Positions 1 through 64,000 of a DNA stretch of 64,000 bases are shown here, in pieces. Numbering within the stretch: position 1 is the first letter of the stretch; the number at the start of each line of letters is the position of its first letter. Below the pieces are notes generated by a model. The model had not been told where the DNA came from and ran no database searches. It saw only the letters and a program-made list of their open reading frames with translations. Position numbers and translations under genes: made by a program. The DNA lies in contig NZ_CP102509.1 in the NCBI RefSeq assembly GCF_024611995.1, positions 7,254,001 through 7,318,000 of the forward strand, in the 5' to 3' direction. This stretch comes from Streptomyces sp. NBC_00162 (GTDB lineage: Bacteria > Actinomycetota > Actinomycetes > Streptomycetales > Streptomycetaceae).

Positions 1-70
1 ACGGAGGGGTGAGGCGGGTCTTGACCCGGCCCGGCACCGGCTCCTTCGCGATCACCAGCAGCGTCGTCAC
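1..70 (-). CDS. DUF2064-type glycosyltransferase-like protein, 5' fragment
   Basis: Only the first 23 codons lie in the window, reading from a GTG at 70 towards the left edge. The peptide has the segment VIAKEPVPGRVKTRLTP, which is the typical N-terminus of the TIGR04282/DUF2064 family of nucleotide-sugar-transferase-like proteins. The GTG overlaps the stop codon of the glycosyltransferase upstream by four bases, so the two are probably translationally coupled. The function of the family is poorly defined; it usually sits beside family-2 glycosyltransferases, as here. Confidence 0.7.
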   Translation of the reverse strand, partial: MTTLLVIAKEPVPGRVKTRLTPP

Positions 71-774
71 ACCCGGCCTCCCGTCCCGGCCGGGGCAGCG
101 GCGGCGGGCTCTGCGAGCGTGCGGCTCATGTCGCGCACCGCCTGCCAGGTGCCCCGCCAGGTGCCGGTCACCTTGGACTTCCCGGCCCGGGGGAGATAGG
201 GCACGTCCACCTCCCGGATCCGCCACCCGGCATCGGCCGCGCGGATCACCATCTGGAGCGGATAGCCGCTGCGCCGGTCGGTCAGCCCGAGGCCGAGCAG
301 CGCCTCCCGGCGTGCGGCCCGCATCGGCCCCAGGTCGTGCAGTCGCAGACCGGTGCGGCGGCGCAGCATCCGCGACAGCGCCAGGTTTCCGGCGCGTGCG
401 TGGACCGGCCAGGCGCCCCGCCCCTGCGGGCGGCGCCGCCCCAGGACGAGGTCCGCCCCGCCGTCCGTCACGGTCGCTGCGAAACCGGCCAGCAGGCCGG
501 GGTCGAGCGAGGCGTCGCAGTCGCAGAAGCAGACGATGTCCGCCGTGGCGGCGAGCAGTCCGGCATGGCAGGCCGCGCCGAATCCGCGGCGGGACTCGCG
601 GACCACTGTGGCCCCGAGTCCGCTCGCGATCTCGGCGGATCCGTCGGTGGATCCGTTGTCGACCACGAGGGGCCGCCAGCCGGCGGGGATCCGGGCGAGC
701 ACCCAGGGCAGGGCCTCGGCCTCGTTCAGACAGGGAAGTACGACGTCTACGGTCACATCTACGGTCACGGGCAT
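67..774 (-). CDS. family 2 glycosyltransferase (dolichyl-phosphate-mannose-synthase type)
   Basis: The 235-residue product has a GT-A fold start, with VVLPCLNEAEALP near residue 12 and VDNGSTDGS near 39. The metal-binding DxD-like motif is CDCDASLDP near 84. There is no membrane segment, so it should act in the cytoplasm on a sugar nucleotide and transfer to a lipid or protein acceptor that cannot be named. A GTG lies one codon before the chosen ATG; neither has a good ribosome binding site. It lies 41 bases after the epimerase gene and overlaps the DUF2064 gene, which makes a three-gene minus-strand operon. Confidence 0.85.
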   Translation of the reverse strand: MPVTVDVTVDVVLPCLNEAEALPWVLARIPAGWRPLVVDNGSTDGSAEIASGLGATVVRESRRGFGAACHAGLLAATADIVCFCDCDASLDPGLLAGFAATVTDGGADLVLGRRRPQGRGAWPVHARAGNLALSRMLRRRTGLRLHDLGPMRAARREALLGLGLTDRRSGYPLQMVIRAADAGWRIREVDVPYLPRAGKSKVTGTWRGTWQAVRDMSRTLAEPAAAAPAGTGGRV

Positions 775-815
775 CACCGTATGAATTCCGCAGGGACATA
801 GGGGACATCAAGTCC

Positions 816-1907
816 TTACAAAACGCGGACGTCACCCTCTGCGGGCCGTGGGCCATCGGCCGAGGCGCGCTGGTCCGCCCGCGCGAACTCGGCCATTCCT
901 TCGGCGAAGCCGACCCGCGGAAGCCATCCGAGCTCTGCCCGCAGCCGCGCGGAATCGGCGGTGACGTGCCGTACGTCGCCGAGCCGGAACTCACCCGTCA
1001 CCACGGGCGCGGGGCCGCCGTGCGCCGCCGCGAGCGCGCCGGCCATCTCCCCGATGGTGTGCGGCTCGCCGCTGCCCGTGTTGTACGCGGCGAACGCACC
1101 CGCCGGGCGGTCGCCGACCGCCTCCAGCGCCACCGCGTTGGCCGCCGCCACGTCCCGTACGTGCACGAAGTCGCGCCGCTGGGCACCGTCCTCGAAGACG
1201 CGCGGTGCCTCACCCCGGGCCAGCGCCGACCGGAAGAAGGACGCCACGCCCGCGTACGGGGTGTCCCGGGGCATGCCCGGCCCGTACACGTTGTGGTAGC
1301 GCAGCGACACCGCCCGCCCGTCCGTGGACCGCGCCCAGGCGGCGGCCAGGTGCTCCTGCGTCAGTTTGGTCGTCGCGTACACGTTGCGGGGATCCACCGG
1401 GGCGTCCTCGTCCACCAGGCCCGGGACCAGCTCCGACCCGCACGCCGGGCAGTGCGGCTCGAACCGGCCCGCCGCCAGATCGGCGACCTCGCGCGGACCG
1501 GGCCGTACGAGTCCGTCGCTCGGGCACTCGTAGCGCCCCTCCCCGTACACGACCATCGATCCCGCGAGCACCAGGCGGCGCACGCCCGCCTCCGCCATCG
1601 CGGCGAGGAGCACGGCGGTGCCCAGGTCGTTGCAGCTGACGTACGCGGGCGCGTCCGCGAAGTCCTTCCCCAGTCCCACCATGGCCGCCTGATGGCATAC
1701 GGCGTCCACACCGCGCAGCGCCGCTCGTACCTCCTCCGCGTCCCGGACGTCCCCGATGAGCAGTTCGGCGTCCGGCAGCACCGGGGCCACCGCGTGGGCG
1801 TCGGGCAGCAACGCGTCCAGGACCACCGCCTCGTGCCCGCGTTCGATCAGTGTCGTGACGATGTGCGCGCCGATGAATCCAGCGCCTCCTGTGACAAGTA
1901 CTCGCAT
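816..1907 (-). CDS. NAD-dependent epimerase/dehydratase (extended SDR)
   Basis: The 363-residue protein begins with the Rossmann motif GGAGFIG (residues 7-13) and has the extended-SDR catalytic set Ser117 and Tyr177-x3-Lys181 (YATTK). It should act on a nucleotide sugar. An insertion near residues 128-157 contains ECPSDG and HCPACGSEL, a cysteine-rich stretch that looks like a small metal-binding knuckle and is not typical of plain UDP-galactose epimerases. It is the first gene of the operon with the glycosyltransferase and DUF2064 genes. The exact sugar substrate cannot be told from the sequence. Confidence 0.85.
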   Translation of the reverse strand: MRVLVTGGAGFIGAHIVTTLIERGHEAVVLDALLPDAHAVAPVLPDAELLIGDVRDAEEVRAALRGVDAVCHQAAMVGLGKDFADAPAYVSCNDLGTAVLLAAMAEAGVRRLVLAGSMVVYGEGRYECPSDGLVRPGPREVADLAAGRFEPHCPACGSELVPGLVDEDAPVDPRNVYATTKLTQEHLAAAWARSTDGRAVSLRYHNVYGPGMPRDTPYAGVASFFRSALARGEAPRVFEDGAQRRDFVHVRDVAAANAVALEAVGDRPAGAFAAYNTGSGEPHTIGEMAGALAAAHGGPAPVVTGEFRLGDVRHVTADSARLRAELGWLPRVGFAEGMAEFARADQRASADGPRPAEGDVRVL

Positions 1908-2042
1908 GCCTGTGACGCTACGGAATCCGCAGGTGCGCAGCCGGTTCGGGACACGGACGTAAGGGTTTCGTCACCGGTGCGGATGTGGCGCCCCCCTGCC
2001 TCCACCGCGTTGAATGCGAGTGAAGATCCACGAGGGAGAGGC

Positions 2043-2576
2043 ATGACAGTGCGAAACACGAGGCGGCGAGGCCGACTGCTGGCCGGAGCGGCGATCGCGG
2101 CCGTGATGGTGCTGGGCGCCGGGCTGTACTGGTTCCAGCCGTGGAAGCTCTGGCAGAACGAGACCGTCAGCGAGGCACTGCCCGCCGCGACAGCCGCACC
2201 GTCGGCCGCGGCCGCGGCCGGCCCGCGGACGGTCGCCTCGGGCGAGCTGATCAGTCACGAGCACGCGACGACCGGGTCGGTGAAGATCGTCCGGCTGCCC
2301 GACGGCTCGCAGACGCTGCGCCTGGAGAACCTCGACACCAGCAACGGCCCCGACCTGCGGGTGCTGCTGAGCGATGCCCCGGTCAAGGAGGGCGTGGCGG
2401 GCTGGCGCGTCTTCGACGACGGCAAGTACCTCACCCTGGGCAAGCTCAAGGGCAACAAGGGCGATCAGAACTACGAACTGCCGCCCGGTATCGACCTTTC
2501 CCAGTACACCAGCGTGAGCATCTGGTGCGACCGCTTCGACGTGTCGTTCGGAGCCGCGGCCCTCGCGAAGGCGTAA
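2043..2576 (+). CDS. membrane-anchored DM13-domain protein
   Basis: The 177-residue product starts at an ATG with GAGAGG about six bases upstream. Residues 10-28 form a hydrophobic signal anchor after an arginine-rich N-terminus, and a short Ala-rich linker follows. The rest is a DM13 domain: it has GSVKIVRLPDG, LENLDTSNGPDLRVLLSD and, at the end, the single conserved cysteine in SIWCDRFDVSFG. DM13 domains are proposed to be redox or electron-transfer modules, but in bacteria the role is unproven. It is flanked by unrelated genes and appears monocistronic. Confidence 0.8.
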   Translation: MTVRNTRRRGRLLAGAAIAAVMVLGAGLYWFQPWKLWQNETVSEALPAATAAPSAAAAAGPRTVASGELISHEHATTGSVKIVRLPDGSQTLRLENLDTSNGPDLRVLLSDAPVKEGVAGWRVFDDGKYLTLGKLKGNKGDQNYELPPGIDLSQYTSVSIWCDRFDVSFGAAALAKA

Positions 2577-2647
2577 CGCGCGCACGCACCGCGACCTCGA
2601 CGCCTACCACCTCATGCGCGGCAGCCGAGCGGCATTCGGGCCGGAAG

Positions 2648-2677
2648 TTGACAGCCACGACGCCGGCGAATTAGCTT
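2648..2677 (+). promoter_or_regulatory. candidate promoter of the mycothiol-dependent enzyme gene
   Basis: TTGACA at 2648-2653 is followed 18 bases later by TAGCTT at 2672-2677, a good fit to the vegetative Streptomyces promoter. The palindrome at 2684-2716 would lie right at the transcription start. Confidence 0.5.
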
Positions 2678-2683
2678 CGTATT

Positions 2684-2716
2684 ACTTAAAGACATAAACC
2701 ATCTATGTCCTTAAGT
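2684..2716. promoter_or_regulatory. long AT-rich palindrome, probable operator
   Basis: Two 13-base arms (2684-2696 and 2704-2716), ACTTAAAGACATA and TATGTCCTTAAGT, are reverse complements with one mismatch and a 7-base centre. The AT content stands out sharply from the surrounding DNA. The site overlaps the expected start of transcription of the gene at 2761, so a dimeric repressor of TetR or MarR type is plausible. No regulator gene is adjacent. Confidence 0.6.
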
Positions 2717-2760
2717 GTTCTCACCGCCTGGGGCAGCACCATCAGAGGAAGGGCACAGAC

Positions 2761-3522
2761 ATGAACCCCGCCCAGCACGGAGCGGCCGTCGCAGCCGAGA
2801 CCGCCGGATTCGTCGCCACGGTCACGGCAGCCGACCTCTCCACCCCGGTGCCGACCTGCCCCGGCTGGACTCTCGGGGACCTCACGCGGCACGTCGGCAG
2901 CGTGCACCGCTGGTTCAGCGAGCTGCTTCGCCGGCGCATCCAGCAGCCGCCGACCAGCCGTGAGGTGGACCTGCGCCTGCCGGAGCACCCCGACGGCCTG
3001 CCCGCCTGGCTGGCCGCGAGCGCGGCGGAGGCCGCCGAGGTGTTCGCCGCCACCGACCTGGACGCACCGATGTGGGCCTGGGGAGTCGACCAGCACGCCC
3101 GGTTCTGGGTCCGGCGCATGCTCTTCGAGACGCTCGTCCACCGGGTCGACGCCCAACTCGCGCTCGGGCTCTCACCGCACATCGACCGCGTGCCGGCCGT
3201 CGACGGCATCGACGAGTTCCTCACCAACCTGCCGTTCGCCGCCTCCTTCGCGCCGCTGACCGCCCAACTGCGCGCCCCTGACCGGACCATCCGCTTCAGC
3301 TGCACGGACGGCGACGGCGACTGGCTGGTCGGCCTGCGCCCCGACGGGTTCGCCCTGGTGGCCGACCGCGCCGAGCCCCGCGCGGCGGACGCCACGGTCC
3401 GGGGAACGGCCGCCGACCTCCTCTTGCTCCTCTACGGCCGCCTGGACCGCCACAGCGACGCCTTCCAGCTGCTCGGCGACACGGACCTGCTCGCCCACTG
3501 GTCCGACCACTCGGCCTTCTAG
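2761..3522 (+). CDS. maleylpyruvate isomerase family mycothiol-dependent enzyme
   Basis: The 253-residue protein has the DinB-like helical bundle typical of mycothiol-dependent enzymes: TPVPTCPGWTLGDLTRHVG near residues 30-49, then the family's metal-binding pattern continued by MLFETLVHRVDAQL near 120. The first His is in TRHVG and the Glu and second His in FETLVHR. The C-terminal part has the MDMPI_C domain, ending in LLLLYGRL near 220-228. It is likely a cytoplasmic thiol-S-transferase or isomerase using mycothiol. The substrate is not evident. AGAGGAAGG lies 9-10 bases before the ATG. Confidence 0.85.
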   Translation: MNPAQHGAAVAAETAGFVATVTAADLSTPVPTCPGWTLGDLTRHVGSVHRWFSELLRRRIQQPPTSREVDLRLPEHPDGLPAWLAASAAEAAEVFAATDLDAPMWAWGVDQHARFWVRRMLFETLVHRVDAQLALGLSPHIDRVPAVDGIDEFLTNLPFAASFAPLTAQLRAPDRTIRFSCTDGDGDWLVGLRPDGFALVADRAEPRAADATVRGTAADLLLLLYGRLDRHSDAFQLLGDTDLLAHWSDHSAF

Positions 3523-3528
3523 GCCGGC

Positions 3529-5763
3529 TCAGACCACCGTGACGCGGGCCAGCGCCCACGAGGTGTGGTCGAAGGACGTCTTGTTGTTGGCGTCCTCCAC
3601 CAACAGCCGCAGGACCCGCACGCCCCGCACGTCCACGTCCAGCGCCACCGGACCGGTGGCAGCCGTGAGCGTCGGTGTGGTCAGCAGCAACCGGTCGTCG
3701 CCGTACACCTTGGCGCGGGTCGCGCCGAGCGGGCTCTGCTTCGCCGAGAAGTCGTCGATGCCGACGAGGGCGGTGAAGCGGTTGCCCGCCGCACCCAGGT
3801 GGAAGGCGATGTCGCTGGGTGCGTGGACGCCGAGGCCCTTGGAGTACTTCGTACCGCCGAAGGCGATCAGGGGACCGTCTCCCGCGGCGTTCTTGCCGTT
3901 GGAGGCGTCCCGCTCGACCGGGCCCCACCCGTTGGTGGCGGAGATCCACTCCAGGTCGGAGAGGTACGAGTCCTTCGTCGGCGGGGGCGGCGGCGTGGGC
4001 ACCGTACCGGACGCGCGATAGGTGACCGTCCCGCCCGGCGCCAGTGCGGTTCCCTCGGCCGTGAGGTCCCAGCGCGTCCGGGCGGGCGCGTCGGCGGGCG
4101 GGGTGACCTTCCACGTGGCGTCGAGCCGGGCACCGGCGGCGAGTTGCCCGGCGGTGGTCGCGGTGGTCGCGGTCACCGTCCAGCCGGCCGGGACGCGCAG
4201 CGCGAGCGCCGCCGAGGTCCAGGCCTTGGCGGATCCGTTGGCGAGCGACGCGGTGACCGTGAACGTCTGCCCCGGAACGGCGATCTGAGGCAGGGGCAGG
4301 CGGACGCCGAACTCCTTGCGCGGGTAGCTGTCCTGCCAAGAGGAGCGCATCAGCGCCACCAGCGCGGCCGCCGTCGAGGGGTGTGCGTCGAGGACGTTGC
4401 GGGTTTCCCCCAGGTCGGCGGCCAGGTCGTAGAGCTCGACCTGCCACTTGTCGTCGGGAAGGTTGTGGTCGCGTTCGGGCGCGAAGCGCACGGCCTTCCA
4501 GTTGTCCCGCCGCACCGCTTCGGCCAGCCATGTGGCCCGCTGGGCGTCCTGTGCGTTGGCCCGGCTGGTGACGCCCCGCTCGTCGCGGAACCAGTAGAGG
4601 TGGCCGTGGCGGGCCGCGTCGGGACTTCCGGCCAGCAGCGGGGCGGCCGAGAGGCCGTCCACGTCCGAGGGCGCCGGGGCTCCGCCCAGTTCGGCGAGGG
4701 TGGGGAGGATGTCGGTGAGCGGGGTGGGGCGGTCGCTGGTGCCCTGTGCGACGCGGCCGGGCCCCCAGGCGATGAGGGGGACGCGCACGCCGCCCTCGTA
4801 CAGGTTGCGCTTGTAGCCGCGCAGGGGACCGTTGGCGTCGAACAGGTCCGGGTTGACGCCGCCCTCCTCGTGCGGCCCGTTGTCGCTGGTGACCAGCAGG
4901 ACCGTGTCGTCCTCCAGACCCAGCGCGCGCAGCCGGTCGACGACCTTGCCGACCAGTGCGTCGAAGTAGCTGACCTGCGCCGCATGGCCCTTGTTGGCGG
5001 CCGTCCAGCTCTGGGCGGCGTACGCGCTGGTGTCGGGCACGTCACTGGGGGCGTGCGGCACGTTCGGCGTCAGGAACAGCAGGAACGGCTCGTCCTGGTG
5101 CGCGCCGATGAACTCCAGAGCGTGCTGTTCGATCAGGTCGGGAGCGTAAACCGCCTTCGCCCCGCCCGCGTTGGCGGGGATGAGCTCCTTGGTCCCGTTG
5201 TGCCAGAGGTACTCGGGGTAGTACTGGTGCGCGTGGCTGTGGTCGATGTAGCCGTAGAACTCCTCGAAACCGCGGGCGGCTGGGTGGCTGTCCTGGTCGG
5301 CCGCCTCCGGACCGAAGCCCCATTTGCCGATGACCGCGGTGCGGTAGCCGCGGGCCTTGAGAACCTGCGCGAAGGTGGTGTCGGTCGCGGTGAGTGAGCC
5401 CTGGGCGGCGGAGGGGTTCGCGCGCACCGTGGAGTGGCCGGTGTGCAGGCCGGTCAGCAGGGAGCAGCGCGACGGCGCGCAGACGGCGGCGGTCGAGTAC
5501 GCGTCGGTGAAGCGCAGCCCCTCGGTCGCCAGCCCGTCCAGACGCGGGGTTGTGATCAGTTTCTGTCCGTACGAGCCGAGTTCGCCGTAGCCGAGGTCGT
5601 CGGCCAGGACGACGATGAGGTTCGGCGCGCGCGTGGCGCTCGGCGTCTGCGTCCCGGCCTGTGTGGTCCGCGCCGCCGCAGGTGCGGCCGAGGCGGCTGC
5701 GGGCAGGGCCGTCAAGCCGAGCGCTGCGGCCGAACCGGCCAGGAAATGACGGCGGCTTGACAT
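3529..5763 (-). CDS. secreted sulfatase with C-terminal NPCBM domain
   Basis: The 744-residue protein has a Tat signal (SRRHFLAG at residues 3-10, then a hydrophobic stretch and an AxA site near 25). The sulfatase domain has the metal pair in ADDLGYGELG (Asp55, Asp56). It also has the modification motif C95-A-P-S-R, whose cysteine would be converted to formylglycine. Residues 590-744 resemble an NPCBM carbohydrate-binding module (YLSDLEW, KGLGVHAPS, FTALVGIDD). It should therefore hydrolyse sulfate esters on an extracellular glycan. AAGGAG lies nine bases before the ATG. A formylglycine-generating enzyme is divergent next door, which fits co-evolution of enzyme and activator. Confidence 0.93.
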   Translation of the reverse strand: MSSRRHFLAGSAAALGLTALPAAASAAPAAARTTQAGTQTPSATRAPNLIVVLADDLGYGELGSYGQKLITTPRLDGLATEGLRFTDAYSTAAVCAPSRCSLLTGLHTGHSTVRANPSAAQGSLTATDTTFAQVLKARGYRTAVIGKWGFGPEAADQDSHPAARGFEEFYGYIDHSHAHQYYPEYLWHNGTKELIPANAGGAKAVYAPDLIEQHALEFIGAHQDEPFLLFLTPNVPHAPSDVPDTSAYAAQSWTAANKGHAAQVSYFDALVGKVVDRLRALGLEDDTVLLVTSDNGPHEEGGVNPDLFDANGPLRGYKRNLYEGGVRVPLIAWGPGRVAQGTSDRPTPLTDILPTLAELGGAPAPSDVDGLSAAPLLAGSPDAARHGHLYWFRDERGVTSRANAQDAQRATWLAEAVRRDNWKAVRFAPERDHNLPDDKWQVELYDLAADLGETRNVLDAHPSTAAALVALMRSSWQDSYPRKEFGVRLPLPQIAVPGQTFTVTASLANGSAKAWTSAALALRVPAGWTVTATTATTAGQLAAGARLDATWKVTPPADAPARTRWDLTAEGTALAPGGTVTYRASGTVPTPPPPPTKDSYLSDLEWISATNGWGPVERDASNGKNAAGDGPLIAFGGTKYSKGLGVHAPSDIAFHLGAAGNRFTALVGIDDFSAKQSPLGATRAKVYGDDRLLLTTPTLTAATGPVALDVDVRGVRVLRLLVEDANNKTSFDHTSWALARVTVV

Positions 5764-5951
5764 CGGTGAACTCCTTGAGGCTGCTGCGCTGTGCGCACCG
5801 CGGACCGGTCATGAACGTGCAGCCGATCATGAGCGTGCGGCGGGCCCCCGGACCATGCACAGCGCATGAAGATCGTGTGACAGGGGGCCCGGCCCGGTTC
5901 TTCCGGAGCGGCGGGCGGGCGACATTGGCCACGTCGGAGCCGCTATGAGAG

Positions 5952-6932
5952 GTGGGAGAGGTTTTGCCGATCGAGATTGCCGGGGCCGGGTCCGGGGCCG
6001 GGGACCTGGCGGGGATGAGCGCCGGCGGGCACGGTGGGTCGTGCTGCGCCCCTCGCGGCGCGCCGCCCGCGGCCGCCGACCGCAGGCCGCCGGGACCGTC
6101 GGCGGTGCTGCCCGCGTTCCGCATCCGCGCGACCACCGAGACGGTGGCGCTGCCCGGCGGCACGTTCCGGATGGGCAACGAGGACGGGAGCGCGAACCCC
6201 CTCGACGGCGAGGGGCCGGTCCGCGAGGTGACGGTCGCCCCCTTCCGCATCGACGTCCATGCCGTCGGCAACCGCGAGTTCGCCCGCTTCGTGGAGCAGA
6301 CCGGATACCTCACGGTCGCGGAGGGCGCCGGCTGGTCGTACGTCTTCGCGGGACTGATCGAGCCGGAGCTCGTGCTCGCCTCACCCGCCCCGCCGGGCAC
6401 TGCGTGGTGGCGGGCGGTCGAGGGTGCCTCGTGGCGCAGCCCGTACGGTCCCGGCTCCGTGCCAGAGCCCGGGCATCCGGTGGTCCACGTGGCGTGGCAG
6501 GACGCGAACGCGTACGCCGCCTGGGCCGGAAAGCGGCTGCCGACCGAGGCGGAGTGGGAATATGCGGCGCGCGGCGGGCTCGACCAGGCGCGCTACCCGT
6601 GGGGAGACGTCCTCGCCCCCGGCGGGGTCTGGCGCTGCAACATCTGGCAGGGGGAGTTTCCGCTGGTCAACACGGAGGAGGACGGCTACCTGGGCACGGC
6701 GCCGGTGGACGCGTACGAGCCCAACGCATACGGGCTGTACAACACCGTCGGCAATGTGTGGGAGTGGACGGCCGACGAGTTCGCTCCGGGCAGCGGTACG
6801 CGGGCGATGCGCGGGGGCTCGTACCTGTGCCACGACTCGTACTGCAACCGGTACCGCACCGCGGCCCGGACGGGCAACACCGAGGACAGCAGTACGGGCA
6901 ACGTGGGGTTCCGCTGCGTGACCGCGCCCTGA
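5952..6932 (+). CDS. formylglycine-generating enzyme (SUMF1 family)
   Basis: The 326-residue protein has the full FGE-sulfatase fold. MVLPGGTFRMGNED-like residues (ALPGGTFRMGNED) lie near 68, then WVHV-like HPVVHVAWQDANAYAAWAGKRLPTEAEWEYAARGG, and the copper-binding cysteine pair Cys293 and Cys298 in SYLCHDSYC, before STGNVGFRCV. It oxidises the sulfatase active-site cysteine to C-alpha-formylglycine in the cytoplasm before Tat export. GTG was taken as start; a Gly/Ala-rich and His/Cys-containing stretch (GGHGGSCCAPRG) precedes the domain. It is divergent from the sulfatase at 3529-5763, its likely substrate. Confidence 0.92.
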   Translation: MGEVLPIEIAGAGSGAGDLAGMSAGGHGGSCCAPRGAPPAAADRRPPGPSAVLPAFRIRATTETVALPGGTFRMGNEDGSANPLDGEGPVREVTVAPFRIDVHAVGNREFARFVEQTGYLTVAEGAGWSYVFAGLIEPELVLASPAPPGTAWWRAVEGASWRSPYGPGSVPEPGHPVVHVAWQDANAYAAWAGKRLPTEAEWEYAARGGLDQARYPWGDVLAPGGVWRCNIWQGEFPLVNTEEDGYLGTAPVDAYEPNAYGLYNTVGNVWEWTADEFAPGSGTRAMRGGSYLCHDSYCNRYRTAARTGNTEDSSTGNVGFRCVTAP

Positions 6933-7338
6933 GCGGGCGGCGGCCCGGCGAGCCTGACCGCAGGCCGCCCGGGGCCAGCACCCGGCACCTGGCTTTCCGC
7001 ACGGAGACGAGTGACGACGGCTGAAATCCGACCCCGCAATCGTGTCCACCGCAGCCCGACGGCTATTCGCCAGGACCCGCTGAATTGAGCCAAGCCTGTA
7101 ATCCATACCACCTTGAATTCCCCTTGAGCCGCTCTGGGGATCGAATTCAGAAACGCATCAGCAGCGTGATCGTCAGGCAACTGTCCTGCTAAATTGACGG
7201 ATTCATGAACTGTCGCTTGTGATAGACATGAACGAATATGCGAGACAAAGGGACTGACTCGACCTCAGCCATCGCATGCATGACGCGCGTGCGCAAGCCG
7301 CGAACCCACCCACCGACATCGACAGCGAGGGAATTACC
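6933..7338. other. non-coding spacer with an inverted repeat, left border of the NRPS cluster
   Basis: No gene is seen in these 406 bases. The second half is less GC-rich than its surroundings. TGAATTC at 7114-7120 and GAATTCA at 7143-7149 form an inverted repeat that also pairs CCC with GGG inside. CATGAAC occurs twice further down (near 7204 and 7229). These may be regulator sites for the first biosynthetic operon, but no cognate regulator is seen. Confidence 0.35.
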
Positions 7339-8955
7339 TTGCCCGCACACCAGAAGCTCTACCTTCGCCCGTCCGTGGTGGCCCAGCCCCTCCTGCACCG
7401 CTGGTACGCGTGGCCCTATCTGCTGGCACCCCACACCGGCGCACTCAACCTGCGGGACCGTCTGCTGCCGATCGTGGACAGCTACTTGAAGGCACCTCAC
7501 CTCCACGATGCGGTCAATTCGGACCCACACCGCTACGGCGCGCCCTTCCTCGACCCCCAGGGCGCCACCCACGACGAGGTCCAGGCGGCGCGCGAGACCA
7601 TGGCCAAGGGAGGCGAGGCCAAGCTCCAGCTCGCCGACGACATAGACGAACTCCGCGCCCTGCTGCGGGAGAAGGCAGTCGGCGGGCCGATGGAACCCCT
7701 CTATCCCTTGGTCCCCCACTCCCTGCGCGGGCGGGTCGAGCTCGTCTACGACACCGCCCATAAGCCCACCTTCCGCTTCTTCGAAGCGCTGATGTACGGC
7801 TCGCCGGCGTACGAGCGCGACGGTCAGTGCGTCTCCCTCACCGCCGCGGCGAGCCCCCAGCCCTTCGTGTACAGCAGTCCCGTCCTCCCACGCCCCGACC
7901 GCCTGGACATCGATCTGCCCTTCGACTCCCCGCTGTGGAACGACCTGTTCGAGGCGCGCCTCGACCCCGTCGACGTCCCGCACCTCGCGCAACGCCTCGG
8001 GGTCGCCGATGCCGACCTCCCGGCGTTCACCGCGCTGTTCCACGACGTGCCGCCGGCGCAGCACACCCCGCCCGCGCCCGGAGACGTCCGGGTGCGGTAC
8101 CTCAATCACGCATCCGTGCTGATCGAGACCGGCACCGCGTCCGTGCTCCTCGACCCGCTCCTCGGCTACACCGACGACGGCTACGAGCACTACACCATCG
8201 AAGACCTCCCCCGGCACATCGACGCCGTCGTCATCAGCCACTTCCACTCCGACCACTTCTCGCTGGAGACCCTGCTCCAACTCCGCACCCGCATCGGCAC
8301 GATCGTCGTTCCCCGCGCCTCCGGCGGATCGCTGCCCGATCCCAGCCTCAAGACCATGCTCCAGGCCCTCGGCTTCTCCAACGTCCAGGAGCTGGCCGAA
8401 CTCGAGACCCACCGCGTGGCCGACCACGTCGAAGTCACCGCCCTCCCCTTCGTGGGCGAGCACGCCGACCTCGACATCCGCACCAAGATGGTGCCCCTCG
8501 TCCAAGCCGGCGGCCGCAGGTTCCTCTTCGCCACCGACATCACGCCGCTCGAGCCCGCCCTGTTCGACAACATCCCCGGCCTCACCGAGACCCCTCTCGA
8601 CGCGCTCTTCATCGGCCTCGAATGCGTCGGAGCCCCTCTGAACTGGCTGTACGGGCCGATGCTGGAAGGGAAGCTCTCCCGTGAGCACAACAACGGGCGC
8701 CGCCTCAAGGGCAGCAACGCCGCCCAGGCCGACCAGCTCGCCCGGCAGCTGGGCGCCCGTCACGTCTACGCCTACGCCATGGGCCTCGAACCCTGGCTCA
8801 AGCACCTCACCGGCTCCGAGTACGACCCCGAAGCCGAACAGGTGCAGCAGGCCGGCGTCCTCACGCGGCTGAGCGCCGAACGCGGCATCACGGCCGAGCT
8901 CCTGCGCGACCGGGCCGAGCGCACCTGGCCCGCCGTCGACCCGGCGAAGCCGTAG
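7339..8955 (+). CDS. CmlA-like non-haem diiron beta-hydroxylase for carrier-bound amino acid
   Basis: The 538-residue length is close to CmlA (532), the diiron enzyme that beta-hydroxylates a peptidyl-carrier-bound amino acid in chloramphenicol synthesis. An N-terminal family-specific domain (about 1-240) precedes a metallo-beta-lactamase fold. That fold has HFHSDH (His301, His303, Asp305, His306), Glu374 in FVGEHADL and Asp400 in FATD. CmlA places its ligands at 305, 307, 309, 310, 377 and 403, and the Glu is the hallmark separating it from hydrolases. TTG at 7339 has GAGGGA six bases upstream; an ATG at 7276 is a weaker alternative. It is followed by a thioesterase and a His-code A-T protein, so histidine is the likely substrate. 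Confidence 0.88.
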   Translation: MPAHQKLYLRPSVVAQPLLHRWYAWPYLLAPHTGALNLRDRLLPIVDSYLKAPHLHDAVNSDPHRYGAPFLDPQGATHDEVQAARETMAKGGEAKLQLADDIDELRALLREKAVGGPMEPLYPLVPHSLRGRVELVYDTAHKPTFRFFEALMYGSPAYERDGQCVSLTAAASPQPFVYSSPVLPRPDRLDIDLPFDSPLWNDLFEARLDPVDVPHLAQRLGVADADLPAFTALFHDVPPAQHTPPAPGDVRVRYLNHASVLIETGTASVLLDPLLGYTDDGYEHYTIEDLPRHIDAVVISHFHSDHFSLETLLQLRTRIGTIVVPRASGGSLPDPSLKTMLQALGFSNVQELAELETHRVADHVEVTALPFVGEHADLDIRTKMVPLVQAGGRRFLFATDITPLEPALFDNIPGLTETPLDALFIGLECVGAPLNWLYGPMLEGKLSREHNNGRRLKGSNAAQADQLARQLGARHVYAYAMGLEPWLKHLTGSEYDPEAEQVQQAGVLTRLSAERGITAELLRDRAERTWPAVDPAKP

Positions 8956-9014
8956 GTCCGAGCGGTCGTCCGTCCCTGCCGTGCCCGTCGTAGATCCTCT
9001 TGGGTGGTGCGTAC

Positions 9015-9785
9015 ATGCAGAACCACGCCGGGCGCCGGAGCGCGCCTCTGCGCCGCTTCGGCCCGCCGAGTACGGGCCCGACCGCGCATCAGGACCAGGG
9101 TGCCGCAAGCCGCGCCACCCTGGTCTGCTTTCCGAGCGCGGGCGCCGGAGCGACCGGCTTCGCGCCGTGGCGCAGGTTGCTGCCCGAGTGGCTCGACCTC
9201 TACGGCCACGTCGGACCCGGGCGTGAGGAGCGCAGCCGGGAGACGCCCCTGAGTTCCGTGGAGGAGCTGGTCGACGACGTGCTGCCGGACGTGCTCGCGC
9301 TCCCGGACCCGCTGGTCCTGGTCGGGCACAGTTTCGGCGCGGCCCTGGCCTACGAACTGACGCACCGGCTGACCCTGGCCGGCCGCCCACCGATGCGGCT
9401 GGTGGTCCTCGCGGCGGTCGCTCCGGGGGCGACGGCGTTGGAGCCGCCCAAGAACGATCACGAGATCGAACTGCTCTGGAATCAGCTGGGTGCCAACAGT
9501 GCCGGTCTCAGCCGCCCCGGCTTCCGCGAATGGCTCTTCCCGGTGCTGCGCGCCGACTTCACCGCGCAGGCGGCCTACCGCCCGGCCCGCCCCTCGTACA
9601 TCACCACGCCGGTCACGGTGATGTACGGAGACGAGGACCAGGTCGTGACGGCCGAGGAGGCGGCGATCTGGCGGACTCTGTGCTCGGGTCCGTTCGAGGT
9701 CGTACCCGTGCCGGGCGGTCACTTCTTTCCGCAGGCGGAGCGGGCGGCGACGACCGGCGCACTGGTGCGTGCACTCGAGCGGTAA
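9015..9785 (+). CDS. type II thioesterase
   Basis: The 256-residue alpha/beta hydrolase has VCFPSAGAGATGF near residue 38 and the nucleophile Ser106 in GHSFGA. The acidic residue is in YGDEDQVV and the catalytic His in PGGHFFPQ. Type II thioesterases clear misloaded acyl groups from carrier proteins; here it may also help release product, because no NRPS protein in the cluster carries a thioesterase domain. It lies between the CmlA-like gene and the A-T gene on the same strand. A GTG 15 bases upstream is an alternative start. Confidence 0.88.
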   Translation: MQNHAGRRSAPLRRFGPPSTGPTAHQDQGAASRATLVCFPSAGAGATGFAPWRRLLPEWLDLYGHVGPGREERSRETPLSSVEELVDDVLPDVLALPDPLVLVGHSFGAALAYELTHRLTLAGRPPMRLVVLAAVAPGATALEPPKNDHEIELLWNQLGANSAGLSRPGFREWLFPVLRADFTAQAAYRPARPSYITTPVTVMYGDEDQVVTAEEAAIWRTLCSGPFEVVPVPGGHFFPQAERAATTGALVRALER

Positions 9786-9862
9786 TAGAGGGCCATTCGA
9801 TCGGTGGCGGCTACGCTATTCGAATCTAGAATTGACAATGATCCGGCAGGGGACGTTTGTTG

Positions 9863-11653
9863 ATGAACCATGACGATCCAAGGACTCTGACTTTCCTCTT
9901 CGAGGAATGTGTCAGAAGATATTCGGGGCATACTGCCCTGGAATTCGAAGGTGAATCTTTGAGCTACGGCGAGCTGAATCGCCGGGCAAACAGACTGGCC
10001 CACCACCTGAGGGATACCGGCCAGGTCCGCCCCGATGACCGGGTGGCGATTTTGGTCCGGCATCCCCTGGACGTGATCATTTCCATGCTGGCCGTCCTCA
10101 AGGCCGGCGGTGCCTATGTCCCCCTGGACCCCGACAACCCGCCGGGGGTGACCCAGCGGATCGTCGAGGACGTGGCACCCAAGGCCATGGTGATCGAGTC
10201 GTCAGCGGCCGCCGGCGCGATGTACTTCAACGGCGAGCTGTTCGTTCTGGACGTCATGAGCGCCGCCCTGACCACCCCGGACACCGACCCCGAACCCGCG
10301 GCCACGCCCTCCGACCTCGCGTACGTGATCTACACGTCGGGGTCGACGGGCAGGCCCAAGGGCGTGGCCGTCGAGCACCGTGCGATCGTCCATACGCTGA
10401 CGTGGCGCAATTCCTATTACGGTTTCGGTCCGGAGGACGTGACGCTGGCCATTCCGCGGCCGTCCTTCGACAGTGCCGTGGCGGACACGTTCTGCGCCCT
10501 CACCTCCGGTGCACGTCTGCTGCTGCCGCGCCGGGACCGCATCACCGACCGGCATTACCTGACCGGCCTGATGGAACACGGGAACGTCACCCATTTCCTG
10601 ATCACGCCGATGCTGTACAAGCGTTTGCTGGAGGGCATGGAAGCCGGGTCGGTGACGTCCCTGCGGTGCGTCACGATCGCCGGTGAATGGTTCACGCCGA
10701 GCCTGACCCTCGAGCACTACCTGCGCCTGCCGCAGGTGGATCTGTACAACGAGTACGGGCCGTCCGAGAACGCGGTCTGCTCCACCGTCCACCGCCTCGC
10801 CGCCACCGACGAGCGCGTCCTCATCGGCAGGCCGATCGAGAACACCGAGGCGTTCGTCCTGGACGAGGACGGTCAGCCGGTGGGGCCGGGCGGGATCGGC
10901 GAGCTCCACCTCGCCGGGGCGGGCCTGGCCCGCGGCTACCTGGGCGACCCCGAGCTGACGGCACAGCGCTTCTTCACCCCGGCCGCGGCCCCCGCCGCCG
11001 GCAAGCGCGTCTACCGCACCGGGGACATCGTGCGACAGCACGCCGGCGGTGACCTGGAGTTCATCGAGCGCCGTGACGGCCAGGTGAAGATCCGGGGCCG
11101 ACGGGTCGAGCTGGGTCAGGTGGCCCAGGTCCTGGCCCAGGACGCGACGGTCAGCCACGTGCACGTCCTGCGCCACGTCACCGAGACCGACACTCCGCTG
11201 CTGGTCGCCTTCGTCCAGGGGTCCACCGGGCAGGACGTCGACCGGCTGCGCGCGACGGCGCAGGAGAACCTCCCGGACTACATGGTCCCCTCGGCCATCA
11301 TCCCGGTCGACACGGTGCCGCTGACCGGCAACGGCAAGGTCGACGACAAGGCCCTCATCGCCCTGTACGAGGGGACGGTCGGCCGGCGTGCGGCGGGTCC
11401 GCAGCCGGGGAGCGAGGCCGAGGCGGCGCTTCTGGAGATCTGGCAGGAGCTGTTCGCGCCGCTGCCCATCGGTCTGGACGACGACTTCCTGGACCTGGGC
11501 GGCGACTCGTTGAGTGTGATGGACCTGCTGGCCCATGTGGAGCAGCGGATCGGGGTCCAGCTTGAGGTCTCGGACCCCTACACGGACCGGACCATCCGGA
11601 GCCTGGCCCTCGTGATCGAGGACCGACAGAACGACAAGGTGGGAGCAAAGTGA
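9863..11653 (+). CDS. NRPS adenylation-carrier didomain, predicted histidine-activating
   Basis: The 596-residue protein has a complete A domain (about 5-500) with YVIYTSGSTGRPKGV, NEYGPSE and the A10 lysine in NGKVDD. A carrier domain follows, with DLGGDSLSVMD. A hand alignment to GrsA gives the specificity residues D-S-A-L-T-A-E-V-C-K. This differs at one position from the code of the bacitracin histidine module (D-S-E-L-T-A-E-V-C-K), so histidine is the predicted substrate. There is no condensation domain, so the loaded histidine is presented in trans. The ATG at 9863 is preferred over in-frame TTGs just before it. The stop overlaps the halogenase start (GTGA), coupling the two. Confidence 0.9.
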   Translation: MNHDDPRTLTFLFEECVRRYSGHTALEFEGESLSYGELNRRANRLAHHLRDTGQVRPDDRVAILVRHPLDVIISMLAVLKAGGAYVPLDPDNPPGVTQRIVEDVAPKAMVIESSAAAGAMYFNGELFVLDVMSAALTTPDTDPEPAATPSDLAYVIYTSGSTGRPKGVAVEHRAIVHTLTWRNSYYGFGPEDVTLAIPRPSFDSAVADTFCALTSGARLLLPRRDRITDRHYLTGLMEHGNVTHFLITPMLYKRLLEGMEAGSVTSLRCVTIAGEWFTPSLTLEHYLRLPQVDLYNEYGPSENAVCSTVHRLAATDERVLIGRPIENTEAFVLDEDGQPVGPGGIGELHLAGAGLARGYLGDPELTAQRFFTPAAAPAAGKRVYRTGDIVRQHAGGDLEFIERRDGQVKIRGRRVELGQVAQVLAQDATVSHVHVLRHVTETDTPLLVAFVQGSTGQDVDRLRATAQENLPDYMVPSAIIPVDTVPLTGNGKVDDKALIALYEGTVGRRAAGPQPGSEAEAALLEIWQELFAPLPIGLDDDFLDLGGDSLSVMDLLAHVEQRIGVQLEVSDPYTDRTIRSLALVIEDRQNDKVGAK

Positions 11654-13404
11654 GCAGGCAGAGCGGTACCGATTCCATTTTCGGCGGTGTCGACTACGAC
11701 GTGGTCATCGCGGGCGGAGGCCTGGCCGGGCTGACTCTGGCCAAGCAGCTCAAGGACGCGCAGCCCGGGCTGTCCGTCCTGGTCTGCGAGCGCGAGCGCT
11801 CCCCGATCCCGCTGTCCGCGTTCAAGGTCGGCGAGTCCTCGGTCGAGGTGGGCGCCTACTACTTCTCCCACGTCATCGGCCTGTACGACTACCTGGAGGA
11901 ACAGCACCTGGAGAAGCTGGGGCTGCGCTACTTCTACGGCGGCGGCCAAGGTCTCCAGGACGAAGCCGAGTTCGGTGTCAACCGCTTCCTGCCGGCGAAG
12001 TCCTACCAGCTCAACCGCGGCTCCCTGGAAGAACACCTGCGCGTGATCGTCGAGGGTGCCGGGGCCGTGCTGACGCAGGGCGTGAAGGTCCTGGACATCG
12101 AGCTCGGTGAGCAGGACGCCCCCCACAAGGTCACGTACCAGGCCATCGACGACGACAGCGCGCAGCCCGCCACCGTGACCTGCCGGTGGGTCGTCGACGC
12201 CACGGGCCGGCACCGCCTGCTGCAGCGCAAGCTCGACCTCACCAAGCGGTACCCCAAGCCCCACAACTCGGTCTGGTTCCGGCTCGAAGGCCGGCTCGAC
12301 ACCGACGAGGCGGTCGGCCCCGAGCACTCCGGCTGGCACGACCGCATCACCGAACCGCGCTGGCACTCCACCAACCACTTCATGTTCGAGGGCGGCTGGG
12401 TGTGGGCCATCCCGCTGGCCCCCGACCACACCAGCGTCGGCATCGTCGTGTCCGACGACCTCCACCCGGTCACCAAGTTCAACCGGATCGAGAAGGCGAT
12501 CGACTTCGTCGTGGAGCGCGTGCCGGGCTTCGACCCCGCGATCCGCGAGCTGCCGGTCCTCGACTTCCGCGTACTGAAGAACTACAGCCACTCCTCGCAG
12601 CAGGTCTTCTCGCAGGACCGCTGGGCGTGCGTCGGCGACGCCGCGGTCTTCGCCGACCCCTACTACTCCGTGGGGTCGAACCTGATCGGCTACGCCAACA
12701 GCTTCGTGACCGAGATGGTCGGCCGGGACGTGAAGGAGTCCTTCGACGAGGGCTTCGTGCGGTACGCCAACCGCTGGTTCCTCTCGCTCGCCGAGGGCCT
12801 CACGATGAACATCCAGGGCTCCTACGCCTTCCACGACAACGCCGTGATCATGTCGTTGAAGACGATCTGGGACTACTACGTCGGATGGTCCTTCTCCGAC
12901 CCGCAGTTCTACGGGAAGACCTTCCTGGACGAGTCGGCGAGCACCACGCTCAGCGCGCTCGGCGCGCACGCGGTGGCGACCCAGGGCACCATCATGAACC
13001 TCTTCCAGGCCTGGGCGCGCAGCTACCGCGGCGTCTTCGCATTCGACTACATCGACTACTACGACGACGTGCCCACGCTCGCCCGGCTCTTCGAGCAGAA
13101 CCTGCCGGGTGACGAGATACCCGCCTTCGGCACGGTGCTCACGAGCGTGCGCGACGGTCTGGAGCGCATCGAGGAGCTGGCCCACGTCATCTTCTACCTC
13201 GCCCTCGAGGACGCCCTTCCCGAGAGCCTCGAAGAGATCCGCTCGCGGGGCTGGCTCAACGTCTCGGCACTGAGCCTGGACCCGGAACGCTGGGAGCAGG
13301 ACGGACTGTTCGCGCCCAAGAGCCGGCCGAGGCTGGACGAGGTCAACGCGCTGGAGAAGGAGCTGCGGGCCCTTTACCGCACCTCGACGCCCGCCGGACG
13401 GTAG
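11650..13404 (+). CDS. FAD-dependent halogenase
   Basis: The 584-residue flavoprotein has the FAD motif GGGLAG (residues 22-27), the conserved KVGESS at 59-64 and the halogenase motif W250-x-W252-x-I-P. GDAAVFADPYYSVGSN follows, lining the flavin site. Lys89 (HLEKLGLRYF) is in the position expected for the lysine that carries or guides hypochlorous acid. It needs reduced FAD from a partner reductase, not seen in the window. Coupling to the His A-T gene suggests that it chlorinates the imidazole of carrier-bound histidine. Some members of this fold are monooxygenases rather than halogenases, so chlorination is an inference supported by context. Confidence 0.82.
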   Translation: MSRQSGTDSIFGGVDYDVVIAGGGLAGLTLAKQLKDAQPGLSVLVCERERSPIPLSAFKVGESSVEVGAYYFSHVIGLYDYLEEQHLEKLGLRYFYGGGQGLQDEAEFGVNRFLPAKSYQLNRGSLEEHLRVIVEGAGAVLTQGVKVLDIELGEQDAPHKVTYQAIDDDSAQPATVTCRWVVDATGRHRLLQRKLDLTKRYPKPHNSVWFRLEGRLDTDEAVGPEHSGWHDRITEPRWHSTNHFMFEGGWVWAIPLAPDHTSVGIVVSDDLHPVTKFNRIEKAIDFVVERVPGFDPAIRELPVLDFRVLKNYSHSSQQVFSQDRWACVGDAAVFADPYYSVGSNLIGYANSFVTEMVGRDVKESFDEGFVRYANRWFLSLAEGLTMNIQGSYAFHDNAVIMSLKTIWDYYVGWSFSDPQFYGKTFLDESASTTLSALGAHAVATQGTIMNLFQAWARSYRGVFAFDYIDYYDDVPTLARLFEQNLPGDEIPAFGTVLTSVRDGLERIEELAHVIFYLALEDALPESLEEIRSRGWLNVSALSLDPERWEQDGLFAPKSRPRLDEVNALEKELRALYRTSTPAGR

Positions 13405-13409
13405 ATCAC

Positions 13410-13446
13410 CGCCCACTCACCCGGGCGGGCTCCGGGTGAGTGGGCG
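13410..13446 (+). terminator. perfect hairpin after the halogenase gene
   Basis: Arms 13410-13424 and 13432-13446 are perfect 15-base reverse complements around a 7-base loop, six bases after the halogenase stop. No T-run follows, as is common for Streptomyces terminators. Confidence 0.75.
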
Positions 13447-13484
13447 AGCATCTCGAGTCTCAATCCAGCGCTGCTTGAGCGGTG

Positions 13485-13513
13485 TTGCGGGCCGCCCGGT
13501 GCTGTCGTAGCGT
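13485..13513 (+). promoter_or_regulatory. candidate rsgA promoter
   Basis: TTGCGG at 13485-13490 and TAGCGT at 13508-13513 are separated by 17 bases. The site lies after the terminator at 13410-13446 and about 170 bases before the rsgA start, so rsgA appears to have its own promoter. Confidence 0.4.
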
Positions 13514-13686
13514 CAAGTGCATTGAATGCCTCCGGCGTCGGAGCCAGCCGAGGTGGGCGACCCGCATGTCACCACCGTCGTAGCCGCGCCCGAAGAGCAG
13601 CCCCACTCCTCCGCCCCCTGTTCAGCAGCTGGCGCAGTCCGACTTGCGTGCGCCGGCCGGAAACACCTCCCGAAGGGCTCATCGCG

Positions 13687-14787
13687 TTGCGTCACTCATC
13701 GACATCGGCTGATTCGATCTACCCGCGGCCGCTTGAGGCCTACGGATGGTCCCCTGAGCTCGACGACCAATTCGCCTCCGTTGCCGACGCCTCGTGGGTG
13801 CCCGGCCGGGTCATCCGCGTCGACCGGGGCCGCTGCGACGTCGTGATCGCCGACGGCGACACCGAGGTGACCGTCGTCCACGCCGACACAGGTCCGGTCG
13901 CGGACCCCGACCCCATGAAGATGCCCTGCACGGGCGACTGGGTGGCGGTCCGGGCCAGTGCGGCCGGCACGTACGTCCAGGCGCTGCTGCCGCGTCGCAC
14001 GGCGATGGTCCGCTCCAGCGCCTCGCAGCGCTCCGAGGGCCAGGTGCTGGCCGCCAACATCGATACCATCGGCGTCGTCGTGGCCCTGGACACGGAGCCG
14101 GACCTCGGCCGGATCGAGCGGTTCCTCGCCCTCGCGTGGGAGAGCGGAGCGCAGCCGGTGATGGTCCTCACCAAGTCCGACCTCGCGGAGGACGCGGAGA
14201 GCGTCCGCGAGACGGTCGAACAGGCCTCGCCCGGGGTGGACGTCCTGGTCGTCAGCGCCACCACCGACGACGGCATGGACATCCTCGCGGCCGTTCTGAC
14301 GGGGACGAGCGTCCTGGTCGGACAGTCGGGCGCGGGCAAGTCCACCATCGCCAACGTACTGCTGGGCCGCTCCGTGATGGAGACCCAGCAGACCAGGAGC
14401 GACGGCAAGGGCCGCCACACCACCACGACCCGCGAGCTGATGCCCCTGCCGGGCGGCGGTGTGCTGATCGACACTCCCGGTATTCGCGGCGTGGGCCTGT
14501 ACGACGCCGCAGACGGCCTCCAGCAGACGTTCTCGGAGATCGAGCTGCTCGCCGAGGACTGCCGGTTCCGGGACTGCGATCACGTCGCGGAACCCGGCTG
14601 TGCGGTACAGGAGGCCATCGAGGACGGCATGCTGCAGCAGCGCCGCCTGGACAGCTACCACAAGCTGATCCGGGAGAACCAGTGGATCGCCTCGCGGAGC
14701 GATGCCCGCCTGCGCCAGGAGCGCCTCAAGGCGCTGAAGACGCAGGGCAAGGAAGGCATGGCCAACATGATCGCGAAGCGCGGCTGA
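13687..14787 (+). CDS. rsgA: RsgA-type circularly permuted ribosome-assembly GTPase
   Basis: The 366-residue protein has an OB-fold N-terminus. The GTPase motifs come in permuted order: TKSD (G4), then SAT (G5), GQSGAGKST (G1) and DTPG (G3). A C-terminal zinc knuckle CRFRDCDH...PGC follows. RsgA acts in late 30S maturation and binds near the decoding centre. TTG at 13687 has GAAGGG nine bases upstream; longer in-frame starts lack homology. A strong hairpin flanks it on each side, so it is an independent unit inside a biosynthetic cluster. Because GE81112-type peptides target the 30S initiation step, it may be a self-protection gene rather than the housekeeping copy; this is inference. Confidence 0.9.
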   Translation: MRHSSTSADSIYPRPLEAYGWSPELDDQFASVADASWVPGRVIRVDRGRCDVVIADGDTEVTVVHADTGPVADPDPMKMPCTGDWVAVRASAAGTYVQALLPRRTAMVRSSASQRSEGQVLAANIDTIGVVVALDTEPDLGRIERFLALAWESGAQPVMVLTKSDLAEDAESVRETVEQASPGVDVLVVSATTDDGMDILAAVLTGTSVLVGQSGAGKSTIANVLLGRSVMETQQTRSDGKGRHTTTTRELMPLPGGGVLIDTPGIRGVGLYDAADGLQQTFSEIELLAEDCRFRDCDHVAEPGCAVQEAIEDGMLQQRRLDSYHKLIRENQWIASRSDARLRQERLKALKTQGKEGMANMIAKRG

Positions 14788-14803
14788 CGCGAGGCAGCGG
14801 CCT

Positions 14804-14851
14804 GGCCGGAGTACCGGGCGCCCGAGTTGCGGGCCGCCCGGTACTCCGGCC
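14804..14851 (+). terminator. perfect hairpin after rsgA
   Basis: Arms 14804-14820 and 14835-14851 are perfect 17-base reverse complements. The loop of 14 bases can extend the stem with CCCG/CGGG. It starts 17 bases after the rsgA stop. Confidence 0.8.
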
Positions 14852-15072
14852 TGAACAAGTGCATGGGCACCCTGTGGTGTCAGCGGTGACCCGCGTACCG
14901 GCTCGGCCACGGCCCGGCGGTGCGCGGTCCGTTCGCGTCCCACCTCGGTGACGGTGTGCCCGCACGTGCCCGATGCGGTGTTCGAAACCCATGGCGGTCC
15001 ACACGCCGTGGCGAACGCCGCTTGGCCGACGGGCAGTTGTCTTCATTCGTCCTCGAGCAAGGAAACGTGCCC

Positions 15073-17505
15073 ATGACGTCCGACTCTGTTGTGCCCGCCA
15101 CCACGATCCGCCCCCGCCGCACGGGTGCCGCGCAGTCGGCGCGGGCCCACGCCAGACTCGCGCTGACCGAGGCCGCCGTCGACGGCCTGGCCAAGGTCTC
15201 CGGCGGGCGCCCCCTGGAGGAACTGGTCGCCCTCACCGCGGCGACGGCAGTGGTGGTCGGTGCGGCGGAGCACACCGACGAGCCGGTGGTGGCCGTGTCC
15301 GGCCCGGCCGGGCCGGTACTGGCCGGGATCGGGCTCGCCGCCCGGTCCACCGTCGGCGATCTGATCCGGGCCGCCGACTCGGCACTGCGGTCGGCGCCCG
15401 TGGTGGCCGGCGAGGAAGCGGCGCTCACCGGCGCGGTGCTGGTCCGCTCGGCCCGGGTCGGTGCCGGCCCCGCTGCCCGTGCGTCCCGGCGGGACGTCAT
15501 CGAGCTGAGCCTGACGGAATCCGGTGCGGACGGCGTACGCGAACTCGTGGCCGAGGCCGGACCGGATCGCGCCGAGACATGGTTCCTGGAAGTCCTGCTT
15601 CGGTCGGTGTCCCGGGTCCTGGCCGGATTCGCCGATCCGCACGGCCCCGCCGCCGCGTTGCCGTCGGCCGCGGCGGACGATGTGGCGGCGGCCACCGCGC
15701 TCGGCCGGCGCGGCTTCGAACCCCAGAGCGTCCCCACGACGCTGACGGCGCCGATCGAGGAGACGGTCCGCGCGTACCCGGACCGTACGGCCGTCGTCGC
15801 CGGCGCCGAGACCCTGACGTACCGCGAGTTCTGGCAGGCCGCGCAGGCCGTGGCGGCGCGTCTGCACGCGGCGGGCATCGGACGGGGACACCGGGTGGGG
15901 GTGCTCACCGGCAAGACGATCCACGCCGTGCCGGCGATCACCGGCACCCTGCTCGCGGGCGCGGCGTACGTTCCGCTCGACCCCAGGTCACCGGCCTCGA
16001 GGCTGGCCGAGATCCTCGACGACGCCGAGTGCGGAGCGGTCCTCGCCGCGCCCGACCTGCTCGCCGGGCTGCCCGCCGGCCTCACCGCCCCGGTGATCGA
16101 CATCCAGGCCGCGGCCGGCGGCCCCGCCGTCGAGCCCGCGACGGGCTGGTCCGGGCCGCTCCCGGACGACCTCGCGTACGTGGTGTACACCTCGGGGTCG
16201 ACCGGCAGGCCCAAGGGCGTGGAGATCCGGCACCGTGCCATCGCGAGCTATGTGCACTGGAAGGTGCGCAACCACGGGCTGGACCTCGACACCAGGATGC
16301 TGCAACTGCCGTCCTTGGCCTTCGACAGCTCGGTCGCCGACCTGTTCCCGGTGCTGGCCTCCGGCGGGCGCCTCGTCCTCGCGGACACGCACCAGCTGCT
16401 GCCGCGTCAACTGGCCGAGCTGGCGCAGCAGCACCGCATCACCCACCTCACGAACGTCCCGAGCCTCTACCGGGTCCTGCTGGGCGAACTCCCGCGTGCC
16501 GCGGCCTCACTGCGCGCCGTCACGGTCGCCGGCGAGGCCACGACGCCCGATCTGGTGCGCCGCCACCACGAACTGCTGCCCGCAGTACGGCTGATCAACG
16601 AGTACGGCCCGACGGAGAGCTCGGTGGGCGCGACCGCGTTCGACCACGGCACGGACGCCGGACCGGGCCTCCCGATCGGGTGGCCCGTCGCCAACACCGT
16701 CGCCACCGTGACCGGCGGCGACGGCCGGGTCCTGCCGATCGGATTCGTCGGAGAGCTCAGGCTGGCGGGTCACGGCCTCGCGGACGGATACCGCAACCGG
16801 CCGGAGCTGACGGCGGCGGCGTTCGTGGCCGACGCCGGGGCGCCCGGGGGACGGAGCTACCGCACGGGGGACCTCGTCTGGTGGCGTCCGGACGGAATGC
16901 TGGAGTTCACCGGGCGGGCCGACGACCAGGTGAAGATACGCGGCCACCGGGTGGAGCCCGGTGAAGTGGAGAGCGTGCTGGGACTGCTCCCGGGAGTCCG
17001 GCAGGCGGCGGTCGCCGTGGTGAGCGGCCCCGACGGCGCTCCGGCGCTGGCGGCCTGGCTGGAAGCCGTGGACACCACGGTGGAGGAGATCAGGGCGGGG
17101 GCCAATGCCGCCCTGCCGCCCGCGATGGTGCCGACCTCCATCACGCTGATCGACGAACTGCCCCGGATGGTGAGCGGCAAGATCGACCGGGGCGCCCTGG
17201 TGCGTCTCGCCGAGACCGACGCCGCCCCGGCCCCCGCGCCCTCCCCGTCGCGGACGGGAGCGGGAGGCGACGAGCTGGAGGCGAAGGTCGGGGCCATCTT
17301 CGCGGAGGTCCTCGCCTCCGGCCCGATCGGTCCCGACGGGGACTTCTTCGAGGAGGGCGGGCACAGCCTGCTCGCGATCTCCGTGATCGACGCCATCGAG
17401 AAGGAGCTGGGAGTGAGCATCGACATGGGTGACTTCTTCGACACCCCCACGGTCCGCGAGGTCACCCAGCTGATCCGGAAGGCCAAGCCGGACCACGAGG
17501 CGTAG
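15073..17505 (+). CDS. NRPS protein: partial condensation-like region, adenylation and carrier domains
   Basis: The 810-residue protein starts at an ATG with AAGGA nine bases upstream. Residues 1-220 resemble the C-terminal half of a condensation domain but lack any HHxxxDG motif, so this part should be inactive or structural. The A domain (about 225-720) has YVVYTSGSTGRPKGV, NEYGPTE and GKIDRGAL. The carrier domain has EEGGHSLLAIS near residue 762. Hand-read specificity residues are D-S-A-T-T-A-E-V-G-K, close to the histidine code but with Thr at 278 and Gly at 331. Its place in the assembly line is not clear (see findings). It ends facing the minus-strand operon across a 25-bp hairpin. Confidence 0.88.
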   Translation: MTSDSVVPATTIRPRRTGAAQSARAHARLALTEAAVDGLAKVSGGRPLEELVALTAATAVVVGAAEHTDEPVVAVSGPAGPVLAGIGLAARSTVGDLIRAADSALRSAPVVAGEEAALTGAVLVRSARVGAGPAARASRRDVIELSLTESGADGVRELVAEAGPDRAETWFLEVLLRSVSRVLAGFADPHGPAAALPSAAADDVAAATALGRRGFEPQSVPTTLTAPIEETVRAYPDRTAVVAGAETLTYREFWQAAQAVAARLHAAGIGRGHRVGVLTGKTIHAVPAITGTLLAGAAYVPLDPRSPASRLAEILDDAECGAVLAAPDLLAGLPAGLTAPVIDIQAAAGGPAVEPATGWSGPLPDDLAYVVYTSGSTGRPKGVEIRHRAIASYVHWKVRNHGLDLDTRMLQLPSLAFDSSVADLFPVLASGGRLVLADTHQLLPRQLAELAQQHRITHLTNVPSLYRVLLGELPRAAASLRAVTVAGEATTPDLVRRHHELLPAVRLINEYGPTESSVGATAFDHGTDAGPGLPIGWPVANTVATVTGGDGRVLPIGFVGELRLAGHGLADGYRNRPELTAAAFVADAGAPGGRSYRTGDLVWWRPDGMLEFTGRADDQVKIRGHRVEPGEVESVLGLLPGVRQAAVAVVSGPDGAPALAAWLEAVDTTVEEIRAGANAALPPAMVPTSITLIDELPRMVSGKIDRGALVRLAETDAAPAPAPSPSRTGAGGDELEAKVGAIFAEVLASGPIGPDGDFFEEGGHSLLAISVIDAIEKELGVSIDMGDFFDTPTVREVTQLIRKAKPDHEA

Positions 17506-17515
17506 CGGCGCCGAG

Positions 17516-17567
17516 ACGCCACGCACTGTGCCCGGGGCGCGAGCGCCCCGGGCACAGTGCGTGGCGT
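17516..17567. terminator. bidirectional terminator between converging NRPS operons
   Basis: Arms 17516-17540 and 17543-17567 are perfect 25-base reverse complements with a GA centre. In practice a small loop opens within the CGAG core. It lies between the convergent stops at 17505 and 17595 and should end transcripts from both sides. Confidence 0.85.
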
Positions 17568-17594
17568 TCCGCTGTGCGGTCGCCCGGACAGGTT

Positions 17595-18632
17595 CTAGCC
17601 GATCAGGCGGGAGCCGACGGACCGGCGCATGGCACGGGACTTGCGGAGGTCGTGGGTGACGTTGACCCGCTTGAGCCAGCGGTCCGTGCCGTCGTAGCGC
17701 GCCTCGAACGCACTGCGGCTGTGCACCACCCGGTGGTTGTTCATGAAGACACAACTCCCGGCCTCGAGCGGGCAGTCGGTCAGGCCGGCGTCGAGCAGCT
17801 TCGCCGCCGCCGCGAGGGCACGTACGGCCTCGGGGTCGTCCTCGGGCGCCGACATGTGTGTCGCGTCGAAGCACAGCAGGGGGTGGGCCCGGGAGCCGGT
17901 CAGCACGGGCACCGGGCCGAGCCCGTCGATGAGGCGCGCGATGTTCTCGAAGACCAGCCGGTCCTCGTCGGTGCGCACCGTGTTGTTCTCCGGCAGGTGC
18001 GACTTGTCGGGAACGATGTGGAACCGGCTCTGGAACAGGACGTCGAGGACGTCCTGCGGCAGTTCGGAGAAGTCCGCCTCCGCGACGGTCACCGGCACGG
18101 CGTCGGGGTTGCGCAGCGCCGACAGGATGATGTAGTCGGCGCGGTAGGGGTGGAAGGCGTCCTCGGTGTGCAGGGTCAGCGGTGTCTTGCTGCCCGTGCC
18201 GAGCAGCTCGTGCTCGTACTGGCGGATCGGGAACACGTCGTTGACCAGGTGCCCGTCCTGCTGCGTGGCCCAGCCGAAAGGTTCGCCGAGCAGCGAACCG
18301 TAGAGGAGGACGAGGATCTCCTCGGGCAGTTCGTGGTGGATCCGGGTCTCGTCCTTCCAGTGCGCGGGCGTGGGCCCGATGCGCTCGTCGTCCACGAGAT
18401 GGCCGTTGACCGCGCAGAAACCGCGGGCCTGGTCGAGGGAGAAGGCCCGCAGAAAGCGCCGGACCCGGACGGGCAGCTCGCCGGTGAGCAACGGCAGGTC
18501 CTGGAGCAGCCGTTCGTCGTCGGCCGCGCGGTACTGCCCGGCCAGGCGCAGGGTCAGTTCGGACACCTGCCGGGCCTCGGCCGCGGTCAGCCGCAGCTCT
18601 GTCCCGGTCCGGGGCTCGATAGACGTCGTCAT
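17595..18632 (-). CDS. VioC/GetI-like Fe(II)/2-oxoglutarate amino acid hydroxylase
   Basis: The 345-residue protein belongs to the clavaminate synthase-like family that hydroxylates arginine-type amino acids (VioC, OrfP, MppO). The facial triad is His155-x-Glu157 (LHTEDAFHP) and His304 (NNHRVVHSR), with candidate 2-oxoglutarate-binding arginines at 318 and 322. VioC has H168, E170 and H316, a similar spacing. In GE81112 synthesis GetI hydroxylates C4 of citrulline; the same role, on citrulline or its O-carbamoyl analogue, fits this cluster. The ATG at 18632 has GAGGAG seven bases upstream. It is last in the operon after the T-C and NRPS genes. Confidence 0.88.
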   Translation of the reverse strand: MTTSIEPRTGTELRLTAAEARQVSELTLRLAGQYRAADDERLLQDLPLLTGELPVRVRRFLRAFSLDQARGFCAVNGHLVDDERIGPTPAHWKDETRIHHELPEEILVLLYGSLLGEPFGWATQQDGHLVNDVFPIRQYEHELLGTGSKTPLTLHTEDAFHPYRADYIILSALRNPDAVPVTVAEADFSELPQDVLDVLFQSRFHIVPDKSHLPENNTVRTDEDRLVFENIARLIDGLGPVPVLTGSRAHPLLCFDATHMSAPEDDPEAVRALAAAAKLLDAGLTDCPLEAGSCVFMNNHRVVHSRSAFEARYDGTDRWLKRVNVTHDLRKSRAMRRSVGSRLIG

Positions 18633-18668
18633 GGTTGATCTCCTCATGTGCGGGGGCAACAGGTCGGG

Positions 18669-20309
18669 TCAGGCATCGAACCGGAAGCCGCCGAAGGCCC
18701 GGTGCTCCGGCGCCGCTTCGGGTTCGGGCTCCGCGGGGTCCCGCAGGAGGCGGGCCACTTCGTCTTCGAGCCGCAGGGCCATCCGCTCGGCGGTGTCCGC
18801 GGCGTAGCGCTCGGTGTCGTACTGGAGCCACAGCCGCATGCCGTCCGCGTGTTCCACGAACTGGAAGGACAGCTCGAACATGCCGACGCGCTGGGGTATC
18901 GGCCCGCCGCGCAGGGCGATCCCGTCCGGCGGACACGGTCCCGTGTCGATGCGGGGATACAGGGCCACCCACACGTCGAAGAACGGCGGCCGTCCGGGGG
19001 ACCGCGGTGGAGCGAGCGCCGCCACGAGCGTGTCGAAGGCCACCTCGCTGTGGTCCACCGCGTCCACCGTGCGCTGCGCGACCTGCTGGACGAGGTCGTC
19101 CGCGGAAATCCCGTCCCGGACTTCGAGCCGCAGCGGGACGGTCGCGACGTGGAAGCCGATCGCGTCGTTCGCACCGAGTCGGGCCCGCCGGTCCACGGGG
19201 GTGCCCAGGCAGATGTCGGTGCTGCCCGTGATCCCCGCCAAGGTACGGGCGACGGCGGCGGCCAGCGGTACGAACGAGCCCGCGTGGTGACGCCTGCCCA
19301 GGTGCGTCAGCTGTCGCAGCACGTCCGGGCCGATCTCCCGCACGGCGATGCCGGTGGCGCTGCCTGCCCGCTGCGTCCGCGGACCGCGCACCGGGAGGGG
19401 CAGCGGCGCCGGAGGGGGGAGTAGCACGCCACGCCAGTGGTCGAGCGCGGCCTCCTGATCGGTCGGGCGGTGAGCGGGCCGGTCCTCGGGCGGCCCGACG
19501 GCAGCCGGGTCCGCGTAGGCGGCCACGAGTTGCGTGGCGAGGACCTCCAGGCTGCGTCCGTCGCACACGAGGTGGTCCGCGAGCAGCAGGAGCGACCACC
19601 GGGCGTCGGCGCGCAGGAACAGGGTGGTCCGGGTGAGCGGACCGGCCGACGGGTCGAACGGCACTGCGAGGCGCTCGTCCACCAAGGAGTCGAACCGGGT
19701 CCCGGCCGGGTCGTCCCCGCGCAGGTCGATGACCTCCAGCGGCGGCAGGTCGGCGGTGACCAGCGCCCGCGGTTCGCCCTGGGCCTCGACGAAGACGGTG
19801 CGCAGCGCCGGGTGGCGCCGGCCCAGGCCGGCCCACGCCGCCGCCAGCCTGTCGATGTCCACGGCACCCTCGCCGTCCAGCAGACAGGGCACCGTGTAGG
19901 CCCCGGAGTCGCCGTCCCCGCGCTGCCGTTCGAGCCACAGCCAGCGCGTGGCTTCGGCGACTTCGGTTCCGGGCAGCGCGGTGGCGGGCTGTGGGCGCGA
20001 GGCGGAGGCGGACGGCTCGGCGGGTTCCACGGCTCCGGGGGCGAGTTCGGCCAGCCGGGCCGCGAGCAGTGCGGGCGAGGCGGCGTCGAAGATGTCCCGT
20101 ACGCGGACCCGCACGCCGAAGGCCACTTCCACGGCCACGGCGAGGTCCAGCGCGGACAGGCTGTGTCCGCCGGCGACGAAGAAGTCGGTGTCCGCAGTGA
20201 CGTCGTCCACTTCGAGTGTCGTGGCGAACAGCTCGCACAGCCGCTGGGTCAGGTCGGGTCCGGTCATGGCCGGGTCGTCCGTGTGCCTGAGGGCGGTGTC
20301 AGAAGTCAT
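18669..20309 (-). CDS. NRPS carrier-condensation (T-C) didomain protein
   Basis: The 546-residue protein opens with a carrier domain (residues 15-90; attachment Ser near 46 in FFVAGGHSLSALD) followed by a condensation domain (about 110-530). The C-domain motif reads DHLVCDG near 242: the first His of HHxxxDG is Asp, but the second, catalytic His and the Asp-Gly are kept. With no A domain it must be loaded in trans, most simply by the free A domain at 28356-29957. It would thus start the peptide with pipecolate and pass it to the next module. The ATG at 20309 overlaps the end of the upstream NRPS gene by 11 bases. Confidence 0.88.
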   Translation of the reverse strand: MTSDTALRHTDDPAMTGPDLTQRLCELFATTLEVDDVTADTDFFVAGGHSLSALDLAVAVEVAFGVRVRVRDIFDAASPALLAARLAELAPGAVEPAEPSASASRPQPATALPGTEVAEATRWLWLERQRGDGDSGAYTVPCLLDGEGAVDIDRLAAAWAGLGRRHPALRTVFVEAQGEPRALVTADLPPLEVIDLRGDDPAGTRFDSLVDERLAVPFDPSAGPLTRTTLFLRADARWSLLLLADHLVCDGRSLEVLATQLVAAYADPAAVGPPEDRPAHRPTDQEAALDHWRGVLLPPPAPLPLPVRGPRTQRAGSATGIAVREIGPDVLRQLTHLGRRHHAGSFVPLAAAVARTLAGITGSTDICLGTPVDRRARLGANDAIGFHVATVPLRLEVRDGISADDLVQQVAQRTVDAVDHSEVAFDTLVAALAPPRSPGRPPFFDVWVALYPRIDTGPCPPDGIALRGGPIPQRVGMFELSFQFVEHADGMRLWLQYDTERYAADTAERMALRLEDEVARLLRDPAEPEPEAAPEHRAFGGFRFDA

Positions 20310-23300
20310 AGTGTGTGTCGCTCCAAACAGGGCCGGGTGCGGACGGCTCGGGGGTCGGGGGCACGGTCGGTGACGGGAGCCCGGGGGGCGGTACGGGCCG
20401 GCCGGTGGCCAGGGTGTGCAGCACCGCGGCGACATGATCGGCGTAGGCGCCGGCCTCCGCCTCCTCGAGCAGGTTGTCGTCGTAGGTGAGGTCGAGGTGC
20501 AGGGTGTCGCCCTTGATGCGTGCGTACAGCCAGAGGTCACTGGTCGCGGGCAGGTCGTTCGCCGGCAGGTCCTCGACCACGTGGCTCTCGGGGCCCAGGC
20601 CCGCGTTCTCCCAGCTCACGCCCAGGTCGAGCAGCAGGCTGCGGCCGGGTGCCGCGCGCAGCGCCAGCCGCTGGGCGAGCACGTCGAAGGGCAGCCGGGA
20701 GTGTTCGTAGGCCTCGAGGATCCCGATCTGGACCCGGGGCAGCAACTCGCGTCCGGTCACCGCGTCGTCCAGCGTGACCCGTAGGGGCACCGCGTTGGCC
20801 AGGTAGCCGATCAGGGCGTCTGCCTCGGGCCGGTGGCGGAGTCCCGCGGCGAAACCGACGACGAGGTCGGTGGCCCGGGTGTGCTGGTGCACGGTGAGGG
20901 CGAACGCGGTGACCACCTGCGCGAACGGGGTCGCGGGGGCGCCGTTGAGTACGTCTGCGGGCAGGGACCGGTGAACCTGTCCGGTCCGGCCCCGGCGGCT
21001 GCGGCGGCGGGCCGGGTCCACGGGATCGGGCCCTTCCGCGACGCCGCTCAGCCGCTCCCGCCAGAACTCCAGCTGGCGCTCCGCCTCGGGACCGGCCAGC
21101 CACTCCTGCTCCTCGCGGACCCACTCCTGGTAGCTGTAGGGGAGTCGGGGGAGTCGCGGCGGTTCGCCCGCGACGGCCTGCTCGTACGCGGTGAACAGGT
21201 CGCTCAGCAGCACGTCGACGCTCGCGCCGTCGTAGATCAGGTGGTGTGCGGTGACAGTGAGCAGATCACCGCCGACGGGCCCCGCGAGCAGCCGCACCTC
21301 GAACAGCGGCGCCTTGTCGAGGGCGAAGCCGACCCGCCGGGCGTCTTGCAGTGCGGCCGCGACTTCCGGCCCGGAGGGGTCCGCGCCGGGCAGATCCACC
21401 ACGACCAGCGGTGCGCCGTACGGCAGCCGGTCCAGCACGGTCAGCTCCGCGTCCGTTCCCCGGGGCAGGACCTGCGCGCGCAGCATGTCCTGGCGCTCGA
21501 CCACGGCATCGAGGGCGCTGCGGAGTGCGCCGGCATCGATCCGGCGGCCCAGCCGTACGAGGTCGGAGATGATGAAGGTGTCCGAGCCCGCCCACCGTGA
21601 GGTCAGCCAGACGCGGCGCTGTGCCCGGGACAGCGGCAGGAACCCGCCCTCCGAGGACGGCCCCGCGACCGGGCCCCGCTCCGCTGCGGGGTTCGCCGAC
21701 TGCCCTTCCAGTGCCGCGGTGAGTGTGGCCACGGTCTGGAAGGTGAAGACGGTGCGCACCTTGACGTGCAGGGCGTGCGCGATGCGCGCGGCGGTCAGAC
21801 TGTGGCCGCCCAGCTCGAACAGGTTTGCGTCCGGGTCCGTGACGGGACGCTCCAGAATCTGCGCCCACACGTCGGCCACGTGCTGCTCGGCCGGGGTGAA
21901 CGGCCGGGCGGCAGCGGGGGATTCCGCGGCGGCCAGGGCCTCGTCCGGCGCGGGCAGCGCCCGGCGGTCGAGTTTGCCGCCCGCGGCCACCGGGAGGGCG
22001 GGCAGGTACACGAAGGCGGCGGGCATCATGTAGGCGGGCAGCCGTTCCGCGAGGTGCCGGCGGAGCGCCGCCGAGTCCGCCTCACCGACCACGTAGGCGA
22101 CCAGCCGTGGTTCGGCGCCGGTGGTCGGGAGCACGGCTGCGTTGCGCAGACCGGGGGCTTCGGCGAGGACCGCGGCCACCTCGTTCGGCTCGACCCGGTT
22201 GCCCCGGATCTTGAGCTGGTCGTCGGCCCGGCCCAGGTACTCCAGGCGTCCGTCGGGCAGCCGTCGGGCCAGGTCGCCGGTGCGGTACATGCGCTCTCCC
22301 GGGCGTACCCGGCTGGTCACGAAGCGGGCGGAGGTCAGCTCGGGGTCGCCGAGGTAGCCGCGGGCCAGGCCCGCTCCGCCGATGCACAGTTCGCCCGGAG
22401 CGCCCAGCGGCACCAGCCGGCCCCGCTCGTCGAGCAGGTCCACCCACTTGCCGGGCAGCGGGCGGCCGATCGAGGCGTCACCGGAAGCCGTCCCGGACCG
22501 GGTATCCGGCGTGCCGGGGGCCCCTGTCACGTCCACCGGCTCCACCGTGGTCACCACACTGTCCTCGGCCGGGCCGTACTCGTTGAACAGCAGTACGCCG
22601 GGGAGGAGTTCGGCATGCCGGGCGGCGAGCGCCCGGGTGACCCGCTCCCCGCCGAGCACGACCTCGCGCACCTCGCGGAACGCCGGGCCGACCTCGTCGA
22701 GCAGCATCTGGTAGAGACTCGGCACGAGCAGCACATGGCGGATCGGGTGCTGCCGCACGACCGCGGCCACATCCTCCGGCGTGAGCAGCTGCTCCCGGGT
22801 GACGATCACCATGGGTGCGCCCGAACCGAGCGCGCTGAACACGTCGGCGATGCCGGCGTCGGCGTGGATCGGATCGACCTGGAGGACCGCCCCACCGGCA
22901 TCGAGGCCGTAGTGGTCGATGCGGAAGCGGACGGAGTTGACTATCCCGCGGTGCTCCACCATGACGCCCTTGGGTGTTCCGGTGGAGCCGGAGGTGTACA
23001 CCACGTACGCGAGGTCGGCGGGGTGGAGCGGTCGTGGCTCGTCCCGGACCGCGGCGGCCTCGGGCGCGTCGCCGACGGTCACCGTGGGCAGGCCCTCGGC
23101 GGCCGTGGTCCGCGTGAAGTCCGCCGACGTGACGGCGGCGACCGCCCCGCTGTCGCGGAGCACCCGCGCCAGCCGGGCCGGCGACTGCTGCGGATCGAGG
23201 GGAAGGAACGCCGAACCGGTCTTGAGTACGGCGAGCAACGCGACCGGCATCCACTCGGAACGCTCGCACAGCACCGCGACCACGCGGTCGGGGCCGGTCG

Positions 23301-26300
23301 GCGCCACCGCCGCGATCCGGGCGGCCAGGGCATCGGCCCGGCGGTCCAGTTCGCGGTAGGTCAGGACACGGTCGCCGCAGACGACCGCCCGGCCCTCGGG
23401 CGCGCGCCGCACCTGGGCGAGTACGAGGTCGAGGAGCGTGCCCGCGGAGCCTTCGGCAGAGGCGCTCTCCCCGGTACCGGCCGCTATGAGCGCGGCCCGC
23501 TGTGCGTCGGGCAGCAGGGGGGCCGTGCCGACGGGGGCCTCGGGGGCGTCCGCCAGCGCGGTCAGGAGGCGGTCCAGCTGGCCGGCGAGCCGGTGCGCGG
23601 TCCCCGCGTCCAGTACGTCCTCGCGGTAGGTGACAGCCACCTCGATCGGACGGTCCGGGCCGGGTTCGCTGAAGGCGAAGGAGAGGTCGAACCCTTCCGC
23701 GCCGCTGTCCAGCCGGATGTGTTCGACCGCCGGGCCCTCCTCGGTGCCCAGCGGGTCCGTACCGGAGACGGAGGCCTCGACCAGCACGTCGAAGAGCGGA
23801 TTGCGTCCCGTGATCCGTTCGCGCCCCATCGCCTCCACGAGGTTCTCGAACGGGTACTCCTCGTGGGCGCGGACCTCCTGCGCGTGCGCCGCCACCGCGG
23901 CGACCACATCGGTGAAACCGAGCTCCGGCGCGATCGCGGTGCGCAGCGCCACGGTGTTGACGAACAGCCCCACCGAGTCGGCCAGTTCGGGACGGTCACG
24001 GCCCGAGACGACCGTGCCCAGCACGATGTCGCCGGCCCCGCTCCAGCGCAGCAGAAGGACACGGACGGCGGCCACCATCGCCGTGAACGAGGTGGTGCCG
24101 AGCCGCCGGCACAGGTCCTGCACGGACCGGGTCGTGCCTTCGCCGAGCGTCAGCCGGACCGTGCCCGCCGCCGAACTGCGCTCCGTCGGCCGGTGACGGT
24201 CGAGCGGCAGGTCCACGCTCGGCGCGCCGTCCAGGGTGCGCCGCCAGAACGCGCTGCTCTGCGCGTCGTCCCCGCGGGCGTGCTCACCGAGCGCGTACGC
24301 ACCGTACTGAGTGGGCTCCGGTACCTGCTGCCTGCCGTTCAGGAACCGCTGGAGGTCGCGCAGGATCACCGCGAACGACCAGCCGTCGCAGACGCTGTGA
24401 TGAACGGACAGCAGGAGCGTGCCGCCGGGGCGCCCGTCCTCGACGATCCAGTGGGCACGCAGCAGGGGACCCTCGGCCGGGTCGAACACGTGGCGCTGCT
24501 CCGCATCGGCGATGCGCCGCAGCAGACCGGCGGCGCCCTCGGCGCCCGCCCGGTGGACCCGCAGCCCGGGCCGGGCCCGCTCGGGAGCCAGCACGATCTG
24601 GCGCAGGCCGTCGGGGTCGGCGTGGAACACGGTGCGCAGGGCCTGGTGCCTGCGGACCGTCCGCTCCAGCGCTTGCGCCACGTCGGCCGCCTCGTGGGCG
24701 CCGGGCAGCCGGAAGGCCTCCACCATGTTGTACGGGCGCACTTCCCCGCCCTCGTACTGTTCGAGGAACCACATCCGGCGCTGGGCGTTGCTCGCGGGGA
24801 CGGGGTCCGGGGCATCGGGCCACGGCGTCCGGGGGGCGGCGTCCGCAGATCCGTCGGCCGCGGCGCGGCGCAGCAGCGCGCCGAGCCCTTCGGGAGTGCG
24901 GGCGGTGAACACGTCGCGGACGGTGATCACGCCGCCGCCGGCAGCCGCGCCGAGCCGGCCCGCGAGGACGGCGGCGGTGAGGCTGTGGCCGCCCGCCGCG
25001 AAGAGGTCCTCGTCCCCGGCGCGCGGCGCGGCGCCGAGCACGTCGGCCCAGATCCGGGCGGCGGTGCGGTCGGCTTCGTCGGCAGACTGCCAGACCTGCC
25101 CGTCCAGGCTCGCCACATGGGCCAGGATGGCCACGCGGTCGATCTTGCCGTGCAGGGTGACGGGCAGCTCGTCGAGTCGCAGGATGCGGCCCGGGACCAT
25201 GTAGCCGGGCAGGCGCAGCTCCAGCCGGCGGCGTACGTCGGCCGGTTCGAGACCCTGGTCCGAGGTGTAGACGGCCACGACTGCCGGCGGTCCCGCGGGG
25301 GCGGTGAAGGGGAGGACCGTGGCGGCGACGATGCCCGGGACGGCGCTGAGGGACGCCTCCACCTCGCCGAGCTCGACCCGGTTGCCGTGGATCTGGATCT
25401 GGTTGTCCCGGCGGCCCAGGAAGACCAGCTCGCCCCGGCGGTTCCAGCGGCCGAAGTCGCCGGTCCGGAACACCCGGACGCCGGGATGCGCGGGGAGCTC
25501 GCAGAAGCGCCCCGGGCCGGTCGGTTCGTCATCGGCGTAGCCACGGGCCACGCCGGGGCCGAGCACGTGGATCTCGCCGGGGATGCCGGGCGGCGCGTGG
25601 TCCCCGTGCGGGGTGAGCACCAGCACGCCGAAGCCCTCGGTGGGCCTGCCGACCGGGACGGCGGTCAACTCGGGGAAGGCCGATCCGGGGCAGGTGAAGG
25701 TGGTCGCCTCGATGGTGGCCTCGGTGGGCCCGTACAGGTTGCCGAAGGTGCCCACGCGCAGTCGGTCCGCCAGCCGGGGCAGGAGCCCCGCCGGGATCTC
25801 GTCGCCGCCCAGCAGGCAGATGCGGACTTCTTCGGCGGCTCCGGCGGGCAGCCCTTCGGCCATCACGGCGAGCAGGGAGGGAACACAGTTGATGACGTTC
25901 ACGCGCAGGCGTCGCGTCGCCGCCCAGAACTCCGGGGGCGAGAGCGTCTGGGGTGAGTCCATGACCACCACGCAGCCGCCCGCGGCGAGCGTCGTGAAGA
26001 TCTGGTACGTCAGGGCGTCGGAGGTCACCGCCGACAGCAGGGCGCACCGGCTCTCCTCGTCGAAACCGAGGAGCCGCCCCGAGGCGAGGGTCTTGTGGGC
26101 GAGCTGACGGTGGGTGAGCGCCACCGGGCGGGGGAGGCCGGTCGATCCGGAGGTGAAGAAGAGGATGGCTTCGTCTTCGGGATCCGGTCCGGCCGCCGCA
26201 CCCGGGCCGTCGGCGGTGGCCAGGGCCTGCGGGGACACCACCGGGAGGTCCGTTTGTCCGGGCAGTTCGTCCTCTGCGGAGATGACGCAGACGGCCCCGC

Positions 26301-27345
26301 TCAGGCGCAGCTGACGGGCGACCCTCGCCGGCGGGTGCGAGGGGTCGAGGGGAACCATCGAGGCGCCCGCCCGCAGTACCGCCAGCACCGCCAGCACGAG
26401 TTCGGGGCTCTTGGGCAGCAGCAGCGCGACCCGGTCGCCCGGCTTCACACCGTGGTCGAGGGTGAGCGACCGCGCGGCGCGCGACGAGCGCAGCGCCAGG
26501 TCCCGGTGGCTCCACACCACGGTGCCGTCGGACACCGCCTCGCGGTCCGGGAAGCGGTCCGCGGAGTCGTCGACGATGCCGGTGAGGGTCGCGTCGGCGA
26601 AGTCCGCCACGACCGGCAGGCCCGACCACCGCTCCAGTTCGGCGCGCTGTGCGGGACCGAGGACGTCCAGCTCCGTGACCGGCCGCCGAGGTGAGCGGCC
26701 GAGTTCCTCGAGGGCGGCCGCCGTGCAGCGAAGAAGGGCTGCCGCGGCCACCGGAAGCTCGCCGTCCGCCTCGGCGGTCAGGGTCAGCCGACCGCCTGCC
26801 CGACGCAGGGTCAGGCACAGGCCGACAGGCTCCAGCAGCTTGCCGCCCGCCTCCTCGCACACGACGCCGAGCCGGCCGAGAGCACGGCCCACGGGCACAC
26901 CGGCGAGCGCCAGTCGGGAGGCGACCGCCTCCCGGTCGGGCCAGGCGAGGGGCAGGGCGGACTCGAGTTCGGTGTGCAGCGCCATCAGGAAGGCCGAGGC
27001 CGGTGCCGCGCGGTCGAGGGGAGCGCAGAGCGCGAGCTCGCGTGGCACCGCGTCCGCGCCGGTCCCCGTGCCCGCCCCGGGCGACGGGGTGGGCACGGGC
27101 ACCAGGACCACATGCCGGGGTTCCCCGTCGAGGGCGGCCAGCGCGAGCCGGGTGGCCGCGACGGTCAGGAGCAGGAGGCCGGTCGCGTCGCCTCCCGACA
27201 GGGCGTCCAGCCGCTCGGTCACCGCGGGTTCCAGGACGCATTCCGGTGTGGCTCCGTCCGGGGACACGACATCCAGGAACGGAACTCCGCGGCCGGCCGC
27301 CAACCGGGCGAGCCAGGATTCACTCAGGGCATTGTCACTCAGCAT
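20299..27345 (-). CDS. two-module NRPS: partial C, A-T-C-A-T-C
   Basis: The 2348-residue synthetase has a degenerate half condensation region (1-230), A1 (about 240-740) and T1 (FAAGGHSLTAA near 785). Then come C1 with HHSVCDG near 981, A2 (about 1340-1810, YVVYTSGSTGTPKG near 1445), T2 (ELGGHSLTAAR near 1844) and C2 with HHLIYDG near 2033 at the C-terminus. Hand-read codes are D-A-Y-N-L-G-L-I-E-K for A1 and D-A-A-L-V-G-E-V-V-K for A2; the latter shares L278, E322 and V330 with histidine codes. It ends in a C domain, so the last amino acid must be supplied by a separate A-T protein. No epimerisation or thioesterase domain is present. The ATG at 27345 faces a divergent oxygenase gene. Confidence 0.93.
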   Translation of the reverse strand: MLSDNALSESWLARLAAGRGVPFLDVVSPDGATPECVLEPAVTERLDALSGGDATGLLLLTVAATRLALAALDGEPRHVVLVPVPTPSPGAGTGTGADAVPRELALCAPLDRAAPASAFLMALHTELESALPLAWPDREAVASRLALAGVPVGRALGRLGVVCEEAGGKLLEPVGLCLTLRRAGGRLTLTAEADGELPVAAAALLRCTAAALEELGRSPRRPVTELDVLGPAQRAELERWSGLPVVADFADATLTGIVDDSADRFPDREAVSDGTVVWSHRDLALRSSRAARSLTLDHGVKPGDRVALLLPKSPELVLAVLAVLRAGASMVPLDPSHPPARVARQLRLSGAVCVISAEDELPGQTDLPVVSPQALATADGPGAAAGPDPEDEAILFFTSGSTGLPRPVALTHRQLAHKTLASGRLLGFDEESRCALLSAVTSDALTYQIFTTLAAGGCVVVMDSPQTLSPPEFWAATRRLRVNVINCVPSLLAVMAEGLPAGAAEEVRICLLGGDEIPAGLLPRLADRLRVGTFGNLYGPTEATIEATTFTCPGSAFPELTAVPVGRPTEGFGVLVLTPHGDHAPPGIPGEIHVLGPGVARGYADDEPTGPGRFCELPAHPGVRVFRTGDFGRWNRRGELVFLGRRDNQIQIHGNRVELGEVEASLSAVPGIVAATVLPFTAPAGPPAVVAVYTSDQGLEPADVRRRLELRLPGYMVPGRILRLDELPVTLHGKIDRVAILAHVASLDGQVWQSADEADRTAARIWADVLGAAPRAGDEDLFAAGGHSLTAAVLAGRLGAAAGGGVITVRDVFTARTPEGLGALLRRAAADGSADAAPRTPWPDAPDPVPASNAQRRMWFLEQYEGGEVRPYNMVEAFRLPGAHEAADVAQALERTVRRHQALRTVFHADPDGLRQIVLAPERARPGLRVHRAGAEGAAGLLRRIADAEQRHVFDPAEGPLLRAHWIVEDGRPGGTLLLSVHHSVCDGWSFAVILRDLQRFLNGRQQVPEPTQYGAYALGEHARGDDAQSSAFWRRTLDGAPSVDLPLDRHRPTERSSAAGTVRLTLGEGTTRSVQDLCRRLGTTSFTAMVAAVRVLLLRWSGAGDIVLGTVVSGRDRPELADSVGLFVNTVALRTAIAPELGFTDVVAAVAAHAQEVRAHEEYPFENLVEAMGRERITGRNPLFDVLVEASVSGTDPLGTEEGPAVEHIRLDSGAEGFDLSFAFSEPGPDRPIEVAVTYREDVLDAGTAHRLAGQLDRLLTALADAPEAPVGTAPLLPDAQRAALIAAGTGESASAEGSAGTLLDLVLAQVRRAPEGRAVVCGDRVLTYRELDRRADALAARIAAVAPTGPDRVVAVLCERSEWMPVALLAVLKTGSAFLPLDPQQSPARLARVLRDSGAVAAVTSADFTRTTAAEGLPTVTVGDAPEAAAVRDEPRPLHPADLAYVVYTSGSTGTPKGVMVEHRGIVNSVRFRIDHYGLDAGGAVLQVDPIHADAGIADVFSALGSGAPMVIVTREQLLTPEDVAAVVRQHPIRHVLLVPSLYQMLLDEVGPAFREVREVVLGGERVTRALAARHAELLPGVLLFNEYGPAEDSVVTTVEPVDVTGAPGTPDTRSGTASGDASIGRPLPGKWVDLLDERGRLVPLGAPGELCIGGAGLARGYLGDPELTSARFVTSRVRPGERMYRTGDLARRLPDGRLEYLGRADDQLKIRGNRVEPNEVAAVLAEAPGLRNAAVLPTTGAEPRLVAYVVGEADSAALRRHLAERLPAYMMPAAFVYLPALPVAAGGKLDRRALPAPDEALAAAESPAAARPFTPAEQHVADVWAQILERPVTDPDANLFELGGHSLTAARIAHALHVKVRTVFTFQTVATLTAALEGQSANPAAERGPVAGPSSEGGFLPLSRAQRRVWLTSRWAGSDTFIISDLVRLGRRIDAGALRSALDAVVERQDMLRAQVLPRGTDAELTVLDRLPYGAPLVVVDLPGADPSGPEVAAALQDARRVGFALDKAPLFEVRLLAGPVGGDLLTVTAHHLIYDGASVDVLLSDLFTAYEQAVAGEPPRLPRLPYSYQEWVREEQEWLAGPEAERQLEFWRERLSGVAEGPDPVDPARRRSRRGRTGQVHRSLPADVLNGAPATPFAQVVTAFALTVHQHTRATDLVVGFAAGLRHRPEADALIGYLANAVPLRVTLDDAVTGRELLPRVQIGILEAYEHSRLPFDVLAQRLALRAAPGRSLLLDLGVSWENAGLGPESHVVEDLPANDLPATSDLWLYARIKGDTLHLDLTYDDNLLEEAEAGAYADHVAAVLHTLATGRPVPPPGLPSPTVPPTPEPSAPGPVWSDTHYDF

Positions 27346-27543
27346 TTTGTACGCTCACCCAATACCTTCGATGGTTCTGAAGAACTTGACGGCACCTTAA
27401 GATCCTGCGCAAGGGAAATGAGTCTTGTCAATCATGAATCCGATGCCTACAGTCGACCATTGCCCTCACTTCCTCCGGTCGTTATGATTGCCGATCATCG
27501 ACGTCCGGCACCACGATCCACCCACCAACCGACGGGATCTCGC
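27346..27543. promoter_or_regulatory. divergent promoter region between NRPS and proline-hydroxylase-like genes
   Basis: This 198-base spacer separates two divergent biosynthetic genes and is visibly AT-richer than the coding DNA beside it, so it must hold both promoters. I could not fix individual -35/-10 pairs with confidence. Confidence 0.5.
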
Positions 27544-28380
27544 ATGCTCAAATCGCAAAGGCTCGCCACGCTTCCGATCGATTCCTACGACCTTTCCGAA
27601 GACCTTTCGGTCATCGATTCAAACGATGCCGGAGGTGAGTACGACGCATTCTCCTTCGGCTACTGGTCCGCGCATGTCCTCGCGAACTCCGGAGGAAGCG
27701 GCAAGGACACGGCCTTCCGGCCCTACGAGGGCCAGCTCACCCTTACTGAGCTGGGCAAGAAGCTCCCCGGGATCATGTCGCTCGTCACCGACAACTTCCC
27801 CCTCGAGAGGCTGCAGTGGGTACGTGTATTCGGCCTCAGTGACGGAATTCTCGCGCCGCATGTCGATTTTCTAGAATTCTCCGAGCCGGGTACGAGGCTT
27901 CAGATACCCCTGCGCACGGACGAGGACTCCCTGCATTCCGAGAACGACATCGTCTATCACCTCCGGCGTGGCGAGGTCTGGAAAATCCACACCACAGTTC
28001 CGCATTCGGCCCGGAGCGTTTCACCGCTCGCCAGGCTGTCTCTGTGCCTTGATTTCTCGGATGCCGAAGCCCCCATTGAAATCAAGAACGCCATCCCGTC
28101 CGAGCTGCCGGTCCGCATCATTTCGCGTCCTCCGGTCTCGGACGCCGACGTGGCGGAGCTGCTGTCCTCCGCGGCCGATATGAACGCCACCAACCTGCGC
28201 GCCTCCTTCCGGAAATTCGCCGCGGTCCCCTTCACGCGCCAGGCCGATGCGACGGCGGCGTTCGACTGGTTCATCGAAGCCGCCGTGCGCACCGGGGACG
28301 ACGCACTGGTCCGGAAGGCCGAGGCGTTCCGGACGTACTGCATCGAGAAGCGCGGCTACCGCGAGGACTTCGACTGGTGA
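27544..28380 (+). CDS. cis-3-proline-hydroxylase/GetF-like Fe(II)/2-oxoglutarate oxygenase
   Basis: The 278-residue protein aligns along its length with streptomycete cis-3-proline hydroxylase of the Asp/Asn hydroxylase family. It has EYDAFSFGYW near 32, the metal pair His106-x-Asp108 (APHVDFLEF), HSENDIVYHLRRGEVW near 131, the distal His154 (VPHSARS) and the 2-oxoglutarate Arg164. Proline 3-hydroxylase uses H107, D109, H158 and R168. In the GE81112 pathway GetF 3-hydroxylates pipecolic acid, and the neighbouring lysine cyclodeaminase and Pro-code A domain support that substrate here. ATG 27484 is an alternative start. Its end overlaps the convergent A-domain gene by 25 bases. Confidence 0.87.
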   Translation: MLKSQRLATLPIDSYDLSEDLSVIDSNDAGGEYDAFSFGYWSAHVLANSGGSGKDTAFRPYEGQLTLTELGKKLPGIMSLVTDNFPLERLQWVRVFGLSDGILAPHVDFLEFSEPGTRLQIPLRTDEDSLHSENDIVYHLRRGEVWKIHTTVPHSARSVSPLARLSLCLDFSDAEAPIEIKNAIPSELPVRIISRPPVSDADVAELLSSAADMNATNLRASFRKFAAVPFTRQADATAAFDWFIEAAVRTGDDALVRKAEAFRTYCIEKRGYREDFDW

Positions 28381-29957
28381 GGCACCAGGGACAGGGGCTG
28401 CGCCCCGTGGCCGGGCAGGGCCTTGCGGTCGAGCTTGCCGTTGGGTGAGACGGGCAGGCCGTCCACCAGCCACCAGCGCACCGGCACCATGTAGTCGGGC
28501 AAGGCCGCGAGCAGCGCCCGGCGCAGTTCCGGGGCCGGCGGCGGATCACCGGTGAGAGCAGCGTGCAGCTCCACCGCCCCGTCGGCCCGCACCACCGCGA
28601 ACGCCGCGGCGTCCTTGACCCCGGCGAAGTCCGCGAGGCGCGCCTCCACCTCCCGGGGTTCCACGGCATTGCCTCGGATCTTGATCAGGTCGTCGATCCG
28701 GCCCAGCAACTGGAGCGTCTGGTCGGCCCGCCACACCCCCCGGTCCCGGGTGCGGTACAGCCGCTCGCCCGGACGGAACGGATCGGGCACGAACGCGGTG
28801 CGGCTCAGCTCGGGATCGGTGTACCCCAGGGCCACCCCCGCACCGCCGATGTACACCTCCCCGACCTCCCCGTCGGGCACCGGCACGCCGTCCTCGTCCA
28901 GCACGTAGACGTAGGTGTTCCACACCAGTGACCCGACCGGCGGCCTCGGCTCGAGATTGCCGGCAACCCCGCTCATCGAGTGGCTGGCCACCATGTGGTT
29001 CTCGGCCGGCCCGTAGTGGTTGTGCAGGGTGATCTCCGGCCGGCGCGTCAGCAGTCCCTCCAGAGCCTCCGTGACCCGGACCGTCTCGCCCGCGCTGATG
29101 ATGTGGCGCAGGTCCGCGGCGTGCTCGAAGTTGGTCGGCAGCGTCATGACCACGTCGATGAGCGACTGCGGGAAGTCGACGACCTCGATGCGTTCGTCGA
29201 TGACGAAGTCGATCAGATCCCGTGGATCGCGCCGCACATGGGGCTCGGGCACGTGCAGGCACCCGCCCGAGGCGAGCGTGTAGAACATCTCCTGGACCGA
29301 CACGTCGAAGGTCAGCGGTGCCACCTGGAGAACCCGCCGTCCGCGCCCGAGCCCGGAGCCGTCCACCTGCCAGGAGATGAAGTTGGCCAGGCAGCGGTGG
29401 GTCTGGACGATGCCCTTGGGCTTGCCGGTGGATCCGGAGGAGAAGATGACGTACGCGGGATCCCCCGGCGCCGGCGCCCGGCGGACCGCCGCCGCCGCGC
29501 TGCCCGCCGGATCCGGTGCCACCAGACCCGCCAGACCGGTCGCCCGCAACCCCGGGGCGCCGGTGTCCAGCGCCCCCGGATCGGCCATGACCAGCAGCTC
29601 CGCGCTGCTCGCCCGCAGAATCTGCTCGATGCGCTCGGGCGGGTACGTCGTGTCCACCGGCAGATAGGCGGCCCCGGCCCGCAGCGTGCCCAGGACCGCC
29701 GCGGTGAACTCGGCGCCCGCCCGCGCGGCGATGAGCACCGTGTCACCGCGCCCGATGCCGAAATCACTCCCGAGCCGGCCCGCGACGGTGTCCGCGAGAC
29801 GGTCGAGTTCCGCGTACGTGACCTCCCGGCCCGGCTCGCGCACCGCGGGTGCCCCCGGGTGCGCGGCCACCTCGCGGTCGATCAGCTCCAGGACCGAGGA
29901 GACACCGGTGTCCACCACCGGCCCGGCGTGCCCCGGGAGAGGGGTCGCCGCGGTCAT
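28356..29957 (-). CDS. stand-alone NRPS adenylation domain, predicted pipecolate/proline-activating
   Basis: The 533-residue protein is a single A domain with no carrier domain: AYVIFSSGSTGKPKG, NHYGPAEN, and NGKLDRKAL 20 residues before the end. Hand-read specificity residues are D-V-Q-D-I-A-H-M-V-K, which match the classic proline code D-V-Q-L-I-A-H-V-V-K at eight of ten positions. That fits a cyclic imino acid such as pipecolate or 3-hydroxypipecolate. It probably loads the T domain of the T-C protein at 18669-20309 in trans. Its ATG overlaps the stop of the cyclodeaminase gene (ATGA), so the enzyme that makes pipecolate and the one that activates it are translationally coupled. Confidence 0.9.
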   Translation of the reverse strand: MTAATPLPGHAGPVVDTGVSSVLELIDREVAAHPGAPAVREPGREVTYAELDRLADTVAGRLGSDFGIGRGDTVLIAARAGAEFTAAVLGTLRAGAAYLPVDTTYPPERIEQILRASSAELLVMADPGALDTGAPGLRATGLAGLVAPDPAGSAAAAVRRAPAPGDPAYVIFSSGSTGKPKGIVQTHRCLANFISWQVDGSGLGRGRRVLQVAPLTFDVSVQEMFYTLASGGCLHVPEPHVRRDPRDLIDFVIDERIEVVDFPQSLIDVVMTLPTNFEHAADLRHIISAGETVRVTEALEGLLTRRPEITLHNHYGPAENHMVASHSMSGVAGNLEPRPPVGSLVWNTYVYVLDEDGVPVPDGEVGEVYIGGAGVALGYTDPELSRTAFVPDPFRPGERLYRTRDRGVWRADQTLQLLGRIDDLIKIRGNAVEPREVEARLADFAGVKDAAAFAVVRADGAVELHAALTGDPPPAPELRRALLAALPDYMVPVRWWLVDGLPVSPNGKLDRKALPGHGAQPLSLVPHQSKSSR

Positions 29958-31042
29958 CGCCGTGCCCCCGGCTGTCCCTCCCAGGACCGGGTGACCGGCT
30001 CCGGCAGGAACGAGTAGGGGTCCTGCGGGTCGTCGGCGGTCGCCTCGACGGCGATGTGGTGACCGACGCCGAGGTCTCGTGCGAGCTCCTCGAACACCTC
30101 GACCATGACGAGGTCCTGGAGCGCCAGGCCCGTCGAGTCGTACACGGTGGTGACCGGGGACAGCCTCCGGTGCGCCTCCGGGTCCAGGAGGATCTCGGCG
30201 AGCGAGGGCCCGATCTCCTCGGGAGCGAGCTGCTGGCAGTCGCCCTCGGCTCGCGCCTGCGCCACGTGGTCGGGGACGACGACCGCGTTGCGCAGCAGTT
30301 CCAGCGGCAGCTCGGTCTTTCCGGGCATGTCGGAGCCGATGGTGTTGATGTGCACCCAGGGCTTGAGGCTGGTTCCCCGGATGACCGGGCCCGCGTACGG
30401 CGCGACCGAGGTGGCGGTGCACAGCACGTCGGCCCGCTCCTCCACCTCCGCCAGCGGAGCGATCCGTACGGCCCCGGCAGGCAGCCGGGACCTGGCCGCG
30501 AAGGAGTTCTCCGCCCGTACGTCCTCGTCGCACACCAGGATCTCGGAGAACGAGAAGACCCGGGACAGGGCGTGCAGTTGTGTCACGGCCTGCGCGCCGC
30601 AGCCCACGAGACCGAGGACCGCGGAGTCCGGACGCGCCAGCACCCGGCTGGCCAGCGCGGACGCCGCACCCGTACGGATGGCGGTGGCGAAGGTCCCGTC
30701 GATGACCGTCCGCAGGTGGCCGCTGTCCGCATCGAAGGCGCACAAGGTGGACAGAATGGTGGGCAGCTGGTTCTTGGTCGGATTGTGCGGGTTGTAGCCG
30801 ACCATCTTCATGGACACCGTGGCGCCGTGCCGGAGCGCGGGCATCCACTCCAGCAGACCCAGATGGGGTGTCTCGATGAGGAATCCGTCCCGCTGCTTCA
30901 TCTCCACCGGTGCGTCGCGGCCGGTGGCGAGAACGGTTTCCAGTCGGGCGATCGTCAGATCGTAGAGTTGCCCGAGTCCCACCTTCGAGACGATGGTGGC
31001 GATGGCTTCGGCGTCGACTATGCGGGTGCGCTCGGCTTGCAA
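29954..31042 (-). CDS. lysine cyclodeaminase (ornithine cyclodeaminase/mu-crystallin family)
   Basis: The 362-residue NAD-binding protein has the family's substrate pocket (MVGYNPHNPTKNQLPTILS) and the Rossmann motif LGLVGCGAQA. NTIGSDMPGKTELP and YDSTGLALQDLVMVEVF complete the active site. Overall it resembles the lysine cyclodeaminases of rapamycin- and tubulysin-type clusters, which convert L-lysine to L-pipecolate with loss of ammonia. TTG at 31042 is chosen because AGGAG lies seven bases upstream and because a longer frame would overlap the ABC gene. It lies between the exporter and the Pro-code A domain. An ornithine cyclodeaminase giving proline is the main alternative. Confidence 0.87.
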   Translation of the reverse strand: MQAERTRIVDAEAIATIVSKVGLGQLYDLTIARLETVLATGRDAPVEMKQRDGFLIETPHLGLLEWMPALRHGATVSMKMVGYNPHNPTKNQLPTILSTLCAFDADSGHLRTVIDGTFATAIRTGAASALASRVLARPDSAVLGLVGCGAQAVTQLHALSRVFSFSEILVCDEDVRAENSFAARSRLPAGAVRIAPLAEVEERADVLCTATSVAPYAGPVIRGTSLKPWVHINTIGSDMPGKTELPLELLRNAVVVPDHVAQARAEGDCQQLAPEEIGPSLAEILLDPEAHRRLSPVTTVYDSTGLALQDLVMVEVFEELARDLGVGHHIAVEATADDPQDPYSFLPEPVTRSWEGQPGARR

Positions 31043-31058
31043 GGGTCTCTCCTGGCGC

Positions 31059-32849
31059 TCAGTGTGCGGGCTGGTCCGAAGAAGGCGTAGGAACAGAGGA
31101 TTTTGAAGAGGCCGGGCCGCGCCCGTGCCAGGACTCCCACAGCCCGGCGTACGCGCCCCCCGCCGAGACGAGCTCGTCATGAGCTCCCTGCTCGGTGATG
31201 CGGCCGGCCTCCATCACGACCACACGGTCCGCGTCATGAGAGGTGTGCAGCCGGTGGGCGATGGCGATGACGGTGCGCCCGCGCAGCACGCCTGCGAGCG
31301 AACGCTCGAGGTCGCGGGCGGCCCGCGGGTCGAGCAGCGAGGTGGCCTCGTCGAGCACCAGGGTGTGCGGATCGGCCAGGACGAGCCGGGCCAGGGCCAG
31401 TTGCTGTGCCTGGCCGGGCGACACGGGGTTCTCGTCGGTGCCCAGCTCCGTGTCGAGGCCGCTGGGAAGGGCCTGGACCCAGTCCTCGGCGGCCACGGCC
31501 GCCAGGGCCGCCGTCACCTGTTCGTCCGTGGCGTCCGGCGCGGCCAGTGCGACGTTCTCGCGCACGGTTCCGAGGAACACGTGGTGTTCCTGGGTGACCA
31601 GTGCGACGTGGCGGCGCAGTTCTTCCAACGGCAGTTCGTGGACCGGCACTCCGCCCAGCGTGACCGATCCGGTACGCGGCTCGTGGATCCCGGCGAGGAT
31701 GCGGCCGAGGGTCGACTTCCCGGCCCCCGAAGGGCCGACGATGGCGATGCGCTCACCGGATCCGACGCTGAGACTGACGTCCTCGATCACGTCGTGACCG
31801 GCCCGGTAGGCGTAGGCGATGCCTTCCGCGGCCAGCCGGTCGCCTTCGGGCCGCCGGCCGGAGTCGCTCGCCGGGCCGGCGTCGGCCTCGATGCCGATCA
31901 GGCGGGCCAGCGAGGCATCACCGACCTGCAACTCTTCGAGCCAGCCGAGGAGTTCGTCCAGCGGGTCGATCACGGCCCGGGTGTAGAGGGTCGCGGCGGT
32001 CACCTCGGCGAGGCTCACCCAGCCCTCGATGTAGAAGAAGCCGCCGAACAGCAGAGTGGCGGCTACCGGCAGCACGTAGCCGAAGTCCATCAGCGGGAAC
32101 CAGACGCTGCGCAGGAACAGCGTGCGCCGCTCCGCGCCGTTCGCCCGCTCGACGTCCTCGTCCGTGCGGCGGATGCGCGGGCCGGACCGGTGCAGCGACT
32201 CCACGGTGCGGGCGCCGGTCACCGTCTCCGAGAGGCCCTGGGAGAGGTCGGAATAGCCGGCCGCCTCGGCCAGGTAGGCCTCCCGGGCACGTGCCAGGTA
32301 CCAGCGGGTCGACCAGACGATGAGCGGGACGGCGACGAGGCACGGCAGGACCATGATCGGGCTGGTGACGACCAGCGCCACCAGTGTCAGTCCCACCGAG
32401 AGGCTCGCCACCAGGATCGACGGCGCCCCCATGCGTACGGCGCTGGACAGCGCATCCACGTCGCGGGTGCTGCGGGTCAGCAGATCGCCGGCCCCGGCCT
32501 TCTCCACCGTGTGCAGGGGCAGGGTCAGGACCCGCCGTACGAACCCCTCGCGGATGTCGGCCAGGACCAGCTCACCGAGCCGGGCCCCCTGGAGGCGGGC
32601 AGTGCGGGTGAACGCGGCCTGGAGCAGGAGGAGTCCGGCGATCGTCAGCACGGTGATGTCCACCTGGTCGGTGGTGATGCCCTTCTCCACCTGCCCGACC
32701 AGACGGCCCAGCAGGGCGGGCACGACCAGACCGCAGACCGTGGCGAGGACGAACCAGAGCACGGTGCGGCTCAGCAGGCCGGTATGGCTGCGCACCAGGC
32801 CCCGTACGTGACGGCGGACCGTCTTCGCGTCGGCTACCGGAAGACTCAC
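31059..32849 (-). CDS. ABC exporter half, catalytically competent NBD
   Basis: The 596-residue half-transporter has about six membrane segments (residues 25-300) and a C-terminal ATPase domain. The Walker A is GPSGAGKST and the Walker B LVLDEATS has the catalytic Glu. The signature reads SPGQA instead of LSGGQ. This is the pattern of the subunit that supplies the working Walker A/B half in a heterodimeric exporter; the consensus signature comes from the partner at 32899-34590. GTG at 32849 is preceded by GAGGAG. The pair most likely pumps the finished peptide out of the cell and so also protects the host. Confidence 0.88.
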   Translation of the reverse strand: MSLPVADAKTVRRHVRGLVRSHTGLLSRTVLWFVLATVCGLVVPALLGRLVGQVEKGITTDQVDITVLTIAGLLLLQAAFTRTARLQGARLGELVLADIREGFVRRVLTLPLHTVEKAGAGDLLTRSTRDVDALSSAVRMGAPSILVASLSVGLTLVALVVTSPIMVLPCLVAVPLIVWSTRWYLARAREAYLAEAAGYSDLSQGLSETVTGARTVESLHRSGPRIRRTDEDVERANGAERRTLFLRSVWFPLMDFGYVLPVAATLLFGGFFYIEGWVSLAEVTAATLYTRAVIDPLDELLGWLEELQVGDASLARLIGIEADAGPASDSGRRPEGDRLAAEGIAYAYRAGHDVIEDVSLSVGSGERIAIVGPSGAGKSTLGRILAGIHEPRTGSVTLGGVPVHELPLEELRRHVALVTQEHHVFLGTVRENVALAAPDATDEQVTAALAAVAAEDWVQALPSGLDTELGTDENPVSPGQAQQLALARLVLADPHTLVLDEATSLLDPRAARDLERSLAGVLRGRTVIAIAHRLHTSHDADRVVVMEAGRITEQGAHDELVSAGGAYAGLWESWHGRGPASSKSSVPTPSSDQPAH

Positions 32850-32898
32850 TGGGCACTCCTCTGAGAGCGGCTGTCGGAAGGACGGGGGACGGTGACGG

Positions 32899-34590
32899 TC
32901 ACGTCTCCTCCCGCATGACAACGGCGGCGTACTGGGACGCACCGGTGGCGAGTTCACGGTGCGTACCGGTCACGACGACCTTGCCGTCCTCCACGTAGGC
33001 GACCTCGTCGGCCTGGTCGAGCAACAGCGGGCTGTTGCTCACGACCACGGTGGTGCGCTCCGCCCTGGACCTGTGGAGCCGTTCGGCGATCACCGATTCG
33101 GTGTGCGCGTCCACGGCGCTGGTCGGATCCACCAGGACCAGGACCTGGGGCTGCGCTGCCAGCGCGCGCGCCAGCCGCAGCCGCTGCTGCTGACCGCCCG
33201 AGAAGGCGGAGCCCCCTTCGGTGACGACGGTGTCCAGACCGTCCGGCAGGGCCTCGACGATGTCTTCCGCGTTGGCGTCGTGCAGGGCCTGGGCCCGCAC
33301 CTGCTCCGAACGTCCGCCCAGATCCTCGGCCAGGACACCGGAGAAGAGGGTGTCGTCGTTGCGGGCCACCAGGACGAGGTCGCGCACCTGCTCCAGCGGC
33401 AGCGAGTCCAGGGGTACGCCGCCGACGGTCACCTGACCCGGGGCGTAGCGCCCGAGCCGTTCGGCGATCTCGGCGCCCTCCTCCGGAGTGGAGGCGGCGA
33501 TCGCGGTCATCAGCCCCGGCCGGACCCGCAGCCCCGAGTCCGCGTCGTACAGGTCGGGCGCCTCGGAGAGGTCGGCCCGTGCGGCGTCGGAGCCGGCGTC
33601 GGGCTCGAGGGCCAGTACCCGCACGACGCGCTGCGCCGCCACATCGGCGCCGACGAACGACTGCACCGCAGAAGTCGCCGTACGCATCGGCAGCATGAGG
33701 AACGCGGCGTATCCGTAGGCCGCGACGAGTTCACCGGCGGAGAGACCGCCACCGACGGCGAGGCGGGCACCGATCCAGACGACCGCCACCACGAAGATGC
33801 CGGGGAGCAGCACCTCGGCGGCGGGCAGCACCGATTCGACCTTCGCCACGTGGACGCCGGCCTGGCGCAGCCGCTGCGAGTCCTTGCGGTAGCGCTCGCC
33901 GAAGGCGGCCTCGCCGCCGATGCCGCGCAGCACGCGCAGACCGGACACGATGTCGCCGGCCCGGTTCGTCAAGTCGCCCTGCAGGTCGCGGTAACTGCCG
34001 ATGCGCTTGTGCAGGGGGCTGAGCAGCGGGCCCGTGCCCGCGAGGAGGACGGGGACGCCGATGAGGACGAGCAGCCCGAGGGTGACCGAGGTGGAGAGCA
34101 GCACGATGGCGACGAGCACGACGGTGACCGCGCTGCCGATGCCGCGGGCGACTGCCCCGGGCAGGGCGCCGATGCGGGTGATGTCCGCCGTGCCGATGGC
34201 CACGACCTCGCCGGCGGAGATCCGCTTGGGCAGGGTCGCGCCCAGCCGTACCGCCTGCGCGGCCACGAGGCGGAAGGTCAGGTAGTTGGCCTTGAGCCGG
34301 CCGATCGTGTCACAGCGGTGGCGCAGGACGCTGCCGGCGGTGGTCACCAGGGCGAGCCCGATGATGACGCCGGTCCAGACCAGCAGCCGGTCGGTGTCCT
34401 GCTCCGAGATGGCGTCGATGGCCCGGCCGATGGCGAAGGGGGTCAGGCCCATGCTGGCCATCCACAGGCAGCCCCACAACACCCCGAGGAACAGTGTGCT
34501 CGACTGCCTGCCGATCAGCCATCGAAGATAGTGCCGGGGCGATCGGAGGTCCGGATCTCCCAGCTCGGGCAGCGGATCGTTGCTTGGCAA
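32899..34590 (-). CDS. ABC exporter half with degenerate ATPase site
   Basis: The 563-residue half-transporter has an N-terminal six-helix membrane domain and an NBD whose Walker A is unrecognisable (AIAASTPEEGAEIAERL in place of GxxGxGKS). Its Walker B reads VLVLVDPTS, with Pro where the catalytic Glu should be. The signature FSGGQQQRL is intact. It therefore can bind the partner's ATP but not hydrolyse its own, as in asymmetric exporters. TTG at 34590 has AAGGAT upstream. It is followed after 49 bases by the competent partner, forming a two-gene exporter module. Confidence 0.87.
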   Translation of the reverse strand: MPSNDPLPELGDPDLRSPRHYLRWLIGRQSSTLFLGVLWGCLWMASMGLTPFAIGRAIDAISEQDTDRLLVWTGVIIGLALVTTAGSVLRHRCDTIGRLKANYLTFRLVAAQAVRLGATLPKRISAGEVVAIGTADITRIGALPGAVARGIGSAVTVVLVAIVLLSTSVTLGLLVLIGVPVLLAGTGPLLSPLHKRIGSYRDLQGDLTNRAGDIVSGLRVLRGIGGEAAFGERYRKDSQRLRQAGVHVAKVESVLPAAEVLLPGIFVVAVVWIGARLAVGGGLSAGELVAAYGYAAFLMLPMRTATSAVQSFVGADVAAQRVVRVLALEPDAGSDAARADLSEAPDLYDADSGLRVRPGLMTAIAASTPEEGAEIAERLGRYAPGQVTVGGVPLDSLPLEQVRDLVLVARNDDTLFSGVLAEDLGGRSEQVRAQALHDANAEDIVEALPDGLDTVVTEGGSAFSGGQQQRLRLARALAAQPQVLVLVDPTSAVDAHTESVIAERLHRSRAERTTVVVSNSPLLLDQADEVAYVEDGKVVVTGTHRELATGASQYAAVVMREET

Positions 34591-34667
34591 TGCGAATCCT
34601 TCGGGGTGGTCCCGTCTCGGATGACCGGGGCGGGCGGGGGCTGAGGGGTACTGAGCGGTTGTGCCGT

Positions 34668-34691
34668 CGGGGACGCTCGGGAGCGTCCCCG
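34668..34691 (-). terminator. hairpin between thioesterase and exporter genes
   Basis: Arms 34668-34677 and 34682-34691 pair perfectly over ten bases around a CGGG loop, directly after the stop of the minus-strand thioesterase gene. It may end or attenuate transcription before the exporter genes. Confidence 0.55.
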
Positions 34692-34692
34692 G

Positions 34693-35502
34693 TCAGCTGT
34701 GCGGTGGCAGCAGACCGAGGACGAACGCCCTCAGTTCAGCGGTCACGTGGCGTGGGTCGGCGTGGTGGTAGAAGTGGTCTCCGGGGAAGGTCCGCACGGT
34801 GTCGGTACCGGCGGACCAGGCACGCCACTTGCGGATGTGTTCGTCCGTCACGCCGGCATCGTCCTGGCCGCGCCATGCACCGACCGGGCAGGGCAGGAGG
34901 GTGTCCTCGCCGGGTGGCGTGTAGGAGTCGCAGATGGCGATGTCGCCGCGCAGGGGTCGCGCCACCGCCGTGGCCAGGCGGCTGTTGGCGGCCAAGGCGG
35001 CGGGCACGGCGCCGTCCGCGACCAGTTCGGCGACGAGCTCCTGGTCGGTCAGTCGAAGCGAGCCGGAGGGCTCGCCCTGGTCGTCCGGGGCCCGGCAGGC
35101 CGAGGCGACGAATCCGCGGGGCCACCGGCCGCGCTCCCGGCCCAGGGCGCGGGCGAGCTCGTACCCCACCAGAGCTCCCATGCTGTGGCCGAACACGAAG
35201 TAGGGCAGGTCGAGCCGGGCGGCGAGGGCCGGCGCCAGCTCGTCGAGCACCTCCGCCATGCCGGTCGCGGGCTCCTCGCGCCACCGGCTCTCGCGGCCCG
35301 GCAGCTGTACGGCCAGCAGTGCGATGTCCGGGCCGAGCAGTTCCTGCCAGGGGCGGAACTGAAAGGCGCCGGAACCCGCGTGGGGCAGGCACACCAGCAG
35401 CGCCTTCGCGGTGTGCGGCGGGTCCCACTCCACGAGGGGCCCCGGCTTCACAGCCGGGCTAAGACGGACACGCGAATGCGACGCTTCTGAATGGAGGCAC
35501 AC
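34693..35502 (-). CDS. type II thioesterase
   Basis: The 269-residue alpha/beta hydrolase has VCLPHAGSGAFQFRPW near residue 37, the nucleophile in FGHSMGALVGYE near 104-115 and the catalytic His in FPGDHFYHH near 239. This is the closer relative of the RifR/GrsT editing thioesterases. It is the second type II thioesterase of the cluster (the first is at 9015-9785) and may share editing and product release with it. GTG at 35502 is preceded by AAGGGA. It starts the long minus-strand run of exporter, cyclodeaminase and A-domain genes. Confidence 0.9.
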   Translation of the reverse strand: MCLHSEASHSRVRLSPAVKPGPLVEWDPPHTAKALLVCLPHAGSGAFQFRPWQELLGPDIALLAVQLPGRESRWREEPATGMAEVLDELAPALAARLDLPYFVFGHSMGALVGYELARALGRERGRWPRGFVASACRAPDDQGEPSGSLRLTDQELVAELVADGAVPAALAANSRLATAVARPLRGDIAICDSYTPPGEDTLLPCPVGAWRGQDDAGVTDEHIRKWRAWSAGTDTVRTFPGDHFYHHADPRHVTAELRAFVLGLLPPHS

Positions 35503-36084
35503 TGTTTCCCTTGTCAGTCGAGGGTGGCGTTCAACGGTGGACGCCGTATGAGAAGTTGGGGGAGCGGGCGTCTTGCACTGCCCCTCGAGTGAAACTCGAT
35601 TCGAAATACACAGGCCCCAGCCTCGTCGCCAACATTCCTATCACGGAATGGACTTGGAATGTCAACAGGTGAATATCGGCCGTCCGTCATCGCAGCCCCC
35701 ATGGGCTTCCCCATGGGCTCTCCACGCCACCATTTATGATCCCGGTCGAGTCTGCCTAGAGCTCCGCTTCCGATCGGCTGGAAGTGAAATGGAAGAGCCC
35801 TCATCGGGCCCTCGAGTTCAGAGAGTTGTGCCGTAGGTCACGTGGTTGAGTCGCATCGGCTCGTGATTCACTGGCCAGGAATTTACGGGTAAGAGGTCGG
35901 TCGACCTGGAGCCTTGTCGGCCAGGGTATTTCGACGTAACGAGGCGTACCTCTGGCCGGTCGGCGTGCAAGGAGATCCCGATGCCGCCGAAGCAGGTGTC
36001 CAGAACCCCACCCCTGACGGGGGTGCGGGATGAACGCGTGAAGGTTTCGTGGCGATACAGCGCAACGGGGCCGAGGGGGTGTGC
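35503..36084. promoter_or_regulatory. long divergent intergenic region
   Basis: This 582-base spacer separates the minus-strand thioesterase operon from the plus-strand SDR operon and carries both promoters. Visible elements are two CCCATGGG palindromes ten to twelve bases apart near 35699-35717, an AT-rich stretch before them and the short ORF at 35981-36109. No larger conserved gene was found in any frame. Confidence 0.5.
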
Positions 36085-36109
36085 ATGGCGCAGGAAAAGC
36101 GCGGCGTAG
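35981..36109 (+). CDS. possible 42-codon leader ORF overlapping the SDR start
   Basis: An ATG with AAGGAG seven to eight bases upstream opens a 42-residue frame that ends at a TAG inside the SDR gene. Seven of its codons are for arginine (AGA, CGA and AGG twice among them, all rare in Streptomyces), and a CACCCC/GGGGTG hairpin lies inside near 36008-36023. It may be a leader ORF controlling the SDR-NAGS-carbamoyltransferase operon. No homologue is recognised, so it could be chance. Confidence 0.3.
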   Translation: MPPKQVSRTPPLTGVRDERVKVSWRYSATGPRGCAWRRKSAA

Positions 36110-36879
36110 CCGTGGTCTCGGGAGCATCATCGGGCTTCGGCAGGAGAATTGCACAGGTCTTGTGCCGGCGGGGCTACTCCGTCGTGGCTCTGGCTCGCAG
36201 AGCGGACCGTCTGAAGATCCTGGCGGACGAGGACTCCACAGGAGCGATTCTGCCGGTGGTCGCCGATGTCCGCGACCGAGAAGGGCTGGCCCGGGCCCTC
36301 GACGAGCTGCCTCCGGAATTCCGTGACATCTCGGTGCTCGTCAACAACGCCGGCCTCTCACGGGGGTTCGGCCCCCTTCAGTCGGGCAGTGCCGATTCCT
36401 GGCGCGAAATGATCGACACGAATATCTCCGGTCTGCTGAACCTCAGCGGCCTGGTGCTTCCCCGGCTCGTTTCCCGCGGGTCCGGGCACGTGGTGAACAT
36501 CGGCTCGATCGCGGCGAGTTACCCGTACATGGGCGGAAACGTCTATGCCGCCACCAAGGCATTCGTCCACCAGCTGTCGCTGAACATGCGCGTCGACCTC
36601 CAGGGAACGGGCGTCAGGGTGAGCTGCGTGGCGCCGGGTATGGCGAAGACCGAGTTCGCCAAGGTCCGCTACGACGGGGACGAGGAGTGCGCCGACGCGC
36701 TCTACCGGGACATCGAGCCGCTCACCCCCGACGACGTGGCCGAGGCGGTGGCCTGGTGTCTCTCGCAGCCCGCCCGCGTCAACGTCAACATGATCGAACT
36801 CATGCCGGTCGAACAGCACTTCGGGCTCGGCTTCGCCGGTAGCCCGCCCGCCCCGCCGGGTGGTGCGGAGGGTGCGTGA
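36085..36879 (+). CDS. short-chain dehydrogenase/reductase (YdfG-like)
   Basis: The 264-residue classical SDR has the cofactor motif SGASSGFG near residue 13, NNAG, the catalytic serine in NIGSIAAS and Tyr-x3-Lys in VYAATKAF. It resembles YdfG-type NADP-dependent 3-hydroxy acid dehydrogenases, which interconvert small hydroxy acids and semialdehydes. Its operon partners are NAGS- and NAGK-like proteins and an O-carbamoyltransferase. A reduction of a glutamate-semialdehyde derivative to the 5-alcohol is therefore a reasonable role (inference). GAGGGGG lies five bases before the ATG. Confidence 0.85.
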   Translation: MAQEKRGVAVVSGASSGFGRRIAQVLCRRGYSVVALARRADRLKILADEDSTGAILPVVADVRDREGLARALDELPPEFRDISVLVNNAGLSRGFGPLQSGSADSWREMIDTNISGLLNLSGLVLPRLVSRGSGHVVNIGSIAASYPYMGGNVYAATKAFVHQLSLNMRVDLQGTGVRVSCVAPGMAKTEFAKVRYDGDEECADALYRDIEPLTPDDVAEAVAWCLSQPARVNVNMIELMPVEQHFGLGFAGSPPAPPGGAEGA

Positions 36880-36883
36880 GTCT

Positions 36884-37366
36884 GTGCTGACCGCCTCCCG
36901 GCGTGTGGCCGCGCCGGACGTGCTCGTCGCAAGACCCGCGCGCCCCGAGGACGCGGAGCAGATCGCTCTGCTCTCCGCCCCGTTCGTCGAGCAGGGCCTG
37001 CTGGTCGCCCGCCCGCTGGCCGAAATCGCCGCGACATCGCAGGACTTCGTGGTCGCTTGCGAAGGGGACCGGCTGGTCGGCTGCGCCGGGGTGACACCGT
37101 CCGGCGGCAGCCTGGTCGTCTACAACCTGTGCATTGCGGTCGACCGGCAGGGCAGCGGAATCGGCCGGCATCTGGTCGGCATTGCCGAGACCACCGCCAG
37201 AGAACTGGGCTACAGCTCTTTGCTGGCCCTGACCCGGCACGGCGGGGAATGGTTCGGGAAGCTGGGCTTCAGAGAAGTCCCGGCGAGCGAGACCCGTGAC
37301 GAATGGCGCACTCTTTTCCGTCCGGGCCGAAAATCCAGCCTCTACCAGTTGAGGCTCACCTCCTAG
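36884..37366 (+). CDS. NAGS-like GNAT (amino-acid N-acetyltransferase)
   Basis: The 160-residue GNAT protein resembles the acetyltransferase domain of ArgA/NAGS from start to end. RPARPEDAEQIALL opens it, EQGLLVARPLAEI corresponds to the glutamate-binding part, RQGSGIGRHLV is the acetyl-CoA loop and HGGEWFGKLGFREVP is the typical C-terminal motif. NAGS acetylates glutamate at the start of arginine synthesis. Here it sits four bases after the SDR gene and before a carbamoyltransferase and an NAGK-like gene, so it is probably a pathway copy. GTG at 36884 was chosen with GGAGG upstream; GTGs at 36860-36872 are possible. Confidence 0.8.
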   Translation: MLTASRRVAAPDVLVARPARPEDAEQIALLSAPFVEQGLLVARPLAEIAATSQDFVVACEGDRLVGCAGVTPSGGSLVVYNLCIAVDRQGSGIGRHLVGIAETTARELGYSSLLALTRHGGEWFGKLGFREVPASETRDEWRTLFRPGRKSSLYQLRLTS

Positions 37367-37425
37367 CAGTCCGGAAACCGAAGCACGCCCATGTGCCGAC
37401 TCAAGCAGACCAAGGAGTAACCCAG

Positions 37426-39132
37426 TTGATAATCTGCGGGTTGAAACTCACGCATGATGGTGCCGTCGCCCTGGTCGACGACGACCGTCTCGTGTTCAGT
37501 GTTGAGATGGAGAAGCTGGGGAACGGTCTGCGCTACAGCACTGTTGCCGACTTCAGCCTGATCCCCGGAGTCCTCTCCGACTTCGGCTACAAGCCGGAGG
37601 ACGTCGACCAGTGGGTCGTCGACGGCTGGGACGGAGACGTTTCCGGAACGGTTTCCCTCCTGGACCAGGGGGTGCCCACAGAGATCGTGGTCGGTCCCTA
37701 CCGGGAGTCGGCTGCGTGCCCGGCGCTCGATTCGCCCAGCGTCTCGGGCACGTTCCCGATGGACGGCAGGACCTATCCGTACACGAGCTTCCCGCACGCG
37801 GCGGGACACGTGGCGAGCGCTTACGCATCCAGCCCCTTCGCCCAGCGCGACGAAGGCTCCTTCGTCCTGGTCTGGGACGGCGGACTCTTCCCCCGCCTCT
37901 ACTGGGCGGACCCGCGCGGCGGCGTGGAGAACCTGGGCGAACTCTTCCCCCTCATCGGCCATGCGTACGCCATCGCGGGACACCACTTCGGGCCCTTCCG
38001 CAAAACCGTCCAGTCACCCACGGTCGACGACCTCTCGGTCGCCGGCAAGCTCATGGCGTACATCGCGCTGGGCCGGGTGGACGAGAGCGTCGTCACCGTT
38101 CTGCGGGAGGAGTTCCACCGGGTCTTCGAGAGCGATGAGCCGGCTTCCGTGGAGTACCGCGCGACGGTCGGCGGGTACGGCAGTCTCTTCGAGCGGTCCG
38201 TGCCTCCCATCCACGAGTTCTTCTCCGCGGTCCGCGCCCGGGTGTCGGAGAACGGGATCAGCGACGAGGACGTCCTGGCGAGCGTGCACGCCTTCTTCGA
38301 GGCCCTCCTCGTCGAACGGATCACCGCCAAGGTCCGCGCCGCCAAGGGCGACGGCCCGTGGAACCTGTGCTTCGCCGGCGGCTGCGCGCTCAACATCAAG
38401 TGGAACAGTGCCCTGCGCGAGGCGCCGGACTTCCGTGACGTGTGGGTCCCGCCGTTCCCCAACGACTCGGGTTCCGCCATCGGAGCGGCCGTTCTGGGCC
38501 GGGCACAGCGCGACGGCCTGGCACCGCTCGCGTGGAACCCCCGCCTGGGCCCGGAGCTGACGCCGTCGGACGAGCTGCCCGCCGGCTGGTCGAAGTCGGC
38601 ATGCTCTCCGGAGGAACTCGCCGCGATCCTCCACGAGTCCGGAGAGCCCGTGGTGGTCCTGCACGGACGAGCCGAACTCGGCCCTCGCGCACTCGGCGGC
38701 CGCAGCATCCTCGCGGCCCCGGTCAGCGCGTCGATGAAGGACGAGCTGAACCGGGTGAAGGACCGCGAACCCTACCGGCCCGTCGCCCCCATCTGTCTCG
38801 AGGCCGATGCACCGGAGATCTTCGCTCCCGGCACGCCGGACCCGCACATGCTCTTCGACCACGAGGTACGGGCGGAATGGGTGGACCGGATCCCCGCGGT
38901 CATCCACCTGGACGGCACCGCGCGGCTCCAGACGGTCGGCCCGGCGGACGACGACCTGCTCTTCGCCGTACTGTCCGCCTATCAACGGCTCAGCGGTGTC
39001 CCCGTGCTGTGCAACACCAGCGCCAACCTCAACGGGCACGGCTTCTTCCCCGACGTGGCCTCCGCGGCCGAGTGGGGCAGGGTCGCCCGGATCTGGAGCG
39101 ACGGGACGCTGTATCAGCGGACCGACGGCTGA
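37426..39132 (+). CDS. NodU/CmcH-family O-carbamoyltransferase
   Basis: The 568-residue protein has the Kae1-like N-terminal domain (LTHDGA at residues 8-13 and the metal site in FPHAAGHVASAY). The C-terminal YrdC-like domain has ELGPRALGGRSILA and REPYRPVAPICLE. Such enzymes (TobZ, CmcH) make carbamoyl-adenylate from carbamoyl phosphate and ATP and transfer it to a hydroxyl group. A 5-hydroxy amino acid is the expected acceptor in this cluster, giving the carbamoyloxy residue of GE81112-type peptides. TTG at 37426 is supported by AAGGAG eight bases upstream and by the family's short N-terminus. Confidence 0.92.
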   Translation: MIICGLKLTHDGAVALVDDDRLVFSVEMEKLGNGLRYSTVADFSLIPGVLSDFGYKPEDVDQWVVDGWDGDVSGTVSLLDQGVPTEIVVGPYRESAACPALDSPSVSGTFPMDGRTYPYTSFPHAAGHVASAYASSPFAQRDEGSFVLVWDGGLFPRLYWADPRGGVENLGELFPLIGHAYAIAGHHFGPFRKTVQSPTVDDLSVAGKLMAYIALGRVDESVVTVLREEFHRVFESDEPASVEYRATVGGYGSLFERSVPPIHEFFSAVRARVSENGISDEDVLASVHAFFEALLVERITAKVRAAKGDGPWNLCFAGGCALNIKWNSALREAPDFRDVWVPPFPNDSGSAIGAAVLGRAQRDGLAPLAWNPRLGPELTPSDELPAGWSKSACSPEELAAILHESGEPVVVLHGRAELGPRALGGRSILAAPVSASMKDELNRVKDREPYRPVAPICLEADAPEIFAPGTPDPHMLFDHEVRAEWVDRIPAVIHLDGTARLQTVGPADDDLLFAVLSAYQRLSGVPVLCNTSANLNGHGFFPDVASAAEWGRVARIWSDGTLYQRTDG

Positions 39133-39140
39133 GCCGAGGC

Positions 39141-39773
39141 ATGACACCGGAGGCACACCCCGACCCGGCCGCCCAGGACGTGGCCGAAACCCTCGTCGCC
39201 ACCCTGCCCCGGATCAGGGAACTGCACGGCCGGACCGTGGTCGTGGTGGCCGGGCACCACGTGCTCGCCGACGACAAGCTGCGGCACGCGTTCTGCGGTG
39301 ACATCGGGTTCCTGCGGTACAGCGGGGTGAGGACCGTCCTGGTGCACGACGGCGGCCCTCACCTCCCGGCATGGCTGGACGACGACCCGGCTGCGCTGCG
39401 CACCCATGTCGCGGGATACGTACAGCGGGGACTGGTGGGGAGCCTCAACGACCACACCACGCTGGCGGTCGGCCTCACGGGTGAGGACGGCCGCACGCTG
39501 GAGGTGGGCGAGGGAGAGGACGTACGGGTCGATCCGGGGGTGCTCCGCGTGTTCCTCGACAGTGGCCGGATTCCGGTGGTGTCGAGCATCGCGTACGGCA
39601 AGGACGGCGGCATCCGCCACCTCGCTGCGACATCGGCCGCCACCGCTCTCGCCTCGGCGCTCGACGCCGCCTTGGTGCTCCCGGCCGGAGCCGGAGCGGT
39701 GGGCCCGGCGTCCGCGACCTTCGTCGACATGGCCGTGCCGCACGCGGTGTTGAGGCATCTCCATCGCCTCTGA
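39141..39773 (+). CDS. truncated NAGK (ArgB)-like amino acid kinase protein
   Basis: The 210-residue product aligns with the N-terminal two thirds of acetylglutamate kinase. RTVVVVAGHHVL replaces the usual VVKYGGxxM, then come DDKLRHAFCGDIGFLRYSGVRTVLVHDGGP and IPVVSSIAYGKDG. The glycine-rich phosphate loop is altered, the expected NINAD motif reads RHLAATSAA, and the C-terminal ATP-binding part of about 90 residues is missing. It may therefore be a regulatory or acyl-glutamate-binding protein rather than a kinase. It starts eight bases after the carbamoyltransferase stop and is the last gene of the operon. Confidence 0.78.
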   Translation: MTPEAHPDPAAQDVAETLVATLPRIRELHGRTVVVVAGHHVLADDKLRHAFCGDIGFLRYSGVRTVLVHDGGPHLPAWLDDDPAALRTHVAGYVQRGLVGSLNDHTTLAVGLTGEDGRTLEVGEGEDVRVDPGVLRVFLDSGRIPVVSSIAYGKDGGIRHLAATSAATALASALDAALVLPAGAGAVGPASATFVDMAVPHAVLRHLHRL

Positions 39774-39952
39774 CGAGGACAACACCGCGCACGGCCGGGC
39801 GTACGGAAGCGTCGCTCAGCGGAGCGGGGATGGGGTGGTCCAACCCGATCGTGTGGCCCCAGCGGACATTCCGGCGGGTGCCCGGCAACCTTTCGGGCTC
39901 CGGCGGCAACTGAGGGGTGAACAGTGCACCTCACCCCAAGGAGCCACCGCCC

Positions 39953-42289
39953 ATGTCCGCTTCCCCGCACCGCCGCCCCACCGGACGTCGAAGGCTTGCC
40001 CTGGTCGGAGCGGCCACCCTGATCGCCGCCGGTCTCGGCGCCGTGCCGCTGGTCGTGAAGGCCGATGCCGTGGCACCCGCCGACCTCGCCCACGGAGTGC
40101 TGCCCGCCCGGGACGGCTGGGCCGCGAGCGGCTCGGGCACCACCGGCGGCCGGGCCGCGGCCGCAGCACGCGTCTTCACCGTCTCCACCCGCGCCGAGCT
40201 GGCGAAAGCCCTGGCCGCGGGCCCGGCCGACGCCCCGCGGATCGTCCGGGTCAAGGGCCTGATCGACGCCAACACCGACGACAGCGGGAAGCCGCAGAGC
40301 TGCGCCGACTACGCCGCGGGCACCGGCTACTCGCTCGACTCCTACCTCAAGGCCTACGATCCCGCCGTCTGGGGCCGTGCCAAGGTGCCGTCCGGCGCCC
40401 AGGAGGACGCCCGCAGGGCGGCCCAGGCCAGGCAGGCCGCCCGCATGGTGTTCACGGTGCCGGCGCGGACCACCGTCATCGGCGTGCCCGGCACCGGAGC
40501 GGGCATCACCGGCGGCAGCCTGGTCGTGAAGAACGCCGACAACGTGATCATCCGCAACCTGTCGCTCACCGACGTCCGGGACTGCTTCCCGCAGTGGGAC
40601 CCGACCGACGGCTCCACCGGCAACTGGAACTCCGCCTACGACGCCGTCAGCCTGCGCGGCGCCACCCACGTCTGGGTCGACCACAACAGCTTCTCCGACG
40701 CCCCGCACCCGGACTCCGCCAACCCGGTCCGCTTCGGCCGCGAGTACCAGGTCCATGACGGCGCCCTCGACATCACCAACGCCTCCGACCTGGTCACCGT
40801 CGGATACAACGCGTTCAGCAACCACGACAAGACGATGCTGATCGGCAGCAGCGACAAGGACACCAAACTGCGGGTGACGCTCCATCACAACGTCTTCCGG
40901 GGCATCGTCCAGCGCGCCCCTCTCGCCCGGGTGGGTCAGATCCACCTGTACGACAACTACTACGACACCACGGCGTCGGAGGGCTACGCGCACAGCTACA
41001 GCGTCAACTCCCGAGCCGGCGCCCAGGTCGTCACGCAGAACAACTACTGGAAGCTCTCCTCAGACCGGAAGACCTCCCAGCTGCTCAGCGGAGACGGCAC
41101 CGGAGCCATCGCGGGCAGCGGCAACCTCGTCAGCGGCGCCCCCGTGGACCTGGTCGCCGCTCACAACGACGCCAACCCCGGGAAGAAGATCAAGACCACC
41201 GTCGGCTGGAAGCCCACCCTCACCGCCGGACTGGAACCCGCCGCCGGACTGCCGGCGAAGCTGGCGGCGAAGGCGGGCGCCGGCGTCCTCACCGAGACCG
41301 GAGGCAAGGCTCCCGCCCCGTCCGGTCCGGCCGGCGGCCGTACGCTGACGGTCGCCGCCGACGGCTCCGCAGCGCACCGTTCCGTGCAGGCCGCCGTCGA
41401 CGCGGCCACCGCGGGCGACACCGTCCTGGTGGCACGCGGCACCTACCGGGAGACGGTGAACGTCCCCGCCTCCAAGCACGGGCTGACCCTCAAGGGCGTC
41501 ACCGGCAATGCCGAGGACGTCGTCATCACCTACGACAACGCCTCCGGCACGCCGAAGCCCGGAGGCGGTACGTACGGAACCGCGGGCAGTGCCACCGCGA
41601 CCTTCTCGGCGAACGACATCACCGTCACAGGTGTCACGGTCGAGAACACGTGGGAGAGGTCGGCGCACCCGGACGTCAGGGACACCCAGGCCGTGGCGGT
41701 CAACGCGTCCGGCGACCGTCAGAAGTACCTCGACTCGCGATTCATCGGGCACCAGGACACCGTCCTGAACTGGGCTCCCTCGGCCACCGGCCAGTACCGG
41801 CAGTACTTCCGCCACTGCTTCATCGCGGGGGACGTCGACTTCGTCTTCGGCAACGCCACCGCCGTTTACGACCACGTCAACATCACCCTGCGCGACCGGG
41901 GCGCCGCGGCCGGCGGGCTGGGCGGATACCTCGCCGCGCCGAACACCGATGCGGCCAAGCCGTACGGGATCCTCATCACCGACAGCACCATCAGCAGCCC
42001 CGCCCAGCCCGGGACCTACTACCTCGGCCGGCCCTGGCACCCCGGCGCGAGCGCGGTCGGCCAGCTGGTCATCCGCAACACGAGCCTGCCCGCAGCCGTG
42101 AAGACCGAGGGGCCCTGGACCGACATGGGGGGTTTCTCGTGGAAGTCCGCCCGGTTCGCCGAGTACGCCAACACGGGCCCCGGCGCCGGCACCGGAGCGA
42201 ACCGGCCCCAGCTCGGCCCGGACCAGGCCGCGGCCCACACCGCCCGCGCCTACCTGGCCGGCACTGACGGCTGGAACCCGACGGTCTGA
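39953..42289 (+). CDS. secreted pectate lyase-pectinesterase fusion (PL1-CE8)
   Basis: The 778-residue protein has a signal peptide (basic start, hydrophobic 16-30), a PL1 pectate lyase domain (about 45-430) and a CE8 pectin methylesterase domain (about 460-770). PL1 features are VWVDHNSFSD, VGYNAFSNHDKTMLIGSSD and the arginine-bearing RAPLARVGQIHLYDNYY. CE8 features are GHQDTVL, GDVDFVFGNATAVYD with the catalytic Asp, and YLGRPWHPG. One chain can remove methyl groups and then cleave pectin, so the fusion makes sense as a plant-material degrader. AAGGAG lies nine bases before the ATG. Confidence 0.93.
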   Translation: MSASPHRRPTGRRRLALVGAATLIAAGLGAVPLVVKADAVAPADLAHGVLPARDGWAASGSGTTGGRAAAAARVFTVSTRAELAKALAAGPADAPRIVRVKGLIDANTDDSGKPQSCADYAAGTGYSLDSYLKAYDPAVWGRAKVPSGAQEDARRAAQARQAARMVFTVPARTTVIGVPGTGAGITGGSLVVKNADNVIIRNLSLTDVRDCFPQWDPTDGSTGNWNSAYDAVSLRGATHVWVDHNSFSDAPHPDSANPVRFGREYQVHDGALDITNASDLVTVGYNAFSNHDKTMLIGSSDKDTKLRVTLHHNVFRGIVQRAPLARVGQIHLYDNYYDTTASEGYAHSYSVNSRAGAQVVTQNNYWKLSSDRKTSQLLSGDGTGAIAGSGNLVSGAPVDLVAAHNDANPGKKIKTTVGWKPTLTAGLEPAAGLPAKLAAKAGAGVLTETGGKAPAPSGPAGGRTLTVAADGSAAHRSVQAAVDAATAGDTVLVARGTYRETVNVPASKHGLTLKGVTGNAEDVVITYDNASGTPKPGGGTYGTAGSATATFSANDITVTGVTVENTWERSAHPDVRDTQAVAVNASGDRQKYLDSRFIGHQDTVLNWAPSATGQYRQYFRHCFIAGDVDFVFGNATAVYDHVNITLRDRGAAAGGLGGYLAAPNTDAAKPYGILITDSTISSPAQPGTYYLGRPWHPGASAVGQLVIRNTSLPAAVKTEGPWTDMGGFSWKSARFAEYANTGPGAGTGANRPQLGPDQAAAHTARAYLAGTDGWNPTV

Positions 42290-42359
42290 TGAACGGACTG
42301 CTACGCTCCGGCACCTGCCTGAGATCGCCCCCGTCGCACCGAGAAGCCGTACCGAGGCC

Positions 42360-42893
42360 ATGACCGAAGACGAGGCGGCGGCCGCGGATTTCCACGCGTT
42401 CTTCGAACGCCACCATGCCCAACTCTCCCGCCTGGCGTACCTGCTGACCGGAGAGGCGGACGCTGCCGACGACCTCGCCGCGGACGCGATGGTCGCGCTC
42501 TGGCACCGCTGGGACAGGGCCCGCCGCGCCGACTCCGCGGCGGCCTACGCCCGCGGAATCGTCGCCAACCTCGCCCGCAGCCGGATCCGGAGCACGGTGC
42601 GCGAGCGGCGGCGCGTCCTGCTGTTCTGGTCGCACCGCCCGGAGCGGACCGACGGCCCGGACATGGCCGCCGTCATGGACGTACGGGCCGCGCTGGACAC
42701 CCTGCCGTTCCGCAAACGCGCCTGCGTGGTACTGCGGTACGCCTTCGACCTCTCGGAGAAGGACACCGCGGCGGCGCTCGGGATATCGGTGGGTACGGTG
42801 AAGAGCCAGACCTCGAAGGGGACGGCGGAACTGCAGCGGCTGCTCGGTGCCCGGGCCGCCGACGATGAGCTGGTGGGAAGGGGAAGCCGGTGA
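42360..42893 (+). CDS. SigE-family ECF RNA polymerase sigma factor
   Basis: The 177-residue protein has region 2 (RLAYLLTGEADAADDLAADAMVALWHRW) and a region 4 helix-turn-helix (LSEKDTAAALGISVGTVKSQTSKG). It belongs to the actinobacterial group in which a downstream gene encodes a membrane protein acting as partner. Its stop overlaps the GTG of that gene (GTGA). The regulon is unknown; the pectinase gene ends 70 bases upstream, but nothing shows that it is a target. Confidence 0.9.
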   Translation: MTEDEAAAADFHAFFERHHAQLSRLAYLLTGEADAADDLAADAMVALWHRWDRARRADSAAAYARGIVANLARSRIRSTVRERRRVLLFWSHRPERTDGPDMAAVMDVRAALDTLPFRKRACVVLRYAFDLSEKDTAAALGISVGTVKSQTSKGTAELQRLLGARAADDELVGRGSR

Positions 42894-43600
42894 CCGACGA
42901 ACTGCGCGGACTGCTGCGCGAGAGCGCCGAAGCCCACCTGCCCGACCGGGCCCGCATGCTGGCCCGGGTCGAGCGCGGCATGGCCCGTCGCGGCACCGCC
43001 GACCGGCTGCGGGACCGCGAGCGCGCCCGCGCCCGCACCCTGTCCTGGCCGAAGATCGTCCTCGCGACCCTGGCCACCGCCGGAACCCTGACGGTGAGCG
43101 CCCTCACGGTGGTCGCCGTCGTGCACACCCCGGACCCGCCACGGAATCCGACGGCCGCCGCCCCGTCCGCCGGCGGCAGCGCGGCACCGCCGGCGGAGGG
43201 CAGCCGGACCGAGGACGGTCCACTGTGGGCCGACGGCTCCGTCGACCCCCACGGCAACGCCTACTGGGCACAGAGCAACGTCACCCTCAAGGCGAGGAAG
43301 CCGCTCACCGCGCTCGTCGTCGAGCTGCGCATCGCCCTCACCGAAGGGGTGAAGGACACCGGCAGCTGGCGGACCCGCCCCGCCGCGGACTTCGACCTCT
43401 CCGTCCGCCAGGAAGGCGGCTTCCTCGTCTACCGGTGGACCCTCAAACCCGGCAGGACCGTCCCGGCCGGCGAGCACGTCTTCGCCGGCCAGTTCAACCA
43501 CGCTGCCGGCGGACGCGACGCGAAGGACGACACGTACCGGATCGACGCCGGTGCCGGTGACGCGGAGAGCGGAGCCGCCGTGTGGGGTGGGTTCGCGTAG
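42890..43600 (+). CDS. membrane protein coupled to the ECF sigma gene, possible anti-sigma factor
   Basis: The 236-residue protein has a cytoplasmic arginine-rich segment (1-50) and one membrane helix (about 55-77). A Pro/Ala linker follows, then an extracytoplasmic domain from about 105 (WADGSVDPHGNAYWAQSNVTLKA). This layout is that of a one-helix anti-sigma factor or a sensor working with the sigma factor, with which it overlaps by four bases. No zinc-binding HxxxCxxC motif is present in the N-terminal part, so it is not a ZAS protein. The function remains inferred from position. Confidence 0.75.
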   Translation: MTDELRGLLRESAEAHLPDRARMLARVERGMARRGTADRLRDRERARARTLSWPKIVLATLATAGTLTVSALTVVAVVHTPDPPRNPTAAAPSAGGSAAPPAEGSRTEDGPLWADGSVDPHGNAYWAQSNVTLKARKPLTALVVELRIALTEGVKDTGSWRTRPAADFDLSVRQEGGFLVYRWTLKPGRTVPAGEHVFAGQFNHAAGGRDAKDDTYRIDAGAGDAESGAAVWGGFA

Positions 43601-43621
43601 GGCGCGTCCACGCCCCGCCGT

Positions 43622-45442
43622 TCAGCGTCGCTGTTCCCGGTCGAGCGCTTCGTCGAGGGTGATGGCGGCCATGATCAGCGACAGGTGGGTGAATGCCTGT
43701 GGGAAGTTTCCCAGTTGCTCCCCGCTCGGACCGATCTCCTCGGCGAAGAGCCCGACGTGGTTCGCGTACGTCTGCATCTTCTCGAAGGTGTACCGGGCTT
43801 GAGGCAGCCGACCTGCCCGGGCGAGTGCGTCCACGTAGAGGAAGGTGCACAGACTGAAGGTGCCTTCCGAGCCGCGCAGTCCGTCCGGCGACGCCGCCGG
43901 GTCGTAGCGGTAGACAAGGCTGTCGGAGACGAGCTTGCGGTCCATGGCGTCGAGCGTGGACAGCCAGGCAGGATCCCTGGCGGCGATGAATCCGACCCTC
44001 GGCATGAGCAGCAACGAGGCGTCCAGGACGTCGCTGTCGTAGTGCTGGATGAAGGCGCGCTCCTTCTCGCTCCAGCCGCGTTGCATGACCGCGTCGAAGA
44101 CGGTGTCCCTCGCCTTGCGCCATCTCTCCAGGTCGGCGGGCTTGCGCATGACCTCGGCCAGACGCATCCCGTGGTCGAAGGCCACCCAGGACATCATCTT
44201 GCTGTAGGTGAAGTCCTGTCGGCCGCCGCGAGTCTCCCAGATGCCCTCGTCCGGCCTGTCCCAGTTGTCGGCGAGCCAGTCCATCGTCCTGGCCAGGCTC
44301 TGCCACCCCCGGAAGCTGGCCTGCTGTGCGATTTCGTCACCTTGTGCCAGTGCGTATACGGCCTCGCCGTAGATGTCGAGCTGAAGCTGGTCGGCAGCGC
44401 CGTTGCCGATGCGCACGGGCGCGGAACCGCGGTAGCCCTCGAAGTGATCGAGTGTCTCCTCCGGCAGGTCGGGATCGCCGTCGACCCGGTACATGGTCTG
44501 CAGCGGCTCGCCGTCCTTGCCCTCGCGCTCGCGCAGCCTCTCCACGAGCCAGTGGACGAAGGCGATGGCCTCCTCGACGAAGCCGAGGTCCAGCATGGCC
44601 CGCACGGACAGCGAGCCGTCACGCACCCAGGTGAAGCGGTAGTCCCAGTTGCGCTCTCCGCCGACCTGTTCGGGCAGGCCCATCGTGGCCGCCGCGATCA
44701 AGGCGCCGGTGGGGGCGTAGGTGAGGAGCTTGAGAGTGATCGCCGAGCGGTGGACCAGCTCGGGCCAGCGGCCCCGGTAGTGGGACTGGTGCAGCCACTG
44801 CTCCCAGAAACGGTTGACCTCCTCGACCTGTCCGGTCAGCCCGTCGACGGTGGGGGAGACCGGTGCCTCGCCGCCGGATGCGCAGACGGTGAAGACTGCG
44901 CCGCCGGACTCACCGGCGCTCAGCGTCACCCTGCCGCCCACGTCGTCGCCGTCCCGCTCCAGCGGGAAGGTGGCCTGCAGGTGCGCATCGATCCCCGGAG
45001 CCCGGAACACGGCGCCGTTGTCGTCGAGTTCGAGCTGATGGCCGGCCCGGGCGTAATCGAAGCGCGGTCGGCACTCGAGCGTGAAGTCGACGGTGCCCCG
45101 CACGGCGCGTACCGCGCGGACCAGGGTGTGCCGGTCGGTGGCGGTGCGGGTGGGGTCCGGAGGCATGAAGTCGATCACCTCGCCCACGCCGTCCGGCGAC
45201 ATGAACCGGGTCACCAGGATGGCGGTGCCGGGGTAGTAGAGCTGTTTGCAGACCGCGTCGGGGTTCTCGGGGGCCAGCAGAAAGTACCCGCCGCGGTCGT
45301 GGTCGAGCAGGGCGGCGAAGATGCTGGGAGAGTCGAACCTGGGGGCGGCGAACCAGTCGACGACGCCCTTCGACGAGACGAGTGCGGCGGTCTGCAGATC
45401 GCCCACCAGGCCGTGCTCAGCGATGGGTGGATAGCGGTCCAT
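43622..45442 (-). CDS. GH15 glycoside hydrolase (glucoamylase/trehalase-like)
   Basis: The 606-residue protein has the N-terminal beta-sandwich (YPPIAEHGLVGDLQTAALVSSKGVVDWFAAPRFDSPS) and the (alpha/alpha)6 catalytic domain with GGERNWDYRFTWVRDGS near 260 and YRFTWVRD-type substrate residues. No signal peptide is seen. In actinobacteria such intracellular GH15 proteins include trehalases as well as glucan hydrolases, so the substrate is open. The ATG at 45442 has GGAG six bases upstream; an in-frame upstream ATG at 45484 lacks one. Confidence 0.9.
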   Translation of the reverse strand: MDRYPPIAEHGLVGDLQTAALVSSKGVVDWFAAPRFDSPSIFAALLDHDRGGYFLLAPENPDAVCKQLYYPGTAILVTRFMSPDGVGEVIDFMPPDPTRTATDRHTLVRAVRAVRGTVDFTLECRPRFDYARAGHQLELDDNGAVFRAPGIDAHLQATFPLERDGDDVGGRVTLSAGESGGAVFTVCASGGEAPVSPTVDGLTGQVEEVNRFWEQWLHQSHYRGRWPELVHRSAITLKLLTYAPTGALIAAATMGLPEQVGGERNWDYRFTWVRDGSLSVRAMLDLGFVEEAIAFVHWLVERLREREGKDGEPLQTMYRVDGDPDLPEETLDHFEGYRGSAPVRIGNGAADQLQLDIYGEAVYALAQGDEIAQQASFRGWQSLARTMDWLADNWDRPDEGIWETRGGRQDFTYSKMMSWVAFDHGMRLAEVMRKPADLERWRKARDTVFDAVMQRGWSEKERAFIQHYDSDVLDASLLLMPRVGFIAARDPAWLSTLDAMDRKLVSDSLVYRYDPAASPDGLRGSEGTFSLCTFLYVDALARAGRLPQARYTFEKMQTYANHVGLFAEEIGPSGEQLGNFPQAFTHLSLIMAAITLDEALDREQRR

Positions 45443-45565
45443 GGTTGCTCCGGAGTCTCGGAGGAGACCCCCTGCATCCACCATCGCTCACCCCGGTCGT
45501 CCTTGCCACGCCGATGTGGCGTGCCGGAGGTCGGGGCAGCCGACAGGGACGGCGGCGGCCTTGCT

Positions 45566-45922
45566 TCAGCCCTGAGTGGCGTGCGGCTTCGCTCCCAGCA
45601 TCTCTCTGGCCAGCTCCGCAATATTGGCCACGGCGTGGGAGAGCCCGCTCACCACTATGGCGGCCGCGGCGATCAGGACCCAGCCGGCCGCCTCGTGCGG
45701 CAGCGCGGGGGCCACCACGACAGGCGATCCGCCCTCTCCGTGCGCCGTGCGCGGCTCTCTTCGCAGCACCTCTTTGGCGATCTCCGCAACACCGGCGACA
45801 GCGTGGAACACCGCCCCCAGGGCGATGCCCGAGGCGCCGATCAGGACCCAGCCGCCCCTCCCGATCCCGGCGGTGCGGGGTGCCGGAGCGGACTTCATTC
45901 TCAGGTGACGTATGCGGGGCAT
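45566..45922 (-). CDS. small membrane protein with an internal duplication
   Basis: The 118-residue product contains two copies of a unit of about 34 residues (roughly 24-57 and 79-112). The shared pattern is GWVLI-x-A-x2-I-x3-G-x2-HAVA, then AE-hydrophobic-A-basic-E-x-L. Each copy has one hydrophobic helix followed by an amphipathic one with a conserved His. AAGGAGG lies eight bases upstream of the ATG at 45922, so it is very probably translated. No family is recognised. Gene duplication within the ORF suggests a two-helix bundle or pore-like arrangement in the membrane. Confidence 0.7.
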   Translation of the reverse strand: MPRIRHLRMKSAPAPRTAGIGRGGWVLIGASGIALGAVFHAVAGVAEIAKEVLRREPRTAHGEGGSPVVVAPALPHEAAGWVLIAAAAIVVSGLSHAVANIAELAREMLGAKPHATQG

Positions 45923-46266
45923 GGGCTCGGCCTCCTTCGGCGCCACCGTCGGCTTGCCGCGACCTCGGAGGGAGATCGGGCGCCTGCGTCCTCAGGGTCG
46001 CGATGAGGAGGACTCTCTGATCATCCGCTGCGGGTGGTCCTCGTACCGCCACTGTAGTGCGGGCCCGGCGATCAGGCGCGGCGCAGCCGCGACGGGGCAA
46101 CTCGAAGTGAGACCACGGCTACGGTGCGTGCCCTGCGCGAATCGTCCTGCCCGTCGGCCGCGGGCCAGGCTGCCGCGAACGGGCCGCTGCGCGGCTGATG
46201 AACGGCCGTGCGGCATACGCAGAATGGGAGCATTCACCAGCTGTTGTCGAACCGAAAGCGACTGCC
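45923..46266. other. intergenic region without recognised features
   Basis: The 344 bases between the divergent small membrane protein gene and the Vat-like gene show no conserved ORF or strong hairpin. They must hold two promoters, which I could not assign. Confidence 0.4.
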
Positions 46267-46911
46267 ATGAACCGCCTTCCCGCAGACCCGACGGTGCTTC
46301 ACCCGTTCCCCGACCAGCCGCGCGTGGTGCTGCTGAAGCCGCTGGTGACCTCGCCGCTGATCGAGGTCGGCGAGTACTCCTACTACGACGACCCGGAAGA
46401 TCCGACCGCGTTCGAGACCCGCAACGTTCTCTACCACTACGGGCCGGAGAAACTGCTCATCGGGAAGTTCTGCGCTCTGGGAACCGGAGTGCGGTTCATC
46501 ATGAACGGCGCCAACCACCGCATGGACGGCCCCTCCACGTTCCCCTTCCCCATCATGGGCGGCTCCTGGGCCGAGCACTTCGACCTGCTCACCGGCCTGC
46601 CAGGAAGGGGCGACACCGTCGTCGGCAACGACGTCTGGTTCGGCTACAACACCATGGTCATGCCCGGAGTCCGTATCGGGCACGGCGCGATCATCGGATC
46701 CGGCAGCGTCGTCGTCGACGACGTCCCCGACTACGCCATCGTCGGCGGCAACCCGGCCAAACTCATCCGCACCCGCCACAACGACGACGACATCGCCCGC
46801 CTGCTTGACCTCGCCTGGTGGGACTGGCCCGCAGAACACCTCACCGAACACATCCGGGTCGTCATGTCCGGCACCATCGACGACCTCGAAGAGATCGCAC
46901 CACGAGCCTGA
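46267..46911 (+). CDS. Vat/CatB-type hexapeptide-repeat acetyltransferase
   Basis: The 214-residue left-handed beta-helix protein matches the xenobiotic acetyltransferase group (virginiamycin/streptogramin A and CatB chloramphenicol acetyltransferases). It has EVGEYSYYDDPED near 37, IGKFCALGTGVRFIMNGANHRMDGPSTFPF with the catalytic His, and hexapeptide repeats GNDVWFGYNTMVMPGVRIGHGAIIGSGSVV. It would O-acetylate a small-molecule hydroxyl using acetyl-CoA. Many chromosomal homologues are not true resistance genes, so resistance is only possible. It is monocistronic and convergent with the GH18 gene. Confidence 0.87.
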   Translation: MNRLPADPTVLHPFPDQPRVVLLKPLVTSPLIEVGEYSYYDDPEDPTAFETRNVLYHYGPEKLLIGKFCALGTGVRFIMNGANHRMDGPSTFPFPIMGGSWAEHFDLLTGLPGRGDTVVGNDVWFGYNTMVMPGVRIGHGAIIGSGSVVVDDVPDYAIVGGNPAKLIRTRHNDDDIARLLDLAWWDWPAEHLTEHIRVVMSGTIDDLEEIAPRA

Positions 46912-46931
46912 GCCGGCCCACAGGGAGCACA

Positions 46932-46955
46932 CACCACTCCGGGACACCAGTGGTG
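46932..46955. terminator. hairpin between convergent genes
   Basis: CACCACT at 46932-46938 pairs with AGTGGTG at 46949-46955 around a 10-base loop, in the 75-base gap between the convergent acetyltransferase and GH18 genes. Confidence 0.45.
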
Positions 46956-46986
46956 ACCGGCCGGCCGGGCCCACCGACGCAGCGGT

Positions 46987-48018
46987 TCAGCCGGAGAAGG
47001 CCTCCGCGAACGCCCCGGCGCTCTGCGACACCCCACTGCAGTTCGTTGCCGCGTCGTCCGACGAGGTGTCACCGTCCTCGCACTGCCGGTCCCGGAAGGC
47101 CGACCACATCGACACCCAGGCGATGCCCTTGTCCTCGGCGAAGGACCGCACCCGAGCCGCGTCGGACAGCGTGAACGTCTCACCGGCGATGTCGTTGTCA
47201 CCGATCATCGAGGTGACGGCGAGACCGCGCCAGGCGTCGTCGGCGGAGAGGCCGAAGACGTCCTGCAGTTGATCGTGCGCGGCCTGGGCGGAGGCGATCG
47301 CGTAGTCACCCATGTCGCCGGTGTACGTGCCGCCGTAGTTCATCGTCATGATGTTGACGGTGGCCACCTGCACGCCGTTGTCGTTGGCGGACTGCAGCAG
47401 CGCAAGGCTGCCCTCGTCGAGCCCGGAGGGCATGACGGGCAGGGTGAAGGAGACCGTCAAATCGCTGCGCTCCTTCTGGAGCAGCGCGATGGCCTTGGAG
47501 CGCATCTCGACCGCGTCCGAGTCGCCGAGGTCGTCGCCCTCGATGTCGAAGTCTGCCTGCGTCGCCCCGGCGGCGTCGAGCGCGTCCGCGTAGGCAGCGG
47601 CGAGCGCGGACGCGTTGGCGCAAACCGCTGCGAGCTCCGCGCCGGAGGCGCCGCCGAACGAGACGCGCACGCTGCTGCCGGACGATGTCAGCGCCGAGAT
47701 ACGGGACTTCACCGTCGGGTCGTCGATGGCCTGGCTCCCGTCCCACTTCGGCGTGCAGTCACTTCCGTCCGAGATGACGAAGGCCAGGTTGTACGCCGAA
47801 GGGGAGCCGGCGGAGTCGTTGGCGGAGGCCGCGGTGGCGCTGACGTAGGGGGCGTAGGACGTGCTCGGCGCCGCTGTCGTCGAGGGTGACGCACCGGCCC
47901 CGGACGGGGTCGGCGAGCCTGCGTCGCCCGATGGTCCGGTCCCGTCCGAGGAACATCCGGCACAGGCCAGGGCCACCAGACAGGCGAGCCCGGCGGCCGG
48001 CTTCAGGAAATTTCGCAT
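46987..48018 (-). CDS. lipoprotein GH18-type chitinase-like enzyme
   Basis: The 343-residue protein has a lipobox (LVALACAGC, Cys near 21), a Ser/Thr/Pro-rich linker to about residue 55 and a compact GH18 barrel. The catalytic motif is ADFDIEGDD and later barrel strands are NIMTMNYGG and IAWVSMWSAFRDRQCED. It lacks a visible chitin-binding module. It would cleave chitin-like or related glycans at the cell surface. The ATG at 48018 has CGGGAG upstream; a longer in-frame start would spoil the lipoprotein signal. Confidence 0.87.
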   Translation of the reverse strand: MRNFLKPAAGLACLVALACAGCSSDGTGPSGDAGSPTPSGAGASPSTTAAPSTSYAPYVSATAASANDSAGSPSAYNLAFVISDGSDCTPKWDGSQAIDDPTVKSRISALTSSGSSVRVSFGGASGAELAAVCANASALAAAYADALDAAGATQADFDIEGDDLGDSDAVEMRSKAIALLQKERSDLTVSFTLPVMPSGLDEGSLALLQSANDNGVQVATVNIMTMNYGGTYTGDMGDYAIASAQAAHDQLQDVFGLSADDAWRGLAVTSMIGDNDIAGETFTLSDAARVRSFAEDKGIAWVSMWSAFRDRQCEDGDTSSDDAATNCSGVSQSAGAFAEAFSG

Positions 48019-48322
48019 CGTACGTACTCCCGCTCTCGTGATTGCCGTGCCAGGTCGGAAACAAATCATGTTCCCGGAGTGGGAATGTCTCATATGCGGC
48101 TGAATTTTATCGCGGCAGGAAGTGCGCAGACGGTTCATGGAAACCTTCCAGAATACGGATCGCCGAATGTAAATACCCGGGCAATCAGGCCCTTTTCATC
48201 CGCCCTGACTTCCGTGAGTGATTTCGGATTCGCTCAGGAAATGCACAGGTTGAGCTGTTGTTCATAGGAGCCTCATAGGGAAGTCAGGGTTTTGGCTCAG
48301 GGATCGGTCTTAATCTCCTGGA
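48019..48322. other. AT-richer divergent intergenic region
   Basis: The 304 bases between the GH18 gene and the polysaccharide operon are markedly AT-richer than their surroundings. CATAGG occurs twice near 48266 and 48277, just before the plus-strand operon, and may be a regulator site. No gene is seen. Confidence 0.35.
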
Positions 48323-48706
48323 ATGCATTCCGAGCCTCTTCCCGAAAACCGCTCCGCCCCGCGCGGCCGCCGCAAGCCCCGCAACGGGTGCGCGGAGGGC
48401 CCCGTGTTCGTCGACAACTCCGGGCGCAGGGCCAGATTGCTCCGCCGGATCGGTCTCGCCGGCGGTGCCGTCTGTGTCGTGTACGCGGCCGTGCTCGGCA
48501 TGGCCTTCATGGGTTGGGGCACCTCGCTCGCCCCGTCCTCGCTGCTGCCCTTCGGGGGCGGCGGCCCTGCTCCCGGCGCCCAGGACCCCGGACTCGGTTA
48601 CGGCGGGCCGCAGGGCGGCATCGGCACGCCGCCCCCGAAGCCCACCGGCGCCCCGCCGACAGTCACTCCCGCCCCGTCTGTCCCTGCCCCCACCCGCGCC
48701 AGCTGA
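48323..48706 (+). CDS. small single-helix membrane protein of polysaccharide operon
   Basis: The 127-residue product has a basic cytoplasmic N-terminus (1-40), one membrane helix (about 42-66) and a Gly/Pro-rich outer tail with repeated PPxP and PTxAP elements. No family is recognised. It lies 19 bases before the deacetylase-glycosyltransferase gene and is probably an accessory subunit of that polysaccharide machinery. Confidence 0.7.
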   Translation: MHSEPLPENRSAPRGRRKPRNGCAEGPVFVDNSGRRARLLRRIGLAGGAVCVVYAAVLGMAFMGWGTSLAPSSLLPFGGGGPAPGAQDPGLGYGGPQGGIGTPPPKPTGAPPTVTPAPSVPAPTRAS

Positions 48707-48725
48707 CCGGAGCCCGAAGAAACCC

Positions 48726-51032
48726 ATGACGACCACCACACCCTCGCGCGGTCGCAGGCGCGCCCCTTCCCGGATGACGCGGGCCGCGGGCAAGGCCGCG
48801 GCCCTGCAGAAACCGCGCGTGATCCTCGCGCTGATTCTCCTCGCCGCGCTCACCGGCGTGATGTTGCTCGACGGCTTTCTGCGCGCCGAGGTGGGCGGCG
48901 ACGAGCGCATCCGCACCGGGGCCGGTTCCGACGAGGTCCCCGACGAGGTCCTCGGCGGCGGACCGATCCTGAGCTTCCGGGGCGGCCAGGCGCAGTCGGT
49001 GTCGGTGCCGGACAAGACCATCGCCCTGACCTTCGACGACGGACCGGACCCCACCTGGACGCCCAAGGTCCTCAAGATCCTTGAGGACAACGAGATCCCG
49101 GGCACGTTCTTCCTGGTCGGCTCGATGGTCGCGCGTAACCCGGGCATCGTGAAGGACCTGGTGGATCAGGGCAGCGAGGTGGGCATCCACACGTTCACGC
49201 ACGTCGATCTCTCGTACCAGAGCAGCGCCCGGGTCACCCGCGAGATGGAGCAGACCCAGCTCGCGCTCGCGGGTGCGGCGGGGATCACGACGACACTGTT
49301 CCGTGCTCCGTACTCCTCCCAGCCGGACGCAATCGACAACTACAGCTGGCCCGTCTACAAGCAGCTCGGCGAGCAGGGCTACACCAGCGTCTTCGTGGAC
49401 ACCGACAGCGACGACTGGAAGACCCCGGGCGTTTCCAAGATCGTCGAATGGGCCACGCCGTCCTCGGGCAAGGGCGCCTCTGTGCTCTTCCACGACGCGG
49501 GCGGCGACCGCAGTCAGACGGTCAAGGCGCTTCCCGAGTACATCAAGAAGATGAAGGCGCTCGGCTACACGTTCACCACCGTCAGCGGCGCGACCCAGAA
49601 GGCGGGGAGCGGCGCCCAGGGGGCGGACGCCGGGGCGGCCGGCACGGACCAGCAGGCGAACCGTCAGCAGGTCGGCGGTGAGCAGCCGGGAGACCGGGCA
49701 CCGGGTGACGCGCGACCCGGGGGAGCGGGCAGCCTCCAGGCCGCCCACCGCACCGCCACGGGAGCGACCCTGTTCGAGGGCAAGGCCCTCATCGCGGCCG
49801 TCGCCGTTGCCGAGTGGGCCGTTCCGGGGCTCGCGATCGGGCTCGCGGTGGTCGGTGTCGCCGTCATGGGCCGGTTCGGGCTGATGGTGATCCTCGCCCG
49901 ACGTCACCACAGACAGCGCAACAGGCGCCGGTTCAGCTGGGGGCCGACGGTCACCCGGCCGGTGAGCGTGATCGTGCCCGCGTACAACGAGAAGGAGTGC
50001 ATCGCCAACACCCTCAAGTCGCTGGCGCAGAGCACCCATCCGATCGAGATCATCGTCGTCGACGACGGTTCGACGGACAACACGTCCGAGATCGCCGAGT
50101 CGCTCGGCATGCCAAACGTCCGCGTCATCCGGCAGGAGAACGCGGGCAAGCCTGCCGCACTCAACAACGGCGTACGCAACGCCCGTTACGACATCATCGT
50201 GATGATGGACGGCGACACCGTCTTCGAGCCGGACACCGTGGGACAGCTGGTGCAGCCCTTCGCCGATCCACGGGTCGGCGCGGTTGCGGGCAATGCCAAG
50301 GTCGGCAACCGCGACACGGTCATCGGCGCGTGGCAGCACATCGAGTACGTCATGGGCTTCAACCTCGACCGCCGCATGTACGACCTGCTGCGCTGCATGC
50401 CCACGATTCCGGGCGCGATCGGCGCCTTCCGCCGTGACGCGGTGCTGGAAGTCGGCGGTATGAGCGAGGACACCCTCGCCGAGGACACGGACATCACCAT
50501 CGCCATGCACCGCGCGGGATGGCGGGTCGTCTACCAGGAGCACGCCAAGGCCTGGACGGAGGCGCCCGGTTCGCTGAAGCAGCTGTGGAGTCAGCGCTAC
50601 CGCTGGAGCTACGGCACCATGCAGGCACTCTGGAAGCACCGAAAGTCCCTTACGGACAAAGGCCCGTCGGGTCGCTTCGGCAGGGTCGGCATGCCGCTGG
50701 TCGTGATCTTCCAGATCGTCACGCCCGTGTTCGCCCCGCTCATCGACGTGTTCACCGCCTATTCGATGATCTTCGTCGACTTCAAGGCGGCCCTGATCGC
50801 GTGGCTGGCGGTGCTGGCCGTTCAACTCGTCTGTGCGGCCTACGCGTTCCGGCTTGACCGCGAGCGGTACCGGTACCTCCTGATGATGCCGCTACAGCAG
50901 CTCGCGTACCGCCAGATGATGTACCTGGTCCTCATCCACTCCTGCGTCACCGCGCTCACCGGCGGCCGCCTGCGCTGGCAGAAACTCAAGCGCACGGGCG
51001 AAGTCGGCACCCCCGCGGGGGCCGGCCGATGA
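48726..51032 (+). CDS. bifunctional polysaccharide deacetylase-family 2 glycosyltransferase
   Basis: The 768-residue membrane protein joins a CE4 deacetylase domain (about 95-300; TFDDGPD near 100 and the metal His pair in HTFTHVD) to a processive GT2 domain (about 400-690). The synthase motifs are DDGSTDN, DGD, EDTD and QRYRW. Membrane helices lie near 31-50, 340-365 and 640-720. This is a single-chain equivalent of the separate synthase and deacetylase of PNAG-type exopolysaccharide systems. It would make a partly deacetylated amino-sugar polymer. The ATG at 48726 follows the small membrane protein gene. Confidence 0.92.
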   Translation: MTTTTPSRGRRRAPSRMTRAAGKAAALQKPRVILALILLAALTGVMLLDGFLRAEVGGDERIRTGAGSDEVPDEVLGGGPILSFRGGQAQSVSVPDKTIALTFDDGPDPTWTPKVLKILEDNEIPGTFFLVGSMVARNPGIVKDLVDQGSEVGIHTFTHVDLSYQSSARVTREMEQTQLALAGAAGITTTLFRAPYSSQPDAIDNYSWPVYKQLGEQGYTSVFVDTDSDDWKTPGVSKIVEWATPSSGKGASVLFHDAGGDRSQTVKALPEYIKKMKALGYTFTTVSGATQKAGSGAQGADAGAAGTDQQANRQQVGGEQPGDRAPGDARPGGAGSLQAAHRTATGATLFEGKALIAAVAVAEWAVPGLAIGLAVVGVAVMGRFGLMVILARRHHRQRNRRRFSWGPTVTRPVSVIVPAYNEKECIANTLKSLAQSTHPIEIIVVDDGSTDNTSEIAESLGMPNVRVIRQENAGKPAALNNGVRNARYDIIVMMDGDTVFEPDTVGQLVQPFADPRVGAVAGNAKVGNRDTVIGAWQHIEYVMGFNLDRRMYDLLRCMPTIPGAIGAFRRDAVLEVGGMSEDTLAEDTDITIAMHRAGWRVVYQEHAKAWTEAPGSLKQLWSQRYRWSYGTMQALWKHRKSLTDKGPSGRFGRVGMPLVVIFQIVTPVFAPLIDVFTAYSMIFVDFKAALIAWLAVLAVQLVCAAYAFRLDRERYRYLLMMPLQQLAYRQMMYLVLIHSCVTALTGGRLRWQKLKRTGEVGTPAGAGR

Positions 51033-52219
51033 GCGGGGTCCCGTACCGGCGGCAAAGCGGCCAGGACGCCCCGGCGGGGCCAGGATTTGACGTGCACACT
51101 CTCCGGCTGACCCGGGTGCCGGCGGCGCCGCCCGTGCCGCCCGTGCTGAGATCCGAACCGCCGAAGGCGCAGAGCGCGCGGCCGGCCGGAGGGCGTGATC
51201 GCTACTTCGACGTGCTGCGCGCCGTTGCTCTCGTACGCGTGGTGACCTACCACGCCTTCGGCTGGGCCTGGGCAGGCATGCTCTTCCCGTCCATGGGGGT
51301 GATGTTCGCGCTCGCCGGCACGCTGATGGCGAAATCCCTCGAGCGTCCGGCGCTCCAGGTGATCAAGGGCCGGATGCGCAGGCTGCTCCTGCCGTTCTGG
51401 TTCTGGGGCTTCTTCGTCGTGGCCGCGATGGTGATCCACGGCTGGACGCCGGGCCCGGACGTTCTCTACTGGGTGCTGCCCCTCGGTGACCCCCAGGGTG
51501 ACGAGTGGGGTGTCCAGGCCTGGGAGGTCCTCTGGTACCTGCGTGCGTACCTCTGGTTCGTTCTGCTCTCTCCGCTCCTGCTCCGGGTGTTCCGCAAGGC
51601 GCCCATCCCTGTGCTGCTGCTCTCCCTGGCTCCGGTCCTGGTCTTCCAGTTCCTCTGGGTGCCACCCGACGGCCGCTTCGGTGGCGGCCTCGTCGACCTC
51701 GCCACCTTCCTGTTCTGCTGGCTCGTCGGCTTCGCACACCACGACGGCGTCCTGCGGAGGATGAAGCCGGGCCCCGTGGTCACCGGTTCGCTCGCGGCGC
51801 TGGCGTTCGGCGCCCGGTACGCGCTCACGCACCAGGCGGAGACGGGTGGTTACGACCTCGACGACATCCCCCTCGCGCAGACCTTCTACTGCGCCGGCTT
51901 CGTGACGCTGCTGATGTACTTCAAGGCGTACTACAAGGTCGATTTCGCGGGCCTCGCGCGCTTCGGGAGACTCGACCGGATCGTGACGATCTTCAATCGC
52001 CGTGCCGTGACGATCTACCTCTGGCACGAGATCGCGCTGATCCTCGCGGTCCCCCTGCTCGACCGCTTCTGGGACGCTCCCGCCCTCGCGGCCTACCTGC
52101 CGCTGGAGAGCCAATGGTTCCTGTTCGGGATCGGGTGGCTCCTGCTCGCGGTGGCCGTCCTGCTGTGCGGCTGGGTCGAGGACGTGGCGGCGAAGAAGAG
52201 GCCGCGGCTGTTTCCGTAG
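51029..52219 (+). CDS. acyltransferase family 3 membrane protein
   Basis: The 396-residue protein has about ten membrane helices and the acyltransferase-3 start RYFDVLRAVALVRVVTYHAFGW near 57-78, including the conserved Arg and His. Its ATG overlaps the stop of the deacetylase-glycosyltransferase gene (ATGA), so it is the third gene of the polysaccharide operon. It probably adds acyl groups such as succinyl or acetyl to the polymer or its precursor. The long Pro/Ala-rich N-terminus (1-55) is cytoplasmic and without motif. Confidence 0.88.
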   Translation: MSGVPYRRQSGQDAPAGPGFDVHTLRLTRVPAAPPVPPVLRSEPPKAQSARPAGGRDRYFDVLRAVALVRVVTYHAFGWAWAGMLFPSMGVMFALAGTLMAKSLERPALQVIKGRMRRLLLPFWFWGFFVVAAMVIHGWTPGPDVLYWVLPLGDPQGDEWGVQAWEVLWYLRAYLWFVLLSPLLLRVFRKAPIPVLLLSLAPVLVFQFLWVPPDGRFGGGLVDLATFLFCWLVGFAHHDGVLRRMKPGPVVTGSLAALAFGARYALTHQAETGGYDLDDIPLAQTFYCAGFVTLLMYFKAYYKVDFAGLARFGRLDRIVTIFNRRAVTIYLWHEIALILAVPLLDRFWDAPALAAYLPLESQWFLFGIGWLLLAVAVLLCGWVEDVAAKKRPRLFP

Positions 52220-52269
52220 GGGGAGCCGGCACCCCGACGCCGCGCGCGCCGCTCGGCGGTTGGCCGCCG

Positions 52270-52880
52270 CCTCCCGGGGCTTCGCTTCCCCCGCTCACCG
52301 CGTCGGGGGCGATGCCGAGGGTGAGGGTGCCGGTGTACCCCTGGGTCGTGTCGCCGGTGACGGTCATCAGTCCGTCCCGGGCGCCGCCTCCGCCGTAGAC
52401 CATGGCGTCGGCGAGTTTGGTGGGCGTGCTGCTCGTCCGCCGGTGCGGCCTGGTACAGCTTGTTCGTCAACTGGTACGGGTCGCCCGCCAGGTCGTAGTA
52501 CTCGCGGAACGTGGGGGCGACGTCGATGTTCGCGGTGATGCGGCTGTCGGTGGTTCCCGCGCTCAGGCCGCCGGCCGGCCAGGAGAGGTAGAACGGCACC
52601 TCGTGCGCCGGGCGGTAGCCGGCTTGTCGCTGCGGTCGTTCTCCGGGACGGAGGGCCTGCCGTTCCGGTCCGGGACGGCCTTGCCGGCGTACTTCGCCTC
52701 GGGGGTGCGCGGACCGTGGGAGGCGTACGGGGTGACGTACGCGAACCAGGGCCGGGAGTCGGCCGCCGCCTTGTCGAGGCAGTTCAGGTTGCGGTTCTTG
52801 ATGATGTTGGTGGAGAACCCATCGATCGTCTGGACCGTGCCGTTGACGTTCCACTGCGCGGCAGCTCGTACGGGTACGGC
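52270..52880 (-). pseudogene. decayed sulfatase remnant
   Basis: On the minus strand, three shifted frames read parts of one sulfatase. About 52860-52622 gives PWFAYVTPYASHGPRTPEA and VPDRNGRPSVPENDRSDKP. About 52620-52430 gives EVPFYLSWPAGGLS, SRITANIDVAPTF and EYYDLAGDPYQLTN. A third frame continues from about 52420. The N-terminal half with the formylglycine cysteine is missing, and the DVAPTF and EYYDLAGDPYQ motifs are abnormally close, showing an internal deletion. It resembles N-acetylglucosamine-6-sulfatases. The gene is not functional. Confidence 0.75.
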
Positions 52881-53011
52881 AGACCAACTGCCGTGAAGGG
52901 GTGGAAGAGAGACGAGGACGAGGCATCGACTGGCCGGCCCCTCGGGGGCGCAGCGGGGTCAGATGACAGGTGGGGATCCTGCGGCTGGTCAGTGCCGAGA
53001 GCGACCGCTGA

Positions 53012-53914
53012 TCAGCTCTTCACCAGCAGGCCGCGGCTGCGCAGGACCCATCGCTCGACCGGGCTGAAGATCAGCAGGTCGATGGCGATGCCGACGACGA
53101 GGATGAGGATGATGGCGAGGAACACGCCGGGCAGGTCGATGTTGTTGCGGCCGTTCTCCAGCAGCTGGCCGAGGCCCAGGCCCAGTTCGGGGGAGCTGGC
53201 GATGATCTCGGCGGCCATGAGGGAGCGCCAGGAGAAGGCCCAGCCCTGCTTGAGGCCGGCGAGGTAGCCGGGCAGTGCGGCCGGCATGACGATGTGCCGG
53301 GCGCCGCTCAGGCCGGTGGCGCCCAGGGTGCGCCCGGCCCGCAGGTAGAGCGGCGGGATCTGGTCGATGCCGGAGACCAGGCCGTTGGCGATGGAGGGGA
53401 CGGCGCCGAGCAGGATGACCGTGTACATCATGGCGTCGTTGAGGCCGAACCACAGGACGGCGGGGGGTACCCAGGCGACCGAGGGCAGGGACTGCAGGCC
53501 CTGGAGGATCGGGCCGATCGCGGCGCGGACGAACTTCACCCGGGCGACGAGCAGTCCGAGCGGGGTGCCGATGGCCAGGGCCAGCAGGAAGCCGAGCAGT
53601 CCGCGTGACACGCTGGTCCAGATGACCTCGAGCAGGGTGCCCTTGAGCCACATGTCGGTCAGGCTGTCCCATACCGCGGACAGTGCGGGGAGTTTGGTCT
53701 CCTCGGTGACCTTCGTCGCGACGAGGATCTGCCAGACCAGGAGCACGAGGCCGACGGCCAGGACCGGGGGCAGGACCTTCTTGGCGAGGATCTCGCGGAT
53801 GGGTGTGCGGTGGGTCTGGACCGCGTCGAGGGCGTCGAGGCCGGCCTCGAGGCCCGCCAGGTCGTCCTGCCTGCCCTTGGCCGCGGCCTTCGGGGTGGTG
53901 TCAGTGCTGGCCAT
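53012..53914 (-). CDS. sulfonate/nitrate-type ABC transporter permease (SsuC-like)
   Basis: The 300-residue protein has six predicted helices and the EAA-like loop AGRTLGATGLSGARHIVMPAALPGYLAGLKQGWAFSWRSLMAAE, which matches SsuC/TauC permeases. The ATG at 53914 overlaps the end of the ATPase gene by 14 bases. It forms an importer with the ATPase (53901-54695) and the binding protein (54730-55839). An alkanesulfonate or other organosulfur compound is the likely cargo, because the operon is preceded by a sulfur-type leader peptide. Confidence 0.9.
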   Translation of the reverse strand: MASTDTTPKAAAKGRQDDLAGLEAGLDALDAVQTHRTPIREILAKKVLPPVLAVGLVLLVWQILVATKVTEETKLPALSAVWDSLTDMWLKGTLLEVIWTSVSRGLLGFLLALAIGTPLGLLVARVKFVRAAIGPILQGLQSLPSVAWVPPAVLWFGLNDAMMYTVILLGAVPSIANGLVSGIDQIPPLYLRAGRTLGATGLSGARHIVMPAALPGYLAGLKQGWAFSWRSLMAAEIIASSPELGLGLGQLLENGRNNIDLPGVFLAIILILVVGIAIDLLIFSPVERWVLRSRGLLVKS

Positions 53915-54695
53915 GGCGGCGGATCTCCCCACGCAGGTGTTCAGTGATCTCAAGGGACAGTTCCGCCACGTCCGCGTCCTCGATGCGGCGCGGCTGCGGG
54001 ATGCCCACGGTCCATTCCTTGGCGACCCGGCCGGGCCGGGAGGAGAGCAGGACCACGCGCTGCGCGAGCCGCACGGCCTCGCGCACGTTGTGCGTGACGA
54101 ACAGGACGGAGAGGTTGGTCTCGGCCCAGATGCGGGTGAGTTCGCCGTGCAGTACGTCGCGGGTGATGGCGTCGAGCGCGGCGAAGGGTTCGTCCATCAG
54201 GAGCAGCTGGCTGTCCTGGGCGAGGGCCCGGGCCAGGGCGACGCGCTGGCGCATGCCGCCGGACAGTTCGTGGACGCGCTTGCCGTAGGCGCCGGCGAGG
54301 CGGACCAGTTCCAGCAGCCGTTCGGCCTCCGGTTTGCGGTCGGCCTTGGCCACCCCGCGCAGGCGCAGGGCGAGTTCGATGTTCTTGCCCGCGGTCAGCC
54401 AGGGGAAGAGGGCGTGTTCCTGGAACATGAGTGCCGGACGGCCGCCGGGGGTCTCGATGGACCCCGCGGACGGCTTGTCCAGGCCGGCGACCAGGTTGAG
54501 CAGGGTGGACTTTCCGCACCCCGAGGCCCCCAGGATGGTGACGAACTCTCCGGGAGCGACATCGAGGCTGATGTCGTCCAGGACGAGCTGTGATCCGGCC
54601 GGGCCGGAGAAGGACTTCGAGACGTGCTCGATGCGAGCGGCGTGCGTCAGCTCCGCTACGGTGCCCTCGGCAGCCTTGGCAAGCATGGTGGCCAT
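53901..54695 (-). CDS. sulfonate-type ABC transporter ATPase (SsuB-like)
   Basis: The 264-residue ATPase has Walker A GASGCGKST, a Q-loop in LMFQEHALFPW, signature LSGGMRQRVALARALA, Walker B LLLMDEPFAALD and the switch His in VTHNVREAV. The FQEHALFPWLT segment is typical of the nitrate/sulfonate/taurine group. The ATG at 54695 has AGGAGG seven bases upstream, which is better than the GTG nine bases earlier. It overlaps the permease gene downstream. Confidence 0.92.
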   Translation of the reverse strand: MATMLAKAAEGTVAELTHAARIEHVSKSFSGPAGSQLVLDDISLDVAPGEFVTILGASGCGKSTLLNLVAGLDKPSAGSIETPGGRPALMFQEHALFPWLTAGKNIELALRLRGVAKADRKPEAERLLELVRLAGAYGKRVHELSGGMRQRVALARALAQDSQLLLMDEPFAALDAITRDVLHGELTRIWAETNLSVLFVTHNVREAVRLAQRVVLLSSRPGRVAKEWTVGIPQPRRIEDADVAELSLEITEHLRGEIRRHGQH

Positions 54696-54729
54696 GGTCG
54701 TCACCTCCTGGGGTTGCTGGATTGCGGGG

Positions 54730-55839
54730 TTACTTGGCGCCGAGGCCGGCGTCGGAGACCTCGGGCTTGCCGGCGGCCTTCAGTACCTTGTTCAGGAGCG
54801 TCAGGTCGTAGATGCCGGTCAGGTCGGGCTGCTCGATGAGCTTGGCCTTGACCGCGTAGTCGGCCTGCGTCTTCAGCGTGGTGGCCAGCGGGTCGTCGGT
54901 GATCGCGATGCTCGGCCAGGCCGGGTCGATGACCTTGGCGTCGAGCGGCTTGCCGCCCTCGGCCTCGAGCCTGGCGTTCGCGGAGGCCTTGGCCTTGTCC
55001 GGGTTGGTGTTGATCCACTCGTTGGTCTTCACGGTGCCCTTGAGGACGGCCTCGACCACGTCCGGGTGTTCCTTGAGGAACTTCTGCGACACGATGATGT
55101 TCGTGATCACGAACTTCTTGTCGGGCCACAGGGAGGTCTCGTCGAGGAGGACGGAGCCGCCGTCGGAGACGAGCTTGGAGGCGGTGGGCTCGGGTACCCA
55201 GGCGCCGTCGATCGAGCCCTGCTTGAAGGCGTCCGGGGTGACCTTGTTGTCCGTGCGGACGACGGAGACGTCGCCCTTGCCGGACTCCGGGTCGACCGTC
55301 CAGCCCTTCTCGGAGATCCAGTTGAGGAACGCGACGTCCTGGGTGTTCCCCTTCTGCGGGGTGGCGATCTTCTTGCCCTTGAGGTCGTCCAGGGTTTTGA
55401 TCTTGTCCGGGTTCACGACCAGCTTGACGCCGCCGGAGGCCGAACCGGAGATGATCCTCAGGTTGGAGCCCTTGGACTTGACGTAGCCGTTGATCGAGGG
55501 CGAGGGGCCGATGAAACCGATGTCGAGAGAGCCGCCGTTGAGCGCCTCGATCTCGGACGGACCGGCGTTGAAGGACTGCGGCTTGATCTTGGTGCCGTTC
55601 AGTTCCTTCTCGATCAGGCCCTCCTGGAGACCGACCAGAGCGGTGGCGTGCGTCAGGTTCGGGAAGTACCCGATGCGGACCTCGGAGGCCGACAGCTTCT
55701 TGCCGTCGGTAGCCGCGACGTTGGCCTTGTCGTCGTCCTTCTTCGCCTCGGAACCGTAGCCGCAGGCGGTGAGCAGCAGGGGAAGTGCCGCTGTGACGGC
55801 GATGGCGCGCAGGGTGGTGAGCGGTCTTGCGGCAGACAC
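54730..55839 (-). CDS. sulfonate-type ABC substrate-binding lipoprotein (SsuA-like)
   Basis: The 369-residue protein has a lipoprotein signal (LLLTACGYG; Cys near 26) and a periplasmic-binding fold of the NMT1/SsuA type: VRIGYFPNLTHATALVGLQEGL, GGSLDIGFIGPSPSINGY and DDLKGKKIATPQKGNTQDVAFL. It captures the ligand outside the cell for the permease and ATPase downstream. GTG at 55839 has AAAGGA upstream. A leader of about 260 bases separates it from the leader-peptide ORF at 56099-56197. Confidence 0.9.
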   Translation of the reverse strand: MSAARPLTTLRAIAVTAALPLLLTACGYGSEAKKDDDKANVAATDGKKLSASEVRIGYFPNLTHATALVGLQEGLIEKELNGTKIKPQSFNAGPSEIEALNGGSLDIGFIGPSPSINGYVKSKGSNLRIISGSASGGVKLVVNPDKIKTLDDLKGKKIATPQKGNTQDVAFLNWISEKGWTVDPESGKGDVSVVRTDNKVTPDAFKQGSIDGAWVPEPTASKLVSDGGSVLLDETSLWPDKKFVITNIIVSQKFLKEHPDVVEAVLKGTVKTNEWINTNPDKAKASANARLEAEGGKPLDAKVIDPAWPSIAITDDPLATTLKTQADYAVKAKLIEQPDLTGIYDLTLLNKVLKAAGKPEVSDAGLGAK

Positions 55840-56098
55840 GGAGGTGTCCTTTCACGGGATGGTGTTCAAGGAGGTGTGGAGAGACGGGCGACGCGAAGCC
55901 ATCGGCACGCACGGCACCCACTTCCGGCCGTCGGCGGCGGGATCGCGGTCGCAGGCTGAGGAACGGAGAGGTGTGCGGCGCCCGAGCTCGGAGGCACGCG
56001 ATCGGTGAGGTCGGCCGAGGGGCCCGCCCGGCCGGCGGAGAGCGGACGGGGACAGCGCCGATTGGCGCACTACACGGAGCCAGGCCCGGCGAAGGGTG

Positions 56099-56197
56099 TC
56101 AGCCGGTCCGACAGATGGCGCTGGACGTACGGACCAGGTCGATGTGTCGGCGGGAGGTCAGAGGCAGCATCCGGCCTGCGTGGTGCAGTGTTCGCAC
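56099..56197 (-). CDS. putative sulfur-responsive leader peptide
   Basis: A 32-codon ORF starts with GTG (GAGGTG just upstream) and ends TSRRHIDLVRTSSAICRTG. The pattern RRH-I/V-D-L/F-x4-SA-I/V-CR is shared with the ORF at 58645-58728. Short peptides of this kind, with a cysteine near the end, are known in actinobacteria upstream of sulfur genes and are thought to sense cysteine supply during translation. It lies 27 bases after a palindrome and 260 bases before the sulfonate transporter operon on the same strand. Confidence 0.75.
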   Translation of the reverse strand: MRTLHHAGRMLPLTSRRHIDLVRTSSAICRTG

Positions 56198-56223
56198 GGC
56201 CACCTCACTGAATTCCTAGTTTT

Positions 56224-56240
56224 CCTACCTGGTTGGTAGG
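56224..56240. promoter_or_regulatory. palindromic operator upstream of sulfonate transporter operon
   Basis: CCTACC at 56224-56229 and GGTAGG at 56235-56240 are perfect reverse complements with a TGGTT centre, in an AT-rich patch. The position just before the leader ORF at 56099-56197 fits an operator for the neighbouring Rrf2 regulator. Confidence 0.6.
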
Positions 56241-56333
56241 CATATTGGCAGAGGTGGGCACCCGCCCCAAGAGGCTGACCGCATGGTGGACGCAGAGATC
56301 TCGCGATGTGAGAAAGTGCAGGTGGGGCAGGGG

Positions 56334-56792
56334 TCAGGGATTGGTCCAGGCCCCGGGGGTATCGGCCAGTGCCGATACGTCGGAGGGCAGGTCGGACGAC
56401 GCGACGTCGGCGAGCGACACGCCGTCGAGGATCTCGCGCACGTTGGCCCGCAGTGCGATCCACAGGGGGAGTAGCGACTGGGCGGGGCCGGTGTAGGACA
56501 GGTCCGGTGGGCGGACCCCGCGCACCGAGACGAGCGGTCCGTCCACGACGCGGATGACGTCCGCGATGCTGATGGACTGGGCGGGCTTGGCCAGCCGGTA
56601 GCCGCCGTTGCCGCCGCGCTGGCTGAGCACGAGACCGCCTCGGCGCATGTCGTTCAGGATGCCTTCGAGAAACTTGTGCGGAATGTCCTGGGCGTCGGCG
56701 ATGGCTTCGGCTTTCACCGGCCCGTCATCCTGTGACGCGGCAAGCTGCAGCGCGGCACGTACCGCATAGTCCGCCCTGGCTGAGATCCGCAT
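56334..56792 (-). CDS. Rrf2-family transcriptional regulator
   Basis: The 152-residue protein has the Rrf2 start MRISARADYAVRAALQLAA, the helix-turn-helix VKAEAIADAQDIPHKFLEGILNDMRRGGLV and the wing SQRGGNGGYRLA. It has no cysteine, so it cannot hold the Fe-S cluster of IscR/NsrR types and must sense something else; cysteine-synthase-linked CymR is a precedent for a cluster-free member. It lies between the sulfonate transporter operon and the monooxygenase gene. The first in-frame ATG (56810) is six codons upstream, but family members start at MRIS. ATAGGGA precedes the start. Confidence 0.9.
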   Translation of the reverse strand: MRISARADYAVRAALQLAASQDDGPVKAEAIADAQDIPHKFLEGILNDMRRGGLVLSQRGGNGGYRLAKPAQSISIADVIRVVDGPLVSVRGVRPPDLSYTGPAQSLLPLWIALRANVREILDGVSLADVASSDLPSDVSALADTPGAWTNP

Positions 56793-56845
56793 AGGGACAT
56801 TATCCGGCATGGATTGGGCCGGCGTCGGTCGCGGGTGGCCGCCTG

Positions 56846-56873
56846 CTGCCGGGCAGGTACTCGTGCCCGGCAG
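56846..56873. terminator. hairpin after the monooxygenase gene
   Basis: Arms 56846-56855 and 56864-56873 (CTGCCGGGCA/TGCCCGGCAG) pair perfectly around an 8-base loop, downstream of the minus-strand gene at 56922-58133. Confidence 0.6.
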
Positions 56874-56882
56874 CCGTGGGGA

Positions 56883-56906
56883 TCAGGTCGCGGATCCGCG
56901 ACCTGA
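56883..56906. repeat. 24-base perfect palindrome
   Basis: TCAGGTCGCGGA at 56883-56894 is followed at once by its reverse complement (56895-56906). It stands 16 bases after the stop of the minus-strand monooxygenase gene and may be part of a double terminator, or a binding site. Confidence 0.55.
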
Positions 56907-56921
56907 ACGGTGCCCTGCGGG

Positions 56922-58133
56922 TCAATGGAAGGCGGCCGCCACCGCGCGGTGGGAGCCGTTGAGGTAGTGCTCGCCGATGGAGCGCAGGCGGTGCGCGACC
57001 GGGCGGTGAGCTGTCAGGACTCGGGCATTGCGCCAGAACCGGTCCAGGCCGGGGGCATCGGCGAGTTCCAGCACCCGGGCCGTGATGTGCAGGGTGGCCT
57101 TCGACATCACGGCCTCGGCCGTGGCGACCAGGGCGGCGACGCCCGCGGGTACCTCGGCATCGAGCTGCGCACCCGTGGCGAGGGCCTGTGTCATCACCTC
57201 CGTCGCCCGGTCGACCACGGCGGTGGCCGTCTGAGCGGCAGAGGCGAGTTCCCCGTACGTCAGGAAGAGGTCAGGGTCCTCACCCGGCAGCCGGTGTGCG
57301 CGGCCGCCCCTGCTGAGGTCGCGCGCTTCGGTGAGGGCGCCCTCGGCGATGCCGAGGCCGACGTGGCAAAGCGCCAGCCGGAGCGCGGGCTCCGCGAGCG
57401 CGGTGAAGGGCGCTGTCGACTCCTCGTCGTGCGGCCGGCGGCCCAGCACCTGCACCGGCGTGATGGTGACCCTGTCCAGGGCGACCTCGCCCGCGCCGGC
57501 GACCCGCTGCCCGAGGCGATCGTGGGCAGGTTCGACGGTCACGCCCTGTGCGCCGGCTGGGATCCGTACGACCAGGACGTCACCGGTCGCGGCGCAGACG
57601 GCATCCACCACGATCTGGTCGGCCGCGGCCACCGCCGTGTCCACGGACCGGCGCCCGTTCAGCACGTAGCCGGTGGTGCGCGGCCTCAGTGTGAGGTCCG
57701 GTCCCTCGGTGTCGCCGTTGGGTGCGGGAGTGCGGACCGCCCCGGTCCACAGCCACCGCTCGCGCACCGACTCCTCTTCGAGGGCGGTCGCTTGCTCGTG
57801 ACTCGCGTAGAAGCGTCCGCTCCAGGCGTGTACGTAGTGGCGGGCGAGTACGTCGCCGACAGAGCTGTCCGCTGCGGCGATCTCCCGTATGACGGCGCAT
57901 CCCGTACGCCAGTCCGCCCCGCGGCCGGGCCCGGGCGGGGTGAGGGCCGCCGGCAGGCCGGCCTCGCGCAGCCGGGCAGCCTCGTCGGTCGGCGGCTTGC
58001 CGGCCTGATCGCGGGCGATGGCGTCCGCGGCGAGGTCGTCCGCCACGTCGCGGGCGGTACGCAGGAGCGCGCGGCGCCGCTCATCGGCGGATCGGGGGCC
58101 GGCAGGACTGGGTGTCGTCCGCATGGGCGTCAC
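56922..58133 (-). CDS. acyl-CoA-dehydrogenase-fold flavin monooxygenase (SfnB/DszC-like)
   Basis: The 403-residue protein has the acyl-CoA dehydrogenase fold: an N-terminal helical domain, ending in IREIAAADSSVGDVLARHYVHAW, a middle domain with GYVLNGRRSVDTAVAAADQIVVDA and a C-terminal helical domain with HVGLGIAEGALTEARDL. It lacks the catalytic Glu context of dehydrogenases and resembles SfnB and DszC enzymes, which use reduced FMN and oxygen on sulfones or other sulfur compounds. The GTG at 58133 overlaps the stop of a 25-codon ORF (GTGA). With the sulfonate importer and Rrf2 gene it forms a sulfur-scavenging set. Confidence 0.85.
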   Translation of the reverse strand: MTPMRTTPSPAGPRSADERRRALLRTARDVADDLAADAIARDQAGKPPTDEAARLREAGLPAALTPPGPGRGADWRTGCAVIREIAAADSSVGDVLARHYVHAWSGRFYASHEQATALEEESVRERWLWTGAVRTPAPNGDTEGPDLTLRPRTTGYVLNGRRSVDTAVAAADQIVVDAVCAATGDVLVVRIPAGAQGVTVEPAHDRLGQRVAGAGEVALDRVTITPVQVLGRRPHDEESTAPFTALAEPALRLALCHVGLGIAEGALTEARDLSRGGRAHRLPGEDPDLFLTYGELASAAQTATAVVDRATEVMTQALATGAQLDAEVPAGVAALVATAEAVMSKATLHITARVLELADAPGLDRFWRNARVLTAHRPVAHRLRSIGEHYLNGSHRAVAAAFH

Positions 58134-58207
58134 CGGCAGACCCCGGTGCCGCTGTGTGGCGCAGGGGCTGGGCGGACAGTGGTGCCATGGGGGCTGGCGG
58201 TGGTCAT
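58130..58207 (-). CDS. 25-codon ORF coupled to the monooxygenase gene
   Basis: An ATG with GGAG eight to ten bases upstream opens a 25-residue ORF ending GTGVCR before a TGA that overlaps the monooxygenase GTG. The terminal Val-Cys-Arg recalls the two leader peptides nearby, though the RRHxDL part is absent. It may couple cysteine supply to translation of the monooxygenase. The evidence is limited to position, ribosome binding site and the Cys-Arg end. Confidence 0.4.
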   Translation of the reverse strand: MTTASPHGTTVRPAPAPHSGTGVCR

Positions 58208-58325
58208 GTCGGCTACTCCAGAACGTTGTTGTGTGGCGTCGGCCGGTTGCTGGGCGGTGTGGGAGGCGTGCTTGTCCGTTCAGCATCAGCGTCGTGGCCG
58301 GACGCACTTCACCGGTTCCCCACTT

Positions 58326-58347
58326 TTCCCATCGGATTGATAGGGAT
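58326..58347. promoter_or_regulatory. imperfect palindrome upstream of the monooxygenase gene
   Basis: TTCCCAT at 58326-58332 and TAGGGAT at 58341-58347 form an imperfect inverted repeat whose arms match those of the site at 58583-58605. It is about 120 bases upstream of the minus-strand 25-codon ORF. Confidence 0.45.
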
Positions 58348-58582
58348 ACTCGTCCGAAGCTGCGTTCCGGGCAAGAGTGTGACCGAATCGTGGACAATTC
58401 GATCTCGGGATGAAAGACGCCGCAGGTCAGTGGCCGGGTTGTGCGGCTGGGTCGCCGGCGGATCCCCTGTCAGGGAGTGCGTGCACTCAGGGGGTTCGCC
58501 TGATGTGATGCCTGTCGGCGAGCCTTCGTCGAGACGGAGATCCGCTGTGGCGGCAGGGGTGGCCAGGCTCTTCGCCCGGACA

Positions 58583-58605
58583 TTCCCTATGTAATCAGTA
58601 GGGAA
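58583..58605. promoter_or_regulatory. perfect palindromic operator upstream of leader ORF
   Basis: TTCCCTA at 58583-58589 and TAGGGAA at 58599-58605 are perfect reverse complements with a 9-base centre. The leader ORF starts 40 bases downstream. The AT-rich, widely spaced form suits an Rrf2-type dimer. Confidence 0.6.
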
Positions 58606-58644
58606 GTATTGACGCGTGCCCGCCGAGCACTTCACGATGTGGTC

Positions 58645-58728
58645 ATGTCCCCGTCGCAGCCATTGCTCGTACGCCGCAGGCACGTTGACTTCCGTCTCGT
58701 CGCCAGCGCCGTCTGCCGACCTGTTTAG
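58645..58728 (+). CDS. putative sulfur-responsive leader peptide
   Basis: A 27-codon ORF (ATG; an in-frame GTG lies two codons before) ends VRRRHVDFRLVASAVCRPV. It matches the peptide at 56099-56197 in the pattern RRH-I/V-D-L/F-x4-SA-I/V-CR, including the distance from Cys to the stop. It precedes the winged-helix regulator gene by 224 bases on the same strand. A shared sequence in two short ORFs outside any annotated gene is good evidence that both are real. Confidence 0.75.
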   Translation: MSPSQPLLVRRRHVDFRLVASAVCRPV

Positions 58729-58952
58729 GGCTTCTTCGCCAGGGCATTTCCTCGACGCGCTCCGGTGTTCCGGTTGCCGCTTCTCTCCTTGCGTCGCGCG
58801 TCTTCGTGCCCCCGGCCCTGTGAGCCGTACGGGTCCTCCCGGCCCGCGACGCGCCGACCCTCCCGGTCGAATCCGGCACGGAGACCCCATGCCCTGTCGT
58901 GTCCGAACACCCGGCATCCGTACCTCACTCCGAGCAGCCGAAGGGGCTCATC

Positions 58953-59504
58953 GTGACCACTGCAATTCCCGCACCCGCCGTCCGCCGTTCCCCAGCCCTC
59001 CGCCTCCAGCTGGTCGGCGACCGTCCGCCCGGTGTTCCCGCCGGCGGGACGGATGGCGGCCGCGTCGGATACCTCGTGTTCCTGCCGGCGAACGTCGACC
59101 CGGTGGCACTGATGACAGCGCACGGCGTGCGTCCGGAGGTCCACCCCCTCGAGCCCAGGACGCTTCCGGTTCCCGAGCCGGAACCGGCCCCGCACCCCGA
59201 CCCCGTCCAGCTCGACGACGCCATCCGGGTCGACCGCGCACGTCGGCTGGTCGAGGTCGACGGGCGCGAACTGGATCTCACCTACCTGGAGTTCGACCTC
59301 CTGGCCCACCTCGTGGCCCATCCGTACACGGTTCACACGCGTGATGCCCTCATCTCGGGCATCTGGGGTTACGGGCACATCGGTGACGGCCGTACGGTCG
59401 ATGTCCACGTAGCCCGGCTGCGCCGCAAGCTCGGTCCCGCCTACCGGGACCGCATCTCCACCGTGCGCCGCGTCGGCTACAAGTACGTTCCCGACCACCA
59501 GTAG
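58953..59504 (+). CDS. OmpR/PhoB-type winged-helix DNA-binding protein without receiver domain
   Basis: The 183-residue protein has a C-terminal winged helix (about 90-180): VDGRELDLTYLEFDLLAHLVAHPYTVHTRDALISGIWG and DGRTVDVHVARLRRKLG, then VRRVGYKYVP. The N-terminal 80 residues contain LRLQLVGDRPPG and YLVFLPANVDP and lack the phosphoacceptor Asp of receiver domains, so it is an orphan regulator. GTG at 58953 has GAAGGGG six bases upstream; GTG 58899 is an alternative. Its 5' leader carries the peptide ORF at 58645-58728, so it is probably under sulfur control. Confidence 0.85.
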   Translation: MTTAIPAPAVRRSPALRLQLVGDRPPGVPAGGTDGGRVGYLVFLPANVDPVALMTAHGVRPEVHPLEPRTLPVPEPEPAPHPDPVQLDDAIRVDRARRLVEVDGRELDLTYLEFDLLAHLVAHPYTVHTRDALISGIWGYGHIGDGRTVDVHVARLRRKLGPAYRDRISTVRRVGYKYVPDHQ

Positions 59505-59533
59505 CGCCCAGGGCCGGCTCGTTGGCGGCGGGG

Positions 59534-60109
59534 TCAGCCCCGCAGCGTCTCCCGTGCGGTGACCAGGGGATCCTTCCCCCGCTGGTTGAACGGCAGTTTG
59601 CCGAGTACGACTGCCATGCCGCAGGTGTTGGTGAGGGCGGAGAACACCAGACCGGCCGCGATAGCGGCGGACAGCAGCTGGAACGCCGGACGGACGAACA
59701 GGCCCAGGGCCAAGCCCAGTAGCACGATACTGCCCGCGGTGAAGCGGACCTGGCGCTCCATGGCCCAGACGGCATGCGGCCGGCCGTCCGGGTACTGAAG
59801 CCCGTGACCCTCGGCAACCCAGGCCGTGGTGCCACCGGTCAGACTCGCAGCGGGGATGCCGTGGGAAGCCAGGGTCCCGGCGGCGTTGTCCGAGCGGGCA
59901 CCCGAGGCGCACACCAGGAGAAGCGGCTTGCGCCCGGCGGCCTGCCGGAGCTCCGGCAGCGCCCGCCCGATGCGGTCGAGAGGGACGTTGACGGCGTCCG
60001 GCAGATGGCCGGACGTGAACTCGGCCGGAGTGCGGACATCGACGACGGTCAGCTCGTGGAGGCGGGACTGCGCCTCGCTGACGCTCAGCGTGGTGACGAA
60101 ATCACTCAT
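59534..60109 (-). CDS. rhodanese-domain protein with DUF2892-like membrane part
   Basis: The 191-residue protein has a rhodanese domain (1-110) with VVDVRTPAEFTSGHLPDAVNVPL and the active-site loop LVCASGARSD, whose Cys67 would carry persulfide. Two membrane helices follow (about 128-146 and 150-172), with a conserved TNTCGMAVVL segment. It should move sulfane sulfur at the inner face of the membrane. It is convergent with the winged-helix gene and belongs to the sulfur region. Confidence 0.9.
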   Translation of the reverse strand: MSDFVTTLSVSEAQSRLHELTVVDVRTPAEFTSGHLPDAVNVPLDRIGRALPELRQAAGRKPLLLVCASGARSDNAAGTLASHGIPAASLTGGTTAWVAEGHGLQYPDGRPHAVWAMERQVRFTAGSIVLLGLALGLFVRPAFQLLSAAIAAGLVFSALTNTCGMAVVLGKLPFNQRGKDPLVTARETLRG

Positions 60110-60494
60110 GGCGGATCAGATCCTTGGCAGAGGGGGGTAGCGAGGGTGGCGCCGTCGACGGTCCGGGACCCGTCCGCGGTGCGGTAGGCCTGCTGCCGTC
60201 CCGCTTCGGCCCTGCCTCGGGCGTGGGTTCGGGGCGAGGCACGCTGGCGAACGTACCTCATCACCAATCAAGGATCGGGAGCCCCGGCGAGGTTTCGCAC
60301 GGCTGCAACACACCCGTCATGAGCGTGCCAATTTCCGATACTCCGCCGACCAGCTCTCCTGGCTGCGAGCGGAACCCCGGATTTATTTCAACGGCAGGCG
60401 TTTTGTGTACGGCGGATGAAATTGCCGCACGCTTGTGTGGATATCGATATCGGGACCGTTGACAGCGATTCTTCGGTTTATCGAAGCTGCTCAC
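60110..60494. promoter_or_regulatory. divergent intergenic region with a GATATC palindrome
   Basis: The 385 bases between the rhodanese gene and the ABC permease contain GATATCGATATC (60440-60451), a perfect 12-base palindrome, and TTGACA at 60459-60464, a possible -35 box. A frame that opens at about 60319 and stops at 60462 has two cysteines near its end but does not match the leader-peptide pattern. Confidence 0.4.
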
Positions 60495-61459
60495 GTGTCC
60501 GTGACCGAATCGAATGTCCTCACCGCGCCCGCAGGGTCCTCGGGACCGCCCGGGCCGGCCGAGCGGGTACTCCCGCTCCGCCGGCCCGGGCGGTGGATCG
60601 CCACGGCCATCGTGCTGGTGCTGGTCTCCCAGGCCGCCCACGGGCTGCTGACCAATCGCTTCTACCAGTGGGACCGGTTCGCGTACTGGTTCGTGCGGCC
60701 GGTCATCCTGGAGGGCCTGTTCATCACCCTCCAGGTGGCCGCGTACAGCGCGGTCCTGGGCCTCGCGGGCGGCATCCTGCTCGCCCTCGGCAGGCTGTCC
60801 ACGAACCCCGTACTGCGGTCGGTGAGCTGGACGTACATCTGGCTGCTGCGCTCAGTGCCGCTGATCGTGGTCCTGCTGTTCCTCTACAACCTCAGCGCCC
60901 TCTACCCCACCCTGAGCATCGGGGTGCCCTTCGGGCCCGCCTTCTTCACCTTCGACGAGTCGCGGCTGGCCACCGACATCGTCGTGGCGGTCGTGGGACT
61001 GAGCCTGAGCGAAGCGGCGTACGCGGCCGAGGTGGTACGGGCCGGTGTGCTCTCCGTCGACCAGGGCCAGCACGAGGCGGCGGCCGCGCTGGGGCTGCCC
61101 AAGCGGTACCAGTTCGCCCGGATCGTCTTCCCCCAGGCGCTGCGCTCCATCGTCCCCGCCTACGTCAACCAGCTGATCGGGCTGGTCAAGGCCACCTCGC
61201 TGGTCTTCTACGTGTCGCTGCTCGACCTGTTCGGCTCCGTGCAGAGCCTGGGCAGCACCTACCCGGGCGACGTGGTGCCGCTGCTGCTGGTGGCCACCTT
61301 CTGGTACGTGGTCCTCACCAGCGTCGTCTCGGTCATCCAGTTCTACGTCGAGCGGTACTACGCGCGCGGCGCGCTGCGCACCGTACCGCCCACCCCCCTG
61401 CAGCGGGCCCGGACGGGCCTGCGCGACCTCCGGAACCGCTTCCGGAAGGAGACGGCGCG

Positions 61460-61463
<4 letters not shown>
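60495..61463 (+). CDS. polar amino acid ABC transporter permease
   Basis: The 322-residue protein has the HisM-type permease domain (about 65-290). GLFITLQVAAYSAVLGLAGGILLALGRLS is the first helix pair, LRSVPLIVVLLFLYN follows, and the EAA loop is EAAAALGLPKRYQFARIVFPQALRSIVPAYVNQLIGLVKATSL. It imports a polar amino acid with the ATPase and binding protein that follow; the sulfur setting suggests cystine or a related compound, but this is not proven. No clear ribosome binding site fixes the start; GTGs at 60435 and 60501 are alternatives. Confidence 0.87.
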
Positions 61464-62236
<773 letters not shown>

Positions 62237-62286
62237 CTTCCCCGCGTCCCACCCCGCCCGCCCTTCCCGAACCGAAAAGGAACACC

Positions 62287-63303
62287 ATGCAACGCCGACC
62301 CTCCCTGCGCACCAGATTCGTCCGCGGCCTCGGCGCCGCCACCGCCACCGTGGCGCTCGCCTCCGGCCTCACCGCGTGCGGCGGCGATGCCGAGGCCACC
62401 GGGGCAGGTGGGGACGTGGTCACCATCGGCGCGGTGTCCAACGGTGCCGCCCGGCAGACCGAGCTGACCGTCCCGGCCGTGGAGGCCCTGCGCGCGCAGC
62501 TGCCGGCGGCCGTCCGCGAACGCGGTGAGCTCGTCATCGGCGTGGGCGCGCTGCCCGCAGGCTTCCCGCCGCTGGCGTACGTCGGCACCGACCAGAAGAC
62601 CCTGACCGGCGCGGAACCGGACCTCGGCCGGCTGGTGGCCGCCGTGCTCGGGCTCAAGCCGGTAGTGAAGAACTCCACCTGGGAGAACGTCTTCCTCGGT
62701 GTCGACAGTGGCAAGGTCGACGTCGCCTTCACGAACGTCACGGTCACCGAGGAGCGCAAGAAGAAGTACGAGTTCGCCTCCTACCGGCAGGACAACCTGG
62801 CCTTCGAGGTCCTGAAGGACAACCCCTGGAGCTTCGGCAACGACTTCCACAGCCTCGCGGGCAAGACGGTGGCGGTCAGTTCGGGCACCAACCAGGAGAA
62901 GATCCTGCTTGAGTGGCAGAAGAAGCTCCAGGCGGAGGGCAAGGACCTCACTGTCAAGTACTTCCCCGACGCCAACAGCACCGCCCTGGCGCTGAGCGGC
63001 AAGAAGATCGATCTCAGCTTCGGCCCGAACCCGTCCATCGCCTACCACATCACCCAGAGCGCGAGCGGCAACGCCCCCACGCGCAGCGCGGGTTCCTTCT
63101 CCGGGGCCGGCGAGTCGCTCCAAGGCCTGATCGCCGCGACCGCGAAGAAGGACAGCGGACTCGCCAAGCCGGTGGCCGAGGCGATCAACCATCTGATCAA
63201 GGACGGCCAGTACGCGCAGCTGCTCGCCGCCTGGAACCTGTCCAACGAGGCCGTCACCACCTCGGAGGTCGACCCGCCGGGCCTGCCGGTGACCAACTCC
63301 TGA
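62287..63303 (+). CDS. amino acid ABC transporter substrate-binding lipoprotein
   Basis: The 338-residue protein has a lipobox (ASGLTACGG; Cys near 30) and the family 3 solute-binding fold: GELVIGVGALPAGFPPLAYVGTDQKTLTGAEPDLGRLVAAVLGL and FTNVTVTEERKKKYEFASYRQDNLAF. It is the third gene of the importer operon, 50 bases after the ATPase. The ligand cannot be read from the sequence. Confidence 0.9.
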   Translation: MQRRPSLRTRFVRGLGAATATVALASGLTACGGDAEATGAGGDVVTIGAVSNGAARQTELTVPAVEALRAQLPAAVRERGELVIGVGALPAGFPPLAYVGTDQKTLTGAEPDLGRLVAAVLGLKPVVKNSTWENVFLGVDSGKVDVAFTNVTVTEERKKKYEFASYRQDNLAFEVLKDNPWSFGNDFHSLAGKTVAVSSGTNQEKILLEWQKKLQAEGKDLTVKYFPDANSTALALSGKKIDLSFGPNPSIAYHITQSASGNAPTRSAGSFSGAGESLQGLIAATAKKDSGLAKPVAEAINHLIKDGQYAQLLAAWNLSNEAVTTSEVDPPGLPVTNS

Positions 63304-63346
63304 ATCCCCGGCCCCCGGGCCGCGCCACGGACGGAGAGCCCGCCCC

Positions 63347-64000
63347 ATGAGCACGAACGCAGGTCCCAGCACGAGCACGAGCACGGGCACGGGCACGGGC
63401 ACGAGCACGCGCCTGGGCACCGTGGTGTCCCCGCACGTCCTCGACAACCCCGCCTGGGCCTCGTTGTCCGGCGCGCACGCCGCCTTCGCCGAGCGGGCGG
63501 CCCGTCCCGAGGCCGATCCCTCCTCCTCCCGCGCCGCCCGCTATCCGTCGGACGTCTCGCCGTTCGCCGCCCTCGCGGACCCGGCCGACCCGGACTCGTG
63601 GGCCGACCTGCGCAGGCTGGTCGGCGACGGCGGGACCGCCGCGCTCGCCGGCGTACTGACCCCGCCCGACGGCTGGGAGACCGTTGGCTCGGTCCCCGGC
63701 GTCCAGCTGGTCGACACCTCGCTGCGCGCCGAACCCGCCCCCGAGGCGGTCAGGCTCGGCCCCCGTGACGTACCCGAGATCCTCGGTCTGATCGAGCTCA
63801 CCAAGCCCGGTCCGTTCCTGCCGCGCACCGTCGAGCTGGGCACGTACCTCGGCATCCGTCACCACGGCCGGCTGATCGCGATGGCCGGGGAGCGGCTGCG
63901 GCCGCCGGGCTGGACCGAGATCAGCGCGGTGTGCACCCATCCCGACCACCGGGGCGGGGGGCTGGCGACGCGGCTGGTCCGCGCCGTCGCCGCGGGAATC
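63347..64000 (+). CDS. GNAT family N-acetyltransferase, 3' end outside the window
   Basis: The first 218 codons are present. After a repeat-coded Ser/Thr/Gly stretch there is a family-specific N-terminal domain (ending near VQLVDTSLRAEPAPEAVRLGP). The GNAT core then begins, with IRHHGRLIAMAGERLRPPGWTEISAVCTHPDHRGGGLATRLV (acetyl-CoA loop HRGGGLA). Such FR47-like GNATs often follow amino acid or sulfur importers in streptomycetes. The substrate is unknown. Confidence 0.85.
   Translation, partial: MSTNAGPSTSTSTGTGTGTSTRLGTVVSPHVLDNPAWASLSGAHAAFAERAARPEADPSSSRAARYPSDVSPFAALADPADPDSWADLRRLVGDGGTAALAGVLTPPDGWETVGSVPGVQLVDTSLRAEPAPEAVRLGPRDVPEILGLIELTKPGPFLPRTVELGTYLGIRHHGRLIAMAGERLRPPGWTEISAVCTHPDHRGGGLATRLVRAVAAGI
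63369..63410 (+). repeat. hexanucleotide repeat inside the GNAT gene
   Basis: Seven tandem copies of GCACGR (last one GCACGC) encode alternating Ser/Gly-Thr residues at the protein N-terminus. Copy number could vary without changing the frame. Confidence 0.8.

Follow-up and report, generated by a model that had tools for sequence, protein, structure and literature searches.

As an inhibitor of 30S initiation, GE81112 is first in its class, and its biosynthetic get cluster reportedly comprises six NRPS genes with split NRPS modules and one free-standing NRPS domain. RsgA, also called YjeQ or EngC, is a 30S assembly GTPase that serves as an assembly checkpoint. In nikkomycin-type stations, histidine is loaded off-line onto an A-T protein and beta-hydroxylated by a P450, with a thioesterase taking part. 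The GE81112 genes, named getA-N, were described from Streptomyces sp. L-49973, and the compounds are chlorinated, with masses of 643-658 Da (PMC5960728). Their building blocks are 3-hydroxypipecolate, 4-hydroxycitrulline or its O-carbamoyl analogue, 2-aminohistidine and chloro-beta-hydroxyhistidine (PMC12607687). In the passages of the GE81112 literature consulted, resistance is ascribed to transporter loss and rRNA mutations, and these passages do not mention producer immunity.

The window, a stretch of 64,000 nucleotides from Streptomyces sp. NBC_00162, carries a related gene set at positions 7276-39773, with long open reading frames and family matches throughout. This agrees with the earlier note, which had placed a GE81112-type cluster at 7339..39773 and listed a cyclodeaminase, GetF-like and GetI-like oxygenases, a CmlA-like hydroxylase, a halogenase, a carbamoyltransferase and an exporter, all of which are present as long reading frames with family matches. 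RsgA, TE1, the SDR, the GNAT and the amino-acid-kinase-like protein are additional to that list. Further producers, which the note had called valuable, are likely, as six clusters of one type (type I) and three of a second type (type II) were seen. The features of the locus are as follows.

7276..8955, plus strand: CmlA-type diiron beta-hydroxylase (PF18456, CmlA_N, 2.9e-61)
9000..9785, plus strand: TE1 thioesterase (PF00975, 3.2e-31)
9857..11653, plus strand: NRPS A-T protein, code DSALTAEVC, presumably His-like
11650..13404, plus strand: flavin-dependent halogenase (Trp_halogenase, 45.8 bits, cut-off 21; WxWxIP motif)
13485..13513, plus strand: promoter-like TTGCGG-N17-TAGCGT upstream of RsgA, present in six of six type I loci
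13687..14787, plus strand: RsgA GTPase, 366 aa, candidate self-resistance gene (PF03193, 2.1e-47; TIGR00157, 159.1 bits, cut-off 100)
15067..17505, plus strand: NRPS A-T protein with an unassigned N-terminal ~230 aa, code DSATTAEVG
17595..18632, minus strand: VioC/OrfP/GetI-type Fe/2OG oxygenase (TIGR03946, VioC, 421.1 bits, cut-off 418.6; 4m23, 3e-115)
18669..20309, minus strand: NRPS T-C protein (domain matches)
20299..27345, minus strand: NRPS A-T-C-A-T-C protein, preceded by an unassigned N-terminal part, codes DAYNLGLIE and DAALVGEVV
27544..28380, plus strand: GetF-like proline/pipecolate hydroxylase (PF05373, Pro_3_hydrox_C, 2e-8; 4p7w, 8.3e-30)
28356..29957, minus strand: free-standing A domain, presumably Pro/pipecolate-like code DVQ?IAHMV
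29954..31042, minus strand: ornithine/lysine cyclodeaminase family protein (OCD) of lysine-cyclodeaminase type (PF02423, 5.2e-56)
31059..32849, minus strand: ABC half-transporter 1 (family match)
32899..34590, minus strand: ABC half-transporter 2 (family match)
34693..35502, minus strand: TE2 thioesterase (PF00975, 7.1e-34)
36049..36879, plus strand: short-chain dehydrogenase, SDR (PF00106, 4.8e-48)
36860..37366, plus strand: GNAT acetyltransferase, alternative immunity candidate (family match)
37426..39132, plus strand: NodU-type carbamoyltransferase (PF02543, 4.6e-77)
39141..39773, plus strand: amino-acid-kinase-like protein (PF00696, 4.4e-10)

The block from CmlA to the carbamoyltransferase is syntenic across strains whose flanks differ, which supports the cluster borders. 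The amino-acid-kinase-like gene is not found in every type I cluster. An Rfam scan of positions 7000-40000 gave no match. A plasmid location of the halogenase was considered and rejected, as PLSDB gave only two matches, at 33.7 and 39.1% identity.

By its family-based functions, the locus holds a candidate enzyme for each GE81112 building block. In total, it encodes five A, five T and three C domains; one C domain lies in the T-C protein and two in the A-T-C-A-T-C protein, the number expected for four residues. The reading as GE81112 type stands on the enzymes and on the C domains, which fit a tetrapeptide, but the 2-amino group of 2-aminohistidine has no clear candidate enzyme in the locus. 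One His-like and one Pro-like code occur among the A-domain codes read, as the earlier note had stated; these assignments follow from comparison with reference codes. Judged from these genes, the locus very probably makes a GE81112-type product. The enzyme classes for all four residues, the split modules and the free-standing domain are shared with the get cluster as reported, whereas the six NRPS genes reported there compare with five in type I clusters and six in type II. Among the names of 120 listed halogenase matches there was no Get name, and most of these matches are nameless.

It is improbable, in our view, that the product is a related but different peptide, for instance one that contains a residue derived from Arg and puts the extra A domain to a different use. 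Such a peptide would fit the oxygenase, which passes the cut-off for VioC, an Arg beta-hydroxylase, and has Arg hydroxylases as its nearest solved relatives, so that residue 2 is not fixed. However, GetI itself is reported to be close to VioC and OrfP (PMC10884159). Three A-domain codes that have no clear known counterpart, and the fact that two sister subtypes share this enzyme set, also point towards a different peptide. On the other side, a cyclodeaminase, a GetF-like enzyme, a halogenase, CmlA and a carbamoyltransferase occurring together with three C domains suit GE81112. The full enzyme set occurs in type I as well as in type II, so that either GE81112 itself or a closely related variant may be the product. 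Two tailoring enzymes score below the specific models: the halogenase far under the CmlS equivalog cut-off, and the carbamoyltransferase at 711.8 bits against the NodU model, under its cut-off of 1000.

For the GE81112-type product, we infer the following residue order. Lysine would be converted to pipecolate by the cyclodeaminase and hydroxylated by the GetF-like enzyme, and the free Pro-like A domain would load hydroxypipecolate in trans onto the T-C protein. The A-T-C-A-T-C protein may then add a hydroxylated, perhaps carbamoylated residue derived from citrulline or arginine, followed by a His-type residue. With the first A-T protein as an off-line carrier, CmlA and the halogenase would produce chloro-beta-hydroxyhistidine, which the last A-T protein would then carry, and the peptide would be exported by the ABC pair. 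The proposed off-line station resembles the nikkomycin type in A-T loading of histidine, beta-hydroxylation and the thioesterase. Unlike the latter, it uses a CmlA diiron enzyme instead of a P450 and adds a halogenase, and TE1 is missing from three of the six type I clusters.

Between the halogenase gene and an NRPS gene lies the gene for RsgA, a duplicate of a core gene that sits inside the cluster and is conserved with it. Its TTG start codon was inferred from relatives. By motifs and predicted fold, the protein is complete and shares with RsgA/YjeQ/EngC the circularly permuted GTPase with all G motifs, the zinc finger and the OB-like N-terminal strands. In contrast to that assembly factor, it lies in an antibiotic cluster, forms a separate clade and is proposed to protect the mature 30S. 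RsgA occupies the same place in all six type I clusters, four of which were found without RsgA as query, although the outer flanks differ. The gene is under purifying selection (dN/dS 0.15-0.17, in a set without the own-hirsutus comparison of the second RsgA, which is out of frame). A Na+/H+ exchanger gene adjoins RsgA in some clusters only. Fourteen positions differ between 15 type I RsgA copies and 51 core-group proteins; of these, positions 111 and 210 are common to all four copies of a second RsgA lineage, and we regard these positions as not informative.

RsgA is reported to clamp h44 beside h24/h45, and GE81112 to bind at h23/h24/h45; these reported 30S contacts are neighbours. We propose that self-resistance comes at least partly from the cluster RsgA, whose GTP form would bind the 30S, clamp h44 beside h24/h45 and touch the head P site, adjoining the h23/h24/h45 drug pocket. 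RsgA would either expel the drug or clear drug-stalled pre-initiation complexes, and would leave the 30S after GTP hydrolysis. The intact gene, its presence in six of six type I clusters, purifying selection, the conserved promoter-like element, descent from the accessory RsgA2 (see below), the different RsgA lineage in the strain's second NRPS cluster and in the type II cluster MMG1121, and the neighbouring contacts support a self-resistance function, which we infer with a slight preference over its absence. We give even chances to the fuller statement that this cluster belongs to the GE81112 family and that its RsgA is dedicated to self-resistance by protecting the target. Ribosome protection by a GTPase has a precedent in TetM (PMC7157823). 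The proposed action is similar in that a GTPase works on the drug-bound region of the 30S, whereas TetM is a translation-factor GTPase unrelated to RsgA and both drug and site differ. Among the open-licence papers listed, no report of RsgA as self-resistance was found; rsgA does occur as a single line of a table on the berninamycin producer (PMC9290621).

Against this function, two of the three type II clusters lack RsgA, and the exporters and the GNAT could give immunity. Somewhat unlikely, in our estimate, is a GE81112-type cluster in which RsgA only aids 30S assembly under drug stress, with the ABC exporters and/or the GNAT conferring immunity. Peptide acetylation serves as immunity to edeine, a model for the GNAT. 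The ABC pair is present in all clusters of both types whose relevant end was read, the GNAT in five of five such type I clusters, and those two type II clusters manage without RsgA. However, the third, MMG1121, has RsgA and no GNAT match, and core RsgA copies already offer general assembly help.

That the cluster RsgA is a mere passenger with no role in production or immunity seems very improbable. It has its own promoter-like element, and its spot tolerates insertions, because the adjoining exchanger gene occurs in only some clusters. Its position is nevertheless kept throughout type I despite the differing outer flanks, with purifying selection, and other RsgA lineages sit in other NRPS loci.

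The closest relative of the cluster RsgA is RsgA2, an accessory RsgA common in Streptomyces (57% identity, compared with 33% to the other core RsgA). A WblC/WhiB7-type promoter was found at 34 of 37 RsgA2 loci, a set of 9 plus 28 top-scoring loci that is not a random sample, with single-letter shuffles (20 per locus) as control. Two S. coelicolor RsgA paralogues are paired as a WblC-activated gene and its paralogue in one published study (PMC7157823). The source paralogue thereby resembles members of the WblC/WhiB7 intrinsic resistance regulon; the cluster copies differ, and WblC control was rejected for them, as the four type I copies scanned score 8-10 of 13, the same as shuffles. In the second lineage, the score is 12 for the copy of MMG1121 and 8 for each of the remaining three genes.

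This different lineage is common to MMG1121 and to a second NRPS cluster in the same genome as the window, at about 104789-138072 of contig 2. RsgA was seen in six of six type I and one of three type II clusters. It is conceivable, though we hold this more tentatively, that peptide antibiotic clusters have on more than one occasion taken up RsgA as a GTPase that protects the ribosome from drugs acting in the 30S mRNA channel, the source being a WblC-controlled accessory RsgA that provides general ribosome-drug defence in most streptomycetes. If true, ribosome protection by a dedicated RsgA would constitute a new mechanism, and the accessory RsgA2 would gain a purpose. In genome mining, cluster-borne RsgA would then mark new 30S-initiation inhibitors, among them the product of the strain's second cluster, and genomes could be mined for drugs sharing the GE81112 site.

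Also against a resistance role, 12 of the 20 surroundings of extra RsgA copies examined showed no NRPS or PKS gene in our comparison. RsgA itself was the query that led to three loci (G606, G611, G194) and to the S.PB5 C4 locus, so they are not independent support for its presence. The check for RsgA in clusters left out G051 and G063 (halogenase 40-41%) and L022-L029. For the Catenulispora loci L019 and L020, the reading covered just 21.7 kb; their genomes have a single RsgA match each, of the standard kind. The type I cluster is carried by the collection strains S. katrae NRRL B-16271 and S. hirsutus NRRL B-2713.

The window holds what looks like a sound GE81112-type cluster. Gene calls and family searches across 7276-39773 bore out every activity named in the earlier note, from the lysine cyclodeaminase to the flavin halogenase. 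Family searches gave five A, five T and three C domains in the cluster, arranged as follows, where x denotes an N-terminal part and each A-domain code has nine positions.

A-T protein: code DSALTAEVC
x-A-T protein: code DSATTAEVG
T-C protein
Large x-A-T-C-A-T-C protein: codes DAYNLGLIE and DAALVGEVV
Free A protein: code DVQ?IAHMV (one position ambiguous)

By eye, the x parts resemble the last portion of a C domain; in the second NRPS protein, this part (~230 aa) had no Pfam match ahead of the A domain. With conventional numbering and reference codes, the code of the A-T protein is presumably His-like and that of the free A domain Pro/pipecolate-like. The VioC-like oxygenase scores over the VioC cut-off in a profile search and has Arg hydroxylases as its closest solved relatives. 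PMC10884159 describes GetI as related to VioC and OrfP. The reported residues of GE81112 are 3-hydroxypipecolate, 4-hydroxycitrulline or its O-carbamoyl analogue, 2-aminohistidine and beta-hydroxy-chloro-histidine (PMC12607687). Residue 1 would be provided by the free A and T-C proteins, residues 2 and 3 by the large NRPS protein and residue 4 by the x-A-T protein. This leaves a fifth A domain, that of the A-T protein encoded between CmlA/TE1 and the halogenase, which we read most readily as a station loading His off-line. The scheme does not account for where the 2-amino group comes from.

A halogenase alignment, scanned against the species genomes of GTDB, yielded 17 loci. Three of them are close copies of the window's cluster (type I): S. 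katrae NRRL B-16271, S. hirsutus NRRL B-2713 and Streptomyces sp. H27-C3, whose contig breaks off within the cluster. Two further type I clusters (genomes G606 and G611) were found via an RsgA search. The sister subtype, type II (Streptomyces sp. MMG1121, S. actinomycinicus contig C41 and genome G362), shares this enzyme set, at identities of 45-83%, with the GNAT at 38-48% or not found. It carries a second VioC-like oxygenase, and its large NRPS gene is replaced by two separate NRPS genes, both A-T-C in S. actinomycinicus. Beyond CmlA on one side and the carbamoyltransferase/AA-kinase on the other, gene neighbours vary by strain. The CmlA/TE/A-T/halogenase cassette also occurs with different NRPS genes in Catenulispora (loci L019, L020) and S. 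actinomycinicus contig C52 (L079-L081), and the chloro-beta-hydroxyhistidine station therefore appears to be a movable unit.

Several RsgA- or halogenase-bearing clusters contain a Na+/H+ exchanger gene (L015:11807-13000; L014, L070, L074, L077, L125, L126), namely two type I, three type II and those of G309 and G384; it was not found in the window. The cluster is flanked by ordinary enzymes by Pfam, a sulfatase with an NPCBM domain (3529-5763) and a pectate lyase/pectinesterase fusion (39917-42289). Further along, 53018-55774 is a 2,760 bp repeat of three genes, by appearance an ABC uptake operon, with a second copy at 99.3% identity in the same genome (~C1:2405027-2407786).

Without its RsgA gene, which the earlier note does not mention, the locus would be an ordinary additional GE81112-type producer. 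Four genes in the source genome score above the RsgA family cut-off (identities are to the cluster copy).

13687-14787 of the window: cluster copy, a complete RsgA GTPase (PF03193 2.1e-47; TIGR00157 159.1 bits, cut-off 100)
C1:2387810: accessory RsgA2, 57%
Contig 2: copy in a second NRPS cluster, 47%
C1:3379237: standard RsgA, which we take to adjoin aroA, 33%

The cluster copy has the permuted G motifs and zinc finger, and its top solved sequence match is RsgA 6h4d (1.4e-44). Its predicted fold (mean pLDDT 75.2, pTM 0.69; alignment of 19 sequences) matches 30S-bound RsgA (7boi_W, 1.7e-21; 5no2_Z, 3.0e-20). The gene is present in all six type I clusters, four of which were found without RsgA as query, each time behind a promoter-like TTGCGG-N17/18-TAGCGT. 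Its dN/dS of 0.15-0.17 lies below the values of the halogenase (0.19) and the VioC-like gene (0.21-0.24).

GE81112 is reported to bind in the E-site mRNA channel at h23 (G693), h24 (U788-G791, A794-C796), h45 (U1506) and S11 (PMC12607687). PMC11903750 describes a similar site and a drug that permits start-codon recognition and hinders IF3 departure. RsgA-GTP is described as clamping h44 close to h24 and h45; the OB domain occupies the A site, the zinc finger lies on the head at the P site, and 70S ribosomes come apart when RsgA is present (PMC6912228, PMC9032327). By these reported contacts the two 30S footprints are neighbours, and RsgA could therefore dismantle a 30S complex that has stalled or alter the shape of the h24/h45 pocket. 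It would then depart upon GTP hydrolysis. Counting against a resistance role, RsgA is missing from two of the three type II clusters (54 kb read each), whose genomes hold only RsgA2-like and standard-like copies; alternatively, the exporters and the GNAT may be the immunity genes instead. We regard the cluster RsgA as a good candidate gene for self-resistance by what would be a new mechanism.

The accessory RsgA2 is probably linked to WblC. A search with the contig 2 RsgA gave a match at E <=1e-40 in 378 of the 392 genomes of the genus that were sampled, and most of the listed matches (~50% identity) are, by sequence, likely RsgA2. PMC7157823 places RsgA/EngC SCO6149 and SCO5211 among pairs of a WblC-activated gene and its paralogue; the order of the other pairs suggests that SCO6149 is the activated member. 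SCO6149 would correspond to RsgA2, as supported by a promoter scan: of 37 RsgA2 genes, 34 have an upstream element that agrees with the published WblC consensus (GAAAWY-N3-TKGMNN-N16-19-TANNNT) in at least 11 of its 13 positions. Shuffles averaged ~9 and reached 12 once, and standard RsgA genes (n=11) scored 8-9. Upstream of four type I cluster RsgA genes, the score was 8-10 of 13.

The contig 2 copy lies in the second NRPS cluster of the source genome.

Contig 2 (388,840 bases), ~104789-138072 (L005-L007): CmlA, MFS, VioC-like oxygenase, B12-binding radical SAM enzyme, free A, three NRPS, PF10014 oxygenase, S9 peptidase, RsgA, LuxR

Compared with the window, CmlA is 52% identical and the x-A-T, T-C and large NRPS proteins 44-45%; the halogenase, cyclodeaminase, GetF and carbamoyltransferase were not found in this protein comparison. 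G194 has a matching cluster, RsgA included; in S.PB5, counterparts of the RsgA, S9, oxygenase and NRPS genes lie within a 20-kb stretch. The RsgA proteins of contig 2, G194, S.PB5 and MMG1121 form one clade (support 0.836 and 0.814 in two trees). The type I clade stands apart from it and is grouped with Streptacidiphilus proteins. RsgA may thus have been recruited into NRPS clusters more than once. NRPS loci of G309 (L125) and G384 (L126) also have RsgA close to a VioC-like gene and the Na+/H+ exchanger; they hold an NRPS with a methyltransferase domain, MFS and phosphopantetheinyl transferase as well (Pfam for L125 alone).

At least two matches to the contig 2 RsgA occur in 21 of the 392 genomes. 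Leaving out the source genome and G194, we surveyed 20 surroundings in 19 genomes. NRPS/PKS genes are present in four (L123-L126), and RsgA has 37-42% identity in another four (L139-L142), with neighbour genes similar in size in L139, L141 and L142. The remaining 12 (L127-L138), compared with our own protein set only, gave no NRPS/PKS signal; extra RsgA copies are therefore not restricted to antibiotic clusters. At L139:4670-11896, RsgA, given at 38-44% identity for L139, L141 and L142, is flanked by genes of the JmjC/2OG oxygenase, MFS and CMD families (Pfam for L139 alone). At L129:8511-10249 it sits beside a 248-aa methyltransferase (Pfam for L129 alone), with like sizes in L131 and L132, and this arrangement could be another resistance pair.
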